A program made the translations under genes and the position numbers. Source: Thuidium tamariscinum (Eukaryota; Streptophyta; Bryopsida; Hypnales; Thuidiaceae). Taken from it: a DNA stretch of 64,000 nucleotides. The stretch covers positions 1,488,001 to 1,552,000 of the forward strand of contig OX344757.2 in assembly GCA_947034885.2 (NCBI GenBank), written 5' to 3'. The stretch's first letter is position 1. Every line of letters starts with the position of its first letter. This document shows positions 1 to 64,000 of the stretch, piece by piece. The notes under the pieces were generated by a model that saw nothing but the letters and a program-made list of their open reading frames with translations, was not told where the DNA came from and made no database searches.

Positions 1-330
1 CAAATTGGTCATTTTAAAACCATGAATCCTTGCGCCTTTACGGCTTATAAGGTTCCGAAATGAACGTTGCCCTTTGGGGGATGTCACATGGAGTATTGCC
101 AATGCACCCTAATCGTACCTCCTTTTTTGCAATAGCCTGCTCAGTAGCTTGGAGGGGTGTTGTCCAATAATCATAAGTTATGCTTCGGCCGCAATATTTA
201 TGGTGCCACATCGATAGACTTTTGACTTCAAATGATTTGATGTTGTCCTCTCGGTGGTATACGCTGTGTGAGACTTTCACATTTGATCTTTATCTACTTA
301 CACTGGTCTCATGGGCTTCGTTTCCTGCAG

Positions 331-1765
331 CTGGTGATACGGTCACTCTGCGGCCACCAGATCCCTCCACACTTCCGTATGTGGCAAGAATTGAACATAT
401 CGAGCTGGACTCTGCAGAGAGAATAACACTGAAAGTGCGCTGGTACTACCGACCTGAAGAATCAGCTGGCGGGCGTCGGCAATTTCATGGCTCCAAGGAG
501 CTTTTCCTCTCGGACCACTACGACGTTTGTAGCCCGGAGGCTGTGGAAAACAAGTGTACAATCCATACTTTCAAGGATTACACACGCCTGGAGGATGTAG
601 GAGCAGATGATTATTTCTGTCGATTCGACTACAATGCAAGTGCCGGGACGTTTACGCCAGATCGTGTTGCTGTGTAAGAAAATTGCTTCTTTTGTTGTGC
701 ACGTTAACCTAATCCTGGAGGCATGTTTTTTTTGTAATAGGAAGTAGGGGAAATCACCACTGTGAACGCACCGACTGCATGAAAATTGATGTGATTACCG
801 AGTTAATACATCTTATTATCTTCACATGGTCATTTGGAAATTGTATACTTGAGGGACTCGGAAAATTTGTTTACTCGTTTGACCCCATTCATGAGGTGAG
901 AATATAGAAGCTAAAATCTTACAGAACTTATGAGGGCCATTTGCAAACGATTGTTGATGAAGTTGAAACAGGTTGGGACCTTTAGTATTCAACTCGAACA
1001 ACCGATAGCCGAATAACCAGTGACCAAATTATAGCGAGAAACCAAAATGAAAGATTCCCAGTATGTCTTGAAATATATTTTGGAAGTGAAGGACCATTAC
1101 CACACTAGGGTAGAGTCTGATCACTCTAACTTTAATAAAAAATTCCAAAGAAAAATGGGTTAAAAGTTTGCACTTAAGTGCATCCAAAACTTAGTTCATT
1201 AGAGGGGATTTGAATCCAAAAGAAGACCGTTTTAGGGCTGTTCCCAAGCTGTGAACCAGTAGGGACAATGGGACATTGAGACTTTAGGGTTAGCTTTAGG
1301 GACAATGGGACAATGGGCTTAACTGTTTTTCTCAGTACTCTTTCCTTCACTCAGTATATGTGTCGTCTCTCAACCTTTCAAAGTAGTGAGCTATTTGCAC
1401 TTGAATTACAGTGCACTTGAACCGTATGTACGATTCTCAGGATAGCTATCATGATCTTCTGATGCATTTTGCAGGTATTGCAAGTGTGAGATGCCCTACA
1501 ATCCAGATGATTTGATGGTTCAATGCGAGATCTGCAAGGACTGGTAATATTCATTTTGAAGTTGGCACCTAAGACACTCTGAATGAAAGCCATGTTCTCA
1601 AATTCCAAGTATCTAATGGCACTATCATACTGGGTGCATTGCTGCTTGGAGATTAAATTGGTGCAACTGCTTTTCTACAGGTTCCATCCGCAGTGTGTCA
1701 TGCTGACTTCGGAGGACATAAAGAACGTCAAAAACTTCACTTGCCCTGACTGCGTCAATAATTGA
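331..1765 (+). CDS. EBS: BAH-PHD chromatin reader, EBS/SHL family (3' part, three exons)
   Basis: A nuclear reader of histone H3 tails that in Arabidopsis represses flowering and germination genes. Exons run 331-673, 1475-1543 and 1681-1765; both introns (674-1474, 1544-1680) are GT-AG and the phases join cleanly, giving about 165 residues. The first exon encodes most of a BAH domain, starting at GDTVTLRPPD and including WYYRPEESAGGRRQFHGSKE and the family signature FTPDRVAV. The other two encode a C4HC3 PHD finger (YCKCEMPYNPDDLMVQC, then CKDWFHPQC, then CPDC). The first exon begins in phase after an acceptor ending at 330, so an upstream exon with the start codon and about 25-40 residues must exist; I find none in 1-330, which reads as intron. 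The RPEES-GGRRQFHG wording is closer to EBS than to SHL as I recall them. Oddly, the protein stops three residues after the last zinc cysteine, whereas known members have a C-terminal tail. No stops or frameshifts are visible. Confidence 0.93.
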
Positions 1766-2963
1766 AGCCATCCTACTCTGAACTCAGTTATCCGACCCGC
1801 ATTGGCGTTATCTTAATGGCTACCGTAATAGGGAAGCAAACCCAGATGGTGGAATTTCGTTACAGGAGGGCAAGAGTCCTCAACCATGTTCTTTATTTGA
1901 GTATCAGTCTACATTTTTGGCAGGCCTAGGTCACAAAATATCTTTCTTCTTTAGCTGGATTACAGATTTTCAAGTCACAACTGTTTAATCTATTGCGGAG
2001 TAATTTACTTAGGATTTGACGGAATGTCTTCTTTGGAAAGTTTTGACTGGATGCTTAAATGCTATTGAAAATTTACATTTTTCCCCATCACATACTTACT
2101 ATTATACCCGGACAGTTTTGTCGATGCAGCAAGTTATTTATGCCACTCAGATCCTTGCTGCATACGGGATCTTAAGTTAGTGGATATCGTTTTCATTTCA
2201 AAAATAGTTCAACATGTTCAGGTGTAAGATTTTGGGAGATGTATTGAGCTGTGGAGAGGTCTTTGGATGTAAGAAGTAAATCTGTTGAGATCAAATTTTA
2301 TGCCTAAATATTGAGATTCTTATGCAATTTTAAAGTGGAAGGTTGGAGAGTGTAGAAGATGACCCTCTTTCAATTCAAAGATGAGTGGTCATAGACAATT
2401 ATCCAAGTCATGTTTACATCACAAAGTATGTTATTGAATAGATGAATTATTTTTGGTATTAGGAGGTTGGTGAGATATTGGTGTATGAGATAGGGACATG
2501 TTCCTAACAATTTGAGTATCTTTCATCTTAGACAACTTAGTGTCCAACACTATATGGCTATATTTGATGCATTTGATTTAAACATGAACAAGTTAAATTG
2601 ACAAGAGATCTTTTTAACCCTTGAAGGATGTTGAGGACCAAAAGTGTCAAATTGGATGATTTCATATTTCATTATAGAAACAAAGATGGCACCTTCAATG
2701 TCTCATGCATTGGTTCATTAATCAAAGCATTTGGTAATTGCTTGGTCTTGGGAGACCCATCCTTCAACTCTTATTTTAGTTCACTTTTTCTTTCACCTTC
2801 TATAGGTGCGTTGTATAATCAATGAAGTACTTCCCTTAATTTTAAACTATTTGAACTTGTGCAAATTTAAATAGAGGTATATAAGAAAAAGATACAAAGA
2901 CTTAAATTAATCATGAGTTCATTCAACTTTGAGAGTTGCAGGAGAAATAAATTGAAATCTCCA
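1766..2963. other. 3' flank of the EBS-like gene; no gene seen
   Basis: This stretch holds the 3' UTR of the BAH-PHD gene, whose end I cannot place, and AT-rich spacer. About 2,300-2,480 resembles 12,880-13,090 in HGO intron 1 (both have AAAGTGG-AGG followed about 50 bp later by TTCAAAGAT-AGTGG), so it is probably an old dispersed repeat. A 65-codon open frame at 2628-2825 matches nothing I recognise and is probably chance. Confidence 0.5.
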
Positions 2964-4225
2964 TTAGACTAGTTGCAATCTTGGTTTTCCTGCCCTTGTT
3001 GATGACGATTTTGGAAATCGTTCCATGTGCTGTCTTCCTGCTAAGCAACAATGGCATATTTTCTTTGGATAGTCTATCTGTGGTAATCCGACTACGGCAG
3101 CTGAGCGAGACAAGTATTGCAAACTCTCATGACTTAGATGTCCCATTCAACGATGCCATAGCGTTGATATATTTGAATGATTTGTAACTAAGGCATGATT
3201 GATCGGTTTGAAACAATAGAGACCATTCAAAGAGTCACGATGCCTAGATGCAACAACTTGGGTCATGATTATTCACAATCCAACAATTATGACTAGAAAA
3301 TATAACTCGATGTCCTGAATCAGCGAGAGCTCCAATTGAAACAAGATTCTTTGTCATGCTAGGAACATAGAGAACATCTTTAAGCTTTATTTCACCAGAA
3401 TTTGTACGTATTGTTGTAGTACCAAAACTTTTGACAGGGTGAGACTCTCCCCTTCCAGTTCGGATTTCATTAATTTGCACTCCAGATGTACTTGGTTGTG
3501 GATCTAGTTTCTCATAGTTTGCTGCTACGTGACCAGATGCTCCACTGTCTAAGTACCATGGCCCATTTCCCCAATGATAATATAGAGCATAGTATGGATC
3601 ATAGTACTGTTGTGTTATCTGAGACTCGAAAAACTCAACGGAATTTGCAAAGCCCGTACCTCTAGGAGTAGCATTCTTTTGATTGGGTTGTGAGTTGCGA
3701 GGCGATTTGCAATCTCGAGCTAGATGTCCTGGTTTCTGGCAATTGTAGTATATAATCGGTGTCCGGAATGGTAGATAATACCCTCGACCAGGGAAACTTC
3801 AACCAGGAAAGTTGCCTCATCCTCTGAAGGTTGTCGGCCATCTAGCACCTCGCCCTCGATTTGTTGTTGGAGGTTGCTAGACCAATGCTTGCTTGGTGAA
3901 GCTTGCCGCAAGAGCGTCTGCATCACCGAGTTGTTGATCTCGATGCTGACGTTGGTGGGATTCTGAAAGCAAGTTGGCACTGAGTCTTTCAAAGCTAATT
4001 GACTCGTTGAGATGCGAGAGAGTTTGAACGGTGCTCTCATATGATTTGGGCAGTCCATTGAGGATGATCTGGTTCACGTTTTGATCCGATAATTTTTCAC
4101 CCATGATATTGAGTTTGTTCTTCAGCTCCCTTGCTTGCTTGAGATATTCTTCAATGGATCCTCCTTCCCTCATTTTTAGCGTTTGCAACTGGCTCATGAG
4201 TGTCAATACTTGTGACTGATCTCTA

Positions 4226-4377
4226 CAGGAAGAACGGGAGGGCGTTACCCCCTGGGGTATTTTTTGTAGCATGTAACTATACCCCCCTTTGACTTTCTGT
4301 TTTCAGAAAGTCAAAGGGGGGTATAGTTACATGCTACAAAAAATACCCCGGGGGGTAACGCCCTCCCGTTCTTCCTG
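4226..4377. mobile_element. Nearly perfect 152-bp hairpin inserted in copia gag
   Basis: Arms 4226-4299 and 4304-4377 (74 bp each) are exact inverted complements except for one position, which would still form a G-U pair in RNA, and they are separated by a TTTT loop. On the element's coding strand AGAG occurs on both sides of the hairpin, consistent with a short 3-4 bp target duplication. The flanking gag reading (ALRD ... FQSR then RDQSQVLTLM) is interrupted precisely by the hairpin, so it entered after the retroelement. It could be a foldback or MITE-like element with no unique middle. The arms are GC-rich, unlike the surrounding DNA. Confidence 0.85.
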
Positions 4378-4861
4378 TGCTCTAGACTGAAATTAATCTC
4401 TGAGGGCTTTCCAAGCAAGCGCTGGATCAGAAAAATCTACAATTAAATCAACAAGGTCGTCAGATACTGATAGAATGATTAGTCTACATGCCAATATCTT
4501 TTTCTTCTTGAGTTGTGTCTCCATTAAAGATTCTCCGTCGATAGTAACTGGAAACACCGTGTGAGTCTGTTGATTCTCCATAATAGCCCACTGATTTTCA
4601 GCTCTCAATATGGCTCTCATCTTGAGAGCCCAAACATAGTAATTTGACATTACCTTTAATTAGTCACCATCTCTAATCGTAATGCTTGAACTCTCTGCCA
4701 TACTCTCTACCTTGTTTTCTCTCTGGCTTTAAAAAATATATATATGCGCAACTTAGGAACAGTGCTTCAGTAAGGTTCTCTCTCCTTCTCTAATCGCTTT
4801 GATTTTGGCTAACATCGCAATCTATCTACTAACTTTAACTTCTACCACCGCTCTGATACCA

Positions 4862-5078
4862 TGTTGAACAAACAATCTTGATGAATTGGAGATCTGTTTA
4901 AGTTGTACCGAAGTACATTTACAATGAAATATTGACGATATATACAAGGCCAAGGATCGGAGTACTATAGCTACAGTATCGGATGAATGAATCCAAAGAA
5001 TGAATCTAAGTAACTGATCTACGCGTCTACTATATATGTTTGTCGTAGTATATAGGTTGTTGAGCGTAATATTCAACA
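4862..5078 (-). repeat. 5' LTR of the copia fragment (217 bp)
   Basis: On the plus strand the LTR begins TGTTGAA and ends TTCAACA, a perfect 7-bp terminal inverted repeat with the standard TG..CA ends. It directly abuts the primer-binding site at 4861, which fixes this edge. No second copy of this LTR was seen in the window. Confidence 0.85.
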
Positions 5079-5496
5079 AGAACTCTAAAGTTTTTAAGTT
5101 GGTTCAGAACGCTGTGATATTTTGAAGTCAATCAAAGTCAAAATTGCACCTCGTTTGAAATTTCAGCATGTTTTGGAGAGAGAAATATCTCCCAACTTAA
5201 TAAATCTTCTTGCTAAATCTTCAATGTTACAGAGGAAACACCCAAAACCATCCAAATAAGGAATTCAACGTAGTTGGAGGCACTTTTTTCTAAAAATAAT
5301 ATTTTTTTAGTACTAGCAAATGAAAATTATGAATATTGAAAAAAAATAGATTTTTCGAATGCCATATGTAATTAATTTTTATGATTTTTCAAAGTGTTGG
5401 CCTCCTAGATTACTAGAATTGTTCAATAGATGCCCACAAATCTTAATGATGCTAAAATCAGTAGTGAGCCAATCACATTTTGGTATATGTCTTTAA

Positions 5497-6014
5497 CTCC
5501 TAAAGGACGAAACTGCCTTTTTTGGCATCATAGCAATTTTGGGCAGCTCACTATGGATGGATTTTTTAATTTTTTTTCTTTGAAATTTTGACACAACGTG
5601 AGCTTGAGGAGTAGCTTCAAGGTCCAACAATTTTCATAGCTTTTGACCTCATGGTTAAAAAGTTATGGCATGACAAGTGATTTTCTCTACTCGGCAGGTA
5701 ATCCAGGCAGACCAAAAAACTTCTTCAAAAATCACTTTTAAAAAAAAATTGAAAACTGAAATAGATTCTTTGAACTTTTATATACATGTGAAGCTTCGAA
5801 TCATTCCATTTGGACTTATGAAGTGAAAGTTATGAAGATTTTAAGTTTGTGGGTGGGTATGGAGTTTCAAAGCTATGAAAATTGTTGGGCCTTAAAGCTA
5901 CTCCTTGGGCACACGTTGTGTCAAAATTTCAAAGAAAAAAAATAAAAACTCCATCCATAGTGAGTTGCCCAAAATTGCTATGATGCCAAAAAAGGTAGTT
6001 TTGTCCTATAGGGG
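5497..6014. mobile_element. TTAA-flanked foldback element, short type (copy A)
   Basis: A 518-bp element exactly between TTAA at 5493-5496 and TTAA at 6015-6018. The ends are CTCCTAAAGGACG and GTCCTATAGGGG. Beyond the short termini, roughly 150 bp at each end are inverted copies of each other: TTTTGGCATCATAGCAATTT at the left pairs with AAATTGCTATGATGCCAAAA at the right, and GTCCAACAATTTTCATAGCT with AGCTATGAAAATTGTTGGGC. A single-stranded copy would fold into a long hairpin around a central part of about 200 bp. There is no open frame, so it is non-autonomous. It is one member of the family described in the findings. Confidence 0.85.
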
Positions 6015-6230
6015 TTAATATGTGTCAACGAATTAGAGTCATGCATTTGGCAAATACATTAATTGTAGTTTAGGGACGGTTTTGGATGAGTCTCAGGTCC
6101 ACTACAAGGTACAAGGACGGTTTTGGATGTTTCTCTCTTAAAATCTTTTTGCTTGTGTACCACCTTTCAGATGCTCACATAATACTCAGTCTGCCCCAAA
6201 ATAATATTGTGGTTGGAGAAATGTAGTCAA

Positions 6231-6651
6231 TTCCTAAAGAACCAAGTTGTGTTTTTTGGCAACATAGTGATTTTGGCCAATTCATTACGAATGGAGTTTG
6301 TTTTGTTTTGTTTTTGAAATTTTGGCACAACATGTGCCCAAGGATTAGTTTTTAAGGACCAACAATACCTACCAACAAACTGAAATTCCTCATATCTTTC
6401 ATCTCATTAAATATAATGGGATGATTCAAAGCTTCTCATGTACACATAATTCTAAAGAATCAATTTCAAATTTTTATTTTTTCAATAACTTTTTAACCAT
6501 AGAGTCAAAAATTATGAAAATTGTTGGACCTAAAATGTACTCTTTGGGCACATGTTATGTCAAAATTTCAAAGAAAAAAATAAAAGCTTTATTTGTTGTG
6601 AATTGCCTAAAATTGCTATGTTGCCAAAAAATGCATTTTGGTCCTTTTGGA
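6231..6651. mobile_element. TTAA-flanked foldback element, short type (copy B)
   Basis: A 421-bp relative of copy A, with left end TTCCTAAAGAACCAAG preceded by TCAA (one change from TTAA) and right end GGTCCTTTTGGA followed by TTAA at 6652-6655. It keeps the subterminal TTTTTTGGCAACATAGTGAT and its complement near the right end. It is more decayed than copy A and sits only about 215 bp from it. An open frame at 6421-6660 lies inside it and looks like chance. Confidence 0.75.
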
Positions 6652-6655
6652 TTAA

Positions 6656-9600
6656 AATAAGCTCAAATTTTGTCAAAAAATTGTAGTATCATGTGCTTAC
6701 AGTATGTTTTTCAATATTGTGTGCTTGTACAATAATATGTGTATTGTTAGAATGCTATACTATAACAAATCATTATTTACATATTTGTTTTGCTAGTGCA
6801 ATTCCAAATTCAGTTGATTTTAAGTAGTTTTTTCAACCACAAAATTATTTTGGAGCATAGGAATATTCTTAAAGGTTGAAGTTTTTCTATAGCCAATGTG
6901 GATTGAATTGTTTGTATTATAAAGGACTACAATTCATGGAGAAGCTTGCATTCAAGAGTTTCTTTAGTAAAAGGAGATTTGATCGGGATTTTAGCTTAAA
7001 CAAAGGGGCTGTGGCTTCAAAGTTCGAGAATGTTGTATAGGATGACTGCAAGAAACACTTGTTCTATTTTTTATCCCTTTATCCTTAGATAGGTGTTTTT
7101 TTGCCAATAATTTTTGCATTATATGTCTATTTGGCATGAAATTTGGAATGAACATACACGTGGTAGTTGCAAACACTGAATAATTTTTTCAATTCTTTAA
7201 AATTTAGTTTACTTTTTTTTAAATTGCCTTCAATTGGATGCCTACCTTAGCCAATTTGGAACTTCAAATCCTATTTTTTACCACAATTGAGAATTTGAAG
7301 CCACAAATTGGACATGATAGAAATCTATTAACATTACAAGGATTAACAATGAGTTTTTATGAAAATAGCAACATGTCAGTTTTTCAAAATGGGGTCAAAG
7401 TGATTTTTTTTGCATGAAGGCTACAAAGAGGAAAAAATTTCCTACAAGAATTCTTTGGTGCAATGCTAGGACAATCTTTTCTAACAAAATGGATTCTTTT
7501 ATGTGAGCTTTTTGAATATTTATTGAATTACAAAAAATGTAAAGGTCGACAAATTCTTTTCCTACTATTTTTGCTTCAAATGGCTTTTGTAGTACTTTGT
7601 AGCAGTCTATAATATTGCATAATATTGTATACTATATCAATTGATAAGATCTAAAGGCATCTTACATCAACAATTGAAATCTATAAAGGTATTGTTGACA
7701 CATAGTACTAAAGATTTTATGGTTGAAAATTGCAATTTTGAGCCAAAAACATGAAGTGTTTCTTTCATTCACCCTACATAATCAAGTTCAATAATCTTAC
7801 AAACTACTTATTGTATCATTCAAAATATTTGCATAATATGGAATATATCAATTGGCATTTTTTTGTACAATCAATAATCAACATTTATACAATCACAATC
7901 AAGCATACTAAATTTTTGCTTTAGAAAAAAGAAGCTTTATTTTGGAAGAATTGTTTTTTTAAATCTCATGGTTTTATACAATAATTGATGGAAAAACAAT
8001 GGAGATGAATTGTTTTTAGTATGATTGGATTAATGTATAGAAAAAATCCATATGCACATCTTTCTTCTACAACAATTTTTAAAAAGAAATTCCCTCTATG
8101 GAAATTTTAATGTTAAGGTGACAAATGTCCAAATTTGGAAAAATAGATGTGTCTATATTTTAATATTACACTAGTCACTATAAATCATTCATGTGTGTTT
8201 ATGAATTAAAAGAAATCCACATTTATAAAATCTATAAAGTTATATTTAAGAGTCTAAGAGTCAGTATTGATAGATATTGGTTTTTCAAAAAATATTCAAA
8301 GACTAATATCTTCTTAATCAAGTTTTTATATTTTTTATCCAATAATAGCATAAAGAACTATAATACGTTGTGTAATATTTACTTTAGAATACATATCCCT
8401 CCCTACATTCAACCTTCTCATACAATTATCAACCTTCTCACACATCTATCCAATACTTAATTATTCTAAGATAAAAATGTTGGTATCGGTCTAAGACACC
8501 TTTGGATATTTGGTACATTTTAGCTATAACAATGGCATCATCCGAAAGACCTAGGTCAAACTTTCCAAGGAGGCACACAAGGAGGCTATCTAGGTTAAAG
8601 TCTACTATTCTCCAAAAATCAAATCCAACACAAATACTCTATTTGGAAAATTTCTTCAAGGACCTTGTTAACAAACATCATGCATAATAGGTTTTCTTAC
8701 TATGTTGGGAGACTGTGAGTTTCCGGATTGTGGAAACTCACTGAAAATTGTCCCAACAGTTGATCTAATGTAGCACAGAGACTACCACATCAGATAATAA
8801 TATTTTATTAAATTAAAAAAAAATATTATTAATTTTTTTAAATTCATTTTTAATTCATTTTTATTTTTTAATATTTTTTAATATTTTTTAATTCTGAACA
8901 GCGAAAAAACCTCTTATGTGGCATGGAAAACATGAACCATCTTTTTGGCTCATGAATTTATTTTTCAATCTCATTAAACTCCAATGACAACAAAATGTTA
9001 GGGCTTTGGAAGTTACTATCTATTCAAAAGACAAGATATAGTCATGTCATTATAAGTTACAATTGAAGTCAACAAACAAAAACAAAATTGATTTAATTTT
9101 TAAGCAAGGATGAAAAGATTTGCCCCCTTAGTGTCAAATGTATGATTTGGGATATAAAGATGTGTTTGAAGGTGAAAGGAAGCCCTAATTGACATTATAA
9201 ATTTCTAGTGGATCAACGGGACTAATTTATAAAGATAAGATGCTTTATGACATTGTTGTATAATTTTGATAAAATTTCTATGCACACAACAAACAAAAAT
9301 GGTCACATTTTGACAAAATTGTGCAAAGAATGTCTAGATCCCCTAATAACTTTTGTATTGTATAATATTTGTGAAAATGGAAATTTTTGTGGTTTTTTTT
9401 AGAGGGCACCATATTCAAATTTAATAATTTTTTCTATTTTTAGGCATCTATTGAATTATAAATCACAACTTTACTTAAGTATTTGGCATGGAATGCCAAC
9501 CTTGACTATAAGGTACAATAACCTTTTTTGTTTAAGAGATAGTTAATTCCTTTGTAATGTTCTTAATCCCTAATGACCATTGAAAACAAATCAATTATTC

Positions 9601-9832
9601 ACAATGTTTTGAAATCTAAACTTGATAGGATAAAAAAATTGTCATATGACATAACCACATAGACCACTTGGGAATATTTTTATAATTTGTTATGCCCAAT
9701 CTACACACAACCCTTATTTCCAACTATTTACATGATTATACTATCCATACTTTCACTATTATTTCCATAATTACACAACCCATGTTTCCATTAATATATA
9801 CATTAAATAAGGTTAACTATTTTTTTATTTGT
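6656..9832. other. AT-rich spacer without recognisable genes
   Basis: I see no conserved coding segment in either strand. Short open frames at 8191-8460 and 8502-8687 have the low-complexity, Lys/Ile/Phe-rich composition expected from AT-rich DNA. A small hairpin at 8703-8758 is listed separately. Confidence 0.5.
8703..8758. repeat. Two-step inverted repeat (56 bp)
   Basis: Outer arms TGTTGGGA (8703-8710) and TCCCAACA (8751-8758) enclose inner arms GTGAGTTTCC (8715-8724) and GGAAACTCAC (8732-8741), all perfect. The segment begins TG and ends CA, but no target duplication is visible. It could be the core of a tiny element or a structured RNA; its function is unknown. Confidence 0.5.
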
Positions 9833-9834
9833 TA

Positions 9835-10289
9835 CTAGCAATTGGTGCTTGCTATGCTATGCAATCATCATTAGAATTTAGAAAATTGATATCATGAAAG
9901 CTCAAATCTCACAAAAGCACTAAATCATAGAAGCACAAAGAAGTGTTAAGCCAAGAAAATCAATGGATTTGCTACCTCTATTATATCTTCTTGTGAATCC
10001 TCTTTAATATCACCTTCATTGCAACAACTACATTATTTTTATAATATCACTCTTTGTAAAAAGTGATATTACAAAAGTGATTGCAAATTGCTACTCCTTT
10101 TCTATAATATCAAATTGTGTGACAATAAGATTTTCATATATTCATGATTGAAAACATTCTTATAAAATACTTAAAATAATTATTTTAAGGACTTATTGAA
10201 ATCAATATCATGCATTCTATTCAAATATATAAATTTTTTATTAATATGTGATACAGTGAATGCATAGCACACCAAGCACCAGCCCCTAG
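9835..10289. mobile_element. Inverted-repeat MITE with TA target duplication (455 bp)
   Basis: The left end CTAGCAATTGGTGCTTG and the right end CAAGCACCAGCCCCTAG are inverted copies, and similarity continues inward (TATGCTATGCA against TGCATAGCACAC), giving terminal repeats of about 29 bp. TA flanks both sides (9833-9834 and 10290-10291). The interior is AT-rich and non-coding, and holds a small palindrome (AATATCACT / AGTGATATT, about 10041-10068). TA duplication suggests Tc1/mariner (Stowaway-like) mobilisation; CTAG ends also occur in other plant MITEs, so the superfamily is uncertain. Confidence 0.7.
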
Positions 10290-10689
10290 TATTAATGGTA
10301 GCATTTGTGACATTAGAGAGGGAGTTATGATTTTAGTAGTATAATTATTTGTTATAGTGAGATCATTTAGACCATGTGTCCCATAGTCACATTCTAAGTA
10401 TTGTCAAAAGGCTCTTGAAGAGAAGGAATGCATTGACTATTTTTTGATATTTGGACTCTTGAATTTCAAAGGTTTTATGAATTATTATGAATTAAAAACT
10501 TTTGAAAATTACTTTTACTTTTACTATATTGTGAGAATAGCAAAAGGTACACTAGTGTTTACATGATTACTATACACATCTTTTACACTAATATTTACAT
10601 TCATGCCATGCATATGACCATCACATAATCTCACCTATGACATTCAAAAAATGTTGAAGAAACACATACAAATGGACCAAGTCAGGTTG

Positions 10690-11170
10690 GTGGCCAGAGC
10701 ACCCCAAATCAAAAACGACGACAACAACAACAACAAAATGCATGACGTTTAAATCCTACCATCCAACGTAGGCCCAACAGGGTAATTTTGGATTTTTTGG
10801 GGTAAAAGTGAAAAAAGCCTCCTAGTTTGTGCCATGTCTGGTCATAACATTCACTAGTATGTTGTGGCACTCCCTTCCTTCTATAGTGAAGGGTGTGGCA
10901 TATTTCACACCCCAACAGCCTCTTCATCTTTCATCTGTCCACTTCCTTCAATAGTTACTGATGGAACACTAGTTGGGGGTCAAATATTCCACACCCTCCA
11001 AAGACAGTGCCAACCAATGCTACTAAATGTTATGGTATGCTCTAGACCTCTCCCACCTAATTTGGGTTCTCTAAATGCAAATATGATTTCAGAATTTGCA
11101 AAAAATAAAAAATTCCTGGGTTTTCACCCGAGGTAAATCCACCGTGCTGGGCCCACCTAGGATTTTAACG
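10690..11170. repeat. Dispersed repeat upstream of HGO
   Basis: About 10745-10830 (TAAATCCTACCAT..GTAGGCCCAACAGGGTA) matches about 37119-37195, and about 11030-11105 (TATGCTCTAGACCTC then TCTCTAAATGCAAATATG) matches both 37855-37925 and 52280-52345. The same two blocks in the same order at 10.7-11.1 kb and 37.1-37.9 kb indicate two old copies of one repeat, with a partial third at 52.3 kb. A (AAC)n microsatellite lies near 10705-10735. No coding capacity is recognised. Confidence 0.55.
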
Positions 11171-11292
11171 TCCTCCCAATAAAAAAAAATGAGAAAAAAA
11201 CCCAAAAAACTTAAGTTAATAAGAAACTGAAGTCCCCATTATCCAACAACTGAACACCCAACTGAAGTCCCCGTCACGCCTGACGGGGCACC

Positions 11293-11349
11293 CACGTGGC
11301 AGGTCCATCGCGGGGAACCCACTGCCCGGCCCACTCCCAGCCTCACGTG
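11293..11349 (+). promoter_or_regulatory. Two G-boxes upstream of the HGO leader
   Basis: CACGTG occurs at 11293-11298 (as CCACGTGG) and again at 11344-11349. Both lie 160-220 bp upstream of the inferred leader splice donor at 11510, within a locally GC-rich stretch that contrasts with the AT-rich spacer. G-boxes bind bZIP and bHLH factors (light, abscisic acid, jasmonate). The transcription start is not known, so promoter assignment is inferred from position. Confidence 0.45.
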
Positions 11350-11509
11350 CCTCACTTTCGTCTTTGAGGACCCCTCCTAAATTAAAAGTTAATATGCACC
11401 ACGCCCACCACCACCGAGCTTCGCAGCACTTTGCGTCGATTTCCAACTACCCAAGCTTTCCAAAATTCCCCGCGCATCAGCTCCTCTTACAAATCTGAAA
11501 GCTCCGCAG

Positions 11510-12395
11510 GTGAGTTATTCCCATCTTCCTTTCCTTGCAGTCCAAAATTGGCTTTCCTTAACCTGCGAATTGCGCTTGTTCTCTGTTTCTTGGTGGCGAC
11601 GGGGACTTTTGTCTTTTCATTTTCTTTCTTTCGTCTTTGTGTTGGAGTGGAAACGGATGAGAGGTTCACGGTGTAACGCGATCTGCGAATTTGAGTGTCT
11701 GCGTGCAAGGAGTCTCCTCCTTGGAAAAGAAACGATCGATGTATGTGCTTGTATGCTTTAGAATTGTTTTTCGTTACGACTCCGATTCGTTCCAGGCGAT
11801 TCTAGTTCAGTAGTTCCACTACTACGATCGGTGGATTTGGTGTTCGCGTTCGTGTCGTAATTGGTTTTGTAGGAGCGGTACATTGGAGTTTCATGTTTGT
11901 GGCGTTCTTGGTTTCGGAATGATCGGTGCATTTGATTTTCTGTGTGGCTTTCTTGGTTTTGGAATATTCTTCGAAGAATTCAATTGTCGGTTTTGGTTTA
12001 TATAAAAATCTAGAGAATCCTTGTTGAGCACCCTCGGAATTGGCATGAAAAGGATGAAAAGCGATCACTCACTGAATTGGCATGAAAACGAATCCCTAAC
12101 GCAGGAATGAACGATAATTCTAAACACCATGCTTTTGCTCAATTTGAGCTCAATTGAATGAATGAGAGGTTCTCGAGCCAAATTGTGAGAGTATGAAGAG
12201 CTTTTAAATTTGCTTGATTTGCGCTGATTTGGCATGACTTTAGCGTAGGTGGCACTGTTATCCAAAGGTAACACAAGGATGTCATGTACATAAGGTTTTG
12301 GGATTGGTTTTGATCTCTGTGAACTTGCACTTTAAAGACTTTTGCTTTAAAAAATCTTGCAAAACCTAGTTTGATTTCTTGATTTTGGGCTGCAG
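11510..12395 (+). other. Probable 5' leader intron of HGO
   Basis: A strong donor (CTCCGCAG/GTGAGT, intron from 11510) and a strong pyrimidine-rich acceptor (TTTTGGGCTGCAG, ending at 12395) bracket 886 bp of T-rich, intron-like DNA. The second leader exon would then be 12396-12451, directly before the start codon. This is inferred from splice signals and composition alone. Confidence 0.55.
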
Positions 12396-12451
12396 GTGTA
12401 TCCGAGCATCCACATGCTCTGAATGTGTGTGGGAAGGCGTAGTAGAGGACA

Positions 12452-15400
12452 ATGGAGAGAATCAATGGATTGATGAAGGAGTTGAAAGTAAACGGAAGCG
12501 TCGTGAATGGAGAGCATGATGTGGGGTTTGAAGAGTTAGAGTACCAACGTGGGTTTGGCAACCATTTTTCCACGGAGGTTTTGAAGGGGGCGCTCCCGGT
12601 GGGACAGAACAGCCCCCTAAAGTGTCCCTATGGGCTTTACGCTGAACAGATCTCTGGCACTGCATTCACTGTTCCCCGGATGCATAATCAGCGAAGGTGT
12701 GTCCTCAATTTTTCTATACCAGAACTATTGGTACGTGCAAGTGCGTTGCCTAATGTAGAGGATACTGTTTGCGTCACAATAAAGCATTCTTAGCATGTGA
12801 CTTTCCGGGATATATTGTGATCTTGGGTGCAAGAACCAAATTTGTCGAGAACAAATTGTTTTCTCACTCAATGTATGATGATTTCTTACACAATTTCAAA
12901 GTGGGAGGCTGTAGACCTTTGTAAGTGACTTAGGACAACCTCATATCCATTCAAAGATCAGTGGCTATAATCATTTAGCCAAGTTACACTTACACTCACC
13001 TTGCTGATTGAAAGCCAATCGAGTGTATTGGAAGAGATGAGTTGCTGTTGATAACAGAGGGTCAGGCAATAGGAGACGGGATCAGGTACGTAATGGTTTT
13101 GGTTCTCCCTCCCTCTGGTTGCTTCTCCTAATGGAAAGTATTGTTTTGTTGCAACAGCTGGTTATATAGGATAAAGCCATCGGTAACGCATGAGCCGTTT
13201 CATCCCCGTGAGCCGACCAACCAACGACTAGTGAGCGATTTCAGTTCCACTTCGGCTGCATCTGTAACTCCCACGCAGCTCAGATGGAAACCACCTCCTC
13301 TCCCCGAGGCTGAGCTCAATTTTATCGATGGACTGTACACCATTTGTGGAGCTGGGAGTCCGTTTCTGCGTCATGGCTATGCCGTCCATATGTACATTCA
13401 TATATCTCTCCCTTCCCCCTTTCTTATTCATTTCCTTGAACCTCTCTTTCTGATGTCTACATAACATTCTTATGCAATTCCTCATCGTCCTTGTAACTGT
13501 TCATGAAATAGAATCTAGATTCCGTTTGAACACAACCTTGAGTTCTAGATAGTCTTTGCAACCCACATCCTAAGTTTTTTAGAATTTTACTAGCTTCATG
13601 TGTCAAGTCTTTGTAGAGATTATATCGTTTTTTCAATTTTATATTTTTAATGATCTTACAATTCTCTACAGTAGAGAAAGGTGCACAATCCCATTTGCTC
13701 TATAACGTTATGTACTTCCGTATGTTTTTCTCATGAAATGCACTTGTGACTTGTCTTTAGGTACACTGCGAATATTTCCATGGAGGGCTGTGCATTTGCC
13801 AACGCGGACGGGGATCTTCTTATCGTTCCACAACTCGGACGTAAGCTTTCCACTGTCCATTTTGATTTTAGAAGAGGACTGGTTAGGTGGTGAACTAGTA
13901 TTAGATACATCTGCTCCAGCCAAGCAGCGCCAACTAGGTAACTGGGGCGTTTTAAGGACCATTAGCCAGTCGGAAGTAAACTAACCAATGAGTACCTACA
14001 TTGGCAAGATTACTAATGATGAGTTGGTCTTTCAAGGTCATTTCTGCTACTTCACTAGTGCGATTGGATTTATGCTTCAAATGCCCAGTCAACAAAATTA
14101 GGGAGTTAAAAATTCATCGGTGAAAATCGTTCCATTGGAAGATAAATAGCCGGAGTTACCAGCAGTACCAATTTGCTCTTTGATTGTTGGGGCTGGTTTA
14201 ATTCATTAGTATCGGCAAAGTTTGTTAACTCATGCAAAATAAGGATGTTAGCTTAACTAATAATGCAGATTCCTTGCATTACAATAGGAATTAGCATCTA
14301 GTGGAAATGAATGTAATATCAATGCAAGTTAGTAGGAATTAGCACCAATTTGCCATCGAACTAACCTGGTCATTGCGGGAATTAAGTACCTAATTCCAGT
14401 TAGCGAAATTGCTACTTGGTTGGTGTTTGGTCATGTGCTGGTGTATCCCCACCGAACTTGCTGAGGATGGTGTATCACTGTATCAGTATCTTGATTATCA
14501 TCTCCTGATGATTTTCTGTAGATGTCCAAGTGCGAGGTGCTTGTCACAGCACTACTTTTGAAATTTAATTTTATCCCCTGAAGGACCCAAAGGTTCCAGA
14601 TATTGGGACACCGGATACGCATTATCTTTGGTATCAAGAAGATAAATTTCATTGCTAGAATTTAGCTGCCTGCTGCCCTTCTCGGGCCAAATGAAATTAG
14701 TCCCTCATGTTCTATTTAGCAGTTTTGATCGGTTCATATGGGGACATTCTTTTTCCAGTTTGACTTATTTGACTAGCACATGCGATGTTCTTAACTGATT
14801 CTGGTGACAGAAAATGTGGACCCTCCCGAATTATGGCTTTCACAAAATGATCAATCGAATTTGGTCATTTTAAAACCATCAGTCCTTGGTCTTCTAGGTG
14901 TTCACGAGTAGCAGTTGTGGTCATTCTGATCTGGGTGATGTTCTTCTTAATGCAGGCATATGGATCCAGACGGAGATGGGCAGGCTAGAGGTTAAGCCAG
15001 GGGAACTTGTGGTTCTGCAGCTGGGTATACGCTTTGCTATTGAGCTGCCGGATGGTCCTTCGAGAGGTTACGTTGTCGAGGTTTTCAGTGGCCATTTTCA
15101 GTTACCCGACCTTGGCCCAATTGGTATGCTCTTCTTATTTTTCTGAAACCATGTATTCTCAAGTTATGCCAAGTTATGCACTTTCAGTTGCATTACAATT
15201 TAATTAGTAAAGAATGACACAGATCTGGAAATGGACTGTCACTTGGAGGAACTTTCATGAGACCTAGCACTTACAGGAGTTTGAGTTGTGGAGAGATGCA
15301 GGTGCAAATGGGCTTGCAGACCCACGAGACTTCCTCACTCCCAAAGCTTGGTTTGAGGAAAAGTACTATGGAACAAGTGGTTTCACTGTTATTCATAAAT

Positions 15401-17829
15401 TTGGCGGCGCACTCTTTGATGCCAAGCAGGACTTTTCTCCCTTTAATGTCGTTGCTTGGCATGGAAATTATGCCCCATACAAGGTGAGACGAATTTTTCT
15501 AGCTCTTTTCTTTTTTTAAATTTAAGCTGTCGAATCCATGGCAAGGGTTTGAATCTTTGGCCTGAAAGTCTTGCAACACTTTTGTTAGAGTTTTGAGTTT
15601 CACCCTCATTTCCATCCTCCAACCTTTGCATCTCAAGTTGTGAATCTCCAATGCTAAATTTTATTAAAGATTTAAGTTTGAAGAGGTGCAATTAGTCAAG
15701 ACTAAATACTTCATTGAACCATCATGCACCCTCGTTTTAGGAGGTGCAAGTAGAAACGTAAAACAAAATTGAAGGTGAACTGATTTTCATCTTCCGAGCT
15801 CCATATCACTTGTTGAGCACCTCCTAATACCCTTTTGCAATTGAATTTTGAATTTTTGGGGTGCGATTAGCCTCGTTGGGTTGGGTGTACTCCATTGAAT
15901 CATGAATTTCACTTGACTAAACGAGGTCAAAAGGAGTCAAAGGGTGAAAACTTGGGGTGAGGCATATCGATTGAGTCTAATATTCCCGAAGTCATGGGGA
16001 CTTATTAGGTGTATTTCCCTTTTATATCAAGTGAAGTTTTGGGAGTACAGGTATTGATCAGAGCGTGTTTCTTCCTTTTGTTCAGTACAATTTGAAGAAG
16101 TTCTGCCCCTTCAACACTGTGTTGTTCGATCACGCCGATCCTTCTATCAATACAGGTATAGTCTAAATTTCTATCTGCATAAATAGGAATTCTGATGCCA
16201 ACTTTGCTTCGTACAATGAACTTCGATAAATTTAATGTCATTTTTACTACTACATATTAGATTGTCCTCGTGCATGAGAATGACCTTGTTGACATTGAAT
16301 TGTTTTCAGTGTTGACTGTACCGTCGGAGAAGCCCGGTGTGGCTGTGGTGGACTTCGTGGTCTTTCCTCCAAGGTGGTCTGTTGCCGAGCACACTTTTCG
16401 ACCGCCCTACTTTCACCGGAATTGCATGAGTGAATTCATGGGTCTTATTTACGGCATGTATGAGGTAAGCGTCAACAGTTTTGGAAATAGCCAAATTAAC
16501 AGCTTGAGGCAATGTAGGTTTGAGTTGAGATGAATTATGGTTTGAGAAGAATCTAGACATGGGATCTTCATTTTTGCAAGTTTTCTTTTCTTCTCTTCTC
16601 TACATGAACTGATTTTTCACCTTGCACTAAAATCATGAAGCTGGTCGGTCGCATCACTAAAGAATAGTAAAAAAAATTGATTTTTCAGTTGCTTGGACTT
16701 GGATGTAGTACTTCATCCAGTTCCTGTGCTCCCAGCCTTGAAATCTCTGAAGGGTTTTACTTTTAGAAGTACTGTAAATCAGAAAGGTGTCCTATTTACA
16801 GAGCAAAGTTTTCATTCAGACTGTTGAGTTATTAATGAATACTGCATACAGCTAATTTGCGAAAGTTATAATGTTTCAGGGAAAGGCCGACGGTTTCATT
16901 CCCGGAGGAGCGAGTCTTCACAACTGCATGACTCCTCATGGTGTAGACACTGCTACCTATGAGGTATTTTCCTCCTTTCGTTCTTGTCCCTAAAGTCAAA
17001 ACACAAATTCATATCAGAGAAAATTGTTTAATAAGAAGTCACTGGCACAACACTCAGTGGCATGATAAAAAGGCATATGCCTTTTAAAGAGTGCATCCTA
17101 AAAGCATTACATGGTGAATAAACTTTTTCACCCACTGAAAATACTGATAGATGGATGTGCAAGGGTTGGATCTTCCTGTTATTGATATAACACCAGTCAA
17201 AATTATGTCTTGTTCCAACCTGGGCGTTTGCCCAACTTGGCTGCAATCGGTCACTGAAGTTGGAACTTGGTTGGAATGAACGATGATCTCCCTGACTGGA
17301 AAATGACTTGACGCTCACTGCTCTGACTTATCCTGTTAGTGTGAGACACTAATTTATCATGTCGCTCTATTTGAAATTATTGCAGGCTAAAATATTACTG
17401 TATTATACAATTTTCCACCAGAAAGTAATTTGTAGTAACTCTAGTTTGCGCCATCACTAAAAGGATAAATCAGTGTAGTGTTGCTTCTTATTACTAGCAT
17501 TTATGACTATATTTTGAACTAATATTACTTCCTATCCACAGCATTCACGACTTATATTTTGAAGACCTTCATGATGTGGTTTGGGAGTTGACTGGGTGAT
17601 TTCGATCATTTTTTTGCAGAGAACTATCTGCGAGGACCCAAAGCCATCCAAAATACCGGATCATGCGTTAGCCTTCATGTTCGAATCATCTCTGATCCCT
17701 CGAGTCACTCCTTGGGCCCTCGACTGTCCCCAACTGGATCCTGAGTATTATAAGTGTTGGATAGGCTTGCGCTCCCATTTTGATCGCGCGAGTGTACCAG
17801 AGGCAGAAGATTCCGAACATGTAAGGTGA
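12452..17829 (+). CDS. HGO: Homogentisate 1,2-dioxygenase, complete, nine exons
   Basis: Cytosolic non-haem iron enzyme that opens the ring of homogentisate to 4-maleylacetoacetate in tyrosine breakdown; it competes with tocopherol and plastoquinone synthesis for the same substrate. Exons: 12452-12696, 13158-13391, 13761-13840, 14956-15123, 15302-15483, 16086-16155, 16310-16464, 16880-16963, 17620-17829. All introns are GT-AG and phases join without a break into 475 residues (Arabidopsis has about 461). Family landmarks in order are [78 protein letters not shown] and LHNCMTPHG. The iron ligands are H362, E368 and H398, with the same spacing as human H335/E341/H371; H319 in FDHADPS corresponds to human H292. 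The start has A at -3 and G at +4. The extra N-terminal 20 or so residues before [14 protein letters not shown] are poorly conserved. It looks intact and functional. Confidence 0.97.
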
Positions 17830-18920
17830 TCAGACTCCTTCGAGCCACTTTTATTATTAGAATGGTCACATTTGTATATGTTCTTGTCAGCAAGTCTAGC
17901 AAGATTTTATCTCACTCATCTCACTCAAACAAGATTCATCTCACTAAAGAATGCAATATTTAGATACCATATGCAAAGTTATAAGGGTTCAGATTTGCGT
18001 TCTTAGATGATCTAAGACAAACCAGCACAAGCTCTGATGTTGAGGTAGTGTACATATTCAAAACCTATATGGTAGGTGTAGAAATTAGGTATGCTTACCT
18101 TAGTGGAGGAACTTGATCCTCCTTTGGATCCTGTAGAGAACATTGATTTCTACCTTGATGATTTTAACCGATTGTACTGTACAGAAACATTATTTACGTG
18201 TTAATGCCAACTTACACTTGTTCAAAAGAGTTTTTGGCTTTTTTTGTGACACGGACTCCTCCTGTTTAGTTAGTCGTGCTTGTGGCCTCGGTCTGTGTGC
18301 ATCACATGGAAGGGGGAAAAGAGCTTCTTTCTATTCCGGTGGGGTAGGAAACTAGGAATCTGAGTGAGTGATCATTGTACAATCTTCACAGTGTTGAAAT
18401 ATCATTGGAAAGCTTCTGCTGTACTGTACTGTACTTCGACTTATACAAGTGGGGTGAGAATCTGATTGCACATGGAAGCTCTTTACAGGGATAGAACTGA
18501 CATTAACTACAGGAGGAAAATGTGCTTGAAATGGCCTCCCTAACAAAGATGTCCCTATTGTTTCATGGATATTGGCATTATTGGGTACTATTCTCAAGAA
18601 AGTAATTCTTCACTCAATTACTCTGAATGGTGATATCTTGTCACTTGATAAACAATGCTAAAATTGTACGGTGAATGATTTAGAGTTATGCTGATTTATG
18701 TGCCATTTTAACAAGTTTCACTACAGTAGTGGGTACTATATTGGATTGAATTGAAATGTGGATACTACTTTATATTACACTCATCAGCACATGCCACACA
18801 CAACATGAGGGGAATTATAGTAAAACGTAAAACTTTACAGAGAAGATTTGATTGAAAAAATCATGTGCCTTTTAGCTATTTTCAACTAGTTTTTACATTC
18901 TATTTTTTGCATTAGCCTTT
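17830..18920. other. 3' flank of HGO and spacer
   Basis: This holds the HGO 3' UTR, whose end I cannot place, then spacer of intermediate composition. Open frames at 18143-18355 (+) and 18352-18597 (-) resemble no family I know. No RNA gene was seen. Confidence 0.5.
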
Positions 18921-18924
18921 TTAA

Positions 18925-19325
18925 CCCCTAATCCCCTGAGCTGCGTTTTTTGGCAACATAGCGATTTCGGGCAGCTCACTACGAATGGAGTTTGTTTGTT
19001 TTTCATTGAGATTTTGACACAAGATGTGTTTGGGGAGTAGCTTTAAGGCCCAACAATTTTCATAACTTTTGACTTTGTGGATAAAAAGTTATGGTATGGT
19101 ATGATATGTCATTTTGTTTGCTTAGTGGGCAGCCCGGGCAGCTGATTAAATTTTTTTTTTGAAAAGTGAAATTTCAAATTGATTCTTTAGGTTTATACAA
19201 ACATGGGAAGCTTCGAATCATTCCATTTGGATTGATGAGTAAAAAATTATGAGGAATCTTAGTTTGCAGATGGGTATGGTTTTTATCGCTATATTGCCAA
19301 AAAACGCATCTTAGGGGATTAGGGG
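18925..19325. mobile_element. TTAA-flanked foldback element, short type (copy C)
   Basis: A 401-bp element between TTAA at 18921-18924 and TTAA at 19326-19329. The termini are perfect over the first 13 bp: CCCCTAATCCCCT at the left and AGGGGATTAGGGG at the right. Subterminal TTTTTTGGCAACATAGCGAT (left) and ATCGCTATATTGCCAAAAAA (right) identify the family. The right inner arm is shorter than in copies A and F. The 3' flank resumes with CCCCTAAAATG after the shared TTAA, possibly the stub of another copy. Confidence 0.88.
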
Positions 19326-19768
19326 TTAACCCCTAAAATGAAAAGGGCCTTTTTGGATTTAAGAACATCATCACTTTTGAAGGGTTATAGATTTAAATGT
19401 CACTAAGGTATAGAAATTTCAACACTACAATCTTGTATACATGTTGTAGATGACACAAATCAAACTTAGAGTCATTTGGCCTCATAGATTGCATGATTAT
19501 AATGTTTTAGTGTTGAAAAAGGATAGTGAAATTTTCCTAGTACATTTCAGGGAGATATTTGATTTATAAACCTATTCAAATGAAAATAATTTGAACTATA
19601 TAGTGCTTCAAAACCAACATACAAACACATTGGTGAAAAAAATATCATTCAATTAACTCACTCTGTATGCAAAATGGATTTGAAATGGTAAAAACTAGCA
19701 AAAAAAATGGCAAAAAGACATCTAGGATTGAGTATCCTTCTACTAAAATGCTTCTCAGTTAACCTTAA

Positions 19769-20696
19769 CCCCTAAAGGACAAACATGCCTTTTTTGGCAA
19801 CATAGCGATTTTGGGCAGGTACATGTGGCTAGATATTTTCTTATTTTGGAACCAAACTATAATAGAAGGTGTAGACGAGGAGTATCCTCAAAGTCCAACA
19901 ATTTTTGTGACTTTTGACTACATGGTTGAAAAGTCATTGTATAAAATGTTGTTTGTTTTTCAACTTGGGCAGTTCAGGCAGATAAAAAAATCATTTTTTT
20001 TGGAAATAAAAATTTGAAATTTGTTTTATAGATTTATACTGCATATATACATGGAAAGCTTTGAATCATTCCATTTGGATTAATGAGTCAAATGTTATGA
20101 AGAATTTTAGTTTGCAGGTAGTTATCAATTCTCTTCTCTAAAATAAACTTTGAAGTCCTTTATTTTACTCAATTTTCAATATTTAAATAAATAAATAAAA
20201 ACAGTGGGTGTAGGTTGTTTATTACAACACTTGAACCATTGGGATTGGCATTTTTCAATTCAATAAATAAATTGTTACCATTTTTGTATTTTGAATCATT
20301 CTCTACTTCTTTCTACTTACTATTTTTTTGTACATGTTGTACTATTCCAAATGATATGAAAATTTTCAAGCATGTAGCCAACTTGAATTGGAGAATGAAT
20401 CCAAAGAGTTGCAACCATTTTGGACATTTTTTCATACAAATGTGGCCTTCTAAAGTGCAGCTGCCCGGATTTTCGCACTGGAAAAAAAATGATTTTTGTA
20501 ACTTCAAACACTAATATCTTGCAATCTACATGGTGAAATTTTTTTAATCTTTTCTACATCTTTCCAAACTAGTGCACTAAAAGATCATATGGTTACATAT
20601 GTCAAAAATTGTTTTTTTTTTTAAATCTCATAGCTATCCTAGAAATGACAGTTTTGGAGCAATTTTGGTAGAAACATAGTTGTAGTCCTTTAGGAA
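19769..20696 (+). mobile_element. TTAA-flanked element, chimeric type (copy D)
   Basis: A 928-bp element between TTAA at 19765-19768 and TTAA at 20697-20700. Its left 400 bp (CCCCTAAAGGAC, then TTTTTTGGCAACATAGCGAT) match the short foldback type, while its right 200 bp (TTGCAATCTACATGG, then GAAATGACAGTTTTGGAG and GTCCTTTAGGAA) match the right end of the long type. The middle (around 20150-20310, GGGATTGGCATTTTTCAATT) is shared with copies K and L. It has no transposase-like frame; open frames at 20215-20514 (+) and overlapping minus frames are chance. Confidence 0.82.
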
Positions 20697-20726
20697 TTAA
20701 CATCTTCATTTGAAATGATATTTTAA

Positions 20727-21596
20727 CCCCTCAAGTCCCAACAACTTTTTGTCCATCAAGGTTTTCAACGTATGGTACCACTTTGATATTTTTTGCGCTT
20801 AGATGTGATTGAAATTTTTTATTTTAATTATACAAAAGCAAAGACTACTTTTGCTAGTATGCATGTAATTATTTGTGAAAATTTTGATTTTTTGATTTTT
20901 AGAGTATAATAATTTTGGATGATCAACTTCATAAGTGAAAAAATGAAAATTTTTGAGGAAAAAAATATATAAAGATGAATCATAATTTTTTAATCTTCTA
21001 AAAACATTGTCTTGGAATATAAGGCAAATGTAGTAGTTTCTTATTAAAAAATTTGAGAAATAGAAAACTCTCTCAAATTTCTACACATTTTCAAAGAGAA
21101 AGCATAGAAAGCCAAAAATTGACCAAATTGGATCCTATGAAAATCTTAAAAATTCATACGTGCATAAATTTTTGAAATTTAACAATTGAGATTATTACTA
21201 TACTATTTGAAACATCTTCAAAATTTTGGAATCATTCTAATTATGGAAAATTCTATTTTGAAATTTATAAAAATAAAAACTTGAAAAAAATTCTCCAAAT
21301 TTTTGTTTATTTGTATAGAATAAAGACTAGAGATGTCCAAGAATTTTTTTTCCATCTCTATTACTCCTTTCATTGGAAAAACACTGTATTTGCTCCATTT
21401 TTCTATTAGACTACGTTTCCTAAATAAAATTTTAAATACTTCTTACATTAAAATTTGGAAAATTAGAACATTTAAGTATGTAATCTCTTTACTCTACAAG
21501 TTTTTAGCATACAAAATATTGAAATTTGTTTCACCCTATTGAGGATTCACCATTTTCTAGAAGAAGACGCATTATGTCTTCTTGATCCCTAAGAGG
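20727..21596. mobile_element. Divergent TTAA-flanked element (copy M)
   Basis: Sequence of 870 bp between TTAA at 20723-20726 and TTAA at 21597-21600. The left end is CCCCTCAAGTCCCAAC; the right end is GATCCCTAAGAGG, whose complement CCTCTTAGGGATC is only a loose match to the left. Length and target site fit the family, but the interior does not align with the other types, so it is either a fourth subfamily or a coincidence. It begins only 26 bp after the end of copy D. Confidence 0.5.
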
Positions 21597-22070
21597 TTAA
21601 CCTCACAAACTAAACTAGTATATGCAACTTTTCAAAAAAGAAGTTACAGAAACTGACACTAGATGAAGAAGAAATAATCCACTAAAGTTCACTATAATCC
21701 AAAAATGTCTAGATGTTGAACTTTGAATTGCTCCCATACATTCAAAATAATTTGGATAAGCCATAAAAATTTTACTTCAATAACAAGAATTCAAGGGGAA
21801 TGGAATCCAACAAACGTTTTTGAAAACAAATATTGGATGAAGGAGATACAAGCCCTTGAAGTTGCAGCCATCAAAATGCAATTCAAATGATTCAAAGTGA
21901 ACCTTTGAACTTTGAATGGCTTTCAAAAAATCAATACATCTTAGATTGTTCTCAAAATTTTACCACACAAAGTAAAAGAGAGTAGAGATTTTCAACGAGT
22001 TTTATTGAATGTGGACATTGGATGCAAAAGTTACAACACTTCAAATCGGACTTCCAAACTATGCAACGGT

Positions 22071-22293
22071 GTTAGTATGTGCGCATGAAAATGTGAGCAT
22101 AAAAATGTGAATATGAAAGTATGAGCATGTGAACCTTGAGCATATGTATCTAAGTTGATTTCATGCAACCATTGAAGGTATTTATAGCATATGCACTATA
22201 ATCATAGAGAATTACTATAACGTACACTTATATTATAGGTGTATAGTCTTTAAAGCTCATGGCCATTCATACTTCTTGAGCTCACATAATAAC
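22071..22293. repeat. AT-rich MITE-like repeat, copy 1 of 4
   Basis: The ends GTTAGTATGTG and CACATAATAAC are loosely inverted, and the interior carries repeated blocks such as CCATTGAAGGT, AATCATAGAGAATTACTATAA and TATAGGTGTATAGTCTTT. The same order of blocks is found at 25523-25757, 34720-34943 and 51012-51195. The repeats are 180-235 bp and non-coding. Target duplications are unclear. Confidence 0.6.
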
Positions 22294-24448
22294 AACCATC
22301 CTAAACTATGTGAAATTATTTTTAAACCATTTCTAGAGCGCTTACATATTAAGATTTTGAAATTGAATACAAATGACAAAGTATTCAATGGTAAATATTT
22401 TGAAAAGGACATAGAAAAAAGGATGAAAATTTCTTTTGCACCTCAAAGCATTGAAGTTTGACCATCTACTGATTATTATTTTTATTTTTTTTGGATGTAT
22501 TGGTTTGTATTTGTAGTATATATCATAAATTAAAAAAATCAAATCATTTTAAAAAACTCAATTCATTTTGTTACTTCTTACATCATTAATATGTACTAGT
22601 ATGCTTTATATTGTTGCTACAACCAAAATCAAAGTAAAAGTATTTTTTCAATTTTTCAATTTATAAAACCTTTGAAATTCAGTAATTTTCTCACTATTGA
22701 GTCACAGTGCTACAAAACAAAGTCCATGCATCCTTCCTAGCCAAGAGTTTTTCAACAATGAAAGGAGTAAAAAACAATGAAGACCCTAAAAATACCATCA
22801 AAGGTTTCTTGGCCTAAAATGCCAAGAGCCCCAATGTTAATTAGATCCAAGGGACCCTCACATAAAAGTGAAGATATAAAGAGAGAGTTTTAGAGGAAGT
22901 CTGAGTAGGGCACTCATCTTCCCCCCCTATGTGAAAATTCTAGATTTCTACCCTAATTTTTGGTTTTCATTCCAACCTCTCAGTTTCCATCTAAATTCTA
23001 ACTAAGGATCCCGATAACTGTGTTTCTACATTCTATACTAAACTTACATGCTAACTTTCGGAGAGAAACTTTAAATTGCAAAGAGATTGTACCATTGATT
23101 TTAGAAGGCCATTTTTGGCTTGAGAATACCACCCACCTCTTTTTCTAAATCCAAAAACTCATCAAATTATGGTACAAGTTTTAAAACCGAAATAGGTCAA
23201 AATTCCAACTTTGATAGTTTATTTTTTTTCAAAAGTAACTTGTCTAGGCCCTTTAGTACATATAAAGGAGTAAAAAAGACCTATCATTGACCTCATTCTA
23301 ATTTCATATGCTCTTGGAGAGTTAGCCAGTCCCACTACAACTTTAAAATTTGCTAGTTGTAAGTAAACATCACCCGTTCAAGTACCTCTTACTATCAAAA
23401 TGTGATGAAACTTATTAAAGCACCTTACTAATATAATAGAGTCTCATATAATTTTAAGTGGGATTTTACCACACTTTGAAAAATTTATACAAATTTTTTG
23501 CTCAAAGTTTCAATGATTGACTATCAGAAAATTTTGAGATTTTTTGTGTGACCTCTCATGGAATTCCACAAAATAGGTATAGACTCGCATCATCATCTTA
23601 CTTCTTCAAAGAAGGTAGATAAAATCATGATCCCCTCAAATGGCACTAATAATTAGAGAATCTTTTTTTTTATGGAAATCTTAAGAAATCGCCCTTATTA
23701 TCGAACCTCTAGCTCAATACCAACCAACCCTTTTTTTTTACTTTTTGAGAAAGTGTCAACACAACGATCATTTCAAATTTGGTGAAGCATTGTATTTCTA
23801 TATTAGTCCATTTTTTGGACTTAAAAATACTTTTCCATCATATTCATACATTTTTCATCCAAATTTGGCAACTTCATCCATATCTTACATGGAACTAAAA
23901 AAAATTTGGCGAAAAAATATTACGTTCATTTGGTGAAAAGAAGAAATTTATTTTTAAATGGTACAATTTGGCCCCATGGTACTGGAAAAAAAGGTTGATA
24001 CCAACCTTAGATTGTCATTCTTAATCATTGAATTTCCTCCATTGGTCCGTCTTATGATGTTAACATGTGCATGCCAACAATTGGAGGTTTGCTATTTTGT
24101 TGATGCTATTGGAAAATTGAAACCACTCCTCAGAACCCTATATAAGGACATCTTTAGAGCTCTCTTGGACCAATGTAGCCACACTTAGTCAAATGTGGGG
24201 CGATTTGCTCAAGTATTCTAATTTTTCACTAATTCCCAGTTTCTTACCTACTTACAAGTAGTTTTGGGTTGACATTATGTATAATCCTCCAATCTAACCC
24301 ATATACTATGTTGGCATATAGCATACCTATTTTGGTTCTACACTCTTTCTAGGGCTTTTGTATCATTTTCACTATTTAATTTTGCAAGGAATAAAAAAAA
24401 AATAGTGAGTCCCAAGTGACAAATCAAGGGTTGATACAAGTGTAAATG
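22294..24448. other. AT-rich spacer without recognisable genes
   Basis: No coding, RNA or mobile-element signal could be supported here on either strand. Short open frames (for example 23745-23936 and 23958-24188) have no recognisable motif. Confidence 0.45.
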
Positions 24449-24452
24449 CATT

Positions 24453-24667
24453 ATGGCAAATTTCGTTAAAATGGTGGTATTCCAATAATTTGACACTTTT
24501 GATAGTTCAGACCGTGTGGCCTAAAATCTAAAACTATCATAGATTTTTGAAATCTACACCTATCTAAGATGTTTTAGACCATGGGGTCTAAAATCTAAAT
24601 GTGTTATAAATTTTGAAGATCTAAAAAATGGTATAAGGAATACCGCCATTTTAACGAAATTCACCAT
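24453..24667. mobile_element. 215-bp MITE with 31-bp terminal inverted repeats
   Basis: The left end ATGGCAAATTTCGTTAAAAT, continuing to GGTATTCC, and the right end GGAATACC to CGAAATTCACCAT are inverted copies with about three mismatches over 31 bp. CATT occurs immediately outside on both sides (24449-24452, 24668-24671), so a 4-bp target duplication is possible. The middle contains two direct copies of a motif ending CTAAAATCTAAA. It is non-coding. Confidence 0.72.
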
Positions 24668-25522
24668 CATTGTCAAGTTCCAATTCATTATACATAACAA
24701 ATAAACCTTTATCTTAGTGGGATGTGCATCTAGAGATGGTTGATCTTTGCTTCTTGATACGGTAATTTAGTAAGGTATACTCCAAGTTCTACAATAAGGC
24801 AACAAACGGTGAGGTAAGTTATGCCAAAAGTCAACTTCTTTCTCCTTGGAGTTAAGTTGACCCCTAAGTGCCTAAGCCTTGGCAAGTGTGTTTTTCTTGT
24901 GAAAAAAGAGCATTGATTTCTAATAATCTCTAATGAAGCAAATTTTTCTTTTTTCAAAATCCAACTACATAGATGTTTTGAGAGATTGTATATTAGTCCA
25001 CAAACCAATTTTGAGTGTAAAATTGCAAAGAAGTTGTGAGATTATAACAAGAGAAATGTGTATTTTCTATTTTTAGTGTATTGCCTCTCTCCCCACAATA
25101 TTTTAGAAATTTGTATATTAAAGTTTTTTGGGATTAATGGTGACATGAACAAATACAAATAGTGTTAGTACACTAAAATGTACTTTCAAAAAACTTAATT
25201 TCAGTTGAAAAGCTATCAAATTCATTATACAATCCACCTTGCAATTGTGGTAATACAAAAAATTTCTACAACTAAAAATTGCAAAAATCTTCAAACCAAC
25301 ACTTGCATCTTGAAATTTTCAATGGTAAAAATCATAGAAATACTTTATTCTTTCTTCTAGGACCATTTTCAAAGCATTTGAATAAGTACAATTTCTTAGA
25401 TCTCAAATCAATTGACATTGGCAAGTTGTGTACTAAAGGGGAAAATGAAGTAAAATTGGCAAGCTTTACTCTCCACTAATGTTACATATATGCCTTTGAA
25501 GACCCCTAAATAATCAAACATG

Positions 25523-25757
25523 GTTGTCAGTATGTGAGCATAAAAGTGTGAGCTTATGAGCCTCAAAGATGATGGAACCTATAGTATAGGTGCTTATACT
25601 ACAGAAACCTTTTATGATAAGAATATATTTATACTATAGGTACCTATATTACAAGTATTTTTACTATAAACACCTTCAAAGGTGGTAGTACATCTACTTA
25701 TATACATATTAGAAGCTCACATGCTCGCATGTTCATGCTCACACACTAGCATTGTTG
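25523..25757. repeat. AT-rich MITE-like repeat, copy 2 of 4
   Basis: The left end GTTGTCAGTATGTGAGC and the right end GCTCACACACTAGCATTG are inverted, the clearest termini of this family. The middle repeats CTATAGTATAGGTGCTTATA-like units. See 22071-22293 for the family. Confidence 0.6.
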
Positions 25758-25810
25758 AATAATCAAATATTTACTTGTTTTCATGAAAAATGAAAGTTTT
25801 CAATAGTTAA

Positions 25811-25886
25811 CACTAGAAACTGCCCATTCAGATTTGAGCTGAAATTTTTCTGCACGACCATATATGGTCGCTCGGGCAGTTAGGGG
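25811..25886. mobile_element. Tiny TTAA-flanked inverted-repeat element (76 bp)
   Basis: It lies between TTAA at 25807-25810 and TTAA at 25887-25890. The left end CACTAGAAACTGCCC and the right end GGGCAGTTAGGGG are imperfect inverted copies, and a palindrome CGACCATATATGGTCG sits inside. Its right TTAA is also the left TTAA of copy E, so the two are back to back. It could be an extreme deletion derivative of the TTAA family. Confidence 0.5.
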
Positions 25887-25890
25887 TTAA

Positions 25891-26813
25891 CCCCTAAATT
25901 CCCAAGGCCATTTTTCTGTCAAAAACCACTAAAAACTGCCATTTTTGCTACAATCGTCCAAAAATACAAAATAAATTATGTTTTTAGAATCTAACCATAG
26001 GATCTTGTACTGTACTTGTCTTAGCTCACATGGTAAAAATTTCATGAAGTTTGATTGTATAGATTGAAAGATATTAATGTTCAAAGTTCAAAAAGGAAGG
26101 TTTTTTGAACATTAGACTGCAATTTCAAATGACTTTGACCGCCAATTGTGAATTTTTGTTGCACTACAAACTTTGAATTAAAAAAAATGCATGTTGAAGA
26201 ATTGAGTTGAAAGTCTAGGGAAAAAAATTCAAAAAACACACACTTGATTTTCATTCTTTAAGAAAATGCTAAGTAGAAATAGGTCCAAGATTGGAAAAAA
26301 AACAAAATTGTTAATAACTCCAAGATGGGATTGAAAGACAATAATCCCAATGGTGAGATTGTTTTAGCAATAAAACACAACATTCTCAAAAAAGAATTTG
26401 TGAAAAATTGTGAAAATTGCATTCAGAAATGAACCCTACAAGTTATTTTTTCAAGAAGATGCTAAAATTGCCTGAAAAACAAAATTGTCTTTAACTTTCT
26501 CATTATTAGTCTAAATAGAACAAATCAAAGCTTCACATGTAGACAAAAAGAAAACATTTCAAGAAGAAAAAAATTTAATTTATTTTGATTTTTTGCAATT
26601 TTTTTGTGTTGCCCACTGAGTTTAGTTTCAGGGTTTTTATGGTATAATTTTTACTCCTAGGCTCCAATTGAAATAAAAATTATATTCCCACGTAGATAAT
26701 CAGATTTTTTTAATCTTACAGGAAAGTTTCAAAACAATTCACCAAAATTTGAGATCACAGGAACCTGTCCGAAATCTGATTTGTCCCCCGAGGGGACAAT
26801 GGGAATTTAGGGG
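25891..26813 (-). mobile_element. TTAA-flanked element, long type (copy E)
   Basis: A 923-bp element between TTAA at 25887-25890 and TTAA at 26814-26817, in reverse orientation relative to copies G, H and I. The termini are CCCCTAAATTCCC and GGGAATTTAGGGG, a perfect 13-bp inverted pair. The small palindrome TTGTCCCCCGAGGGGACAA lies near the right end, at the place where G, H and I have theirs near the left. No coding frame. Confidence 0.88.
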
Positions 26814-27014
26814 TTAATTGAATGGGGAAACAACCCATTCCCTATGTGCAAAAATAGAGTTGAGAAGGCATCCATAATTTTTTAGATTTTTATTTCTCAA
26901 AACATAACTACTGTGAACTTTTTAACTAAAGATTGTGTTTTGATCCATACTAGTTAAATAGACCTTCCTATTTCCAATCAAACAATACCCACCAAGGGTT
27001 GGTTGCAATATTAA

Positions 27015-27562
27015 CCCCTAAAGGACCAAGTTGTGTTTAATTTTTTGGCAACATAGCAATTTTGGGCAGCTCACTAAGCATGGAGTTTTTATTTTTTTTT
27101 CTTTGCAATTTTCAGGCAATGTGTGCCCAAGGAGTAGCTTTAAGACCCAACAATTTTCATAACTTTTGAGTACACGGTTAAAAAGTTATTGCATGATATG
27201 TCCTTTTCATTCGACAACGGGCAATCCAAGCAACCCAAAAAACTTCTTTAAAAAACTTTTTTTAAGAAATTAAAATTTTGAAATTGATTCTTTACATTTA
27301 TATACTCATGATAAGCTTTGAATCATTCCATTTGGATTAATTAAATGAAAGTTATGAGGAATTTCAGTTTGCAGGTAGGTATGGATTTCAAAGACTACAT
27401 ACCATGTACTCAAAAGTTATGAAAATTGTTGGGTCTTAAAGCTACTCCTTGGGCACACATAGTGTGAAAATTTCAAAGAAAAAAAAATAAAAACTCCATA
27501 CGTAGTGAGCTGCCCAAAATCGCTATGTTGCCAAAAAAACGCAGCTTGGTTTTCTTTAGGGG
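27015..27562. mobile_element. TTAA-flanked foldback element, short type (copy F)
   Basis: The best-preserved short copy: 548 bp between TTAA at 27011-27014 and TTAA at 27563-27566. The left arm (CCCCTAAAGGACCAAG, TTTTTTGGCAACATAGCAAT, TTGGGCAGCTCACTA) and the right arm (TAGTGAGCTGCCCAA, ATCGCTATGTTGCCAAAAAA, CTTTAGGGG) pair over roughly 160 bp. The inner ends of the arms are near 27178 and 27408. The central 230 bp are unique to the family, and there is no open frame. Confidence 0.9.
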
Positions 27563-27589
27563 TTAAGGATGTTGTAGCCAATCATATGG

Positions 27590-28620
27590 TGTCACAACAG
27601 TGCCGGGGAGTGTGCCATAATTGGTCACTATTCATCTCTTCTTGCATGGAAAGAGAATAATCTACAATGTGGAAATGGGGGGTGATGAGGAATGGGTTGC
27701 CTCCCCTGCTCTCCTGGAAAACATGGGTTCTCTTTTCTTGGAACTAATGGAGTGGAACCAGAAAAGTTTGGGTTCCTTTCCTTTGGCAATGAGCCCTTGG
27801 ATCTGCACTGCCGGCAGCCAGGGGCCGCAAACCTCCACTGGCAAACCTCCATGGAGAACACTCCGCAGCCCGTCTCTGCCTCTGAAAACCACTGAATGGG
27901 GGCAGCTAATGGAGACAATCAATAGTCAGCCCCAGAGCACCCTGCCACAGCACGGCAAGGCAGAGCGGAGCGGGGCAGAGCTGATGATGGCATCCAACTG
28001 AGGATGACAGAAGTCATTTGTTTCCCAAAAAATAGGAAATCCCTTCAAAACCCGCCCGGAATTCCCTCGAAGACTGAGGAAGAGTCCGGAAGAGGAGGAC
28101 AGATGCAGATGATGATGGAGGGGCAGAGGCAGGGAGCATGTGGGGGAGAGAGAGGAAAGGAAGGATCTAAATTGGGGGCCCTTTCCTCTGCCTTGGACGG
28201 AAGGGCTTTCCATGTGAGAGTCTGCCGCGGCTGGCCCCCGGGGTCCGGGGGAGGGGGGGACGACGAGGCCACAGAGCCAACTGAAGGGGCTGTGGCATAC
28301 AGGCATTCCTGCGCGCTCCCAATGTGAATTGAATGCGCTGGGGCTGGGCAGCTGAAGGCAGCACTGAGAACGCTGACACTCAGACCAATCCCTGGAAGGA
28401 CTTGGGAGAGCACTTTCATGGGGGCTGGAGGTAGACAAGCCTATCACCACCCAGAATGGCACTCTGACTACAGTGTCATGGGGCCTATTCCAAGACCGGT
28501 ACACATTTCTTTCAGAGGGGTGCACTTGCTTCACAAGTCAAACCCAAGTGGAAGGAAGCTTAGTTTTCCAATCAAAACTGTAATTTCTGTGAGCAATCAG
28601 CCTTAAAATTATGAAACCAA
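27590..28620. other. GC-rich island without a recognisable gene
   Basis: About 1 kb is much richer in G and C than its surroundings and is purine-rich on the plus strand (GAGG, GGGGGAGAG runs). Open frames exist in several frames on both strands (the longest is 202 codons at 27926-28534, minus), but all are Ser/Pro/Gly-rich and overlap, as expected by chance in GC-rich DNA. A block near 28431 (GGTAGACAAGCCTA) recurs at 42768, and 28520-28600 (CAATCAAAACTGTAATTT) recurs at 43950-44020, so part of it is dispersed repeat. It could be a repeat 3' end, a long non-coding RNA promoter or an old gene fragment. Confidence 0.4.
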
Positions 28621-31600
28621 ACGTAGAGTGGAGGCACAAACATTGTATAAACAATCCATAATCACTCTCCTATGCATCCATTGTTCACCAATGAAAGATT
28701 GATAACTTTTCCCTTTTGACATTGATGTAGTGAAATTGTCAAAAGAAATTAGTAGATTCGCATAATGGGATGAACAAAATTAGGGTCAAATATAGAGTGA
28801 GAGAACTAGGAAACAAATGGTAATAGATTGTTCTACCTAAATAATTAGGATTCTTTGTCATGTGAGATTGGTGGACACAATTTGCATGGGGAGCTACAAT
28901 ATCAAGTGAGCAATTGGACGTAGTGCTAAGCATGTCAAGCCAATGGGTGGAGAGAGGTTGAGTAAAAACTCCTCACATAGCATAGTGATATCCTTTAAGA
29001 TTGACCAACTTCCACCAACGGGCTTGTTCACCGATTTCAATGAACCTTGAAATTCTCGTTTGCCATCCAACGAGGCCAACAAGACAATCAATGGAATCTT
29101 CTCACCCTCTAGTGCTTCTTTTTGCCCACCAATCTCACGTGGCAAAATGCCCTCAACTTAGTTTGTTTCATAGCATTGCCCACGGTGCAAGCCTCCCAAA
29201 GACTTTTGTTCGTCTCAACATCTTTAGCAACCCATGATGATTTTCAACCCAAGCTAACAAGGATCATCAAATAGTTAGAAGGTAGGAAATTTGAAAGTAT
29301 CCAAAATCTAGAAACTTCATATTGAAATTTTGGAAAATCAAAACTTAGATTTAATGCAACCAAACATTGTCATGATATTTTCAACATGTTTACAACAAAT
29401 TCATTCTTTTGAATGAATTTCCCAAGCAATGATGAAACTCTTGGAATGATCATATTACCTTGGCAAAAAAGTTTCATCCACATAAATAAATATTTTGTTT
29501 TTACAATGATGAACAACAATCACCCATGTTACAATGTTTAAGAAAAATCATGAAAACATCTACACTCAACACCACAAAACAAGATTAAAAGAATCTTGTG
29601 CCTACAAAAGATGCCTTAACGGCCTTAATCCTTTGGTAGATTTGTGCATCTAAAAGAAGGTTATCTTTCAAGTTGATTTTTTCATCATATTTAGTGTAGC
29701 CCAAAAACTTAGTCTATACTCAGAGGAATGCCATCTATGCCATTATAGCAAGAACAAATCACATGCTTATTAGGTAAGTGAGAGCCACCACTTTGGCTCA
29801 CAAATTAATTCAAATATTTTAAAAACAAATCGTAGGAGTTTGTGAGTTAGCAATTAATAGTAAGAAAAATCAATTCACAACAATATATTAGTTACCTTAG
29901 TGATATAAATGAATTTTAGGACCAAATGGTATAGATTTTAATTGATTCAATTATGTGTTGAATGATTGGAGGATTCTAGGAGAGATTAGGGTTTATAAAC
30001 AAATATGTGTATTAAATAAGAAATAGGCAATTAGAAACATTAAAAGAATGGTGGAATTTTTATAATTAGGGAACAAAATATTGAGACAAGGAATCAATAT
30101 AAGGAAGTCAATCATAAATTAGAAGTGCAAATACAAAAAGTATGAGCTAACTTAGATAATTTTAAAAAATGCTCGGACATTGTGGATTACATTCCAAATT
30201 AGAAGAAAATGTTGTAAATTAATGTGGAGACATCGATTAGGGTAGGAATGAATTGATACTTGGATGGATATTAGAGTGCCAATGGGACAATTATAGGGAA
30301 ATTTTTTAGGAATAAAACTCTTCTACATTTTTCTCTCATGGTAAATGTTGGACTCTCTCTCCCTAAGATTAATGTGAATTGAGCCTTTTCAAGCCATATG
30401 AAAAGTGTGAAGTTTTTTGTAGGATGGATTCTTAGGGGATTTATCAAGTAAAAATTTGACATTATTGTAGAAAAGAAATAGAGAAAATGGATATAAAGAT
30501 TTAGGATTTTTTTATCATGAATTTTGCTTAGTGATAGGCTGAGATCTCTTACATCAAATCTTTGAGTAAGAGAATAGTTAGGTGTCAAGATTTTTAGGAG
30601 TTGTAAGTCTTTTTGTAGACTTTTTTAAAAGCTAAAGCTTGCCCAAAATGGAGCAAGGAAAATATTGGGCAACCACTTTAGGAAGAGGAGGTTAGTTGTG
30701 GATTTTGACTGAGAGTACTAACTTTAATAAGCAAGGTCAAGAAAACAATGAATTGGAAGGAGTGGGAATTTTGTGAGGAAGTAGATTTGTAAGTTAACTT
30801 CTCCAAAAAGTAGAGGCTTGTCTAAATTGGAGCAAGGATGAAGATGGGATGGTTGTTTTAGTGTGAGGTGGTCAACTACCTTGTTGGTTATAAGTTGAAT
30901 GTGTTTCTCCAAGTTAAAGGAGATTTAATTTATATATTGAAGGCCTTAGACAATGGTCCTATAGTTCTTAAGTGTCTACTGACACTATGTTGAATTGAAT
31001 TCTTGCAATATGTAATGTAATCTTGAATTTTTAATTGGCTTGTGCATTGATTGCTATCCTAATTAGTTCACAATATTTTTTCCTTTGTGTAAAAGGACCA
31101 TATCTAAATATATAATAATATATGGTGTTTAGCCAAGGATTAAAATATAATAAGTTAGCCTAATGTTACTTGAATTAATTTTAAAATCCTATAAGTTATT
31201 ACTATTTATGAATATTCTATCAATTATATTTACAAAGATTTTTTCAATTGTATTGATATCTATGCTCTTGGTAAAAATACTCATCATGAATAAACACTAA
31301 TAGCATTTAAAAGTCAAGCAATGTCGTCACATTAAATATCATTATCAATGTATTGTACCATTGTAGAAGTGTAAATTTTGACTATAGCCAATTTGCAATG
31401 TGAATATTGACATAGGATGATATAGAATGGGCATTTTTGAAATCTTCATATTGGGGCAACTCCATACATTTGTACAAGATTCCAAGTCCTCTAAGGTATT
31501 GATTAAATTAAATTTGTATTTGCTTTATAAACTAATAGGTGCATCCTATAATAATCTTGAAAGTCTCCCATCAACTATTTTTTGGCCTCAACATCATTAC

Positions 31601-33580
31601 AAAGTTAAGAGTTTAGGATTTTGTAAGTTTAAAATCTGCCAATTGGGATTAGAAAATGAACCATAATTATGTTGGTTGAGAGTCTATGAGGTGTATTTTC
31701 CATCACTACCTTTAAATTCATTCAAAACTTGCAAAATATATGTAAAATACTATAATCATAGCATTCCCACTCTCACCTTGTATTGTTACACATAATGTTG
31801 TAGAATGCCACCACAATATCTTCTAGAAAAGGTGACCATCTTCACCATGAGTGAATTCTAAAGTACATGATTCTTTGGCAATGGACACCTAGCGCTCAAC
31901 AATCATTCAATACATTGGCTAACTTAATATACAACTTCTTCACAACTTGCATATTGTCATTCTCATACTTGCCTCTCCAACTTACACACTATCATCTAGC
32001 AAAATTGAACTTTCCCTACAAGTTCATACATACCAATAGTATAATGAAGTCACTTGTATTACTAATCTAGTGCAAAGTGTGCATTCTCATATAATGTGAA
32101 TTGTATTAAGGAATTCCAAAGATTGCTCATAATTAAGATTCCAGATCCTTTTGTTTGAACTTAAAATGGATGTATGCTTTGACTTGTACTTATTGATGAT
32201 AGTGTTGTTTACAACAACCTATGAGTTTTCCTTTGAAACAACTCCTCGTGATGCTTTAAGACATACCTCTTCAAAGTCCATAAACTCTATTAGGTTTTGA
32301 AAATCCAAATCATTTTTTCCACCCACTAATGAAAGTTCTAGTAAGAATCCCAACCCAAGTTGGCTCTCTTTTGTTTTTGTTTTGTGCTATGTGATGTAAG
32401 TGAGGGATGGATGGAGAATTTGTAATGTCAAATTGGATTATGGAGATGAGTGTAGTATGTTAATTGGAGGAATGGTGGTGTATGTGCTTAGTTGGTGGAA
32501 AATAATGTGAAATGACATGAGGATGAGTTAGTTGTTGAAAGTATGTGAAATTGTAAACAATGAATTATTCACCAATTTGGTAGTATGATAAAAAAAATTT
32601 AGCTCAATTGGTTCTTGTGTATTGTCTATGGATGCTCATGTTTATTAAATTAATTGATTATGTGAATGAATGAGCTATGAGACAAGTTCAAAGTTTATAA
32701 AATTTAGTAATTGAAAGTATCAAATTCCAATTCGGGTATCTAATGTTGTTGTAATAATGTTTTTGGCTAAAAAATTCCAAATTGGATTATTGAATTTATG
32801 TCAAGATATTTCAATATTAGATCATATTGAATCTATTAGCATAGATTCCTACTTGACCATCTCCCTTGGAACAAATTTATATACTAATAGGATAATTGCT
32901 CATTCAATCATTCTTCTTCTTCAACAAGTCTATTCAAGAATAATATTTTCTTTCACCAATGTGTTTGAATTACTTGATAATTAAAATATTTTTCATTTGA
33001 GTAGGTTTAGAAGTCAAATTTCACCACAAAATGTATTTCCAAGATAACTTTAGCATTTTTTTCAACACTAAAACATTAAAATCTATATGTCCTTGAAATG
33101 ATTCCAAATTTGATTCATGTCTTCTACAACATCTGAAGGACAATGTGCACACTACAAAATTGCACAATTCAGATTTTCATACTTTAGTGAAATTTAGGCT
33201 TATAATAGTTGAAAATCAAGGATGATTTTAGACACTTTTAGGCCTCAAGAATGAAGGATCATCTTGCATATTAGTAATCTGTAAGATTGTTTGTATCTCA
33301 TCTTTATATTTGGCCCTTTTTTTTTCTTCCCTATAACAAAGAAACGGTCTCCAAAATTGTCCACCCTTTATAATTATAAGTAATTATAGGAAGGTATAAA
33401 ATACCACGAATCAAAAAACTAATTAATACTAAGGACCATTTAAATACTTTGAGTCTTCAAAATATCCTCCAAAACAATACTTCTTCCTTGTATGTGTTTT
33501 TTAGAACCCCCTATTTAGTGCCCCCCCTTGAGGTCTTCAAAAAGGTTGAATGACATGGAATTATAAAAATTTCTCAAGTT
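28621..33580. other. AT-rich spacer without recognisable genes
   Basis: Nearly 5 kb in which I can support no gene. At 28894-29145 (minus) and 29001-29237 (plus) open frames overlap in a slightly less AT-rich patch, but neither shows a known motif. The rest is AT-rich spacer with no repeat that I could pair with another part of the window. Confidence 0.45.
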
Positions 33581-33584
33581 TTAA

Positions 33585-34509
33585 CCCCTAAAAGCCCATT
33601 GTCCCCTCAGGGGACAATTTGGAGTTCAATCAAGTTCCGATGACCTCAATTTTTAGTGAATTTTTTTGAATTTTTTTTATAGTATAGGAAAACCAATTAG
33701 CTTCAATCATAGAAATATAATTTTTATTTCAATTGGTGCCCAGGAGCAAAAGTTATACAACAAAAAGCCCAAATTTTAACTTGGCAAGCAGAAAAATAAA
33801 TCCACAAATACTTGAAATTAAATTTTAAATTTTTTAATCTTATAGATCATATTTTTTTTCTACGTGTGAAGCTTTGATTCATTCCATTTGGATTAGTTAT
33901 GTGAAAGTTATGAACAATTTTGTTTTTCATACAGTTTGAGCATCTTCGTGAAAATATAACTTATAGGATTCATTTCTGAATGAAATTTTCACATTTTTTC
34001 AAAAAAAATTGCTTGACAAGATTAAATTTTCTTGCTAGAAAAATCTCACCATTGGAATTATTGTGTTTCAATTCCATCTTAGAGCTATTAACAATTTAAT
34101 TTTTCTTTCAATCTTGAACCTACCTCTACTTAATAATTTTTTAAAGAATGAAATCAAGCATTTTTTTTTTGAAATTTTTTTCCTAGACTTTCAACTCAAT
34201 TCTTAAACACACAAATTTTTTAATTCAAAGTCTATAATGCAAAAAAATTCAACAAATGGCAATCAAAGTCATCTGAAATTGCAAGACAATATTTTAAAAA
34301 GACTATGCTTTCCAGCTTTGAATGCCCATATCTTCCAATCTATACGGTCAAACTTCATAAAGTTTTTAGCATATAATCTTAGACAAACAAAGTACAAGCT
34401 CATATAGTTATATTCTATAAAAATATTTGTTTGTTCTTCTAGATGAATGCAACAAAAATGGCAGTTTTGAGTGGTTTTTGACAGAAAAATGGCCTTAGGT
34501 CTATAGGGG
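33585..34509 (+). mobile_element. TTAA-flanked element, long type (copy G)
   Basis: A 925-bp element between TTAA at 33581-33584 and TTAA at 34510-34513. It begins CCCCTAAAAGCCC followed by the palindrome TTGTCCCCTCAGGGGACAA and ends TCTATAGGGG. The inner order matches copies H and I: GGAGCAAAAGTTATAC, then TTTGATTCATTCCATTTGGA, then CTTATAGGATTCATTTCTGA, then ATGGCAGTTTTGAGTGG. No coding frame. Confidence 0.88.
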
Positions 34510-34576
34510 TTAAGCTAGCCCTCTAGAATTGTAGTAAGAACCACTATAAATTTAAGAGGGTCTTGTTGAGAAGCAC

Positions 34577-34605
34577 TAGTAGTGGTGGTGGTAGTAGTAG
34601 TAGTT
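34577..34605. repeat. (AGT/GGT)n microsatellite
   Basis: About nine trinucleotide units alternating AGT and GGT. An ordinary simple repeat in spacer DNA. Confidence 0.8.
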
Positions 34606-34719
34606 AGTACAATTAAAACTACTTCTAGAATACTAGTGTAGTAAAGAAAACAATAAAATAGTAGTAGAAACACTAAAACTCATGACATTACAGTAATTAA
34701 GCCTGATTTTCATGATAGG

Positions 34720-34943
34720 ATGCTAGCATATAAGTATAGAAATGCAAGCATATGAGCCTCAATATAAATAGTTCTCCTACAACCATTGAAGGTTCTTACA
34801 ACATAAACATGTATAATATAGGTATCTATAACATACATATCCTATAATCATAGAAGGTTTCTATAACATAGACACCTATAATATAAGTGCAAAGACTTTT
34901 AGACTCATGTGCTCATGATAATAGACTTATATAATAGCAACAC
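34720..34943. repeat. AT-rich MITE-like repeat, copy 3 of 4
   Basis: The left end is ATGCTAGCATATAAG and the right end CTTATATAATAGCAAC. Shared internal blocks include CAACCATTGAAGGTT and TCCTATAATCATAGAAGGTT, and the end of the repeat reads ACTTTTAGACTCATGTGCTC, as in copy 4. Confidence 0.6.
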
Positions 34944-35239
34944 TCTACATGCATGTAATCCACTAGCCTACTTCTTTCAGTCAATGGGTTTAGTTTTTAT
35001 TATTATTATAACTTATAATCTTTGCATAAATTCTACTTGAACATGTTCCAAAATAATTTAGGAAAAGGGGGAGGAATCACTATTACCTTCTAGGTAAGGG
35101 ATTAGCCCCTTGGCTCCTTGTTCAATTTTTAAAAAAAAGTCAATGGCACTAATCATAGCGGGCCATGATTACACAAGGCAAGTCCATATCTCAATAGCTT
35201 TTGAAAGAAAGCATGCTAAAGGGCCCACACAAAATTAAA

Positions 35240-35540
35240 GGCTAACTTGCAAGCTTCCGCTTAGAGCACTTTGTGAGGCATGTTGCTCCGACAACCAACA
35301 CAATGGAACAAAATCATGCAAGGATTCACTGATTTGGGGACTCCATCAAGAAATGAATGGGCCACAGACTTTGCCGTGCGAACTCCTCCATTAGGCATGG
35401 CCGACCAAACCTACAGCATTGCACAGTCTTGGTGGGATGGTTCTGTACTTAACTTAGGACGACTCTCCTGCCAGGCAGGGGGCCTATTAGTAAGCTTCTA
35501 TGGAGTCACCATGTCCATGCTCTAAGCTTAATGTCCTTTG
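35240..35540 (+). other. Moderately GC-rich patch with an 81-codon open frame
   Basis: The frame 35280-35525 reads through MLLRQPTQWNKIMQGF and SIAQSWWDGSVLNL. Its composition is less AT-biased than the spacer, so it may be a fragment of a once-coding sequence, but I recognise no family. No splice structure or second copy was found. Confidence 0.25.
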
Positions 35541-35589
35541 TATTGACAGATTCTTGTTGATGACCATCTCTTTGCAAGTCTTCATAAGC

Positions 35590-35850
35590 TCCACTTAACC
35601 CTGTAACACCACTGCAGACACTAAGTGTCCAATGGATGATGGGGAATGCTTGCATATAAGGCAGAATTGCAATTGTTCAACCTTGGAATTTGGTGCAAAA
35701 AGGAGAAGGCCTTGCACAATAGTTTGGTCTCCAATGAATACTTTTGGATTTTCTGAAGTAGATGATTCCCGCGGTTTCAAAAAGCATGATCTCCATGGAG
35801 ACAAGCCCGTCATTATACAAGGTTACGCTTACTTGATGATCACTAGCTAG
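35590..35850 (+). repeat. Duplicated unit, copy 1 (weakly coding-like)
   Basis: This segment aligns with 36041-36188 joined to 36599-36715. The best block reads SRGFKKHDLHGDKPVIIQGY here and SHGIKMHDFHGHGHQSVLQG in copy 2. Amino-acid similarity at the same frame suggests a decayed coding sequence of unknown family, duplicated about 450 bp apart. An upstream part (CAATTGTTCAACCTTGGAAT against CAACTTTTCATCCTTGGTAT) also aligns. Confidence 0.5.
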
Positions 35851-35854
35851 TCTG

Positions 35855-36009
35855 CATTTCTCTCCAGCAATGAAATTCCTTTTCATTTGTTTGGGAGAAA
35901 TCAATACAATGATCACCTGCTCATCTATATTTCTCCCTCTCTGGCAATGAAATTCCTTTTCATTAATTTAGTTTTTAAAAAACAAATTAAAAAAATGATC
36001 ACCTACTCA
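35855..36009 (+). mobile_element. LINE-type 3' ends, one with a 16-bp target duplication
   Basis: Two copies of GCAATGAAATTCCTTTTCATT (from about 35867 and 35944) resemble the 3' ends of plant LINEs. The second belongs to a 70-bp segment (35924-35993) that ends in an A-rich tail and is flanked by AATGATCACCTGCTCA (35908-35923) and AATGATCACCTACTCA (35994-36009), a 16-bp duplication with one mismatch. This is what a very short, 5'-truncated target-primed insertion looks like. Confidence 0.6.
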
Positions 36010-36040
36010 GTCCCAAGACTTGTGACGGAGTGAGTTAATT

Positions 36041-36715
36041 TAACCCTTGAACGTCGCCACGGATGTTTGGTGTCCTTTGAATGATAAAGAATCATTCCTT
36101 GTAGGATAGAAGTGCAACTTTTCATCCTTGGTATTAGGGATGAAAAGGGAAGGTCTTTTGTAGTACTTTGACTTTGAATGAGTATATAAGGTAGAAGGCT
36201 CAGAAATGGAGCATGTAAGGGCTGATCTGCCTTTTTCATGTAATTAAACAAATGGAAATATTTCTAGCCCATTTTTCAGAGGAAGAGAAATAGATGAGGA
36301 ATGTAACACAAGTGATTTCATATTTTTTGGAGCATTTTTGAATTAGTTATGAATTTTCAAACAAAATGGGTTGTAGGTCCCTATTTATGTCCCTAGATCC
36401 TCCATGAATGGTTCACTTGCAACTTCAAAGAAAAGATGGAAAAGCAAGGAGAATGATTGGCTCTCACTATTCCCAATGCTTCTATCTTCATTTCATTCAA
36501 TGAGTATAGAGGTCCATTTAAGAACCACATATTGTCCATTTCAATACCTTTTATAGGTTCCATTCTTAATGCCCGCTCTATTTAAGAGCCTCCTACCTTA
36601 TGGCTTTTTCAAAGGAAATGATGTCCCACGGTATCAAAATGCATGATTTCCATGGCCACGGACACCAGTCCGTCCTTCAAGGGTTCAGCTACCTCACAAA
36701 CAAGTTGAGTATTGC
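36041..36715 (+). repeat. Duplicated unit, copy 2, split by a MITE
   Basis: The outer parts, 36041-36188 and 36599-36715, align with copy 1 at 35590-35850. The 410 bp between are absent from copy 1 and form the inverted-repeat element at 36189-36598. Copy 1 therefore serves as the empty site. The open frame from 36600 (MAFSKEMMSHGIKMHDFHG) is the right-hand part of the unit. Confidence 0.55.
36189..36598. mobile_element. TA-flanked MITE, copy 1 (410 bp)
   Basis: The ends AGGTAGAAGGCTC and GAGCCTCCTACCT are inverted with one mismatch; TA lies on both sides (36187-36188, 36599-36600). A second copy is at 48065-48467; the pair shares blocks such as GATCTGCCTTTTTCAT and TTTCATATTTTTTGAAGCAT with scattered differences. 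It is non-coding. TA target duplication points to the Tc1/mariner superfamily. Confidence 0.72.
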
Positions 36716-37200
36716 TGCCTGCCGTGCCTGCAAGGACTCACTGCCTGAGGAGGGGTCCAGTGAGGATAAACTCGTGGGGGGGCTTGCCGGCAACTGGCTG
36801 CAGGTCAAGGGCTGAGGGAGGGTTGCACACCCTTCTAGAACACTTGGGACTTAGGATAAGCTCGCTCCAAGTCCTTGCCAACTGAAGGGGTTAAGTTATG
36901 TCATCCAGTTTGATCTTATCTGGATCCAAGACATTCACTTCATAATGTCACAGCACAGCACAGCAGTTTGGGAACTTGGGCCCCTCCTCCCACAGGGGCC
37001 CCCAGGGAGATCACTGTGCTGGGGATGATGTTCCAGACTCCAAGCCGCAACCGAGGCAGCAAAATGATGGCAGGCAGACATAACTCAACTTGTGCACGAC
37101 TCACTGATCGCAGGACGCTAAATCCTACCATTGAAGGTGGGCCCAGCAGGGTAGATTTTCGGTTCTCTGGGTACAAGTGAAAAAAAGTCCCATGTTGAGG
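36716..37200. other. GC-rich patch and dispersed repeat
   Basis: 36720-36870 is GC-rich with no recognised coding sense beyond the end of a short open frame at 36815. About 37119-37195 (CTAAATCCTACCATTGAAGG, GGGCCCAGCAGGGTAGA) matches the repeat at 10745-10830 upstream of HGO. Confidence 0.4.
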
Positions 37201-40200
37201 TAGGGACATCCATAACTGTCAAAATAAGCAATTCAGTAGAGTTGAAGGTATCTTTTCCTAGAAAAAATATTTTTATAGTATTAGCAACTGAAAATCATGA
37301 AATTTTTTTAAAAAATTAGAATTTTTGGACAAGTCATCTAATTTCTGTGAATTTTCAAAGTGGACCTCACATTAGGAGGGATTTGAGGGCTGCAAAGGGC
37401 CATTTCGGGACTGTTCACGAAACTGGTCTGGGAACGGCTGGCCGCTGGTCAGCATTTAAAAAATAAAAAATAAAAACTTGGGGTCCTGAAATATGAAAAA
37501 AAGTCCAAAGTTTTTATTTTTATTTTTCGAAAAAAAAAAGTCGATGACGTGGCACGTTCTCGACCACGTCGGACTCCTACAGAACTGCGTTCCCGCGGCT
37601 GTTTTCGCGATTTTGGACTGTGGGAACTCACAAGCTCCCAAAGCCCTCCTAATGCTAGGGCACTCTATACCGCACTCTAGTAAATCTACCTTGATTCTCA
37701 CAACAAAATCTAAAAATTCAGAGTTTACCAATCAAAATTAAGAGTGAGTGACAATTTGGAGGTACTCTTGAAGACAATTTAAGGGCACTCTACTTGTCAA
37801 TTATGGGTGCAGTAACGGTTATGGATGCTGCTACCTTATGTGCCGTGTTTAGGGTATGTTCTACACCTCCTTGATTGAATTTGGAATCTCTAATTGTAAA
37901 TATGGATTCAGAATTTGCAGAAAAAACGTTTTGCAAAGAGAAGTCTTTCAATCCTCTCTTCACATCTAAAATCTACAAATTTGGTCATCAAAAGATATGA
38001 GGACAAAGAACACAACATGTGCAACTCCAATAAATTTATGGCTTTTCAAAATCTACTCTACAATATTTTAGAATGAATTTCTAATGTGATTTTGTCACCA
38101 AGATCTAGTGTATTTGGCTCATTTCAAAAAGTCCTCAACACTACATAAAGTCAAGATTGCAATGGCCCTCCTTGCACAAAATCTTGAATAAAAAAATCAC
38201 GATCAATCACTTTGAAGATCAGATTTCCTAGGCTAAAACTAGACTTCAAAAAGACTTTGTATAAAATATGAACTTCTAAAAACAATGTCTTCTGTAGGTT
38301 TTATTTAACTTTAAAGTTTTGTTGGCACTAAAAATTGGTGCCTCAAGCATTGAAGGATTAAGCTTCATGTTTCCAAATTTAAGGTTTTTGGTAAAAGAAT
38401 ATTTTTAGAAAATAGAGTAGATTATGAATTCAATAGCAATAGTTTCATCAAAATCCAAGTTAAACTCTGAGTTGTGAATTTTTTTAAAATTGAGTAGATA
38501 GGTTCACAACTTATGTTTTTTGGTTCAATTTGGTGACGGATTAAAAAATCAACTTACTAAATAATGCAATTGTTGCCCACCTTGAAAAATAAAAGTCTAA
38601 GGAGCTCTAGGAGAAGTCAATTGTGCCTATTCTTGGTTTTTTTATAAACACTACTCTCATTTCACTTGCCACTGTGCATTTCAAGCTCCATCCAAAATTG
38701 CTAAATGACCAAAATGCTGTAAATTTTAGATTTGAACATTTTAAGCTCTATTATTTGTCTTTCATTGAGCTTCAAAAATAAATATCTACTAAACCATTCA
38801 TCCAAATAATCTGAATTGTATTCAAAGTGCTCGCTTTCAGTGTAAACTACAAGATCCTATGGTTACATTCTATCTCATCTCATGAAAAACGAGAAAACAA
38901 ATTGCTCAAGTTCTTGGCAATCTTGGCCCATTTTGAAAGTATACACCTTTTAGGTCATTAGGGGGTAGTTGCAAAGTGGAATGTTGGAAGTGAAGGTATA
39001 TTAAGTCATAAGTGTTCATGAGGTTTTGAAATTAGTAGGGAGAATTTGGTTATTTTCTATACTAAATAGTGAAATTAGATTGCCTTATCCTAAAAAAATT
39101 ATTTTATAAGCCATCAAAGTTTTAAAATATTTCTACAAATAATTCCATTTGTACACATAGAGGCTCATCAGTTCCAATCATAACAATACTTGATTCAAAA
39201 GTAGTGCATTCTTTTACAATGACATTAAATATTTATATAGTATCAAATGTCAAGAAATCAATGTAAGATAACCTAATTTCATTGTTTAGTGTAGTTTCCT
39301 TTTTGTAAAAAAAAATGTATGTGGCATATTTGATAGTAATGTTATTGTTGGTATGTAATGTGTTCTTAAAGTCTATTTTGGAAATTTTGAATTTCTTAGT
39401 TATAGTTTCAAAATGGATGGAATATGGATGGAGCTATATGTGCCAATTAAAATTAATATCATTAGATGTACATCCTACCTATTAGTCATAATGTTTGAAA
39501 GAAGTGTTTGGTATTTATTGATTCTTGAAAATACATAGACTACAAATATACAATCATTACAATATGTGAATCCAAGAAATTATGGAATATACTTTAGGAT
39601 TCTTTCAAAGGAAGGGGCGAAGAATTCTTAAAGTAGTTAAAGTAGATGTGAATTTCTTTTAATTTCTAAATTTTTTTGGTTCAAATTTGCTTCCAAGTAG
39701 TCAAACCCAAAGCAAGGTTAAAATCTTCACCTTTATTTATTCATTAACAAATCCAATTGTAAGATCGTTTAGTTAATTTATTAAAGTTTACCCTCCTAGA
39801 TGAAAAAGCTTATTGATTGCAATACCATGATGCTTTGATTTCAAAGAATAGTATTTTCAACTCTTCCCAAGTGATTGGGTTTCATCTTTCAAACTTCTTA
39901 TACAAATCTTACAACTTGATACTCTCTATAATATGTTTAAAGATATAAGTTGGGAATACATATAATGATTCTAACAAAAAAATAATTCATATTCAAACTT
40001 GCAAAAAAATAAGTTGAAAGAAACAGAATATAATTTAAAATTCTAAATTACTAAGAATTTATTTGTAGAATTGGAAATTTCAGTTTCCAAGGTTGGAATG
40101 TTGTATTAAGAAAAATCTACGTCCTCTAATTTTATTTTATTTCAAAAATATTGAAAATTGGGTTGAATAAAGGCCTTCAGAGTTTCATGATAGATTTTCC

Positions 40201-42050
40201 ATTGAGTTTTCTTCCCTCTCATCATCTTCAACAGAGTGCTGTCGACACGCCCAGCTTGAGTTCCCAATTTATGGGAGAACCAATTGGAAAGCCAGAGGAG
40301 ATGTCAGAGGACTGTGGAAAAAGCAAAGGCAGGTGGGGGGTTTGAGCGAACTTGAAACCCTTATAATTATAAGGGAGAAGCACCTAAAATGGACACTTAC
40401 CCTGGATCTCTTGATCTCGAGGCTAGGGAGAAAGATTATGTGCGTTGTTAAGAAATGGTTTAGGAAACCATAAACATCAGGTTTGTATTTTTTCGAGCTT
40501 GTATGAATATAATATGAATTTCTGAAAACAATTGTGTAGATGCACCTAATGTAGGCACTAAACTAATACCAAAGTAGGCACGGAAACATCCAAAGGTGAC
40601 ACACTCTAACTTTGAATCCCATGCAGGTGATTGGCCATTTCTTGGAAGAGTGACAACTTCTTGGAACGACACTTGTCTTCTTTAGGACCCCACATGTCTT
40701 CGTTGAGTCCGCTTGCACTTGAATTTAGGTTCTTTTCTAGGTGTTTGTGAATGACTAATGTTTAATTTGGGTGCTTCTGCCTTAATCCCTCCTAAACTAA
40801 TGAACCCAAGACCAAGTTAATCCTTAAAATTTGTATGGATTTGTTCCATTTCTCACCTTAGGGTTCTCACAATCATAAGTCTAAAAAAGTCTTGGGGTTA
40901 TTCTCAAGAGAATAAAGTTACTATTAAGAAGTTTATTTAGATAATGAAGTAGATTTACTATTGAATTTATAAAGGTTTCTAAATCATTGGTGGTCCTAAG
41001 GTAAAGAGTCAAAAAGTCATTGAATATGAAATTCTCGTCAATGAGTTTGGATTTGAATTGTTTTTTAAATTATAAGATCCTTTCATCCTACCATATTTGA
41101 TCTTGAATTTAGGCTCCAAATTTGTGGCAAAGCTTTCATTTTTCTCATATTTTAAAAAATATTTAACAATGAAATGATTATAATTGCAAAACCATTTTCT
41201 CACTCATTTTTTGTTCTTAAAAATGAGTGTAGGGAGCCAACTTTCTAAAATGTTATATGCACAAAAGAGCCAATCAAAGCATAATTTTAGTTACGCCCAA
41301 ATGTGGATTTTCTTGAAGTAGCCTCTACTTTTATGTTATATTCTTGCAATCTATGACTTGGATTGAAACCAAACTTTGTAGAGATAACAAGGACTTGACT
41401 TTCTACAAGATCCTCATGTTAATTTAGCTTAAAAATGATTTATTGTGTTTTGTGCTTCAATTCTTTGAAACTCACAAAATTGGGATTCAAAACACTTTGA
41501 AAGTTGTTGAAATGTTAAAGGTTAAGCATAGAGCAATCTCCTCATTGTTGAAAATTCTGAAAATAAAGAAGGGGAAGAAGAGGGCAAAGCTCCATAAGGA
41601 ATGCCCATTTATTTTTAGAATTTTGAACAATGAAGAGATTGCCCCCATATAAACACCTATCTAAAAATGAACAAAATATGTGATTGATAAATGAAAAATT
41701 TGTAATTGCTGATTGTCTAAGTAGATTCACTTCTCAAGGGGATTAGGAAAAATAATCCTCCCTCAAATATTTCTCTACATGGATTTTTCATAGTAAGCAT
41801 AAAAGCATCTCTTGCAACCCTCCAATTACCCCAAAGCCTCTAATTTTTGGATGATAAACAATCAACCATAGCATGTATCAGCCTCTACCTTCAAAATGAT
41901 ACACCAAATAATCCATATTTGAAGGGGTCACTAACCCTTCTACACGCTACATATTCTCCTGGGATTAGCAAGTCACTGTAATTAAAGATAGGGTACTTTT
42001 GCAAGTTCTTTGACTTGTGATTGGTTGAAAGTATATTTTAGTGAGTTGTA
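37201..42050. other. Spacer with old dispersed repeats; no gene
   Basis: 37225-37300 resembles 5268-5330 (AGTTGGAGGCACTTTTTTCT against AGTTGAAGGTATCTTTTCCT), so an old repeat is shared with the 5.3-kb region. 37540-37650 is a short GC-rich stretch containing GACGTGGCACGT. 37855-37925 belongs to the repeat also seen at 11.0 and 52.3 kb. 38690-38966 may be the decayed right end of a long-type TTAA element (AAGATCCTATGGTTACATTC, ending AGGTCATTAGGGG) without its target site. A perfect 18-bp palindrome CCCTTATAATTATAAGGG is at 40358-40375. No gene is supported. Confidence 0.4.
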
Positions 42051-42059
42051 CTGTTGGGG

Positions 42060-42785
42060 ATTCAAGTGACCATCCCCTCTAAAGTGGACAGATCTCAATT
42101 GAAAGGGCTGAGAAAATTGGAGGGTGGAGGAGATGCTCTAATAGAGTGACTCCCTCCGTGCTACTGAAATCCGGCAGGAGCTTCCTCACTCACCCAGTCA
42201 CCCTGCCTGGGAGGGGAGGGGAGTTAGATTCCGCGCTATTTCCGCTCCTCATCAATCCACCGAATCCGAGAGCCCGCCATTCATTTCAGCCCGGCGTAAC
42301 GTAACGTAACGCAACGTCAGTTCTTCCGTCGGAAAGCGACTGCCTGAGCCTCAAGTCAATTAAGGGCGGGCTGTCCTCGATCATGGGGCGGTCCCGAGGG
42401 CGCCAGCAGGGCAGGAACCCTACTCCCCTCTGGCTACTCCTCCCCTCCGTCCGTCGATCCATACTTCATCCATATCCACATTCATCCATACATCCATGAT
42501 GTGGATCAGCCCCTTTTCCCAGTGAGCTCACTCATTGGCCCTTCCTGGCTGGGCGGGGCTGGGCGGGGCTGGGCGGGGCGGTCAGGCAATCGCATCCACT
42601 GCAGCACCGAATCCTCATCACGAAGCCCACATGCAGGCCACTGAAGGCCGGGAGGAGCCGAGGAGGGCGTGGGAGGAGACTCCACGGCAGTTATCACGTT
42701 ATCTGGTGGCAACTGGGCACGGAGGCCGGGGGGAGCAGGCCTGGAGGCTTCCTTCGCACTAAGGTAGACAAGCCTACTGGTACAG
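42060..42785. other. GC-rich island with G4-prone tandem repeat
   Basis: About 700 bp of high GC in an AT-rich desert. It contains a CGTAAC tandem near 42294-42316, CATCCATA-type repeats near 42455-42500, and three tandem copies of GGGCGGGGCT at about 42551-42579, which have six G runs and could form a G-quadruplex. Open frames run on both strands (75 and 131 codons) but are low-complexity. No gene family is recognised. It could be a promoter-like island of an unannotated transcript or a repeat. Confidence 0.4.
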
Positions 42786-42789
42786 CCAC

Positions 42790-42988
42790 CCTGATTTTTT
42801 TTAATTTTTTGGGAAACAAATGAAATGAATTTCATTGCAGAGGAAGAAGGTACAAAGCCACCAGCCGCAAGCGGCCTATTCAAAGGAGGGACTACAAGCA
42901 CACAAGACAGAGACTAGACCTAAACATGAAGCCAGCAAAACGATAACAACAGCACCAAGAGAGGCTGGCAGCCACCTTGGGGCCAATT
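42790..42988 (-). mobile_element. LINE 3' end with poly(A), minus strand
   Basis: On the minus strand the sequence reads through TAGTCCCTCCTTTGAATAGG and GCGGCTGGTGGCTTTGTACC to GCAATGAAATTCATTTCATT, then a tail of mostly A (T-rich at 42794-42810 on the plus strand). This layout is characteristic of the 3' UTR of plant L1-type LINEs. The upstream side is cut by the TTAA element H at 42989. No reverse transcriptase remains. Confidence 0.65.
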
Positions 42989-42992
42989 TTAA

Positions 42993-43917
42993 CCCCTAAA
43001 GGACCATTGTCCCTTCAGGGGACAAATGCAATTTCGGGCAGGTACCTACGGGCTGAATTTTTGTCCTAATTTTTTGAAATTTTTTTTGGAGATAGAAAAA
43101 TTGAATATCTTCATGGGAATATTATTTTTTTTTCAATCGGTGCCCGGGAACAAAAGTTATGCCCAAATAAGCTCAAAACAGGGGACGGCGGGCAGTTCGG
43201 GCAGCAAAGAAAAAAATTGAATTTTTTTTTTTGAATTTTTTTTCTTATAGATTATATTTTTGCCTATCTAGGAAGCTTTGATTCATTTTATTTGGATTTG
43301 TTATGAGAAAGTTATGGGCATTCTTGTTTTTCGGGCAATTAGAGCATTTTCTTGAAAAAAATAACTTGTAGGATTCATTTCTGGATGCAATTTTTGCAAT
43401 TTTTCAAAAAAATAAATTTTTCATGGTTTAGTTTACTTGCTAGAACAATCTCACCATTAGGATTAGTGCATTTTAATTCCATTTAAAAGATATTAATATT
43501 TTAGATTTTCCTTCTATCTCATACCTACTTCTACTTAACATTTTTCTTAAGAATGAAAATTAAGTTTTTTTGAATTTATTTATTTTTTCCTAGATTCTCA
43601 ACTCAATTTTTTACTATAAATAATTAAAGCTCAAAACTCTTTAGTGCAAAATTTTTAAGTTAAAAATGTTCAAAGTCGAAAAATCCAGTCCCGCAATGTG
43701 TTGAAAAACTTGTTTTTCCCACTTTAAATGCAAGTATCTTGCAATCTGTGTGGTCAAAAATTCTGAATTTTTTTCCACACTATCTTATACTAGTGAGGTA
43801 TAAGATCCTACGGTTAGATGTGGAAAAAAATTAATTAAAATATTTTTTTACTCTTTGCTATAGAATTGGCAGTTTTTAGTGTTTTGGGGCAGAAAACAGG
43901 GCTTGGTCCTTTAGGGG
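42993..43917 (+). mobile_element. TTAA-flanked element, long type (copy H)
   Basis: A 925-bp element between TTAA at 42989-42992 and TTAA at 43918-43921. The termini CCCCTAAAGGACC and GGTCCTTTAGGGG are perfectly inverted over 13 bp. The near-left palindrome reads TTGTCCCTTCAGGGGACAA. It abuts a LINE 3' end on its left, so its insertion either cut the LINE or landed at the edge. No coding frame. Confidence 0.92.
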
Positions 43918-43921
43918 TTAA

Positions 43922-45150
43922 AAGGGGCACATATTTTTGAGAGGTGTGTGCATGTTCACAAATTAAATCCAAGTGGAATTATATAATTTCAATCAAAACT
44001 GTAATTTACGTGATTTTTTGAAGTGTCCCGCTTAGAATTAGGAAAGTGCTATAGACTAGGGTTTTGAACACCCTAACAAGAACCCATAACCACCTTTTTA
44101 TGTACCTATTGGCATCCAAGTATTCATCAATTGACTCTTTACCCAAATTGACATAAATGTATTGACTTTGTTAAATTTCTAACCAAATTCAAGTGATTTT
44201 TGGGTAGATTTGGATGGTGGAATGGGACTATATATAGGATGACAATAATGGGTTGTAGATAAAATTCAGTTGGTCTAACTTTAGTATAAGGGTTTTTCTT
44301 TGAGCATTATAGTCACCTAGGAAAAAAAATAGAACAAAACAATTTTGTATAAAAAATGGCATCCAAAATTTCAAATTATAAAAAGATTTGGGATGAAATT
44401 GTTAGATTGAGGATGAGAGTAGAATTATATACATGTGAAATGTTCTAATGTGATGTTTACTCTACAATATGTGGATGAATTTTGAAATTTCGAGCACCCT
44501 TGTATCGCCCCTTTTGACACTACATTAGAAAATGATTAAAAAAACCCAAAAAACTCCCAAAAAAACAAAATTGCTTTACTTTTCGGTAAGGGACCCCGTC
44601 GCCGCCTTCGCAGGAAAGGAAGCATCAGATAACTTAAGTCGGTGGGTGAGGGGAACGGGGAAGGGAAAGGGAACGGAGGGAACGAGTATTTCTGTTCGTC
44701 CGTGGATTCACCACGTGGATTCGGACGGACGGTCGGGGATGGACACTGCGGGTGGGTGACACGTGTCTCATTGGGAACCTCCCGTCTTGAAGGATGGGTA
44801 TTGGCGTCGAGACGATGGTAGGTAGTGAGCTCACTTGTAGACGACGGACTGCAGCCAGAGCCGGTTGCAGTTGACATGCCTGGGACCGGCTCTCCCTGCG
44901 CCATCAGTTTAGGCCGCCCGCCCTACCTGAATTTTCCCTCTTGGGGGAAAACACTGGAATTTTTTAATTTTGCAACACGTGATAAAAATTGGAAATTTGG
45001 AATTCATATTTGCAATCAGAGGTCCCACATTATGCGAGAACTTTGAGGATTTAAAAAAAAATGCGGTACAAAATAGGGGGCAATTTATTTATCTTTACCA
45101 TTGGTTAATAGTGCAATGAGGGGGTCAATCTTTTCGAGCCTTGAATCAGG
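43922..45150. other. Spacer with a GC-rich island at 44590-44960
   Basis: 43950-44020 shares CCAAGTGGAA and CAATCAAAACTGTAATTT with 28545-28595, an old dispersed repeat. The island at 44590-44960 is GC-rich with GGGAACGGGGAAGGGAAAGG-type purine runs and a CACGTG. Overlapping open frames on both strands are Pro/Ser/Arg-rich and not convincing. No gene is supported. Confidence 0.4.
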
Positions 45151-45154
45151 TTAA

Positions 45155-46077
45155 CCCCTAAAGGACCAAGAGTCCCCTCGGGGGACTTTAAGAATTCGGG
45201 CAAGTATTTGTGACTTCAATTTTTCATGAATTTTCTTGAAATTTTCACATAAGATAGAAAAACTGATTATCTCCGTGGGAATATTATTATTTTTTCAATT
45301 GGTGACCAGGAGCAAAAGTTATGCCATCTTAAACATAATTTTCATGTCGCCGGGCAGAAAAAATAAATAAAAAAAACTTCAAAATTAAAAAATTAATTTT
45401 TTTTCCTTATAGATTTCATTTTTGTCTACAAGTGAAACTTTGATTCATTCCATTTGGATTAGTAATGTGAAAGTTATGAACAATCTTGTTTTTCGGGCAA
45501 TCTAAGCATCTTCTTGAAAAAATAACTTATAGGATTCATTTGTGAATGCAATTTTCACAATTTTTCAAAAAAAATTGTTGGACAAGGTTGATTTTGTTTG
45601 CTAGAACAATCTCACCATTGGGATTATTGTGTTTCAATTCCATCTGTGAGATATTTGCAATTTAGTTTCTCTTTCAATCTTGGACCTACATCTACTTGAC
45701 AATTTTTTAAAGAATGAAAAAAAAGTCTTTATTTTGTGAATTTTTTTTCCTAAGCTCTTAGTTCAATTTCTCAATAGAAAAAATTTTTAATTCAAGGTCT
45801 GTAGTGCAAAAAAATTACATAAATGGAGGACAAAGTCATTTGAAGTTGCAAACTAGAGTTTAAGAAAACTTTGTTTTCCAACTTTGAATGCTCATATCTT
45901 CCTATCTATATGGTCAAACTTCATGAAATTTTCACCACATGATCTTAGTTAAGTAAAGTACAAGATCCTACGGTTAGATTCTAAAAATTTAGTTTTTTTG
46001 TTTTTCATGGATGAATGAAGCAGAAATGGCAGTTTTGAGTGGTTTTGGGTTGAAAAACGGCCATGGTCCTTTAGGGG
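45155..46077 (+). mobile_element. TTAA-flanked element, long type (copy I)
   Basis: A 923-bp element between TTAA at 45151-45154 and TTAA at 46078-46081. The termini CCCCTAAAGGACC and GGTCCTTTAGGGG are perfectly inverted. The near-left palindrome is AGTCCCCTCGGGGGACT. It is collinear with copies G and H throughout, and is among the best copies for a consensus. No coding frame. Confidence 0.92.
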
Positions 46078-46774
46078 TTAAGGTAGCCAACCCCTTTTCG
46101 ATTAGCCCCCATTTCCAAAGTCTACATTGTTCTATTTCCGAGTATAGGAGGTAGGAGTAACCAACCCATTACGATGCATTATAAGTTGTTGATTTCCTCT
46201 TTATTTCCTAATTAGCCTATGATTGGAATTAAACATACCTAAATCATAATTGCAAGCTTTTATTAGATGGCACTAAATCGAATAACAAAGATGGATGTTT
46301 AATCCGTAAAAGACCAAGCAACTTTTTCAATTGTGAAGATTTTCAAATTATTACTAAAGCATCAAAAAAATTATAAAAACCACTTGTATTATGTTTATTT
46401 TAAATTCCCTAATAACCTCATCACAAAAATTTGGTCACTTGACCTTTGAAATGGTGGAATTACAAATATTATTGTTTTTAGATGTTTCTCTACCAAAGGC
46501 ATGTCTAGATAAAAATTGTAGGCCCAATTTACATGACTATCACTACTTTTGAAGTTGACTACACTAATAATGATATACAATGTAACTACACTCATTAATT
46601 TTGGAAATGCTACAAATCTTTTACTTTTGATGAAATTGTTTACTAAGAGCACATTTATCTACATTATGCAAAAAAGGAGACGGTTGTGAATATAGTTGGT
46701 AAAGATGTTCATTAGGAGTAAAAATCCACCTATAACAAGCAAAATGAATGTTTTTGCCCTATTGCAATTAGTAA

Positions 46775-47390
46775 AAAAAATTCTTATTTTTTTTCCATAC
46801 AAAGACAAATGTGAGAAACATAGATAGCAATTGAATACTTAGTGGGTTTTTTTTGACACAGCATAAGTTTCCTAAATTTTTTTGAAGTATATTGTCTAAT
46901 TGGCCTAAAATACTCTTTAGACTATGTGGACAGTGCAAAAGTGTCTGCATAATGGTCATCCGACCACCTCAGGTAGTCTGCTCCAGAAGCAACTGCGTTC
47001 TAAAAGCAACCTCTATCTTGGAACCAATGACATGTTATTTGAAATATGTATTTGTGTCCATGATGAATTAGATAGGCTTAAGTGGTCGCTTTTAGAGCAA
47101 ACTACCTTCAAGTAGTTACAATATTTTTTAACATGATCACAATGTGGAGGTAACACTTATTTTGATAAATTTATATTGAAAAGGTGGAAGGTTCTGAAGT
47201 AGTCACTAATAACTCCATCACGTACTATCACCCAACTACCCAAGGCATTCATTTTGACCACTAACCAACCTAATGTAGTTTTAATCTCATGTATTAGGAA
47301 AAGTCTATCATGGGTTGACGTGAGATTCTCATAGATCATTCCTATGTGCCTGCCATGGGTGGTTTGCATGTCATAGACAAGTTTACCTTA
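46775..47390 (-). repeat. Old repeat pair, copy 1 (with insertion)
   Basis: This aligns with 51400-51800 in blocks such as AAAGACAAATGTGAGAAACA against AAAGACAAACATGAGAAATG, and AAAAGTCTATCATGGGTTGA against AAAAATCTACCATGGATTGA. On the minus strand a stretch such as MIYENLTSTHDRLFLIHEIK is open, and copy 2 gives a similar but interrupted reading, so this may be a decayed coding sequence of a DNA transposon or gene of unknown family. A 137-bp inverted-repeat element is inserted in this copy only. Confidence 0.5.
46971..47107. mobile_element. 137-bp inverted-repeat element
   Basis: The left end AGGTAGTCTGCTCCAGAAGC and the right end GCTTTTAGAGCAAACTACCT are inverted with a few mismatches. It is absent from the paralogous repeat at about 51590, where CACCT runs straight into the downstream sequence, which supports recent insertion into copy 1. 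Target duplication is not clear. Confidence 0.6.
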
Positions 47391-47394
47391 TTCT

Positions 47395-47830
47395 TTGCTG
47401 TTTGTGATGAGTTAACTTAGTACCATTTGAAATTGGAATGCATGTGAGAACACTGAGAACTCACAAAATCCAGGAGGTTTGTGTTTCAAGAAAAAACAAA
47501 TCCAGAAAGTTTCTTACCCCATGGAAGTTTCAGAATTCTTTTTCTTAAATTTTTTTAAAAAAACAAGTGAGAAGTTTCCGGATTTTTCTATTTAGTGTGC
47601 TTTTCATTGAATATCATTCTTAGTTTGGTGCCAATAAATCGTGGCGGGTAGTAACAAACTTGCTAACTGTATTGTATTAATTTGGGGAGAGTGTACTGGT
47701 AGTTATTCTTTTGCTGTTTGTGAATAGTGGGTATCATTTGGAAGTTGGGATGGGCATGGCCACGGACAAAACTACCCAAATCCAGAAGGTTTCTTAATTA
47801 CTCCAGGGAAGTCTTCATATTTTTTTAATT
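47395..47830. repeat. Direct duplication, about 313 bp apart
   Basis: 47395-47545 and 47708-47830 share TTTGCTGTTTGTGA, ATCATTTGGAAGTTGG-like and AAATCCAGAAGGTTTCTTA-like blocks in the same order. The copies have diverged clearly. No coding sense was found. Confidence 0.5.
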
Positions 47831-48064
47831 TAGTATTACCTGTTTCCTCCAACTTGGGAAGTCGGGAATCCCTCATCAGTTCCTGTACCCCAACACCAGG
47901 TCCCCATTTAACTTAAAAAAAGAAAACAGATAACTACATTACAGTACCAATAATCCGCCCCGGGTCAGAACTCAGAAGGGTTCCACTCAAGTTGGGTCTG
48001 GTGTCAAAAATAAAATAAATAAATAATAGAGTCTACATGCAGGTACTGTGCAAAGTTGTACATA

Positions 48065-48467
48065 AGGTAAGAGGCTTCGAAACCACTCGATCTGCCTTTT
48101 TCATATATTTCCTTAGATGGGAATATTTTTAGTGTACTTTTCAGTTATAGAGAAATAGGGGAGGAATTTATAACACAAGTCGTTTCATATTTTTTGAAGC
48201 ATTAATGAATTAGTTATGAATTTTTTTAAACAAGTTGTGTCATAGGTCCTTATTTATGACCCTAGGTCTTCCATAAATTGTTCACTTGCAGTTTCTAAGA
48301 AAAATGGAGAAAGGAAAGAGATTGATTGGCTCTTGCAATTAATTATACTTTTTTTCTTTGATTCATTCAATGATTAGAGAGGTCAATTAAAGAACCATAT
48401 GCTGTCCATTTCACATCCTTCCAAAGGACAGTTCTTAATGCTCAAAGTGTTTTCGAGCCCTCTCCTG
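48065..48467. mobile_element. TA-flanked MITE, copy 2 (about 403 bp)
   Basis: This is the relative of the element at 36189-36598; its ends AGGTAAGAGGCTTCG and CGAGCCCTCTCCTG are less perfect, and TA lies on both sides (48063-48064, 48468-48469). It aligns along its whole length with copy 1 and is non-coding. Confidence 0.65.
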
Positions 48468-48559
48468 TAGTAACAAAATCTTGCAGTAAGGTCGAGGGAA
48501 CCTCTCCTTGTATCAAACCAAAAGGGCCATTAAAAATTTTAAAAATTTTATAATCGTAC

Positions 48560-49260
48560 GGAGCAATTTTTTTATTTTTTTTTCAACAAATGAAACGAGT
48601 TGTAACATTGATAGTTTCCAGCCACTCAGGCAGGTTTATTATATCCAGCTGATTTCCCACCACTGGGCAGTGGGCAGTGCGCACTGCCTGGCTGATGAGT
48701 GGAGTGGCTGGGGCTGACCCGGGGTAATGGCCCCCCTTGTTATTGGTCCCATGACCTGCACTTTTGTCAGCTAGCCAGCCAGGTCGGCCAGTTGGAGCTC
48801 ATGCAATATTCATCTTCCTCCACTCGCCAGTTGACATCAGAACCTTATTAACCTCTCAAGACGGACGGACGGATGGACAGACAGAGCACTGCATGGATGA
48901 TTTATTCCCGTCCGTCCATCCAACCGCAGATATTTTGATGGGCAGGACGATATTTCCAGCCCCGTCCAGGGCCCAAGCTGCATGGTCTGTCACGTTCCCA
49001 ATTGGGAGATGGATGGATGCATTATGTTATGTGCATGGGCCCGAGCGGACGGAACGCACGGCTCATTCTTGTGGGTTTTTTTTGTGTGTTTCGTTGGTTC
49101 CATTGAAACGGAATTTCATCGCACCAAAGCACGGCTCATTTGCAGATTGGCTGGATGATGCTCGCAATGACCTATTATTGTTGTTGTACCTTCCCTTGCA
49201 TGCTTGGGATACGTCATGGATTGGGGAAGGAAGCATGGCTCCACAACTTAGGTGAGGCAC
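48560..49260 (-). mobile_element. GC-rich island with two LINE-like 3' tails on the minus strand
   Basis: On the minus strand the segment ending near 48566 finishes ACTCGTTTCATTTGTTG followed by an A-rich tail, and a second ends near 49075 with GCGATGAAATTCCGTTTCAA and a run of A. Both resemble the LINE 3' end at 42790-42988. The DNA between is GC-rich with ACGG and CATC repeats. The 163-codon plus-strand open frame (48764-49255) crosses this repeat and is not convincing as a gene. Confidence 0.45.
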
Positions 49261-51011
49261 ACATTAGGTGATTTTCAACACACACACCACGACCACACAC
49301 TCTGCAGAGGAGGCATGCACAACTACCACAAACCCATCAATCATCCATCTGATTGTGCGGATTCTAGGGCAAACTTTTCAAATAAATTGGGGGCTTACTG
49401 TAAAGTAAAAATGGCCTGAATTAATTTAGAGGTTTAGGATAGGCTTTGCGTTGATAAAAAGGAATCTTTAGGAAGTTGGAGGACAAACAAGAGCAATAGG
49501 AATAGAACCCGTTTTAATGTAGTTGCTTGTTCAAATATGGAGGTTGCAAGTTTTATGTCCATAACATTCAATAGCCTTTAATGAAGTTGCCTTTTCCTCT
49601 ATGAAGGCCTCATCCAACATAAACATCCAAATAGGGAACTAAAGTGTAATAAAGAACATTTGTTTTGTTATTAATTCTTTTACAATTTTCTGTTGTGACC
49701 CTTGCATTGGCTAACCAAGTAAACTTCCCCATCTCACAATTTCAACATGTGTGACACATATAAATAGTTACTAATTTGGTGTGGAATATTCTACGCCATT
49801 TCATCCCACAAATGAAATGATGTGGAATATTCTACATCATTCCATCAGACCAGAGGCAAACCACAAAGTTTCTATTGAATATTATGTGTCTTCTTCAATT
49901 AAGTACTCTCCATCCAACTTCACTTAAAGTTCATGAACTTTTAGAATCCAATTGAATTATTTGTAAAGTACCCTAAACCAGGGTTTAAACCCATGAGTTT
50001 TGTGAAAAAGCTGGTTGAGTTAAAAAAGTCAAAATAAAAGTGGGTATGAAACTTATCTTTTCATCAAAATGGTGCCTTAAAAAGTTTGGTCCCCATTTTT
50101 GAAGTGTGACATAAGTATTTTGCAAAAAAGCTTAATGCTTCAACTATAGTTGCCTTCTCAACTTCAAAAAAAGTCATGCCTAAAGTGGGGGGAACTTTAC
50201 AAACAACTCGAACAGCTCTAATTTTCTTTAAACTCTTTTTCTTGTAAAAATGAAATCAATTTATTGCATAAATGACTACACAAACTTCATTAAACTAGAG
50301 CAATCACAACCTCCAATACCACCAAGAGAGAGAGAGAGTTTGAATAAATTCTCTAAATTTGACAATCATGTTTGTTGAACTTTTAGCCAATAGTAGAAGC
50401 AAAGTGTTAGGCTTTTCTTGTTTCACTTTTAAAACAATCAACCAATGTGGATAGTGTTATAAAAAGGATCATTGCAAATGCCAAAAATTGAGAGGAAGGA
50501 GCCAATTTCTTTTTAAATAAATGGACCAATCTCATTGAAAGGTGAATAATACATTGAATGAAGGAAATGAAGCCCCGACATAGAGATTTTGAAGTTTTCA
50601 ACAACCAACCTATTTTTCATTTAAGAAAAAAGATTTCTAACTAATCAAATAAAAACAAAGAATATGCAAAACTCCCAGGAATTGAGAAGGTCTTCAATTA
50701 GGGTCTACTTCTAGGGATGTTTGACCATTCAAAGAAAGAGCCTAGTAAATAGAAATGTTGAGACCAATCTCTTTCTAGAAAAAAAACATCCAACTTTGGA
50801 GGGTCTAAATCCTACCTCATTTGAACGTGAAATCTAGTATTTAAAAAATCAATTTGCAATTAGATTTTGTTGAAATGTTTGAAGAAGATTCTAGCCTTGT
50901 CAAAATATAGAGCACATGACTTCATGGTCTTAAGCCAAACCACTCTCACGTGGTCTATGAATGCTTCCCAAAGCACCTCTTTAAGTTTTCTTGGAGGTTG
51001 CAAATCAACAC
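49261..51011. other. AT-rich spacer
   Basis: No gene is supported. An (AG)n microsatellite lies at about 50324-50338. A near repeat GATGTGGAATATTCTACATC-like is doubled around 49780-49840 (GTGTGGAATATTCTACGCCA and ATGTGGAATATTCTACATCA). Confidence 0.45.
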
Positions 51012-51195
51012 TACTAGTATGTGACCATATTAGCCTTGAGTACGTATACAAATAGATATCATACTATCATTGAAGGTGCTTATAATATATATGGATTATA
51101 ATCATAAAAGGTCACTATAATATAAACACTTATATCATAAGTGTATAGTCTTTTAGACTCAACGGCTCACACTTCTAACCTCACATAATATCAAC
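51012..51195. repeat. AT-rich MITE-like repeat, copy 4 of 4
   Basis: It begins CTAGTATGTGACC and ends CTCACATAATATCAAC. Internal blocks ATCATTGAAGGTGCTTATAA, AATCATAAAAGGTCACTATA and GTGTATAGTCTTTTAGACTC match copies 1 and 3 in order. Confidence 0.6.
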
Positions 51196-51399
51196 TCTTG
51201 GTTGCAAATTGTGATTGAAACAAATAGCATTTCCATCCAACTATGCCATCCAAACAATTAAACCTTCGAATAGGGACCATACCAATGACTTCTATTATAA
51301 GCAATGTAGGAGCTTGGATCCACGATTGCATTGTTGCTTACAAGGTAAACCTAACTATGATAGGCAGATTGACCCGTTTGCTATGTAAACTTTTTTGAA

Positions 51400-51800
51400 A
51401 ATTATTACTTTTTCCCATAGAAAGACAAACATGAGAAATGAAGAGAGCAATTAAAATTTCATTTTTTCAACAAGGTATGAATTTGTTAAGGGTTTTTGAA
51501 GTGTGCAACCCAAATGGTTCAAAATAGTCTCTAGACTACTTCAAAACCATAAAAAGAGTATTCATAATGGTCGTCAAGTCACCTAAAGCAATCCTGATAT
51601 TTCCTAATATGGATACACAGTTTTCTAACATGAACATGACATGACAACTTCATCACCATCACACAAAAACATTTAACTTAGTCATTAATCTTTCTAATGA
51701 AGTCCTAACTCCATTCATGAGAAAAAATCTACCATGGATTGATAGAAAACTGTAATGAATCATTTTATAGATGTGTGCATTACGTAGTTGGCCTATTATG
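51400..51800 (-). repeat. Old repeat pair, copy 2 (empty site)
   Basis: Partner of 46775-47390. It lacks the 137-bp inverted-repeat insertion. It is too decayed to hold an open frame. Confidence 0.5.
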
Positions 51801-52860
51801 GGCTGGTTTACGTTAAGTAATAGTCATGTGCATGCAATCAAAGGATGCAAAGGGTGGAATAGAACACTAAGTGACCAAAGCTCTAAGTGCGTTGATGCAT
51901 ATTTGTAGAAACTAAAATGAATCATTTAGGAAGCTTTTGAAAAGGCAATAATATGTACTAATGGAAAGAAGAAAATACTCTTGTAGCACATTACATTACA
52001 TTTTGCAAAGTACAAATATGTTTTGGAAGGTCTATTTTGAAATACTAGCTTCCATAGTTCTCTTTCTACATGAATATCCATAAATTAATCTACAAGTGCC
52101 CAAGATTAAAAAAATTGACTTTAGAAACTCAAATTGAATTGTAGTATTTTATGAAGTCAATTAAAAATAGTCTAACTCAATTTCCAAGAGTTGCCATATG
52201 ATTTGATTTCCTTTCTTGCCTTCTCAAAATCATTCTCAAGGCACACGTAAAAGACAAAGACCCCCTATTTTATGCATGATTAATTTATTTTCTATGGCTC
52301 TCCTAGATAATTTGGGGTCTCCAATTGCAAATATGAATTCAAAATTTCCAAATTTTATCATGGTTGGGAAACCAAAAATTTCAATTCTTTCACAAAAAGA
52401 TAATTTCTTAAAACCCTTTGGTAATTATAGTAAACGGTTTACTCAACTCCTACTGATTATGAAATTTCGTCATGTCATTTTTCTCCTTCATGGCAGGAGG
52501 GCGAGGTGTTCTTGGTTTCTATTTTTTCTTGCAATTGAAGCTCTTCAATCTGTGTCCAAATTGCCCTTGAAGGCCGTATGTTTAAAAAAATTTTAAAAAA
52601 AATTCTGTGTCCAATTTTTTTAAATTAAATTAATTACACCAATAAAAATAGTATTGATACTTTCTTATTAAGATTTTGTTGAATTTGTCATGAATGTAAG
52701 AATAGATGGGGTGCCGGAGGTGAGGCCAATCCAGGTTCAGAACTGACCCCTACCAAGGAAACGTGGCCACTTGTGGGGCCTGAATCCAAAGAGAGAGCCT
52801 ATGCTACGCCCCAAATATGCTCTCCCCTCAAATTAGACACCTTGTAATATCCACTCGGAT
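51801..52860. other. Spacer upstream of the MYB gene
   Basis: 52280-52345 carries the repeat block also at 11.05 and 37.9 kb. The open frame 52216-52596 runs through it and is not a recognised protein. GC content rises from about 52700 toward the MYB gene. Confidence 0.4.
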
Positions 52861-53616
52861 GAATGAAACACATCCAAGATGAACGAACAGAGTCCGCTCC
52901 GCCACCCCTCCACGAAGCAGCTCCCCTGACCGCAAGCAGACCCAACAAGAGAGAGTGGCCGCACCCAGAATGCCTTTTCTACACGCCCACCGGGACTTGT
53001 ACGCTGTTTCATCATTCCGCATCGACTCTAAGTTTCGTGATCCACCGAAAGCCTTGGTACACTGGGATCGAAGTGAGTTTTGAGCGCCTCGGGAAGGGGA
53101 AGACGGCATTTGGCCGCCATCTGTAGGAGCAGCACCAACGGCGAGGAATGCGACGACGGAGACGATGAAGGGCTGGTTCTGAAGTATTTGGCTGCTTGCG
53201 CTTCATATACTCGGCTCGCAGACGTCGTTCGGGGATTTCCGGTTTGTGATTTGGTAGTTGTGGTGAAGAGGTGGCGAGTCCCCGCGTTCATCAGAAGATT
53301 GGTGACGAATCTTCTCGAGTTTGTTCTCGCGAATCTGTGGATCTGCCTTCTTGGGTCACCTTCAGAGTCGCTGCAATTGTTGGGTTCCGTTCGAATTTGG
53401 GTTCCGGGGTGGGATTCGGCGACTTGAGGTGCGTCTGCCGGGGAATTTCGGCCTGTTTCAGCATTTGAGGGGATCGAAGAGCTCATTTTTCTTTCTGCTG
53501 CCGCGGTCGGTCGGTCGGTCGGTTGTGTGTTTTGCGTGTTTTGGACTCGTTATTTTTCTTTTGGGAGTTGGGATCATCCCGAGGTCTTCAAGCTGGCCGC
53601 CCTGGAGCACAACGAG
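52861..53616 (+). promoter_or_regulatory. GC-rich promoter and 5' leader of the MYB gene
   Basis: A sharply GC-rich stretch ends at the MYB start codon, and no in-frame ATG lies between the last upstream in-frame stop and 53617. Very short upstream frames start at about 53149 (6 codons) and 53164 (5 codons), and a CGGT tandem lies at about 53505-53524. The transcription start cannot be placed. Overlapping long open frames on both strands are a composition effect. Confidence 0.5.
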
Positions 53617-55719
53617 ATGAGCCGGCGGTGCTCGCACTGCGGCCTGAATGGCCACAATAGCCGGACGTGTCCCGACCGTGGGGTGCGTCTGTTCGGCGTC
53701 CGTCTCACGGACGGCATCAGCAGCATCAGCAGCATGAACATGCGCAAGAGCGTCAGCATGAACAATCTCAGTCACTACGCCAGCCCACACAATCCCCCGT
53801 CGCCGCCGGAGCCTTCGGAGTCGGGTGCGGCGCCGGACGGCTACGTGTCGGATGGCTTGGTGCAGACGTCCAACAACGCCCGCGAACGGAAAAAAGGTAC
53901 TTTTCGAGAGCTCCTACCTTGCCCTTCTGTTGCGAAATGCGGAAGGGAACCTCCGTTTTGGCTTCCTTTTTTCCCCTCTCAATCTGTTGTGTGTTGAATA
54001 AGCTCTGTTAATCTGTTTAGCCGTGAAATCGTCTAGAAGGCTGGATGTTTGCAAGGAGTCCTGGATTGCGAAATGCGAAAGGCAAATCTCTTTCATGGCT
54101 TCCATTTTTCCCACAAAGTCGTGCGCTTGGATGACGTTCATCAAGTCTTTTAATGCATTAAGTCGTCTAGGAGGTCGAATGTGTGCAAGGAGTTTTGCAA
54201 ATTTGGGCTACAGTTTGGTATCTTCGCCGTCGTTTGAGGCCATTTTTATTTCGGGGTAGAGTGTAGAATCGGAGACCTCCCTTGCAGTTTACAGACACCT
54301 CTATGGAGGATGTTTTTATTAGGAACATTCTGCAGCGGAGGTTCTCGATTCTGCATGGTGAGATTTCGACGAGCTTACACACACCACATATTGTGTGACC
54401 AGCGCATTAATGCAGGTGTCAACTGTCGAATTTGCTCTTACATTTGCGTCGAAGCTTGTAGTTGAAAAAGCGGTGCCAAACTTGAAATGTATTTGACGTC
54501 AGATGTCGAGGTCTCGGCAATTTGAATGTGAGAAAGTCATCTTCTCACTATTTGGTATGGAGACGAGAAGATGATGGTACTTGTAGAGGCTCTTCCGCAC
54601 ATTTCGGTTATGCGTTAGTCTAACCTTTTGCCTCGTATTGTGGCAGGGGTACCATGGACGGAAGATGAACATCGGCTGTTTCTGCTGGGATTGCAGAAAC
54701 TGGGGAAAGGAGACTGGCGAGGCATCTCGCGGAATTTCGTGCAGACGCGTACGCCCACCCAAGTCGCGAGCCATGCGCAGAAGTACTTCATCCGACAAAG
54801 CAACATGAACAAGCGAAAGAGACGGTCCAGCCTGTTTGATATTGTTTCCGAATCGGTAAGCGCCAACATTGAGTTCTTTCGAAATGTCGAGAGAGAAACT
54901 GTGCAAGTCTCTCTGCGTGAATGTTGCTATTCAATTGTCTGGATTTCTCGTGCTCTCGATTGAGTGCGTTTCTGTGAATCGCAGGGTGTTCCTTCAATTG
55001 CTGAGGAGTCGACCACGGTGGCTGACCAAGAGCACAGCAACCCCATTCACCAATTGAGTCTGGGTCCGAGCTCCATGTACGCGCCTGGGGTTCTGTACGA
55101 GCCAACCTCAATTCAGGGCTATGGGGGTTTGTCCGCTCGGCCTTATTCAATGCCCAAGCACATGACGCTTCCTATGGCCCTGCCATTGATGTCTATTGGG
55201 AACCCGGGAGCAGTGGTGACAGCCGACCAAGTCACCGAAGTGGTTGGGGTGGGCTACAGCATGGAAAATGCTTCGAGAAACGGTTTGAGTTACAACATGG
55301 AGAATGCTTCAGTTGAGAGACCGGCCGGGATGAGCTCCGCCATGGAAGGAACGGGATTGGCCGCTGAGAAGGGCCCCGCTCTGTCCCTGGGGGGCTCCTC
55401 AGGACTCCCTAAAATGCCGTTTTCCTTCAACTCGTGGCCTGGGCAAGGGTTTAGGGTGCCTGTGGGCTCATCTCCACCGAATTCCAACATCGTGAGGCCC
55501 ACGGCGAAGGTCGCTGCTGTGACTGCCGCACCCATCAAGATGGAGGACGATTCCAAGGATATAGCACAGCTCAGCCTAGGTCTGTCACCTCCTGAGCCTT
55601 CTCAATTAACCGCTAAGCTTCTTGACCCCCCTTCCAGACATACGTCCGCGTTCCATGTGAGCTCCTCGTTCGACACGAACAGTATACAACAGGGAGTGAA
55701 TGCCATCAGCGTGGTTTGA
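53617..55719 (+). CDS. Single-repeat SHAQKYF MYB factor with CCHC knuckle (MYBS3/KUA1-like), complete
   Basis: Nuclear transcription factor that binds TATCCA or I-box (GATAA) related elements; characterised relatives repress sugar-starvation genes or genes limiting cell expansion. Exons 53617-53896, 54647-54855 and 54985-55719 join in phase through GT-AG introns into 407 residues. Landmarks: a CX2CX4HX4C zinc knuckle at residues 5-18 ([14 protein letters not shown]); RLFGV at 24-28, a known repression motif; a MYB repeat at about 95-145 starting [19 protein letters not shown] and containing [13 protein letters not shown] (129-141); a basic RKRRSSLFD stretch just after; and LSLG-type (EAR-like) motifs in the long C-terminal region, including [12 protein letters not shown] near the end. 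The order and wording match KUA1 closely. ATG 53617 is the first in frame, with G at -3. It looks intact. Confidence 0.95.
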
Positions 55720-57662
55720 AGGCGTTAGTTAGGATTTTTTGTTTCGTAGATGAGAGTAGGTTCAGCGCAACTGCGGTGTAGATGAACGACAGACTGCAAT
55801 AGAAGAAAGAGCATTCCAGTTCTCTGTAGACTAATTCTTTATGTACATAGTTACATTTATTTTGTGGCAGAGGCGAGGCAGTTCTTAGCAGTTGTAAAAT
55901 GACATTGAAGGAAGATCATTGCTTTCCAAGTTTCATCGGTGGCCGTGGTTTGTGCAAGATTAGAGCCACATTCCGGATCAGCCAGATGAGCTAAGGATGG
56001 CGTCAGTGGCTACGCATTTGAGAGTTTCTTCTTGTACTTTTATAAGGTTTATGTAACAATTGCTTGGACTGTCTTCTCTACATTGAAGAGAGTATGATAA
56101 ATCTCGTTTCGCGTGGGCTACTGTCCCTGTCCCGGTTTCATTACCGCACGGTTGCTTGTGAATAGAATACTGTTTTATATTGTTGTTATTATGTCGAATG
56201 CAGATGCAGCGATTTCATGGCAAACACGAAATCCTCACTCATAATGAGTAAGATATCTTACAGCTCGCGGGCACGCAGCACTGTTTCTTGGTTGCAGCGC
56301 TCTCAACTCTCTGGAATGACACTTTGTAGTTGCACATTCCATTTGGATATGCTGGGAATCTGTCGTGTTGTGTGCATATCTGATTGGAGTTATTGGACAG
56401 CTTGCACTGTTGCGCATGGCAAGTTGAAAACTCGTGTAGAAAGCTGCGGAGAGGCAGTACAGTGGTGTCATTATAAGTTGAGAGGATTGAGTGTTCACTG
56501 TTGAACTATGAGTGGGAGGGAGCGACTCATTTGCTTCGCAGTAACGTACTGGCAGGAGAGAAATTTGGAAATCTCCAACTATGTTGTGAAGCGTACTTGC
56601 AGGCCGGGAATCATGTCCTGACCCAGTTTGCATTTCGCAAATGGGTGCAGCCTGACACAGACAATGACCAGAAAAGCTGCATTGGCCTGTTGGCCTGTTC
56701 ACTGGATGTGGGGTCCTTTTTCCAGTTGATCAGTGAGTGAGTGCCGTGATCATTTGCAGAGTCAACTGGGTTAAGTTATTAAGTTAGTGGAGATTAAAAA
56801 AAAGGCTGACTGCCATTTGCATCATGGCTGTACTAAATTAAACGTATTATTGCTTGAATCATGAGCATCTGCCTGGAGTCCTTCTCCAGCAAATAGCAAG
56901 GCCTGCCCACATCGGTGAGGGCGGGTCGTGCAGATCCTCTGCAGGGATGCCTTATAGTTGACTTAAGAAATAACCAGATCCGGAGCGAATATACCCAACC
57001 CCGTGGAACCCTTCAAGGGCAGTCTTGTTACAGAGGGTTCTCTATGGTAAGGTAGGTACACCCAAAATGGCACCTGATCTTAAAGCGCCATCTACAATGT
57101 GCATACATTTCCAAAATTAGTCATGTACGTAGATTGTAGATGGCACTTTCAGAAATAGACTTTGACCATTAATAACTTTTGCATACAATATCCAAATCCT
57201 TTGTTCTTTGGTGTGTTGAAACATGCTTTCACTTGCCAACAAGATAGTATAAAAATTTGAACAACATGATAATAGGACCTAGGCACAATAAGAATAAGTG
57301 GTGCTTTTGGATGTACCCACCTTAAGTGCACTTATAAACAAGGCTTTTCTTTTCATTTTTGATGAAGTGGCAAAGTGGCAATAGAAAGTATTATTAGTGG
57401 TGCTCCCAATTTCAGCATTCATTCACATACTTTGAATAGAATATATCACATTAGCACATATCACATATCTAATTTAATTTGAAGTTTTCTAGTGAAAAAG
57501 TTCACAGTTTGCTATCATTCATGAAGGCCAATTTTTGGGGGCTGCAATTTGGCACTAGAAAAGCCTTGCTCATAATTTCAATGGAGCTTTTCATTGCATG
57601 AGAGGAGAGGCATGTTCATTTTGATATCATGGGGTTGCTTTAGCATTATCATGTCCTTCCCT
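55720..57662. other. 3' flank of the MYB gene and spacer
   Basis: The 3' UTR probably occupies the first few hundred bases (T-rich, ending before about 56200). The open frames at 56217-56504 (+) and 56235-56702 (-) overlap on opposite strands and match no family. 57060-57150 contains GCGCCATCTACAATGTG and, inverted, ACGTAGATTGTAGATGGCAC, a small inverted repeat. Confidence 0.4.
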
Positions 57663-57666
57663 TTGA

Positions 57667-58592
57667 CTCCTAAAGTCTCAAGGCCTTTCATCCTTAAAGA
57701 AATACTTGTAGCTGCCATTTCTATTGTAAAGAGAAAATATCTTTGAAATTTTTCTACTTTATACTATACCATAGGACTTTGTATTAGACTAGTGGAAGAA
57801 TACAAGGAAGAAATTTCAAAAACTTTGACCACATAGATTGCAAGATAAAGTAAAAAAAACAAGTTTTTTGGCTCCTTGCTTAACTTGATTGTTTTGGTTT
57901 GAATCTTCATAGCTTAAAATTTTATTACTACTATAGTAGTTTTCTACTTTGTGATTTTTGACGTTCAAGAATTGAGTTGAAAGTTTGGGGATTTAAAAAA
58001 AAAATTCACACACTCAATTGTCACTCCTTATATAATTATTTTGAAGAAAAAAAAACTAAGATTGAAGGAAAAATTAGACCATTAATAGGTCTAAAATGGA
58101 ATTAAAATATAATAATCTCGACAATGACATTGTTCTATTAAGAGATTCTAGCCTCTTAAAATGGGATTTTCTAGAAATTAGTAAAAATTGTGATCATATA
58201 TAAATTTTTCAAGCTATTTTTTCAATAAGATATCAGATTACCAAGAAAACAAGATTGTTCACAATTTTCACATAACAAATCCAAATGGAATAGGTGAAAG
58301 CTTCCCTTGTAGATGAAAATAAAATCTACAAAGAAAAAAAATATAATCTTTTTATTTCAAAATTTTGTAGGGATTTTTGTGTATTCACCAAACTAAAATT
58401 TAGGCTTACTACGCTATAACTTTTGCTCTTGGGTACTAATTATACATGAATAAAGTAATATTTCCATCAAGCTAATGTGTTTTTTTCTATTTGTAGAAGA
58501 AATTTGAGGAAGTCAACATGGATATTGAAACCATAGGAGCTTGTCTAACTGATTCATTTTCAATTCTTGAGGGGACTATGAGACTTTTGAGG
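57667..58592 (-). mobile_element. TTAA-flanked element, long type (copy J, decayed)
   Basis: 926 bp, reverse orientation, with the left end CTCCTAAAGTCTC preceded by TTGA (one change from TTAA) and the right end GAGACTTTTGAGG followed by TTAA at 58593-58596. Inner landmarks in reverse order match copies E, G, H and I. The end-to-end length equals the better copies despite many substitutions. Confidence 0.8.
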
Positions 58593-58596
58593 TTAA

Positions 58597-61223
58597 TTTT
58601 TGATTGTATATAATTGAGAAAGATCAAAACTTGTACATTTCTACATGAAGGCTATATCTAGTAATGCAAAAGGAGAATCTTATTTATGAGAAATAACATT
58701 CCTTGAAATAACATCTTGAGGCTCTACATGATTTTATCTATTATAAGACTCTACTACTTTGCATCACCTACTTTATAGGCAATATTAATAGAAACGGAGC
58801 ACACTTTACATTATAAAATCTGAAATATATTTTATATGACCTTATTGGTTAGGTGAAAGAGTATTCTAATATACTTTAGGACATTGTTTGAATAAATGAT
58901 CAAATTTCAAATTTTATTGGTTCGTAATGTATCCAAAATTAACACTAGCGTCTCCTTGGCTTTCATACATTGATTGAATACATCTTGTGTCATCAATAAG
59001 TATCGTTTTTTGTTCCAAATGTAGGTGTTGTATTGTGGGCAATGAAGATTATAGGTGCTCATGTCTTAGTAGAAACACAGTGTGTGAAAATCTTGGTAAA
59101 TGATCCACAAAAACTCTACTAGAAACATCATATGTAGAGATCAAAGAAATGACTCACAAAAAATCTATATGACCAATTAAACTAATCACAATTTGATCAT
59201 GCAATCATTTTCTTTAGTCTATACAAACTACGTTTTTCACTAATTTTTGTACACTTTGAGAAAAAGTAAGGTATGTGTTTCTTCTAGTAAAAACATATTA
59301 CATACAAAGTAAGAAAAAATCGACATCAACAATTAACAAGTTCTTGTGGTCATTTCCTTAATTTATCCTAACCGTGTTTCTACTATTGGTTTTTGATTTA
59401 AGTGCATTTTTACCTTGATGTTTATAACACATATTTTAAAGAAAATTAGCCAAATTTGGTTGGATATTTATAGTTATTGGTATTATGATTAAATTAATTA
59501 TAAAATATTATATTAAATCATTTTTTTCTTTTAAAAATATTCTGAATTTTTTGAATTTTAAAAAAAGAAATCGAAATTCAAAAATTCAAACTAAAACTAG
59601 TCTACAAACTAAAGTAGTGGGAATAGTTTCAAAAAATGGCCGTGAAATAGTCTCCCAAAGGCTCAAGACTCCTCTTATGACACAATATGCCTATTTTTCA
59701 TAAGATATATTGAATGTAAAATTAGAGAGTGTGCCATCTAGAGGGATTTCTAAACTTATGTGGATTTTGGGGGGATTTTTTACACAAATAAAAGAAACTT
59801 TTATTGTGAGGGAAAAGTGAACAAGTACCTAGTCGTAAGAACTAATGGAAGGTTAGCAAAACAAAGAGAATAGGAAGATATAAATGACAACTTCAATATT
59901 GGTACGACAAGGTAGGAACTACCTTTCCATGGCACAAAACGGCTTAGGGGTCTAGAATTACAATTTAGCTCAAGAGCTAAAAAGTGTTAACCATAGTTAC
60001 TAACCAACCATCTTAAAAAACAAACTATTGCAAGCCATCTCATCTCATGTCAAATTTTGGCAATCTCCCATCAATCAAGGTGCTTTCCTTGAAACCTACA
60101 CACCATCTTCCATTCCACATATTTTTACTTAGTTACTTCCATCCAAATATATTGCATTAGCTTAGTTGTTGTCAAACGTTGCATCAATGCATTCAATTGA
60201 CAATATATAAAGGATGACTGTGGAAAGCACCACCTAAATTCTTCTCACTACAACAAACTTTTATTGGATGTGCTCCAAGAAGATGCTTTGTTTCCAAGAT
60301 AGTGGCCCCCATGATCCCCTATCATCTTTTGTGGTAATGAAGACACTTATAATATAAATGCTTCACTACCATGCACATTGTTAGCCCCAAATTCATCACT
60401 TTTGACTCAAAGTCTTTTTTTTCCCCATTTTTATTATTTATGTCAAATTTATCATACAAAAAATCCAAAAAAAAGTCTTGAGCCTAGATACATATATTAC
60501 ATATCAATAGGATATTTGATCCAAAATAAAATGTTATACCTAACATAACTTAAAATCTTGCATGTTTATAAATTCAAAACCTAGAATTGGTAGAATTTGT
60601 AAATATTGCATGATTATTGTTCAAATTGTTAAACTTATCACTTATGTGACAAATTCTTGCTAAATAGTTTGAAAAGATTTCTAGTGAAAATACTAAGGTA
60701 GTCTTCAAAGATAGAATTTGGTTTCCTAGTTGTTTCATGAAATGGTAGAAATCCCAATCATTTGTTTGTTTGTTAGTATTACAAATTCAAGATGGGCTAA
60801 TATAATAGTTATATGAGGTTCTAAGGATGAAATCATGCTAGAAGTCAATCAATAGCAAAGTTGGTTTGTTGAGATTCTTTTATATATAAAAGATTTTTTG
60901 TTCATTTATAATTAAAGATATAGAAGGATTTTGGTCTTTTTTCAAAATGAGTAGAGCAAAGATATCAGTGTACACATTGCTTATGAGATTCTATGAAAAG
61001 TTTCAACATTTTATAATTCTCAAAAGATCTTTTGGATGGTCAGCCATCCAATTCAACTACGGAATATTCCTAGAAATTATCCTAGTTGCAATAGAATCTC
61101 ACTTAAAATTAGTTATATCTTTTTAATGCTAATAACATGCTTCAACAAGTCTCATGCCAAGCATTCTAACATCTAAAAGTATTTGAACTAGCAAGACTCT
61201 TCAATTTGGACAAAGGCACAAAG
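58597..61223. other. AT-rich spacer without recognisable genes
   Basis: No coding or repeat signal could be supported. The open frame 59485-59703 is Lys/Asn-rich and unrecognised. Confidence 0.45.
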
Positions 61224-61227
61224 CTAA

Positions 61228-62064
61228 CCCCTAAAGGACCAAAGTGCGTGTTTTTGGCAACATAGCGATTTTGGGTAGGTACCTACAAATGGAGTTTTGA
61301 CTGCATGGTTCAAAAATTATTGTATGATATGTAGTTCTCATTGCTCAACGGGCAGATCGGGCAGCTAAAAAAACTTCTTAAAAAATGGGTTTTTTTTAAA
61401 ATAAAAATTTGAAATTGGTTATTTAGATTTATGTATACGTGGAAAGCTTTGAATCATTTCATTTTGATTAATGAGATGAAAGTACGAGAGTTTTAGTTTG
61501 TGGGATGTTATGGAATGTCTATTCTAAAATAAATTTTAAAGTCCTTTATTTAATTCAACTTTTAATATTTTTGAAAAAAAATAAAAATATTGGGTGTATA
61601 TTGTTTAATATAACATTACAACCATTGGGATTGCATTTTTTTAATCTATAAATAAATTGTTAATAAGTTAGTATTTTGAACCATTCTCTACTTCTTTCTA
61701 CTTATATTATTTTTTTTCTACATGTTATACAATTCCAAATGATTTGAAAACTTTCAAGCATGTAGCCAACTTGATTTGAAGAATGAATCTCAGATGTGGT
61801 CTTTTAAAGTGCAGCTATCCAGATTTTTGCAAGGGTAAAAAAAGGATTTTTATCACTTCAAACACTAATTTATCTTGCAATATATATGGTGAAAAATTCT
61901 GAAATTTTTTCCACATCTTCTAAAACTAGTTCACTAAAATATCCAATGATTACATTTGACCAAAAATATATATTTTTTAAAATTTGGTAGTTGTCCTAGA
62001 AATGACAGTTTTAGAGTGGTTTTGGTGTGGTTTTGGTGAAAGCATTGTCTAAAACCTTTAGGGC
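61228..62064 (+). mobile_element. TTAA-flanked element, chimeric type (copy K)
   Basis: 837 bp with left end CCCCTAAAGGACC preceded by CTAA (one change) and right end ACCTTTAGGGC followed by TTAA at 62065-62068. The left part has TTTTTGGCAACATAGCGATT, the right part GAAATGACAGTTTTAGAGTG, the same joined structure as copy D. It lacks about 90 bp relative to D. Confidence 0.8.
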
Positions 62065-62450
62065 TTAAAGAAAGAGGCTAGAGTAGGGTCTGCTCTAACT
62101 CCTTTATTCCATTCAAAAAAACCTAGTTTAGTTATTTTCTTCAAAAAGGGTAAATTCCAAAAGTTGGATTTTACTCATTTTTAGATTTTAGTTGGTGCTA
62201 GTGTAGATAGGCTTAGACATTGCTAATTAGAAAGCTAAAATCTAGAGTAAAGTTTATTTGAGGAGACTATGTGTCTGTACATATCCAAATAAGACATTGC
62301 AATTAAATAAAGAAAGCATTGTTCTTGACGGAAACATACAAATTCTCACAATTTTAACTCATTAAACTAGTTACTAGATTCTTTCACTCCCTTCTTAAAG
62401 GCTACTAACAAGGATTTAAATACCCATGATTGGTTTTTTCTTTTTCTTAA

Positions 62451-63375
62451 CCCCTTAGTTCCTTGACTATTTTTACTCCAAAAACATTCAAAAATTTCCA
62501 TTTCTAAGATCAATACCAATTTTTTTTCTTAACTTTTCTTTTGAGATTTGTGATTGTAGGATCTTGTAATAAATTAGTTGGAGAATATGATAAAAAAAAT
62601 TTAGAGTTTTTCATAGTGTAGATTGCAAGATGTTAGCATTTGGATGCTCAAAAATCAAAATTTTCACCCTTCAAAATAGAGGGGAGGTGTACTTCAAAAG
62701 GCAAAAATCATACATAAAATGGTCCAAAACAATTGTGCCTCTTTGGATTCATTGTTGAGGTTAACTAGGGTACTTGCCTAAAAAGTTTCAAATTGTTTAG
62801 AATTGTACAACATATAGGAAATAAATAGGAAGTAAAAAGTAGCAAATGATTCAAAATAAAAAATTGTTAAGAATTTAATTGTGGAATTGAAAAATGCCAA
62901 TCCCAATGGTTGGAATGTTGTAATAAACAATTTACATCCTATGATTTTTTTTTTCCCAAAAAATATTGAAAATTTAGTAAAATAAAAGACTTCAAAGTTT
63001 ATTTTAGAGTAGACTGAATCCATAATTGCTTGCAAACAAAAATGCCTTATAACTTTTGACTCATTGATCAAAATGGAATGACTCAAAGCCTTCTATACAT
63101 ACATAAATGAAGAAAACCAATTTCAAACTCTTGTTTTTGAAAGAAGTGATTTTTTTCAATCTATCTGGATTGCCCATTTACCAAAAAACCCACATATTAA
63201 ATAGGCCATAACTTTGGGCTCATATTTTCAAATGTCGTGATTTTTAGTACACATAAAAGATATTCATTGTCCCTTTCTTCTATTAAAATTTTTGCCCAAA
63301 ATTTGAAAATCTCTAGTCACATGTACTTGCCTAAAATTACTATGTTGCCAAATTTAGCACATTGGTTCTTTATGG
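62451..63375 (-). mobile_element. TTAA-flanked element, chimeric type (copy L)
   Basis: 925 bp in reverse orientation, starting CCCCTTAGTTCC after TTAA at 62447-62450 and ending ATTGGTTCTTTATGG. The right flanking TTAA is no longer recognisable. CTATGTTGCCAAATTTAGCA near the right end and GGGATTGGCATTTTTCAATT-like sequence (complement at about 62895) tie it to copies D and K. Confidence 0.72.
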
Positions 63376-64000
63376 TACATTCGCACCGGCTGTTGTTAAA
63401 AAATTAGGTGCATTTACAGGGGGCGTGGTTAGACCGAATGTCCCTATTGAGCCTCTTTCGGGGACAGGGATCTGTCAGGGGCAGGGATGGGATGTGGGCA
63501 GATCAAGGGTCTGCTCCGCAACCCTTTGGAGGACCCATTAATTTACTTTCAATTTTAATTTGATCTCTCCAACAAAGTATATGGGAATTCTATAGGAAAC
63601 AAGATTTTCAGTAAGAAAATTGATGCAATGGCAGAGGTTTTTTGCCACATGCTCACTTGAGCTTCATAGCCAATCTTGCATACAAGTAGGAGAGGAGAGA
63701 AACTCTTTATACTAGTGGAGTAGTGGTGGGTGAAACAAACCATGTGGGATATGTGATTTAGGAGAAAAAAGAGCTCCTCCATTCATGGTTGTGAAAATGC
63801 AGGAATTGTAATAGAAGTCAAATTTCAGACCTCATTTAAACATAGTAGACTATATTTTTTCAAAAAAACTCAAACTAAGAAAAGTTGGGGAATCAACTAT
63901 ACTTTTGCCTCCAAAAATTCGTTTGAGATTTCAATACTCCACTAAAAAGTTATGGAAAAGTTTTAGAGGAGGTGTTCAAAAATGTCCCCACATACACCTC
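63376..64000. other. Spacer with a small GC-rich patch
   Basis: 63410-63535 is GC-rich (GGGGACAGGGATCTGTCAGG) and unrecognised; the rest is AT-rich. The open frame 63555-63782 (-) has no known motif. Confidence 0.4.

What the first reader, a model, noticed from the sequence alone, without database searches (positions are those of the whole stretch)
5497..63375. A large family of TTAA-flanked, CCCC-ended non-autonomous elements (piggyBac-like signature) in a plant genome
Copies A, C, D, E, F, G, H and I have TTAA directly outside both ends, and B, J, K and L on one side with a one-base change or loss on the other. Outside TTAA the flanks differ from copy to copy, so TTAA behaves as a target duplication rather than part of the element. 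A 3-bp TWA duplication (PIF/Harbinger) would need asymmetric ends to give the same picture. The termini CCCCTAAAGGACC and GGTCCTTTAGGGG fit the CCC-type ends of piggyBac elements. With copy M and a 76-bp candidate they cover about 10 kb of 64 kb. I know piggyBac transposases mainly from animals, fungi and some algae, so an expanded plant family would be notable. No transposase was seen here.
Basis: partly seen in the sequence, partly recalled or inferred. Interest (0 to 1): 0.85.

Follow-up and report, generated by a model that had tools for sequence, protein, structure and literature searches.

The report
Plant piggyBac miniature transposons with partners
A plant genome, probably a moss, carries thousands of short jumping-DNA copies of the piggyBac type together with full-length piggyBac relatives that encode the matching enzyme, a transposon group known mainly from animals and only scarcely recorded in plants.

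Summary
Observation confirmed; the piggyBac reading is supported. The window holds 13 segments of one MITE group (9.3 of 64 kb), 8 with TTAA on both sides. Genome-wide, 4780 of 5353 exact CCCCTAAAGGACC ends (89%) have TTAA directly outside. In 20 of 20 fetched empty-site relatives of two insertions (40 scored) the junction holds one TTAA-like 4-mer and no extra bases. The missing partners exist: at least 116 piggyBac (PF13843) matches. Of 13 such loci read as larger stretches, five are 5-8 kb TTAA-bounded elements whose ends resemble the MITE ends over about 100-300 bp; two end in the exact CCCCTAAAGGACC. The L049 transposase aligns with T. ni piggyBac over all three catalytic aspartates; the five form one clade. 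The host is a land plant, probably a moss. Unexpected: family a (copies A, B, C, G) has the transposase-5'-side end at both termini, an arrangement reported inactive for native T. ni piggyBac and piggyBat. Filed as new members of a known superfamily, unusually expanded in a plant. No activity was tested.

The parts
5493..6018 (.). copy A, family a (5'-type end at both termini), 518 bp between TTAAs
   Evidence: empty sites 13 of 13 fetched
6227..6656 (.). copy B, family a, decayed ends (TCAA left, shifted TTAA right)
18921..19329 (.). copy C, family a, 401 bp, TTAA both sides
19765..20700 (+). copy D, family c, 928 bp, TTAA both sides; left end of the 5' type, right end of the 3' type of the elements at L054/L055
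25887..26817 (-). copy F, family b, 923 bp, TTAA both sides; shares the TTAA at 25887-25890 with a neighbouring TTGA/TTAA-bounded candidate
27011..27566 (.). copy G, family a, 548 bp, TTAA both sides
33581..34513 (+). copy H, family b, 925 bp, TTAA both sides; 21-bp palindrome starting 13 bp inside the 5'-type end
42989..43921 (+). copy I, family b, 925 bp, exact CCCCTAAAGGACC at both ends, TTAA both sides; 98% identical to the L013 element
45151..46081 (+). copy J, family b, 923 bp, exact CCCCTAAAGGACC at both ends, TTAA both sides
61224..62068 (+). copy K, family c, 837 bp, CTAA left, TTAA right
62447..63376 (-). copy L, family c, inverted, TTAA at 62447-62450, decayed right terminus
57712..58484 (.). 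degenerate family b copy without intact termini
40002..40185 (.). family c fragment
24857..25890 (.). candidate related element, ends CCCCTAAGTGCC/CCCCTAACTGCC, TTGA left, TTAA right; pieces at 34720-34915 and 51074-51195; not proven
20723..21600 (.). weak candidate, CCCCTCAAGTCCC/CCTCTTAGGGATC between TTAAs; no second copy in the held sequence; not proven

Best explanation
The repeats are non-autonomous (MITE) members of the piggyBac superfamily. A piggyBac-type DDD transposase, encoded by 5-8 kb elements elsewhere in the same plant genome, recognises the CCCCTAAAGG-type termini and the sequence behind them, cuts the MITE out and inserts it at TTAA, leaving one TTAA on each side. Shown: the ends, the 4-bp target at the junctions, the empty sites, homologous ends on piggyBac-encoding elements, the conserved catalytic residues, and near-identical copies of related elements on different chromosomes. 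Inferred: that these transposases move these MITEs in trans, that they are expressed, and that excision is seamless as in animal piggyBac.
For: TTAA outside 4780 of 5353 exact ends. Empty sites: 13 of 13 fetched relatives of the copy A target and 7 of 7 of the L013 target read through the junction with a single 4-mer and no inserted bases. One element is flanked by TTAT on both sides. PF13843: 116 matches scored of 657 candidates, best 5.7e-80. L049 (928-6070) and L053 (1624-6796) are 97.4% identical; the alignment starts at the left TTAA and ends 4 bases past the right one, on contigs C7 and C2, flanks different; their ends match family b (L049). The elements at L054+L062 (7251 bp) and L063+L055 (7932 bp) share blocks of homology whose outer limits are their TTAAs, apart from another repeat of about 750 bp in both flanks; their two ends match the two ends of family c. 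L054 and L057 end in exact TTAACCCCTAAAGGACC on one side. The L049 transposase aligns to T. ni piggyBac 6x67 at 8.9e-33 with D268, D346 and D447 matched to Asp (residue numbers from PMC7351741 passages). The five same-end transposases form a clade at 100/99 in a tree of 15.
Against: No expression or transposition data. The strict CCYT start given for the superfamily in one paper is not met by the CCCCT ends; it is met by L050, L052 and L060. MITE ends and the autonomous ends found are only about 70-80% alike over 100-300 bp, so the direct parents may not be among the loci read. Two wide pairs of exact ends (L087, L088) are neighbouring MITEs, not autonomous elements. L050/L051 have only one located end, and the pair of L061 is weak. 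Of 12 joined flanks searched, only 2 gave junction-spanning relatives among the 40 scored of 3004 candidates, and the 7 relatives of the L013 target carry CTAA or CTAG, not TTAA. The L019 empty-site relatives are ambiguous at the junction. The 0 of 14 control genomes says little, because the one control that ever rang is a cyanobacterium and they may all be prokaryotes.
Confidence: 0.96

Rival explanations
1. PIF/Harbinger-type (Tourist-like) MITEs with a 3-bp TWA duplication and asymmetric ends.
For: TTA and TAA are contained in TTAA; Harbinger MITEs are common in plants (recalled). A single site cannot exclude a 3-bp duplication with an asymmetric element, not even the TTAT/TTAT one.
Against: All four bases of TTAA are kept outside 89% of ends, although one outer base would be free under this model; elements with these ends encode PF13843.
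Confidence: 0.01
2. Tc1/mariner-like elements with a TA duplication, element ends ACCCC...GGGGT, preferring T-TA-A targets.
For: Formally gives the same string at a TTAA site.
Against: It would leave the outer T and A free, but 89% of ends keep TTAA; the TTAT/TTAT element has no TA directly before A-CCCC; the partner transposase is piggyBac.
Confidence: 0.01
3. Kolobok or Sola3 elements, other superfamilies that duplicate TTAA (recalled).
For: Same target duplication (recalled).
Against: The proteins of L049, L053 and L057 match PF13843 at 2.1e-79 to 7.7e-77, and L049 matches the solved piggyBac and piggyBat transposases.
Confidence: 0.01
4. The MITEs are of piggyBac origin but no longer move: an old family, with the intact piggyBac elements now moving only themselves.
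For: Most MITE copies compared are old: median pairwise identity 0.76-0.78 within families a (6 copies), b (9) and c (8).
Against: Copy I and the L013 element are 98% identical; the same-end pair L049/L053 is 97.4% identical with open transposase frames.
Confidence: 0.25

Closest known systems
piggyBac (Trichoplusia ni IFP2) and piggyBat (Myotis lucifugus)
   Same: TTAA target, CCC-type termini (piggyBac), DDD core (8.9e-33 to 6x67, 2.1e-22 to 9c0f), cysteine-rich C-terminus; family b has a near-palindrome just inside one end, as piggyBac has a palindromic repeat bound by its cysteine-rich domain (analogy only).
   Different: Plant host; elements of 5-8 kb rather than 2472 bp (IFP2, abstract in the listing); an extra C (CCCCT, not CCCT) in the MITE-type ends; a large MITE crowd; family a with the same end at both termini.
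CMITE and piggyBac-like elements of Acropora corals (PMC2872659, abstract and outline seen)
   Same: A MITE family that seems derived from a piggyBac-like element of the same genome.
   Different: Animal host; the conserved internal region reported there was not looked for here.
Pokey and its MITEs of Daphnia (PMC4912750, PMC3849761, search listings only)
   Same: piggyBac-superfamily elements with MITEs.
   Different: Animal host; inserts in rDNA among other places.
PiggyBac entries in plant genome papers: C-fern 1230 copies, 122 kb (PMC6890710); Stipa 1 copy, 75 bp (PMC8319324); Stellaria 60 copies, 2318 bp (PMC13180808); PiggyBac among superfamilies found in all groups studied, land plants included (PMC4438587)
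   Same: The superfamily has been recorded in land plants.
   Different: In the passages seen these are table entries of small extent; no element structure, transposase or MITE family is described in them.

Membership tests
piggyBac superfamily | TTAA 4-bp target site duplication | tested here: met
   4780 of 5353 ends; 20 of 20 fetched empty sites with a single 4-mer (TTAA in 9; one-base variants in 10, CTAG in 1); TTAT on both sides of one element
piggyBac superfamily | Terminal inverted repeats of 12-19 bp starting CCYT (passage of PMC10175614) | tested here: inconclusive
   13-bp inverted repeats are present, but they start CCCCT, one C more than CCYT; strict CCYT starts occur in the sister elements L050, L052, L060. 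I treat the motif as typical rather than defining
piggyBac superfamily | Autonomous element with the same ends encodes a DDE_Tnp_1_7 (PF13843) transposase | tested here: met
   L049, L053, L054, L055, L057
piggyBac superfamily | Catalytic D268, D346, D447 and C-terminal cysteine-rich domain | tested here: met
   All three aligned in L049. A simple motif search found all three in 12 of 15 proteins and missed one or more in L043, L058, L060; the last 70 residues hold 5-10 Cys in 14 of 15, 2 in L060
piggyBac superfamily | Seamless (footprint-free) excision | not testable with these tools
   needs an excision assay or donor and recipient accessions
piggyBac superfamily | Two different ends needed (native T. 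ni piggyBac, piggyBat) | tested here: inconclusive
   Families b and c have 5' plus 3' ends; family a has two 5' ends; activity not tested
PIF/Harbinger | 3-bp TWA duplication and Harbinger transposase | tested here: not met
   All four TTAA bases kept in 89% of ends; PF13843 between the same ends
Tc1/mariner | TA duplication | tested here: not met
   TTAT/TTAT element; outer bases conserved

The most novel reading that the evidence does not exclude
This plant's piggyBac machinery mobilises natural symmetric elements that carry the same (5'-side) end at both termini (family a: window A, B, C, G; also L015 and L019). Native T. ni piggyBac and piggyBat were reported unable to move such left/left constructs (PMC7351741 section 13; PMC11707139 passages). 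If so, the need for two different ends is not universal in the superfamily, and this lineage can pair identical ends.
Probability: 0.4. Interest if true: 0.72.

Novelty: new member of a known kind. Interest (0 to 1): 0.62.

Why it matters
piggyBac is a workhorse of animal genetics. In plants it has been used as an animal-derived tool (passages of PMC10794571 and PMC5505980), and in the passages of plant genome papers that I saw it is recorded natively only as small table entries. A plant genome with at least 116 piggyBac transposase matches, open frames, near-identical copies on different chromosomes and thousands of MITE ends gives a native plant piggyBac system to test and a possible source of plant-adapted transposases. 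The symmetric family a offers a natural test of whether piggyBac really needs two different ends.

Tried and rejected
PIF/Harbinger and Tc1/mariner readings: rejected on TTAA conservation, the TTAT/TTAT element (against TA only) and the partner transposase. I did not search the genome for Harbinger or mariner transposases.

Wide pairs of exact ends as autonomous candidates: of three, L087 and L088 were fetched and are neighbouring MITEs without a transposase match; the 10,327-bp pair was not fetched.

Giant-virus carriers: a scan of viral contigs with an alignment of five transposases (A1) gave 23 pattern matches, none confirmed.

In one search, L041 was read on the wrong strand and looked broken; it was left out of the first tree and put in, right strand. 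L039 and L042 were left out of both trees because each has a stop inside the match. L044-L048 and L051 were not in the trees: L045 and L046 are near-copies of L044, which lies in L052; L051 of L050, L047 of L040; and L048 lies in L049.

Literature, by search call: 6, 19, 20, 27, 32, 33, 50, 52, 56, 75; only the listed rows were seen (up to 20 each). None of the listed rows is, by title and abstract start, a description of native piggyBac elements or their MITEs in a moss or other plant. The Niphotrichum paper has the string twice; the one shown is 'piggybacking'. The Physcomitrella paper PMC5505980 speaks of the T. ni tool and says it had yet to be tested in that moss (passages). Several papers say in passing that piggyBac occurs in plants (passages of PMC10140906, PMC10813416, PMC10794571; table of PMC4438587), so 'absent from plants' would be wrong. 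The library lacks most subscription journals.

Host species was not identified. Moss is inferred from PsaB: of 83 distinct PDB sequences (60 shown) the best three are 7ksq, 6l35 and 8htu, which I recall as Physcomitrium patens photosystem I.

Full report
The window (G000:C9:1488001-1552000 of a 363 Mb genome in 19 contigs) contains 13 segments of one MITE group covering 9316 bases. Eight (A, C, D, F, G, H, I, J) have TTAA on both sides; K, B and L are partly decayed; two are fragments. The 13-mer CCCCTAAAGGACC occurs 2742+2611 times in the genome against 0+3 for the reversed pattern, and 2453+2327 places have TTAA directly outside, i.e. 4780 of 5353. The window's own TTAA frequency is 0.75% per position.

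Target duplication. I joined the flanks of 12 insertions, keeping one TTAA, and searched the genome. The 40 scored matches (of 3004 candidates) all belong to two of the 12 flanks, 33 to copy A and 7 to the L013 element, and span the junction at 85-89% identity. I fetched 20 of the 40 (13 and 7). All 20 read through the junction without inserted bases: in the copy A set the 4-mer is TTAA in 9, TTAG in 2 and TTGA in 2; in the L013 set it is CTAA in 6 and CTAG in 1 where the filled site has TTAA twice, so that target must have differed from its relatives by a base. Within held sequence, copy A also aligned through the junction to L053 and L062, with TTCA and TTGA, while the L019 relatives were ambiguous. 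One element (L011/L012) lies between TTAT and TTAT. That excludes a TA duplication next to A-CCCC; a 3-bp duplication would still fit this one site if the ends were asymmetric, and it is the 89% conservation of all four TTAA bases that argues against it.

The partner. The genome has PF13843 (piggyBac transposase) matches at 116 scored places of 657 candidates, best E 5.7e-80. None of the 14 control genomes rings, but the only control named anywhere in my calls is a cyanobacterium, so this says little. I read larger stretches around 13 matches (L049-L061). Ten show a TTAA-bounded inverted-repeat pair: L049, L052, L053, L056, L058, L059 and L060 with at least 12 of 16 bases matching (the left end of L059 lies at the edge of its stretch), and L054, L055, L057 once the adjoining stretch was fetched. 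L061 has a weaker pair (11 of 16), and L050/L051 show one end only. L049 and L053 are 97.4% identical over 5.18 kb on different contigs with different flanks; the alignment starts at the left TTAA and stops 4 bases past the right one. The elements at L054 and L055 share blocks of homology whose outer limits are their TTAAs; another repeat of about 750 bp occurs in both flanks. L054 and L057 have the exact TTAACCCCTAAAGGACC at one end.

End typing. I compared the terminal 130 bases of 11 window copies with the 5' and 3' ends (relative to the transposase gene) of four autonomous elements (L049, L054, L055, L057), scored against shuffles that keep the first 17 bases. Family b (F, H, I, J) has one end like the L049 5' end (z 9-14) and one like its 3' end (z 12-21). 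Family c (D, K, L) has one 5' end (best z 10-28) and one 3' end (best z 9-13) of the L054/L055 kind. Family a (A, B, C, G) has the L054/L055/L057 5' end at both termini (best z 12-23); its strongest 3' score is 6.3 (left end of A, L049 3' end), where the 5' score is 13.7. In the sample of 30 exact ends, 14 distinct elements have a recognised second end; L015 and L019 are of the 5'/5' kind and the other 12 pair a 5' with a 3' type. Many ends score above chance for more than one autonomous element, so which element moves which family is not settled.

The enzyme. L049 has an open frame of 774 codons (613 from its first Met) and L053 one of 877 (613 from the first Met), with no stop in the match. 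L049 aligns to the T. ni piggyBac transposase (6x67, 8.9e-33) and to piggyBat (9c0f, 2.1e-22); counting residues in the printed alignment, D268, D346 and D447 all face Asp (triad from PMC7351741 passages). The last 70 residues hold 5-10 cysteines in 14 of 15 proteins. The five transposases L049, L053, L054, L055, L057 form a clade at 100/99 in a tree of 15. None of the transposase frames in my set (17, one of them the misread L041) matches the window by tblastn at E 0.01.

Age. The MITE copies compared are mostly old (median pairwise identity 0.76-0.78 within families), but copy I and the L013 element are 98% identical. Autonomous elements of other clades include very young ones: L050 and L051 share 4855 bp at 99.98% on C1 and C2; L044, L045 and L046 are 99.7-99.9% identical over 4.1 kb.

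Host. NAC (PF02365) matches: 27. Contig C19 carries intact psaA and psaB. PsaB scores best with 7ksq, 6l35 and 8htu (1665 bits, next 1630), entries that I recall as the moss Physcomitrium patens. Moss is therefore likely but not proven, and the species is unknown.

Mechanism. Shown: TTAA targeting, homologous ends on piggyBac-encoding elements, conserved catalysis. Inferred: trans-mobilisation and seamless excision. In family b a near-palindrome (ATTGTCCCCTCAGGGGACAAT in copy H) starts 13-16 bases inside the 5' end in copies F, H, J, L049, L053, L011, L023, L026 and L030, is imperfect in copy I, L014, L021 and L029, and is not seen at 3' ends; over 36 ends the mean palindrome arm is 4.8 against 3.4 in shuffles (maximum of 200 shuffle means 3.8). 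T. ni piggyBac has a palindromic-like repeat bound by its cysteine-rich domain (PMC7351741 passages), so this may be such a site; that is an analogy, and families a and c lack a comparable one.

The unexpected part is family a. For native T. ni piggyBac, LE35/LE35 was inactive for excision and integration, while the hyperactive enzyme tolerated it to a lesser degree (PMC7351741 section 13); for piggyBat no LE/LE activity was detected (PMC11707139 passages). Here six of six typed family a copies (A, B, C, G, L015, L019) have two 5'-type ends, five of them sit between TTAAs (B is decayed), and the copy A site has 33 scored empty relatives, 13 of them read. Either this lineage's transposase accepts identical ends, or an unseen autonomous element with two such ends exists; I cannot yet tell which.

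Novelty. piggyBac in plants is recorded in tables and in passing (PMC6890710, PMC8319324, PMC13180808, PMC4438587, PMC10140906, PMC10794571; passages). None of the rows listed by my ten paper searches is, by title and abstract start, a description of a native plant piggyBac element with its MITEs. I therefore file this as new members of a known superfamily in an unusual host, at an unusual scale. As a rough guide only: the window has about 12 elements for 6 exact ends, so 5353 exact ends would correspond to about ten thousand copies genome-wide if that ratio held.

Noticed in passing
window 4225-4299 and 4304-4378: A 75-nt inverted repeat, 99% complementary with a 4-nt loop, at the edge of a copia gag frame (3877-4302).
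   Followed up: no
window 36187-36389, 48063-48259, 57047-57325: Further repeats shared with the stretches of several piggyBac loci (L053, L056, L058); nature unknown.
   Followed up: no
window 5373-5492 and 6019-6138: Copy A sits inside another high-copy repeat with at least 33 further genome copies at 85-89% identity, useful as natural empty sites.
   Followed up: partly
L051 1146-1149; window 25887-25890: Elements abut and share a single TTAA: a piggyBac element starts in the TTAA at the end of a family c MITE, and copy F shares a TTAA with a neighbouring candidate.
   Followed up: partly
G000 C1, C2, C5, C8, C9: Ten PF13843 matches with the same score (269.4 bits) and the same 1023-codon frame, two of which (L050, L051) are 99.98% identical over 4855 bp: a very young piggyBac burst.
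   Followed up: partly
G000:C1:38344367-38345549, C2:5226827-5227651, C6:6427592-6427915: Broken psaA/psaB-like pieces in large contigs, probably plastid DNA insertions.
   Followed up: no
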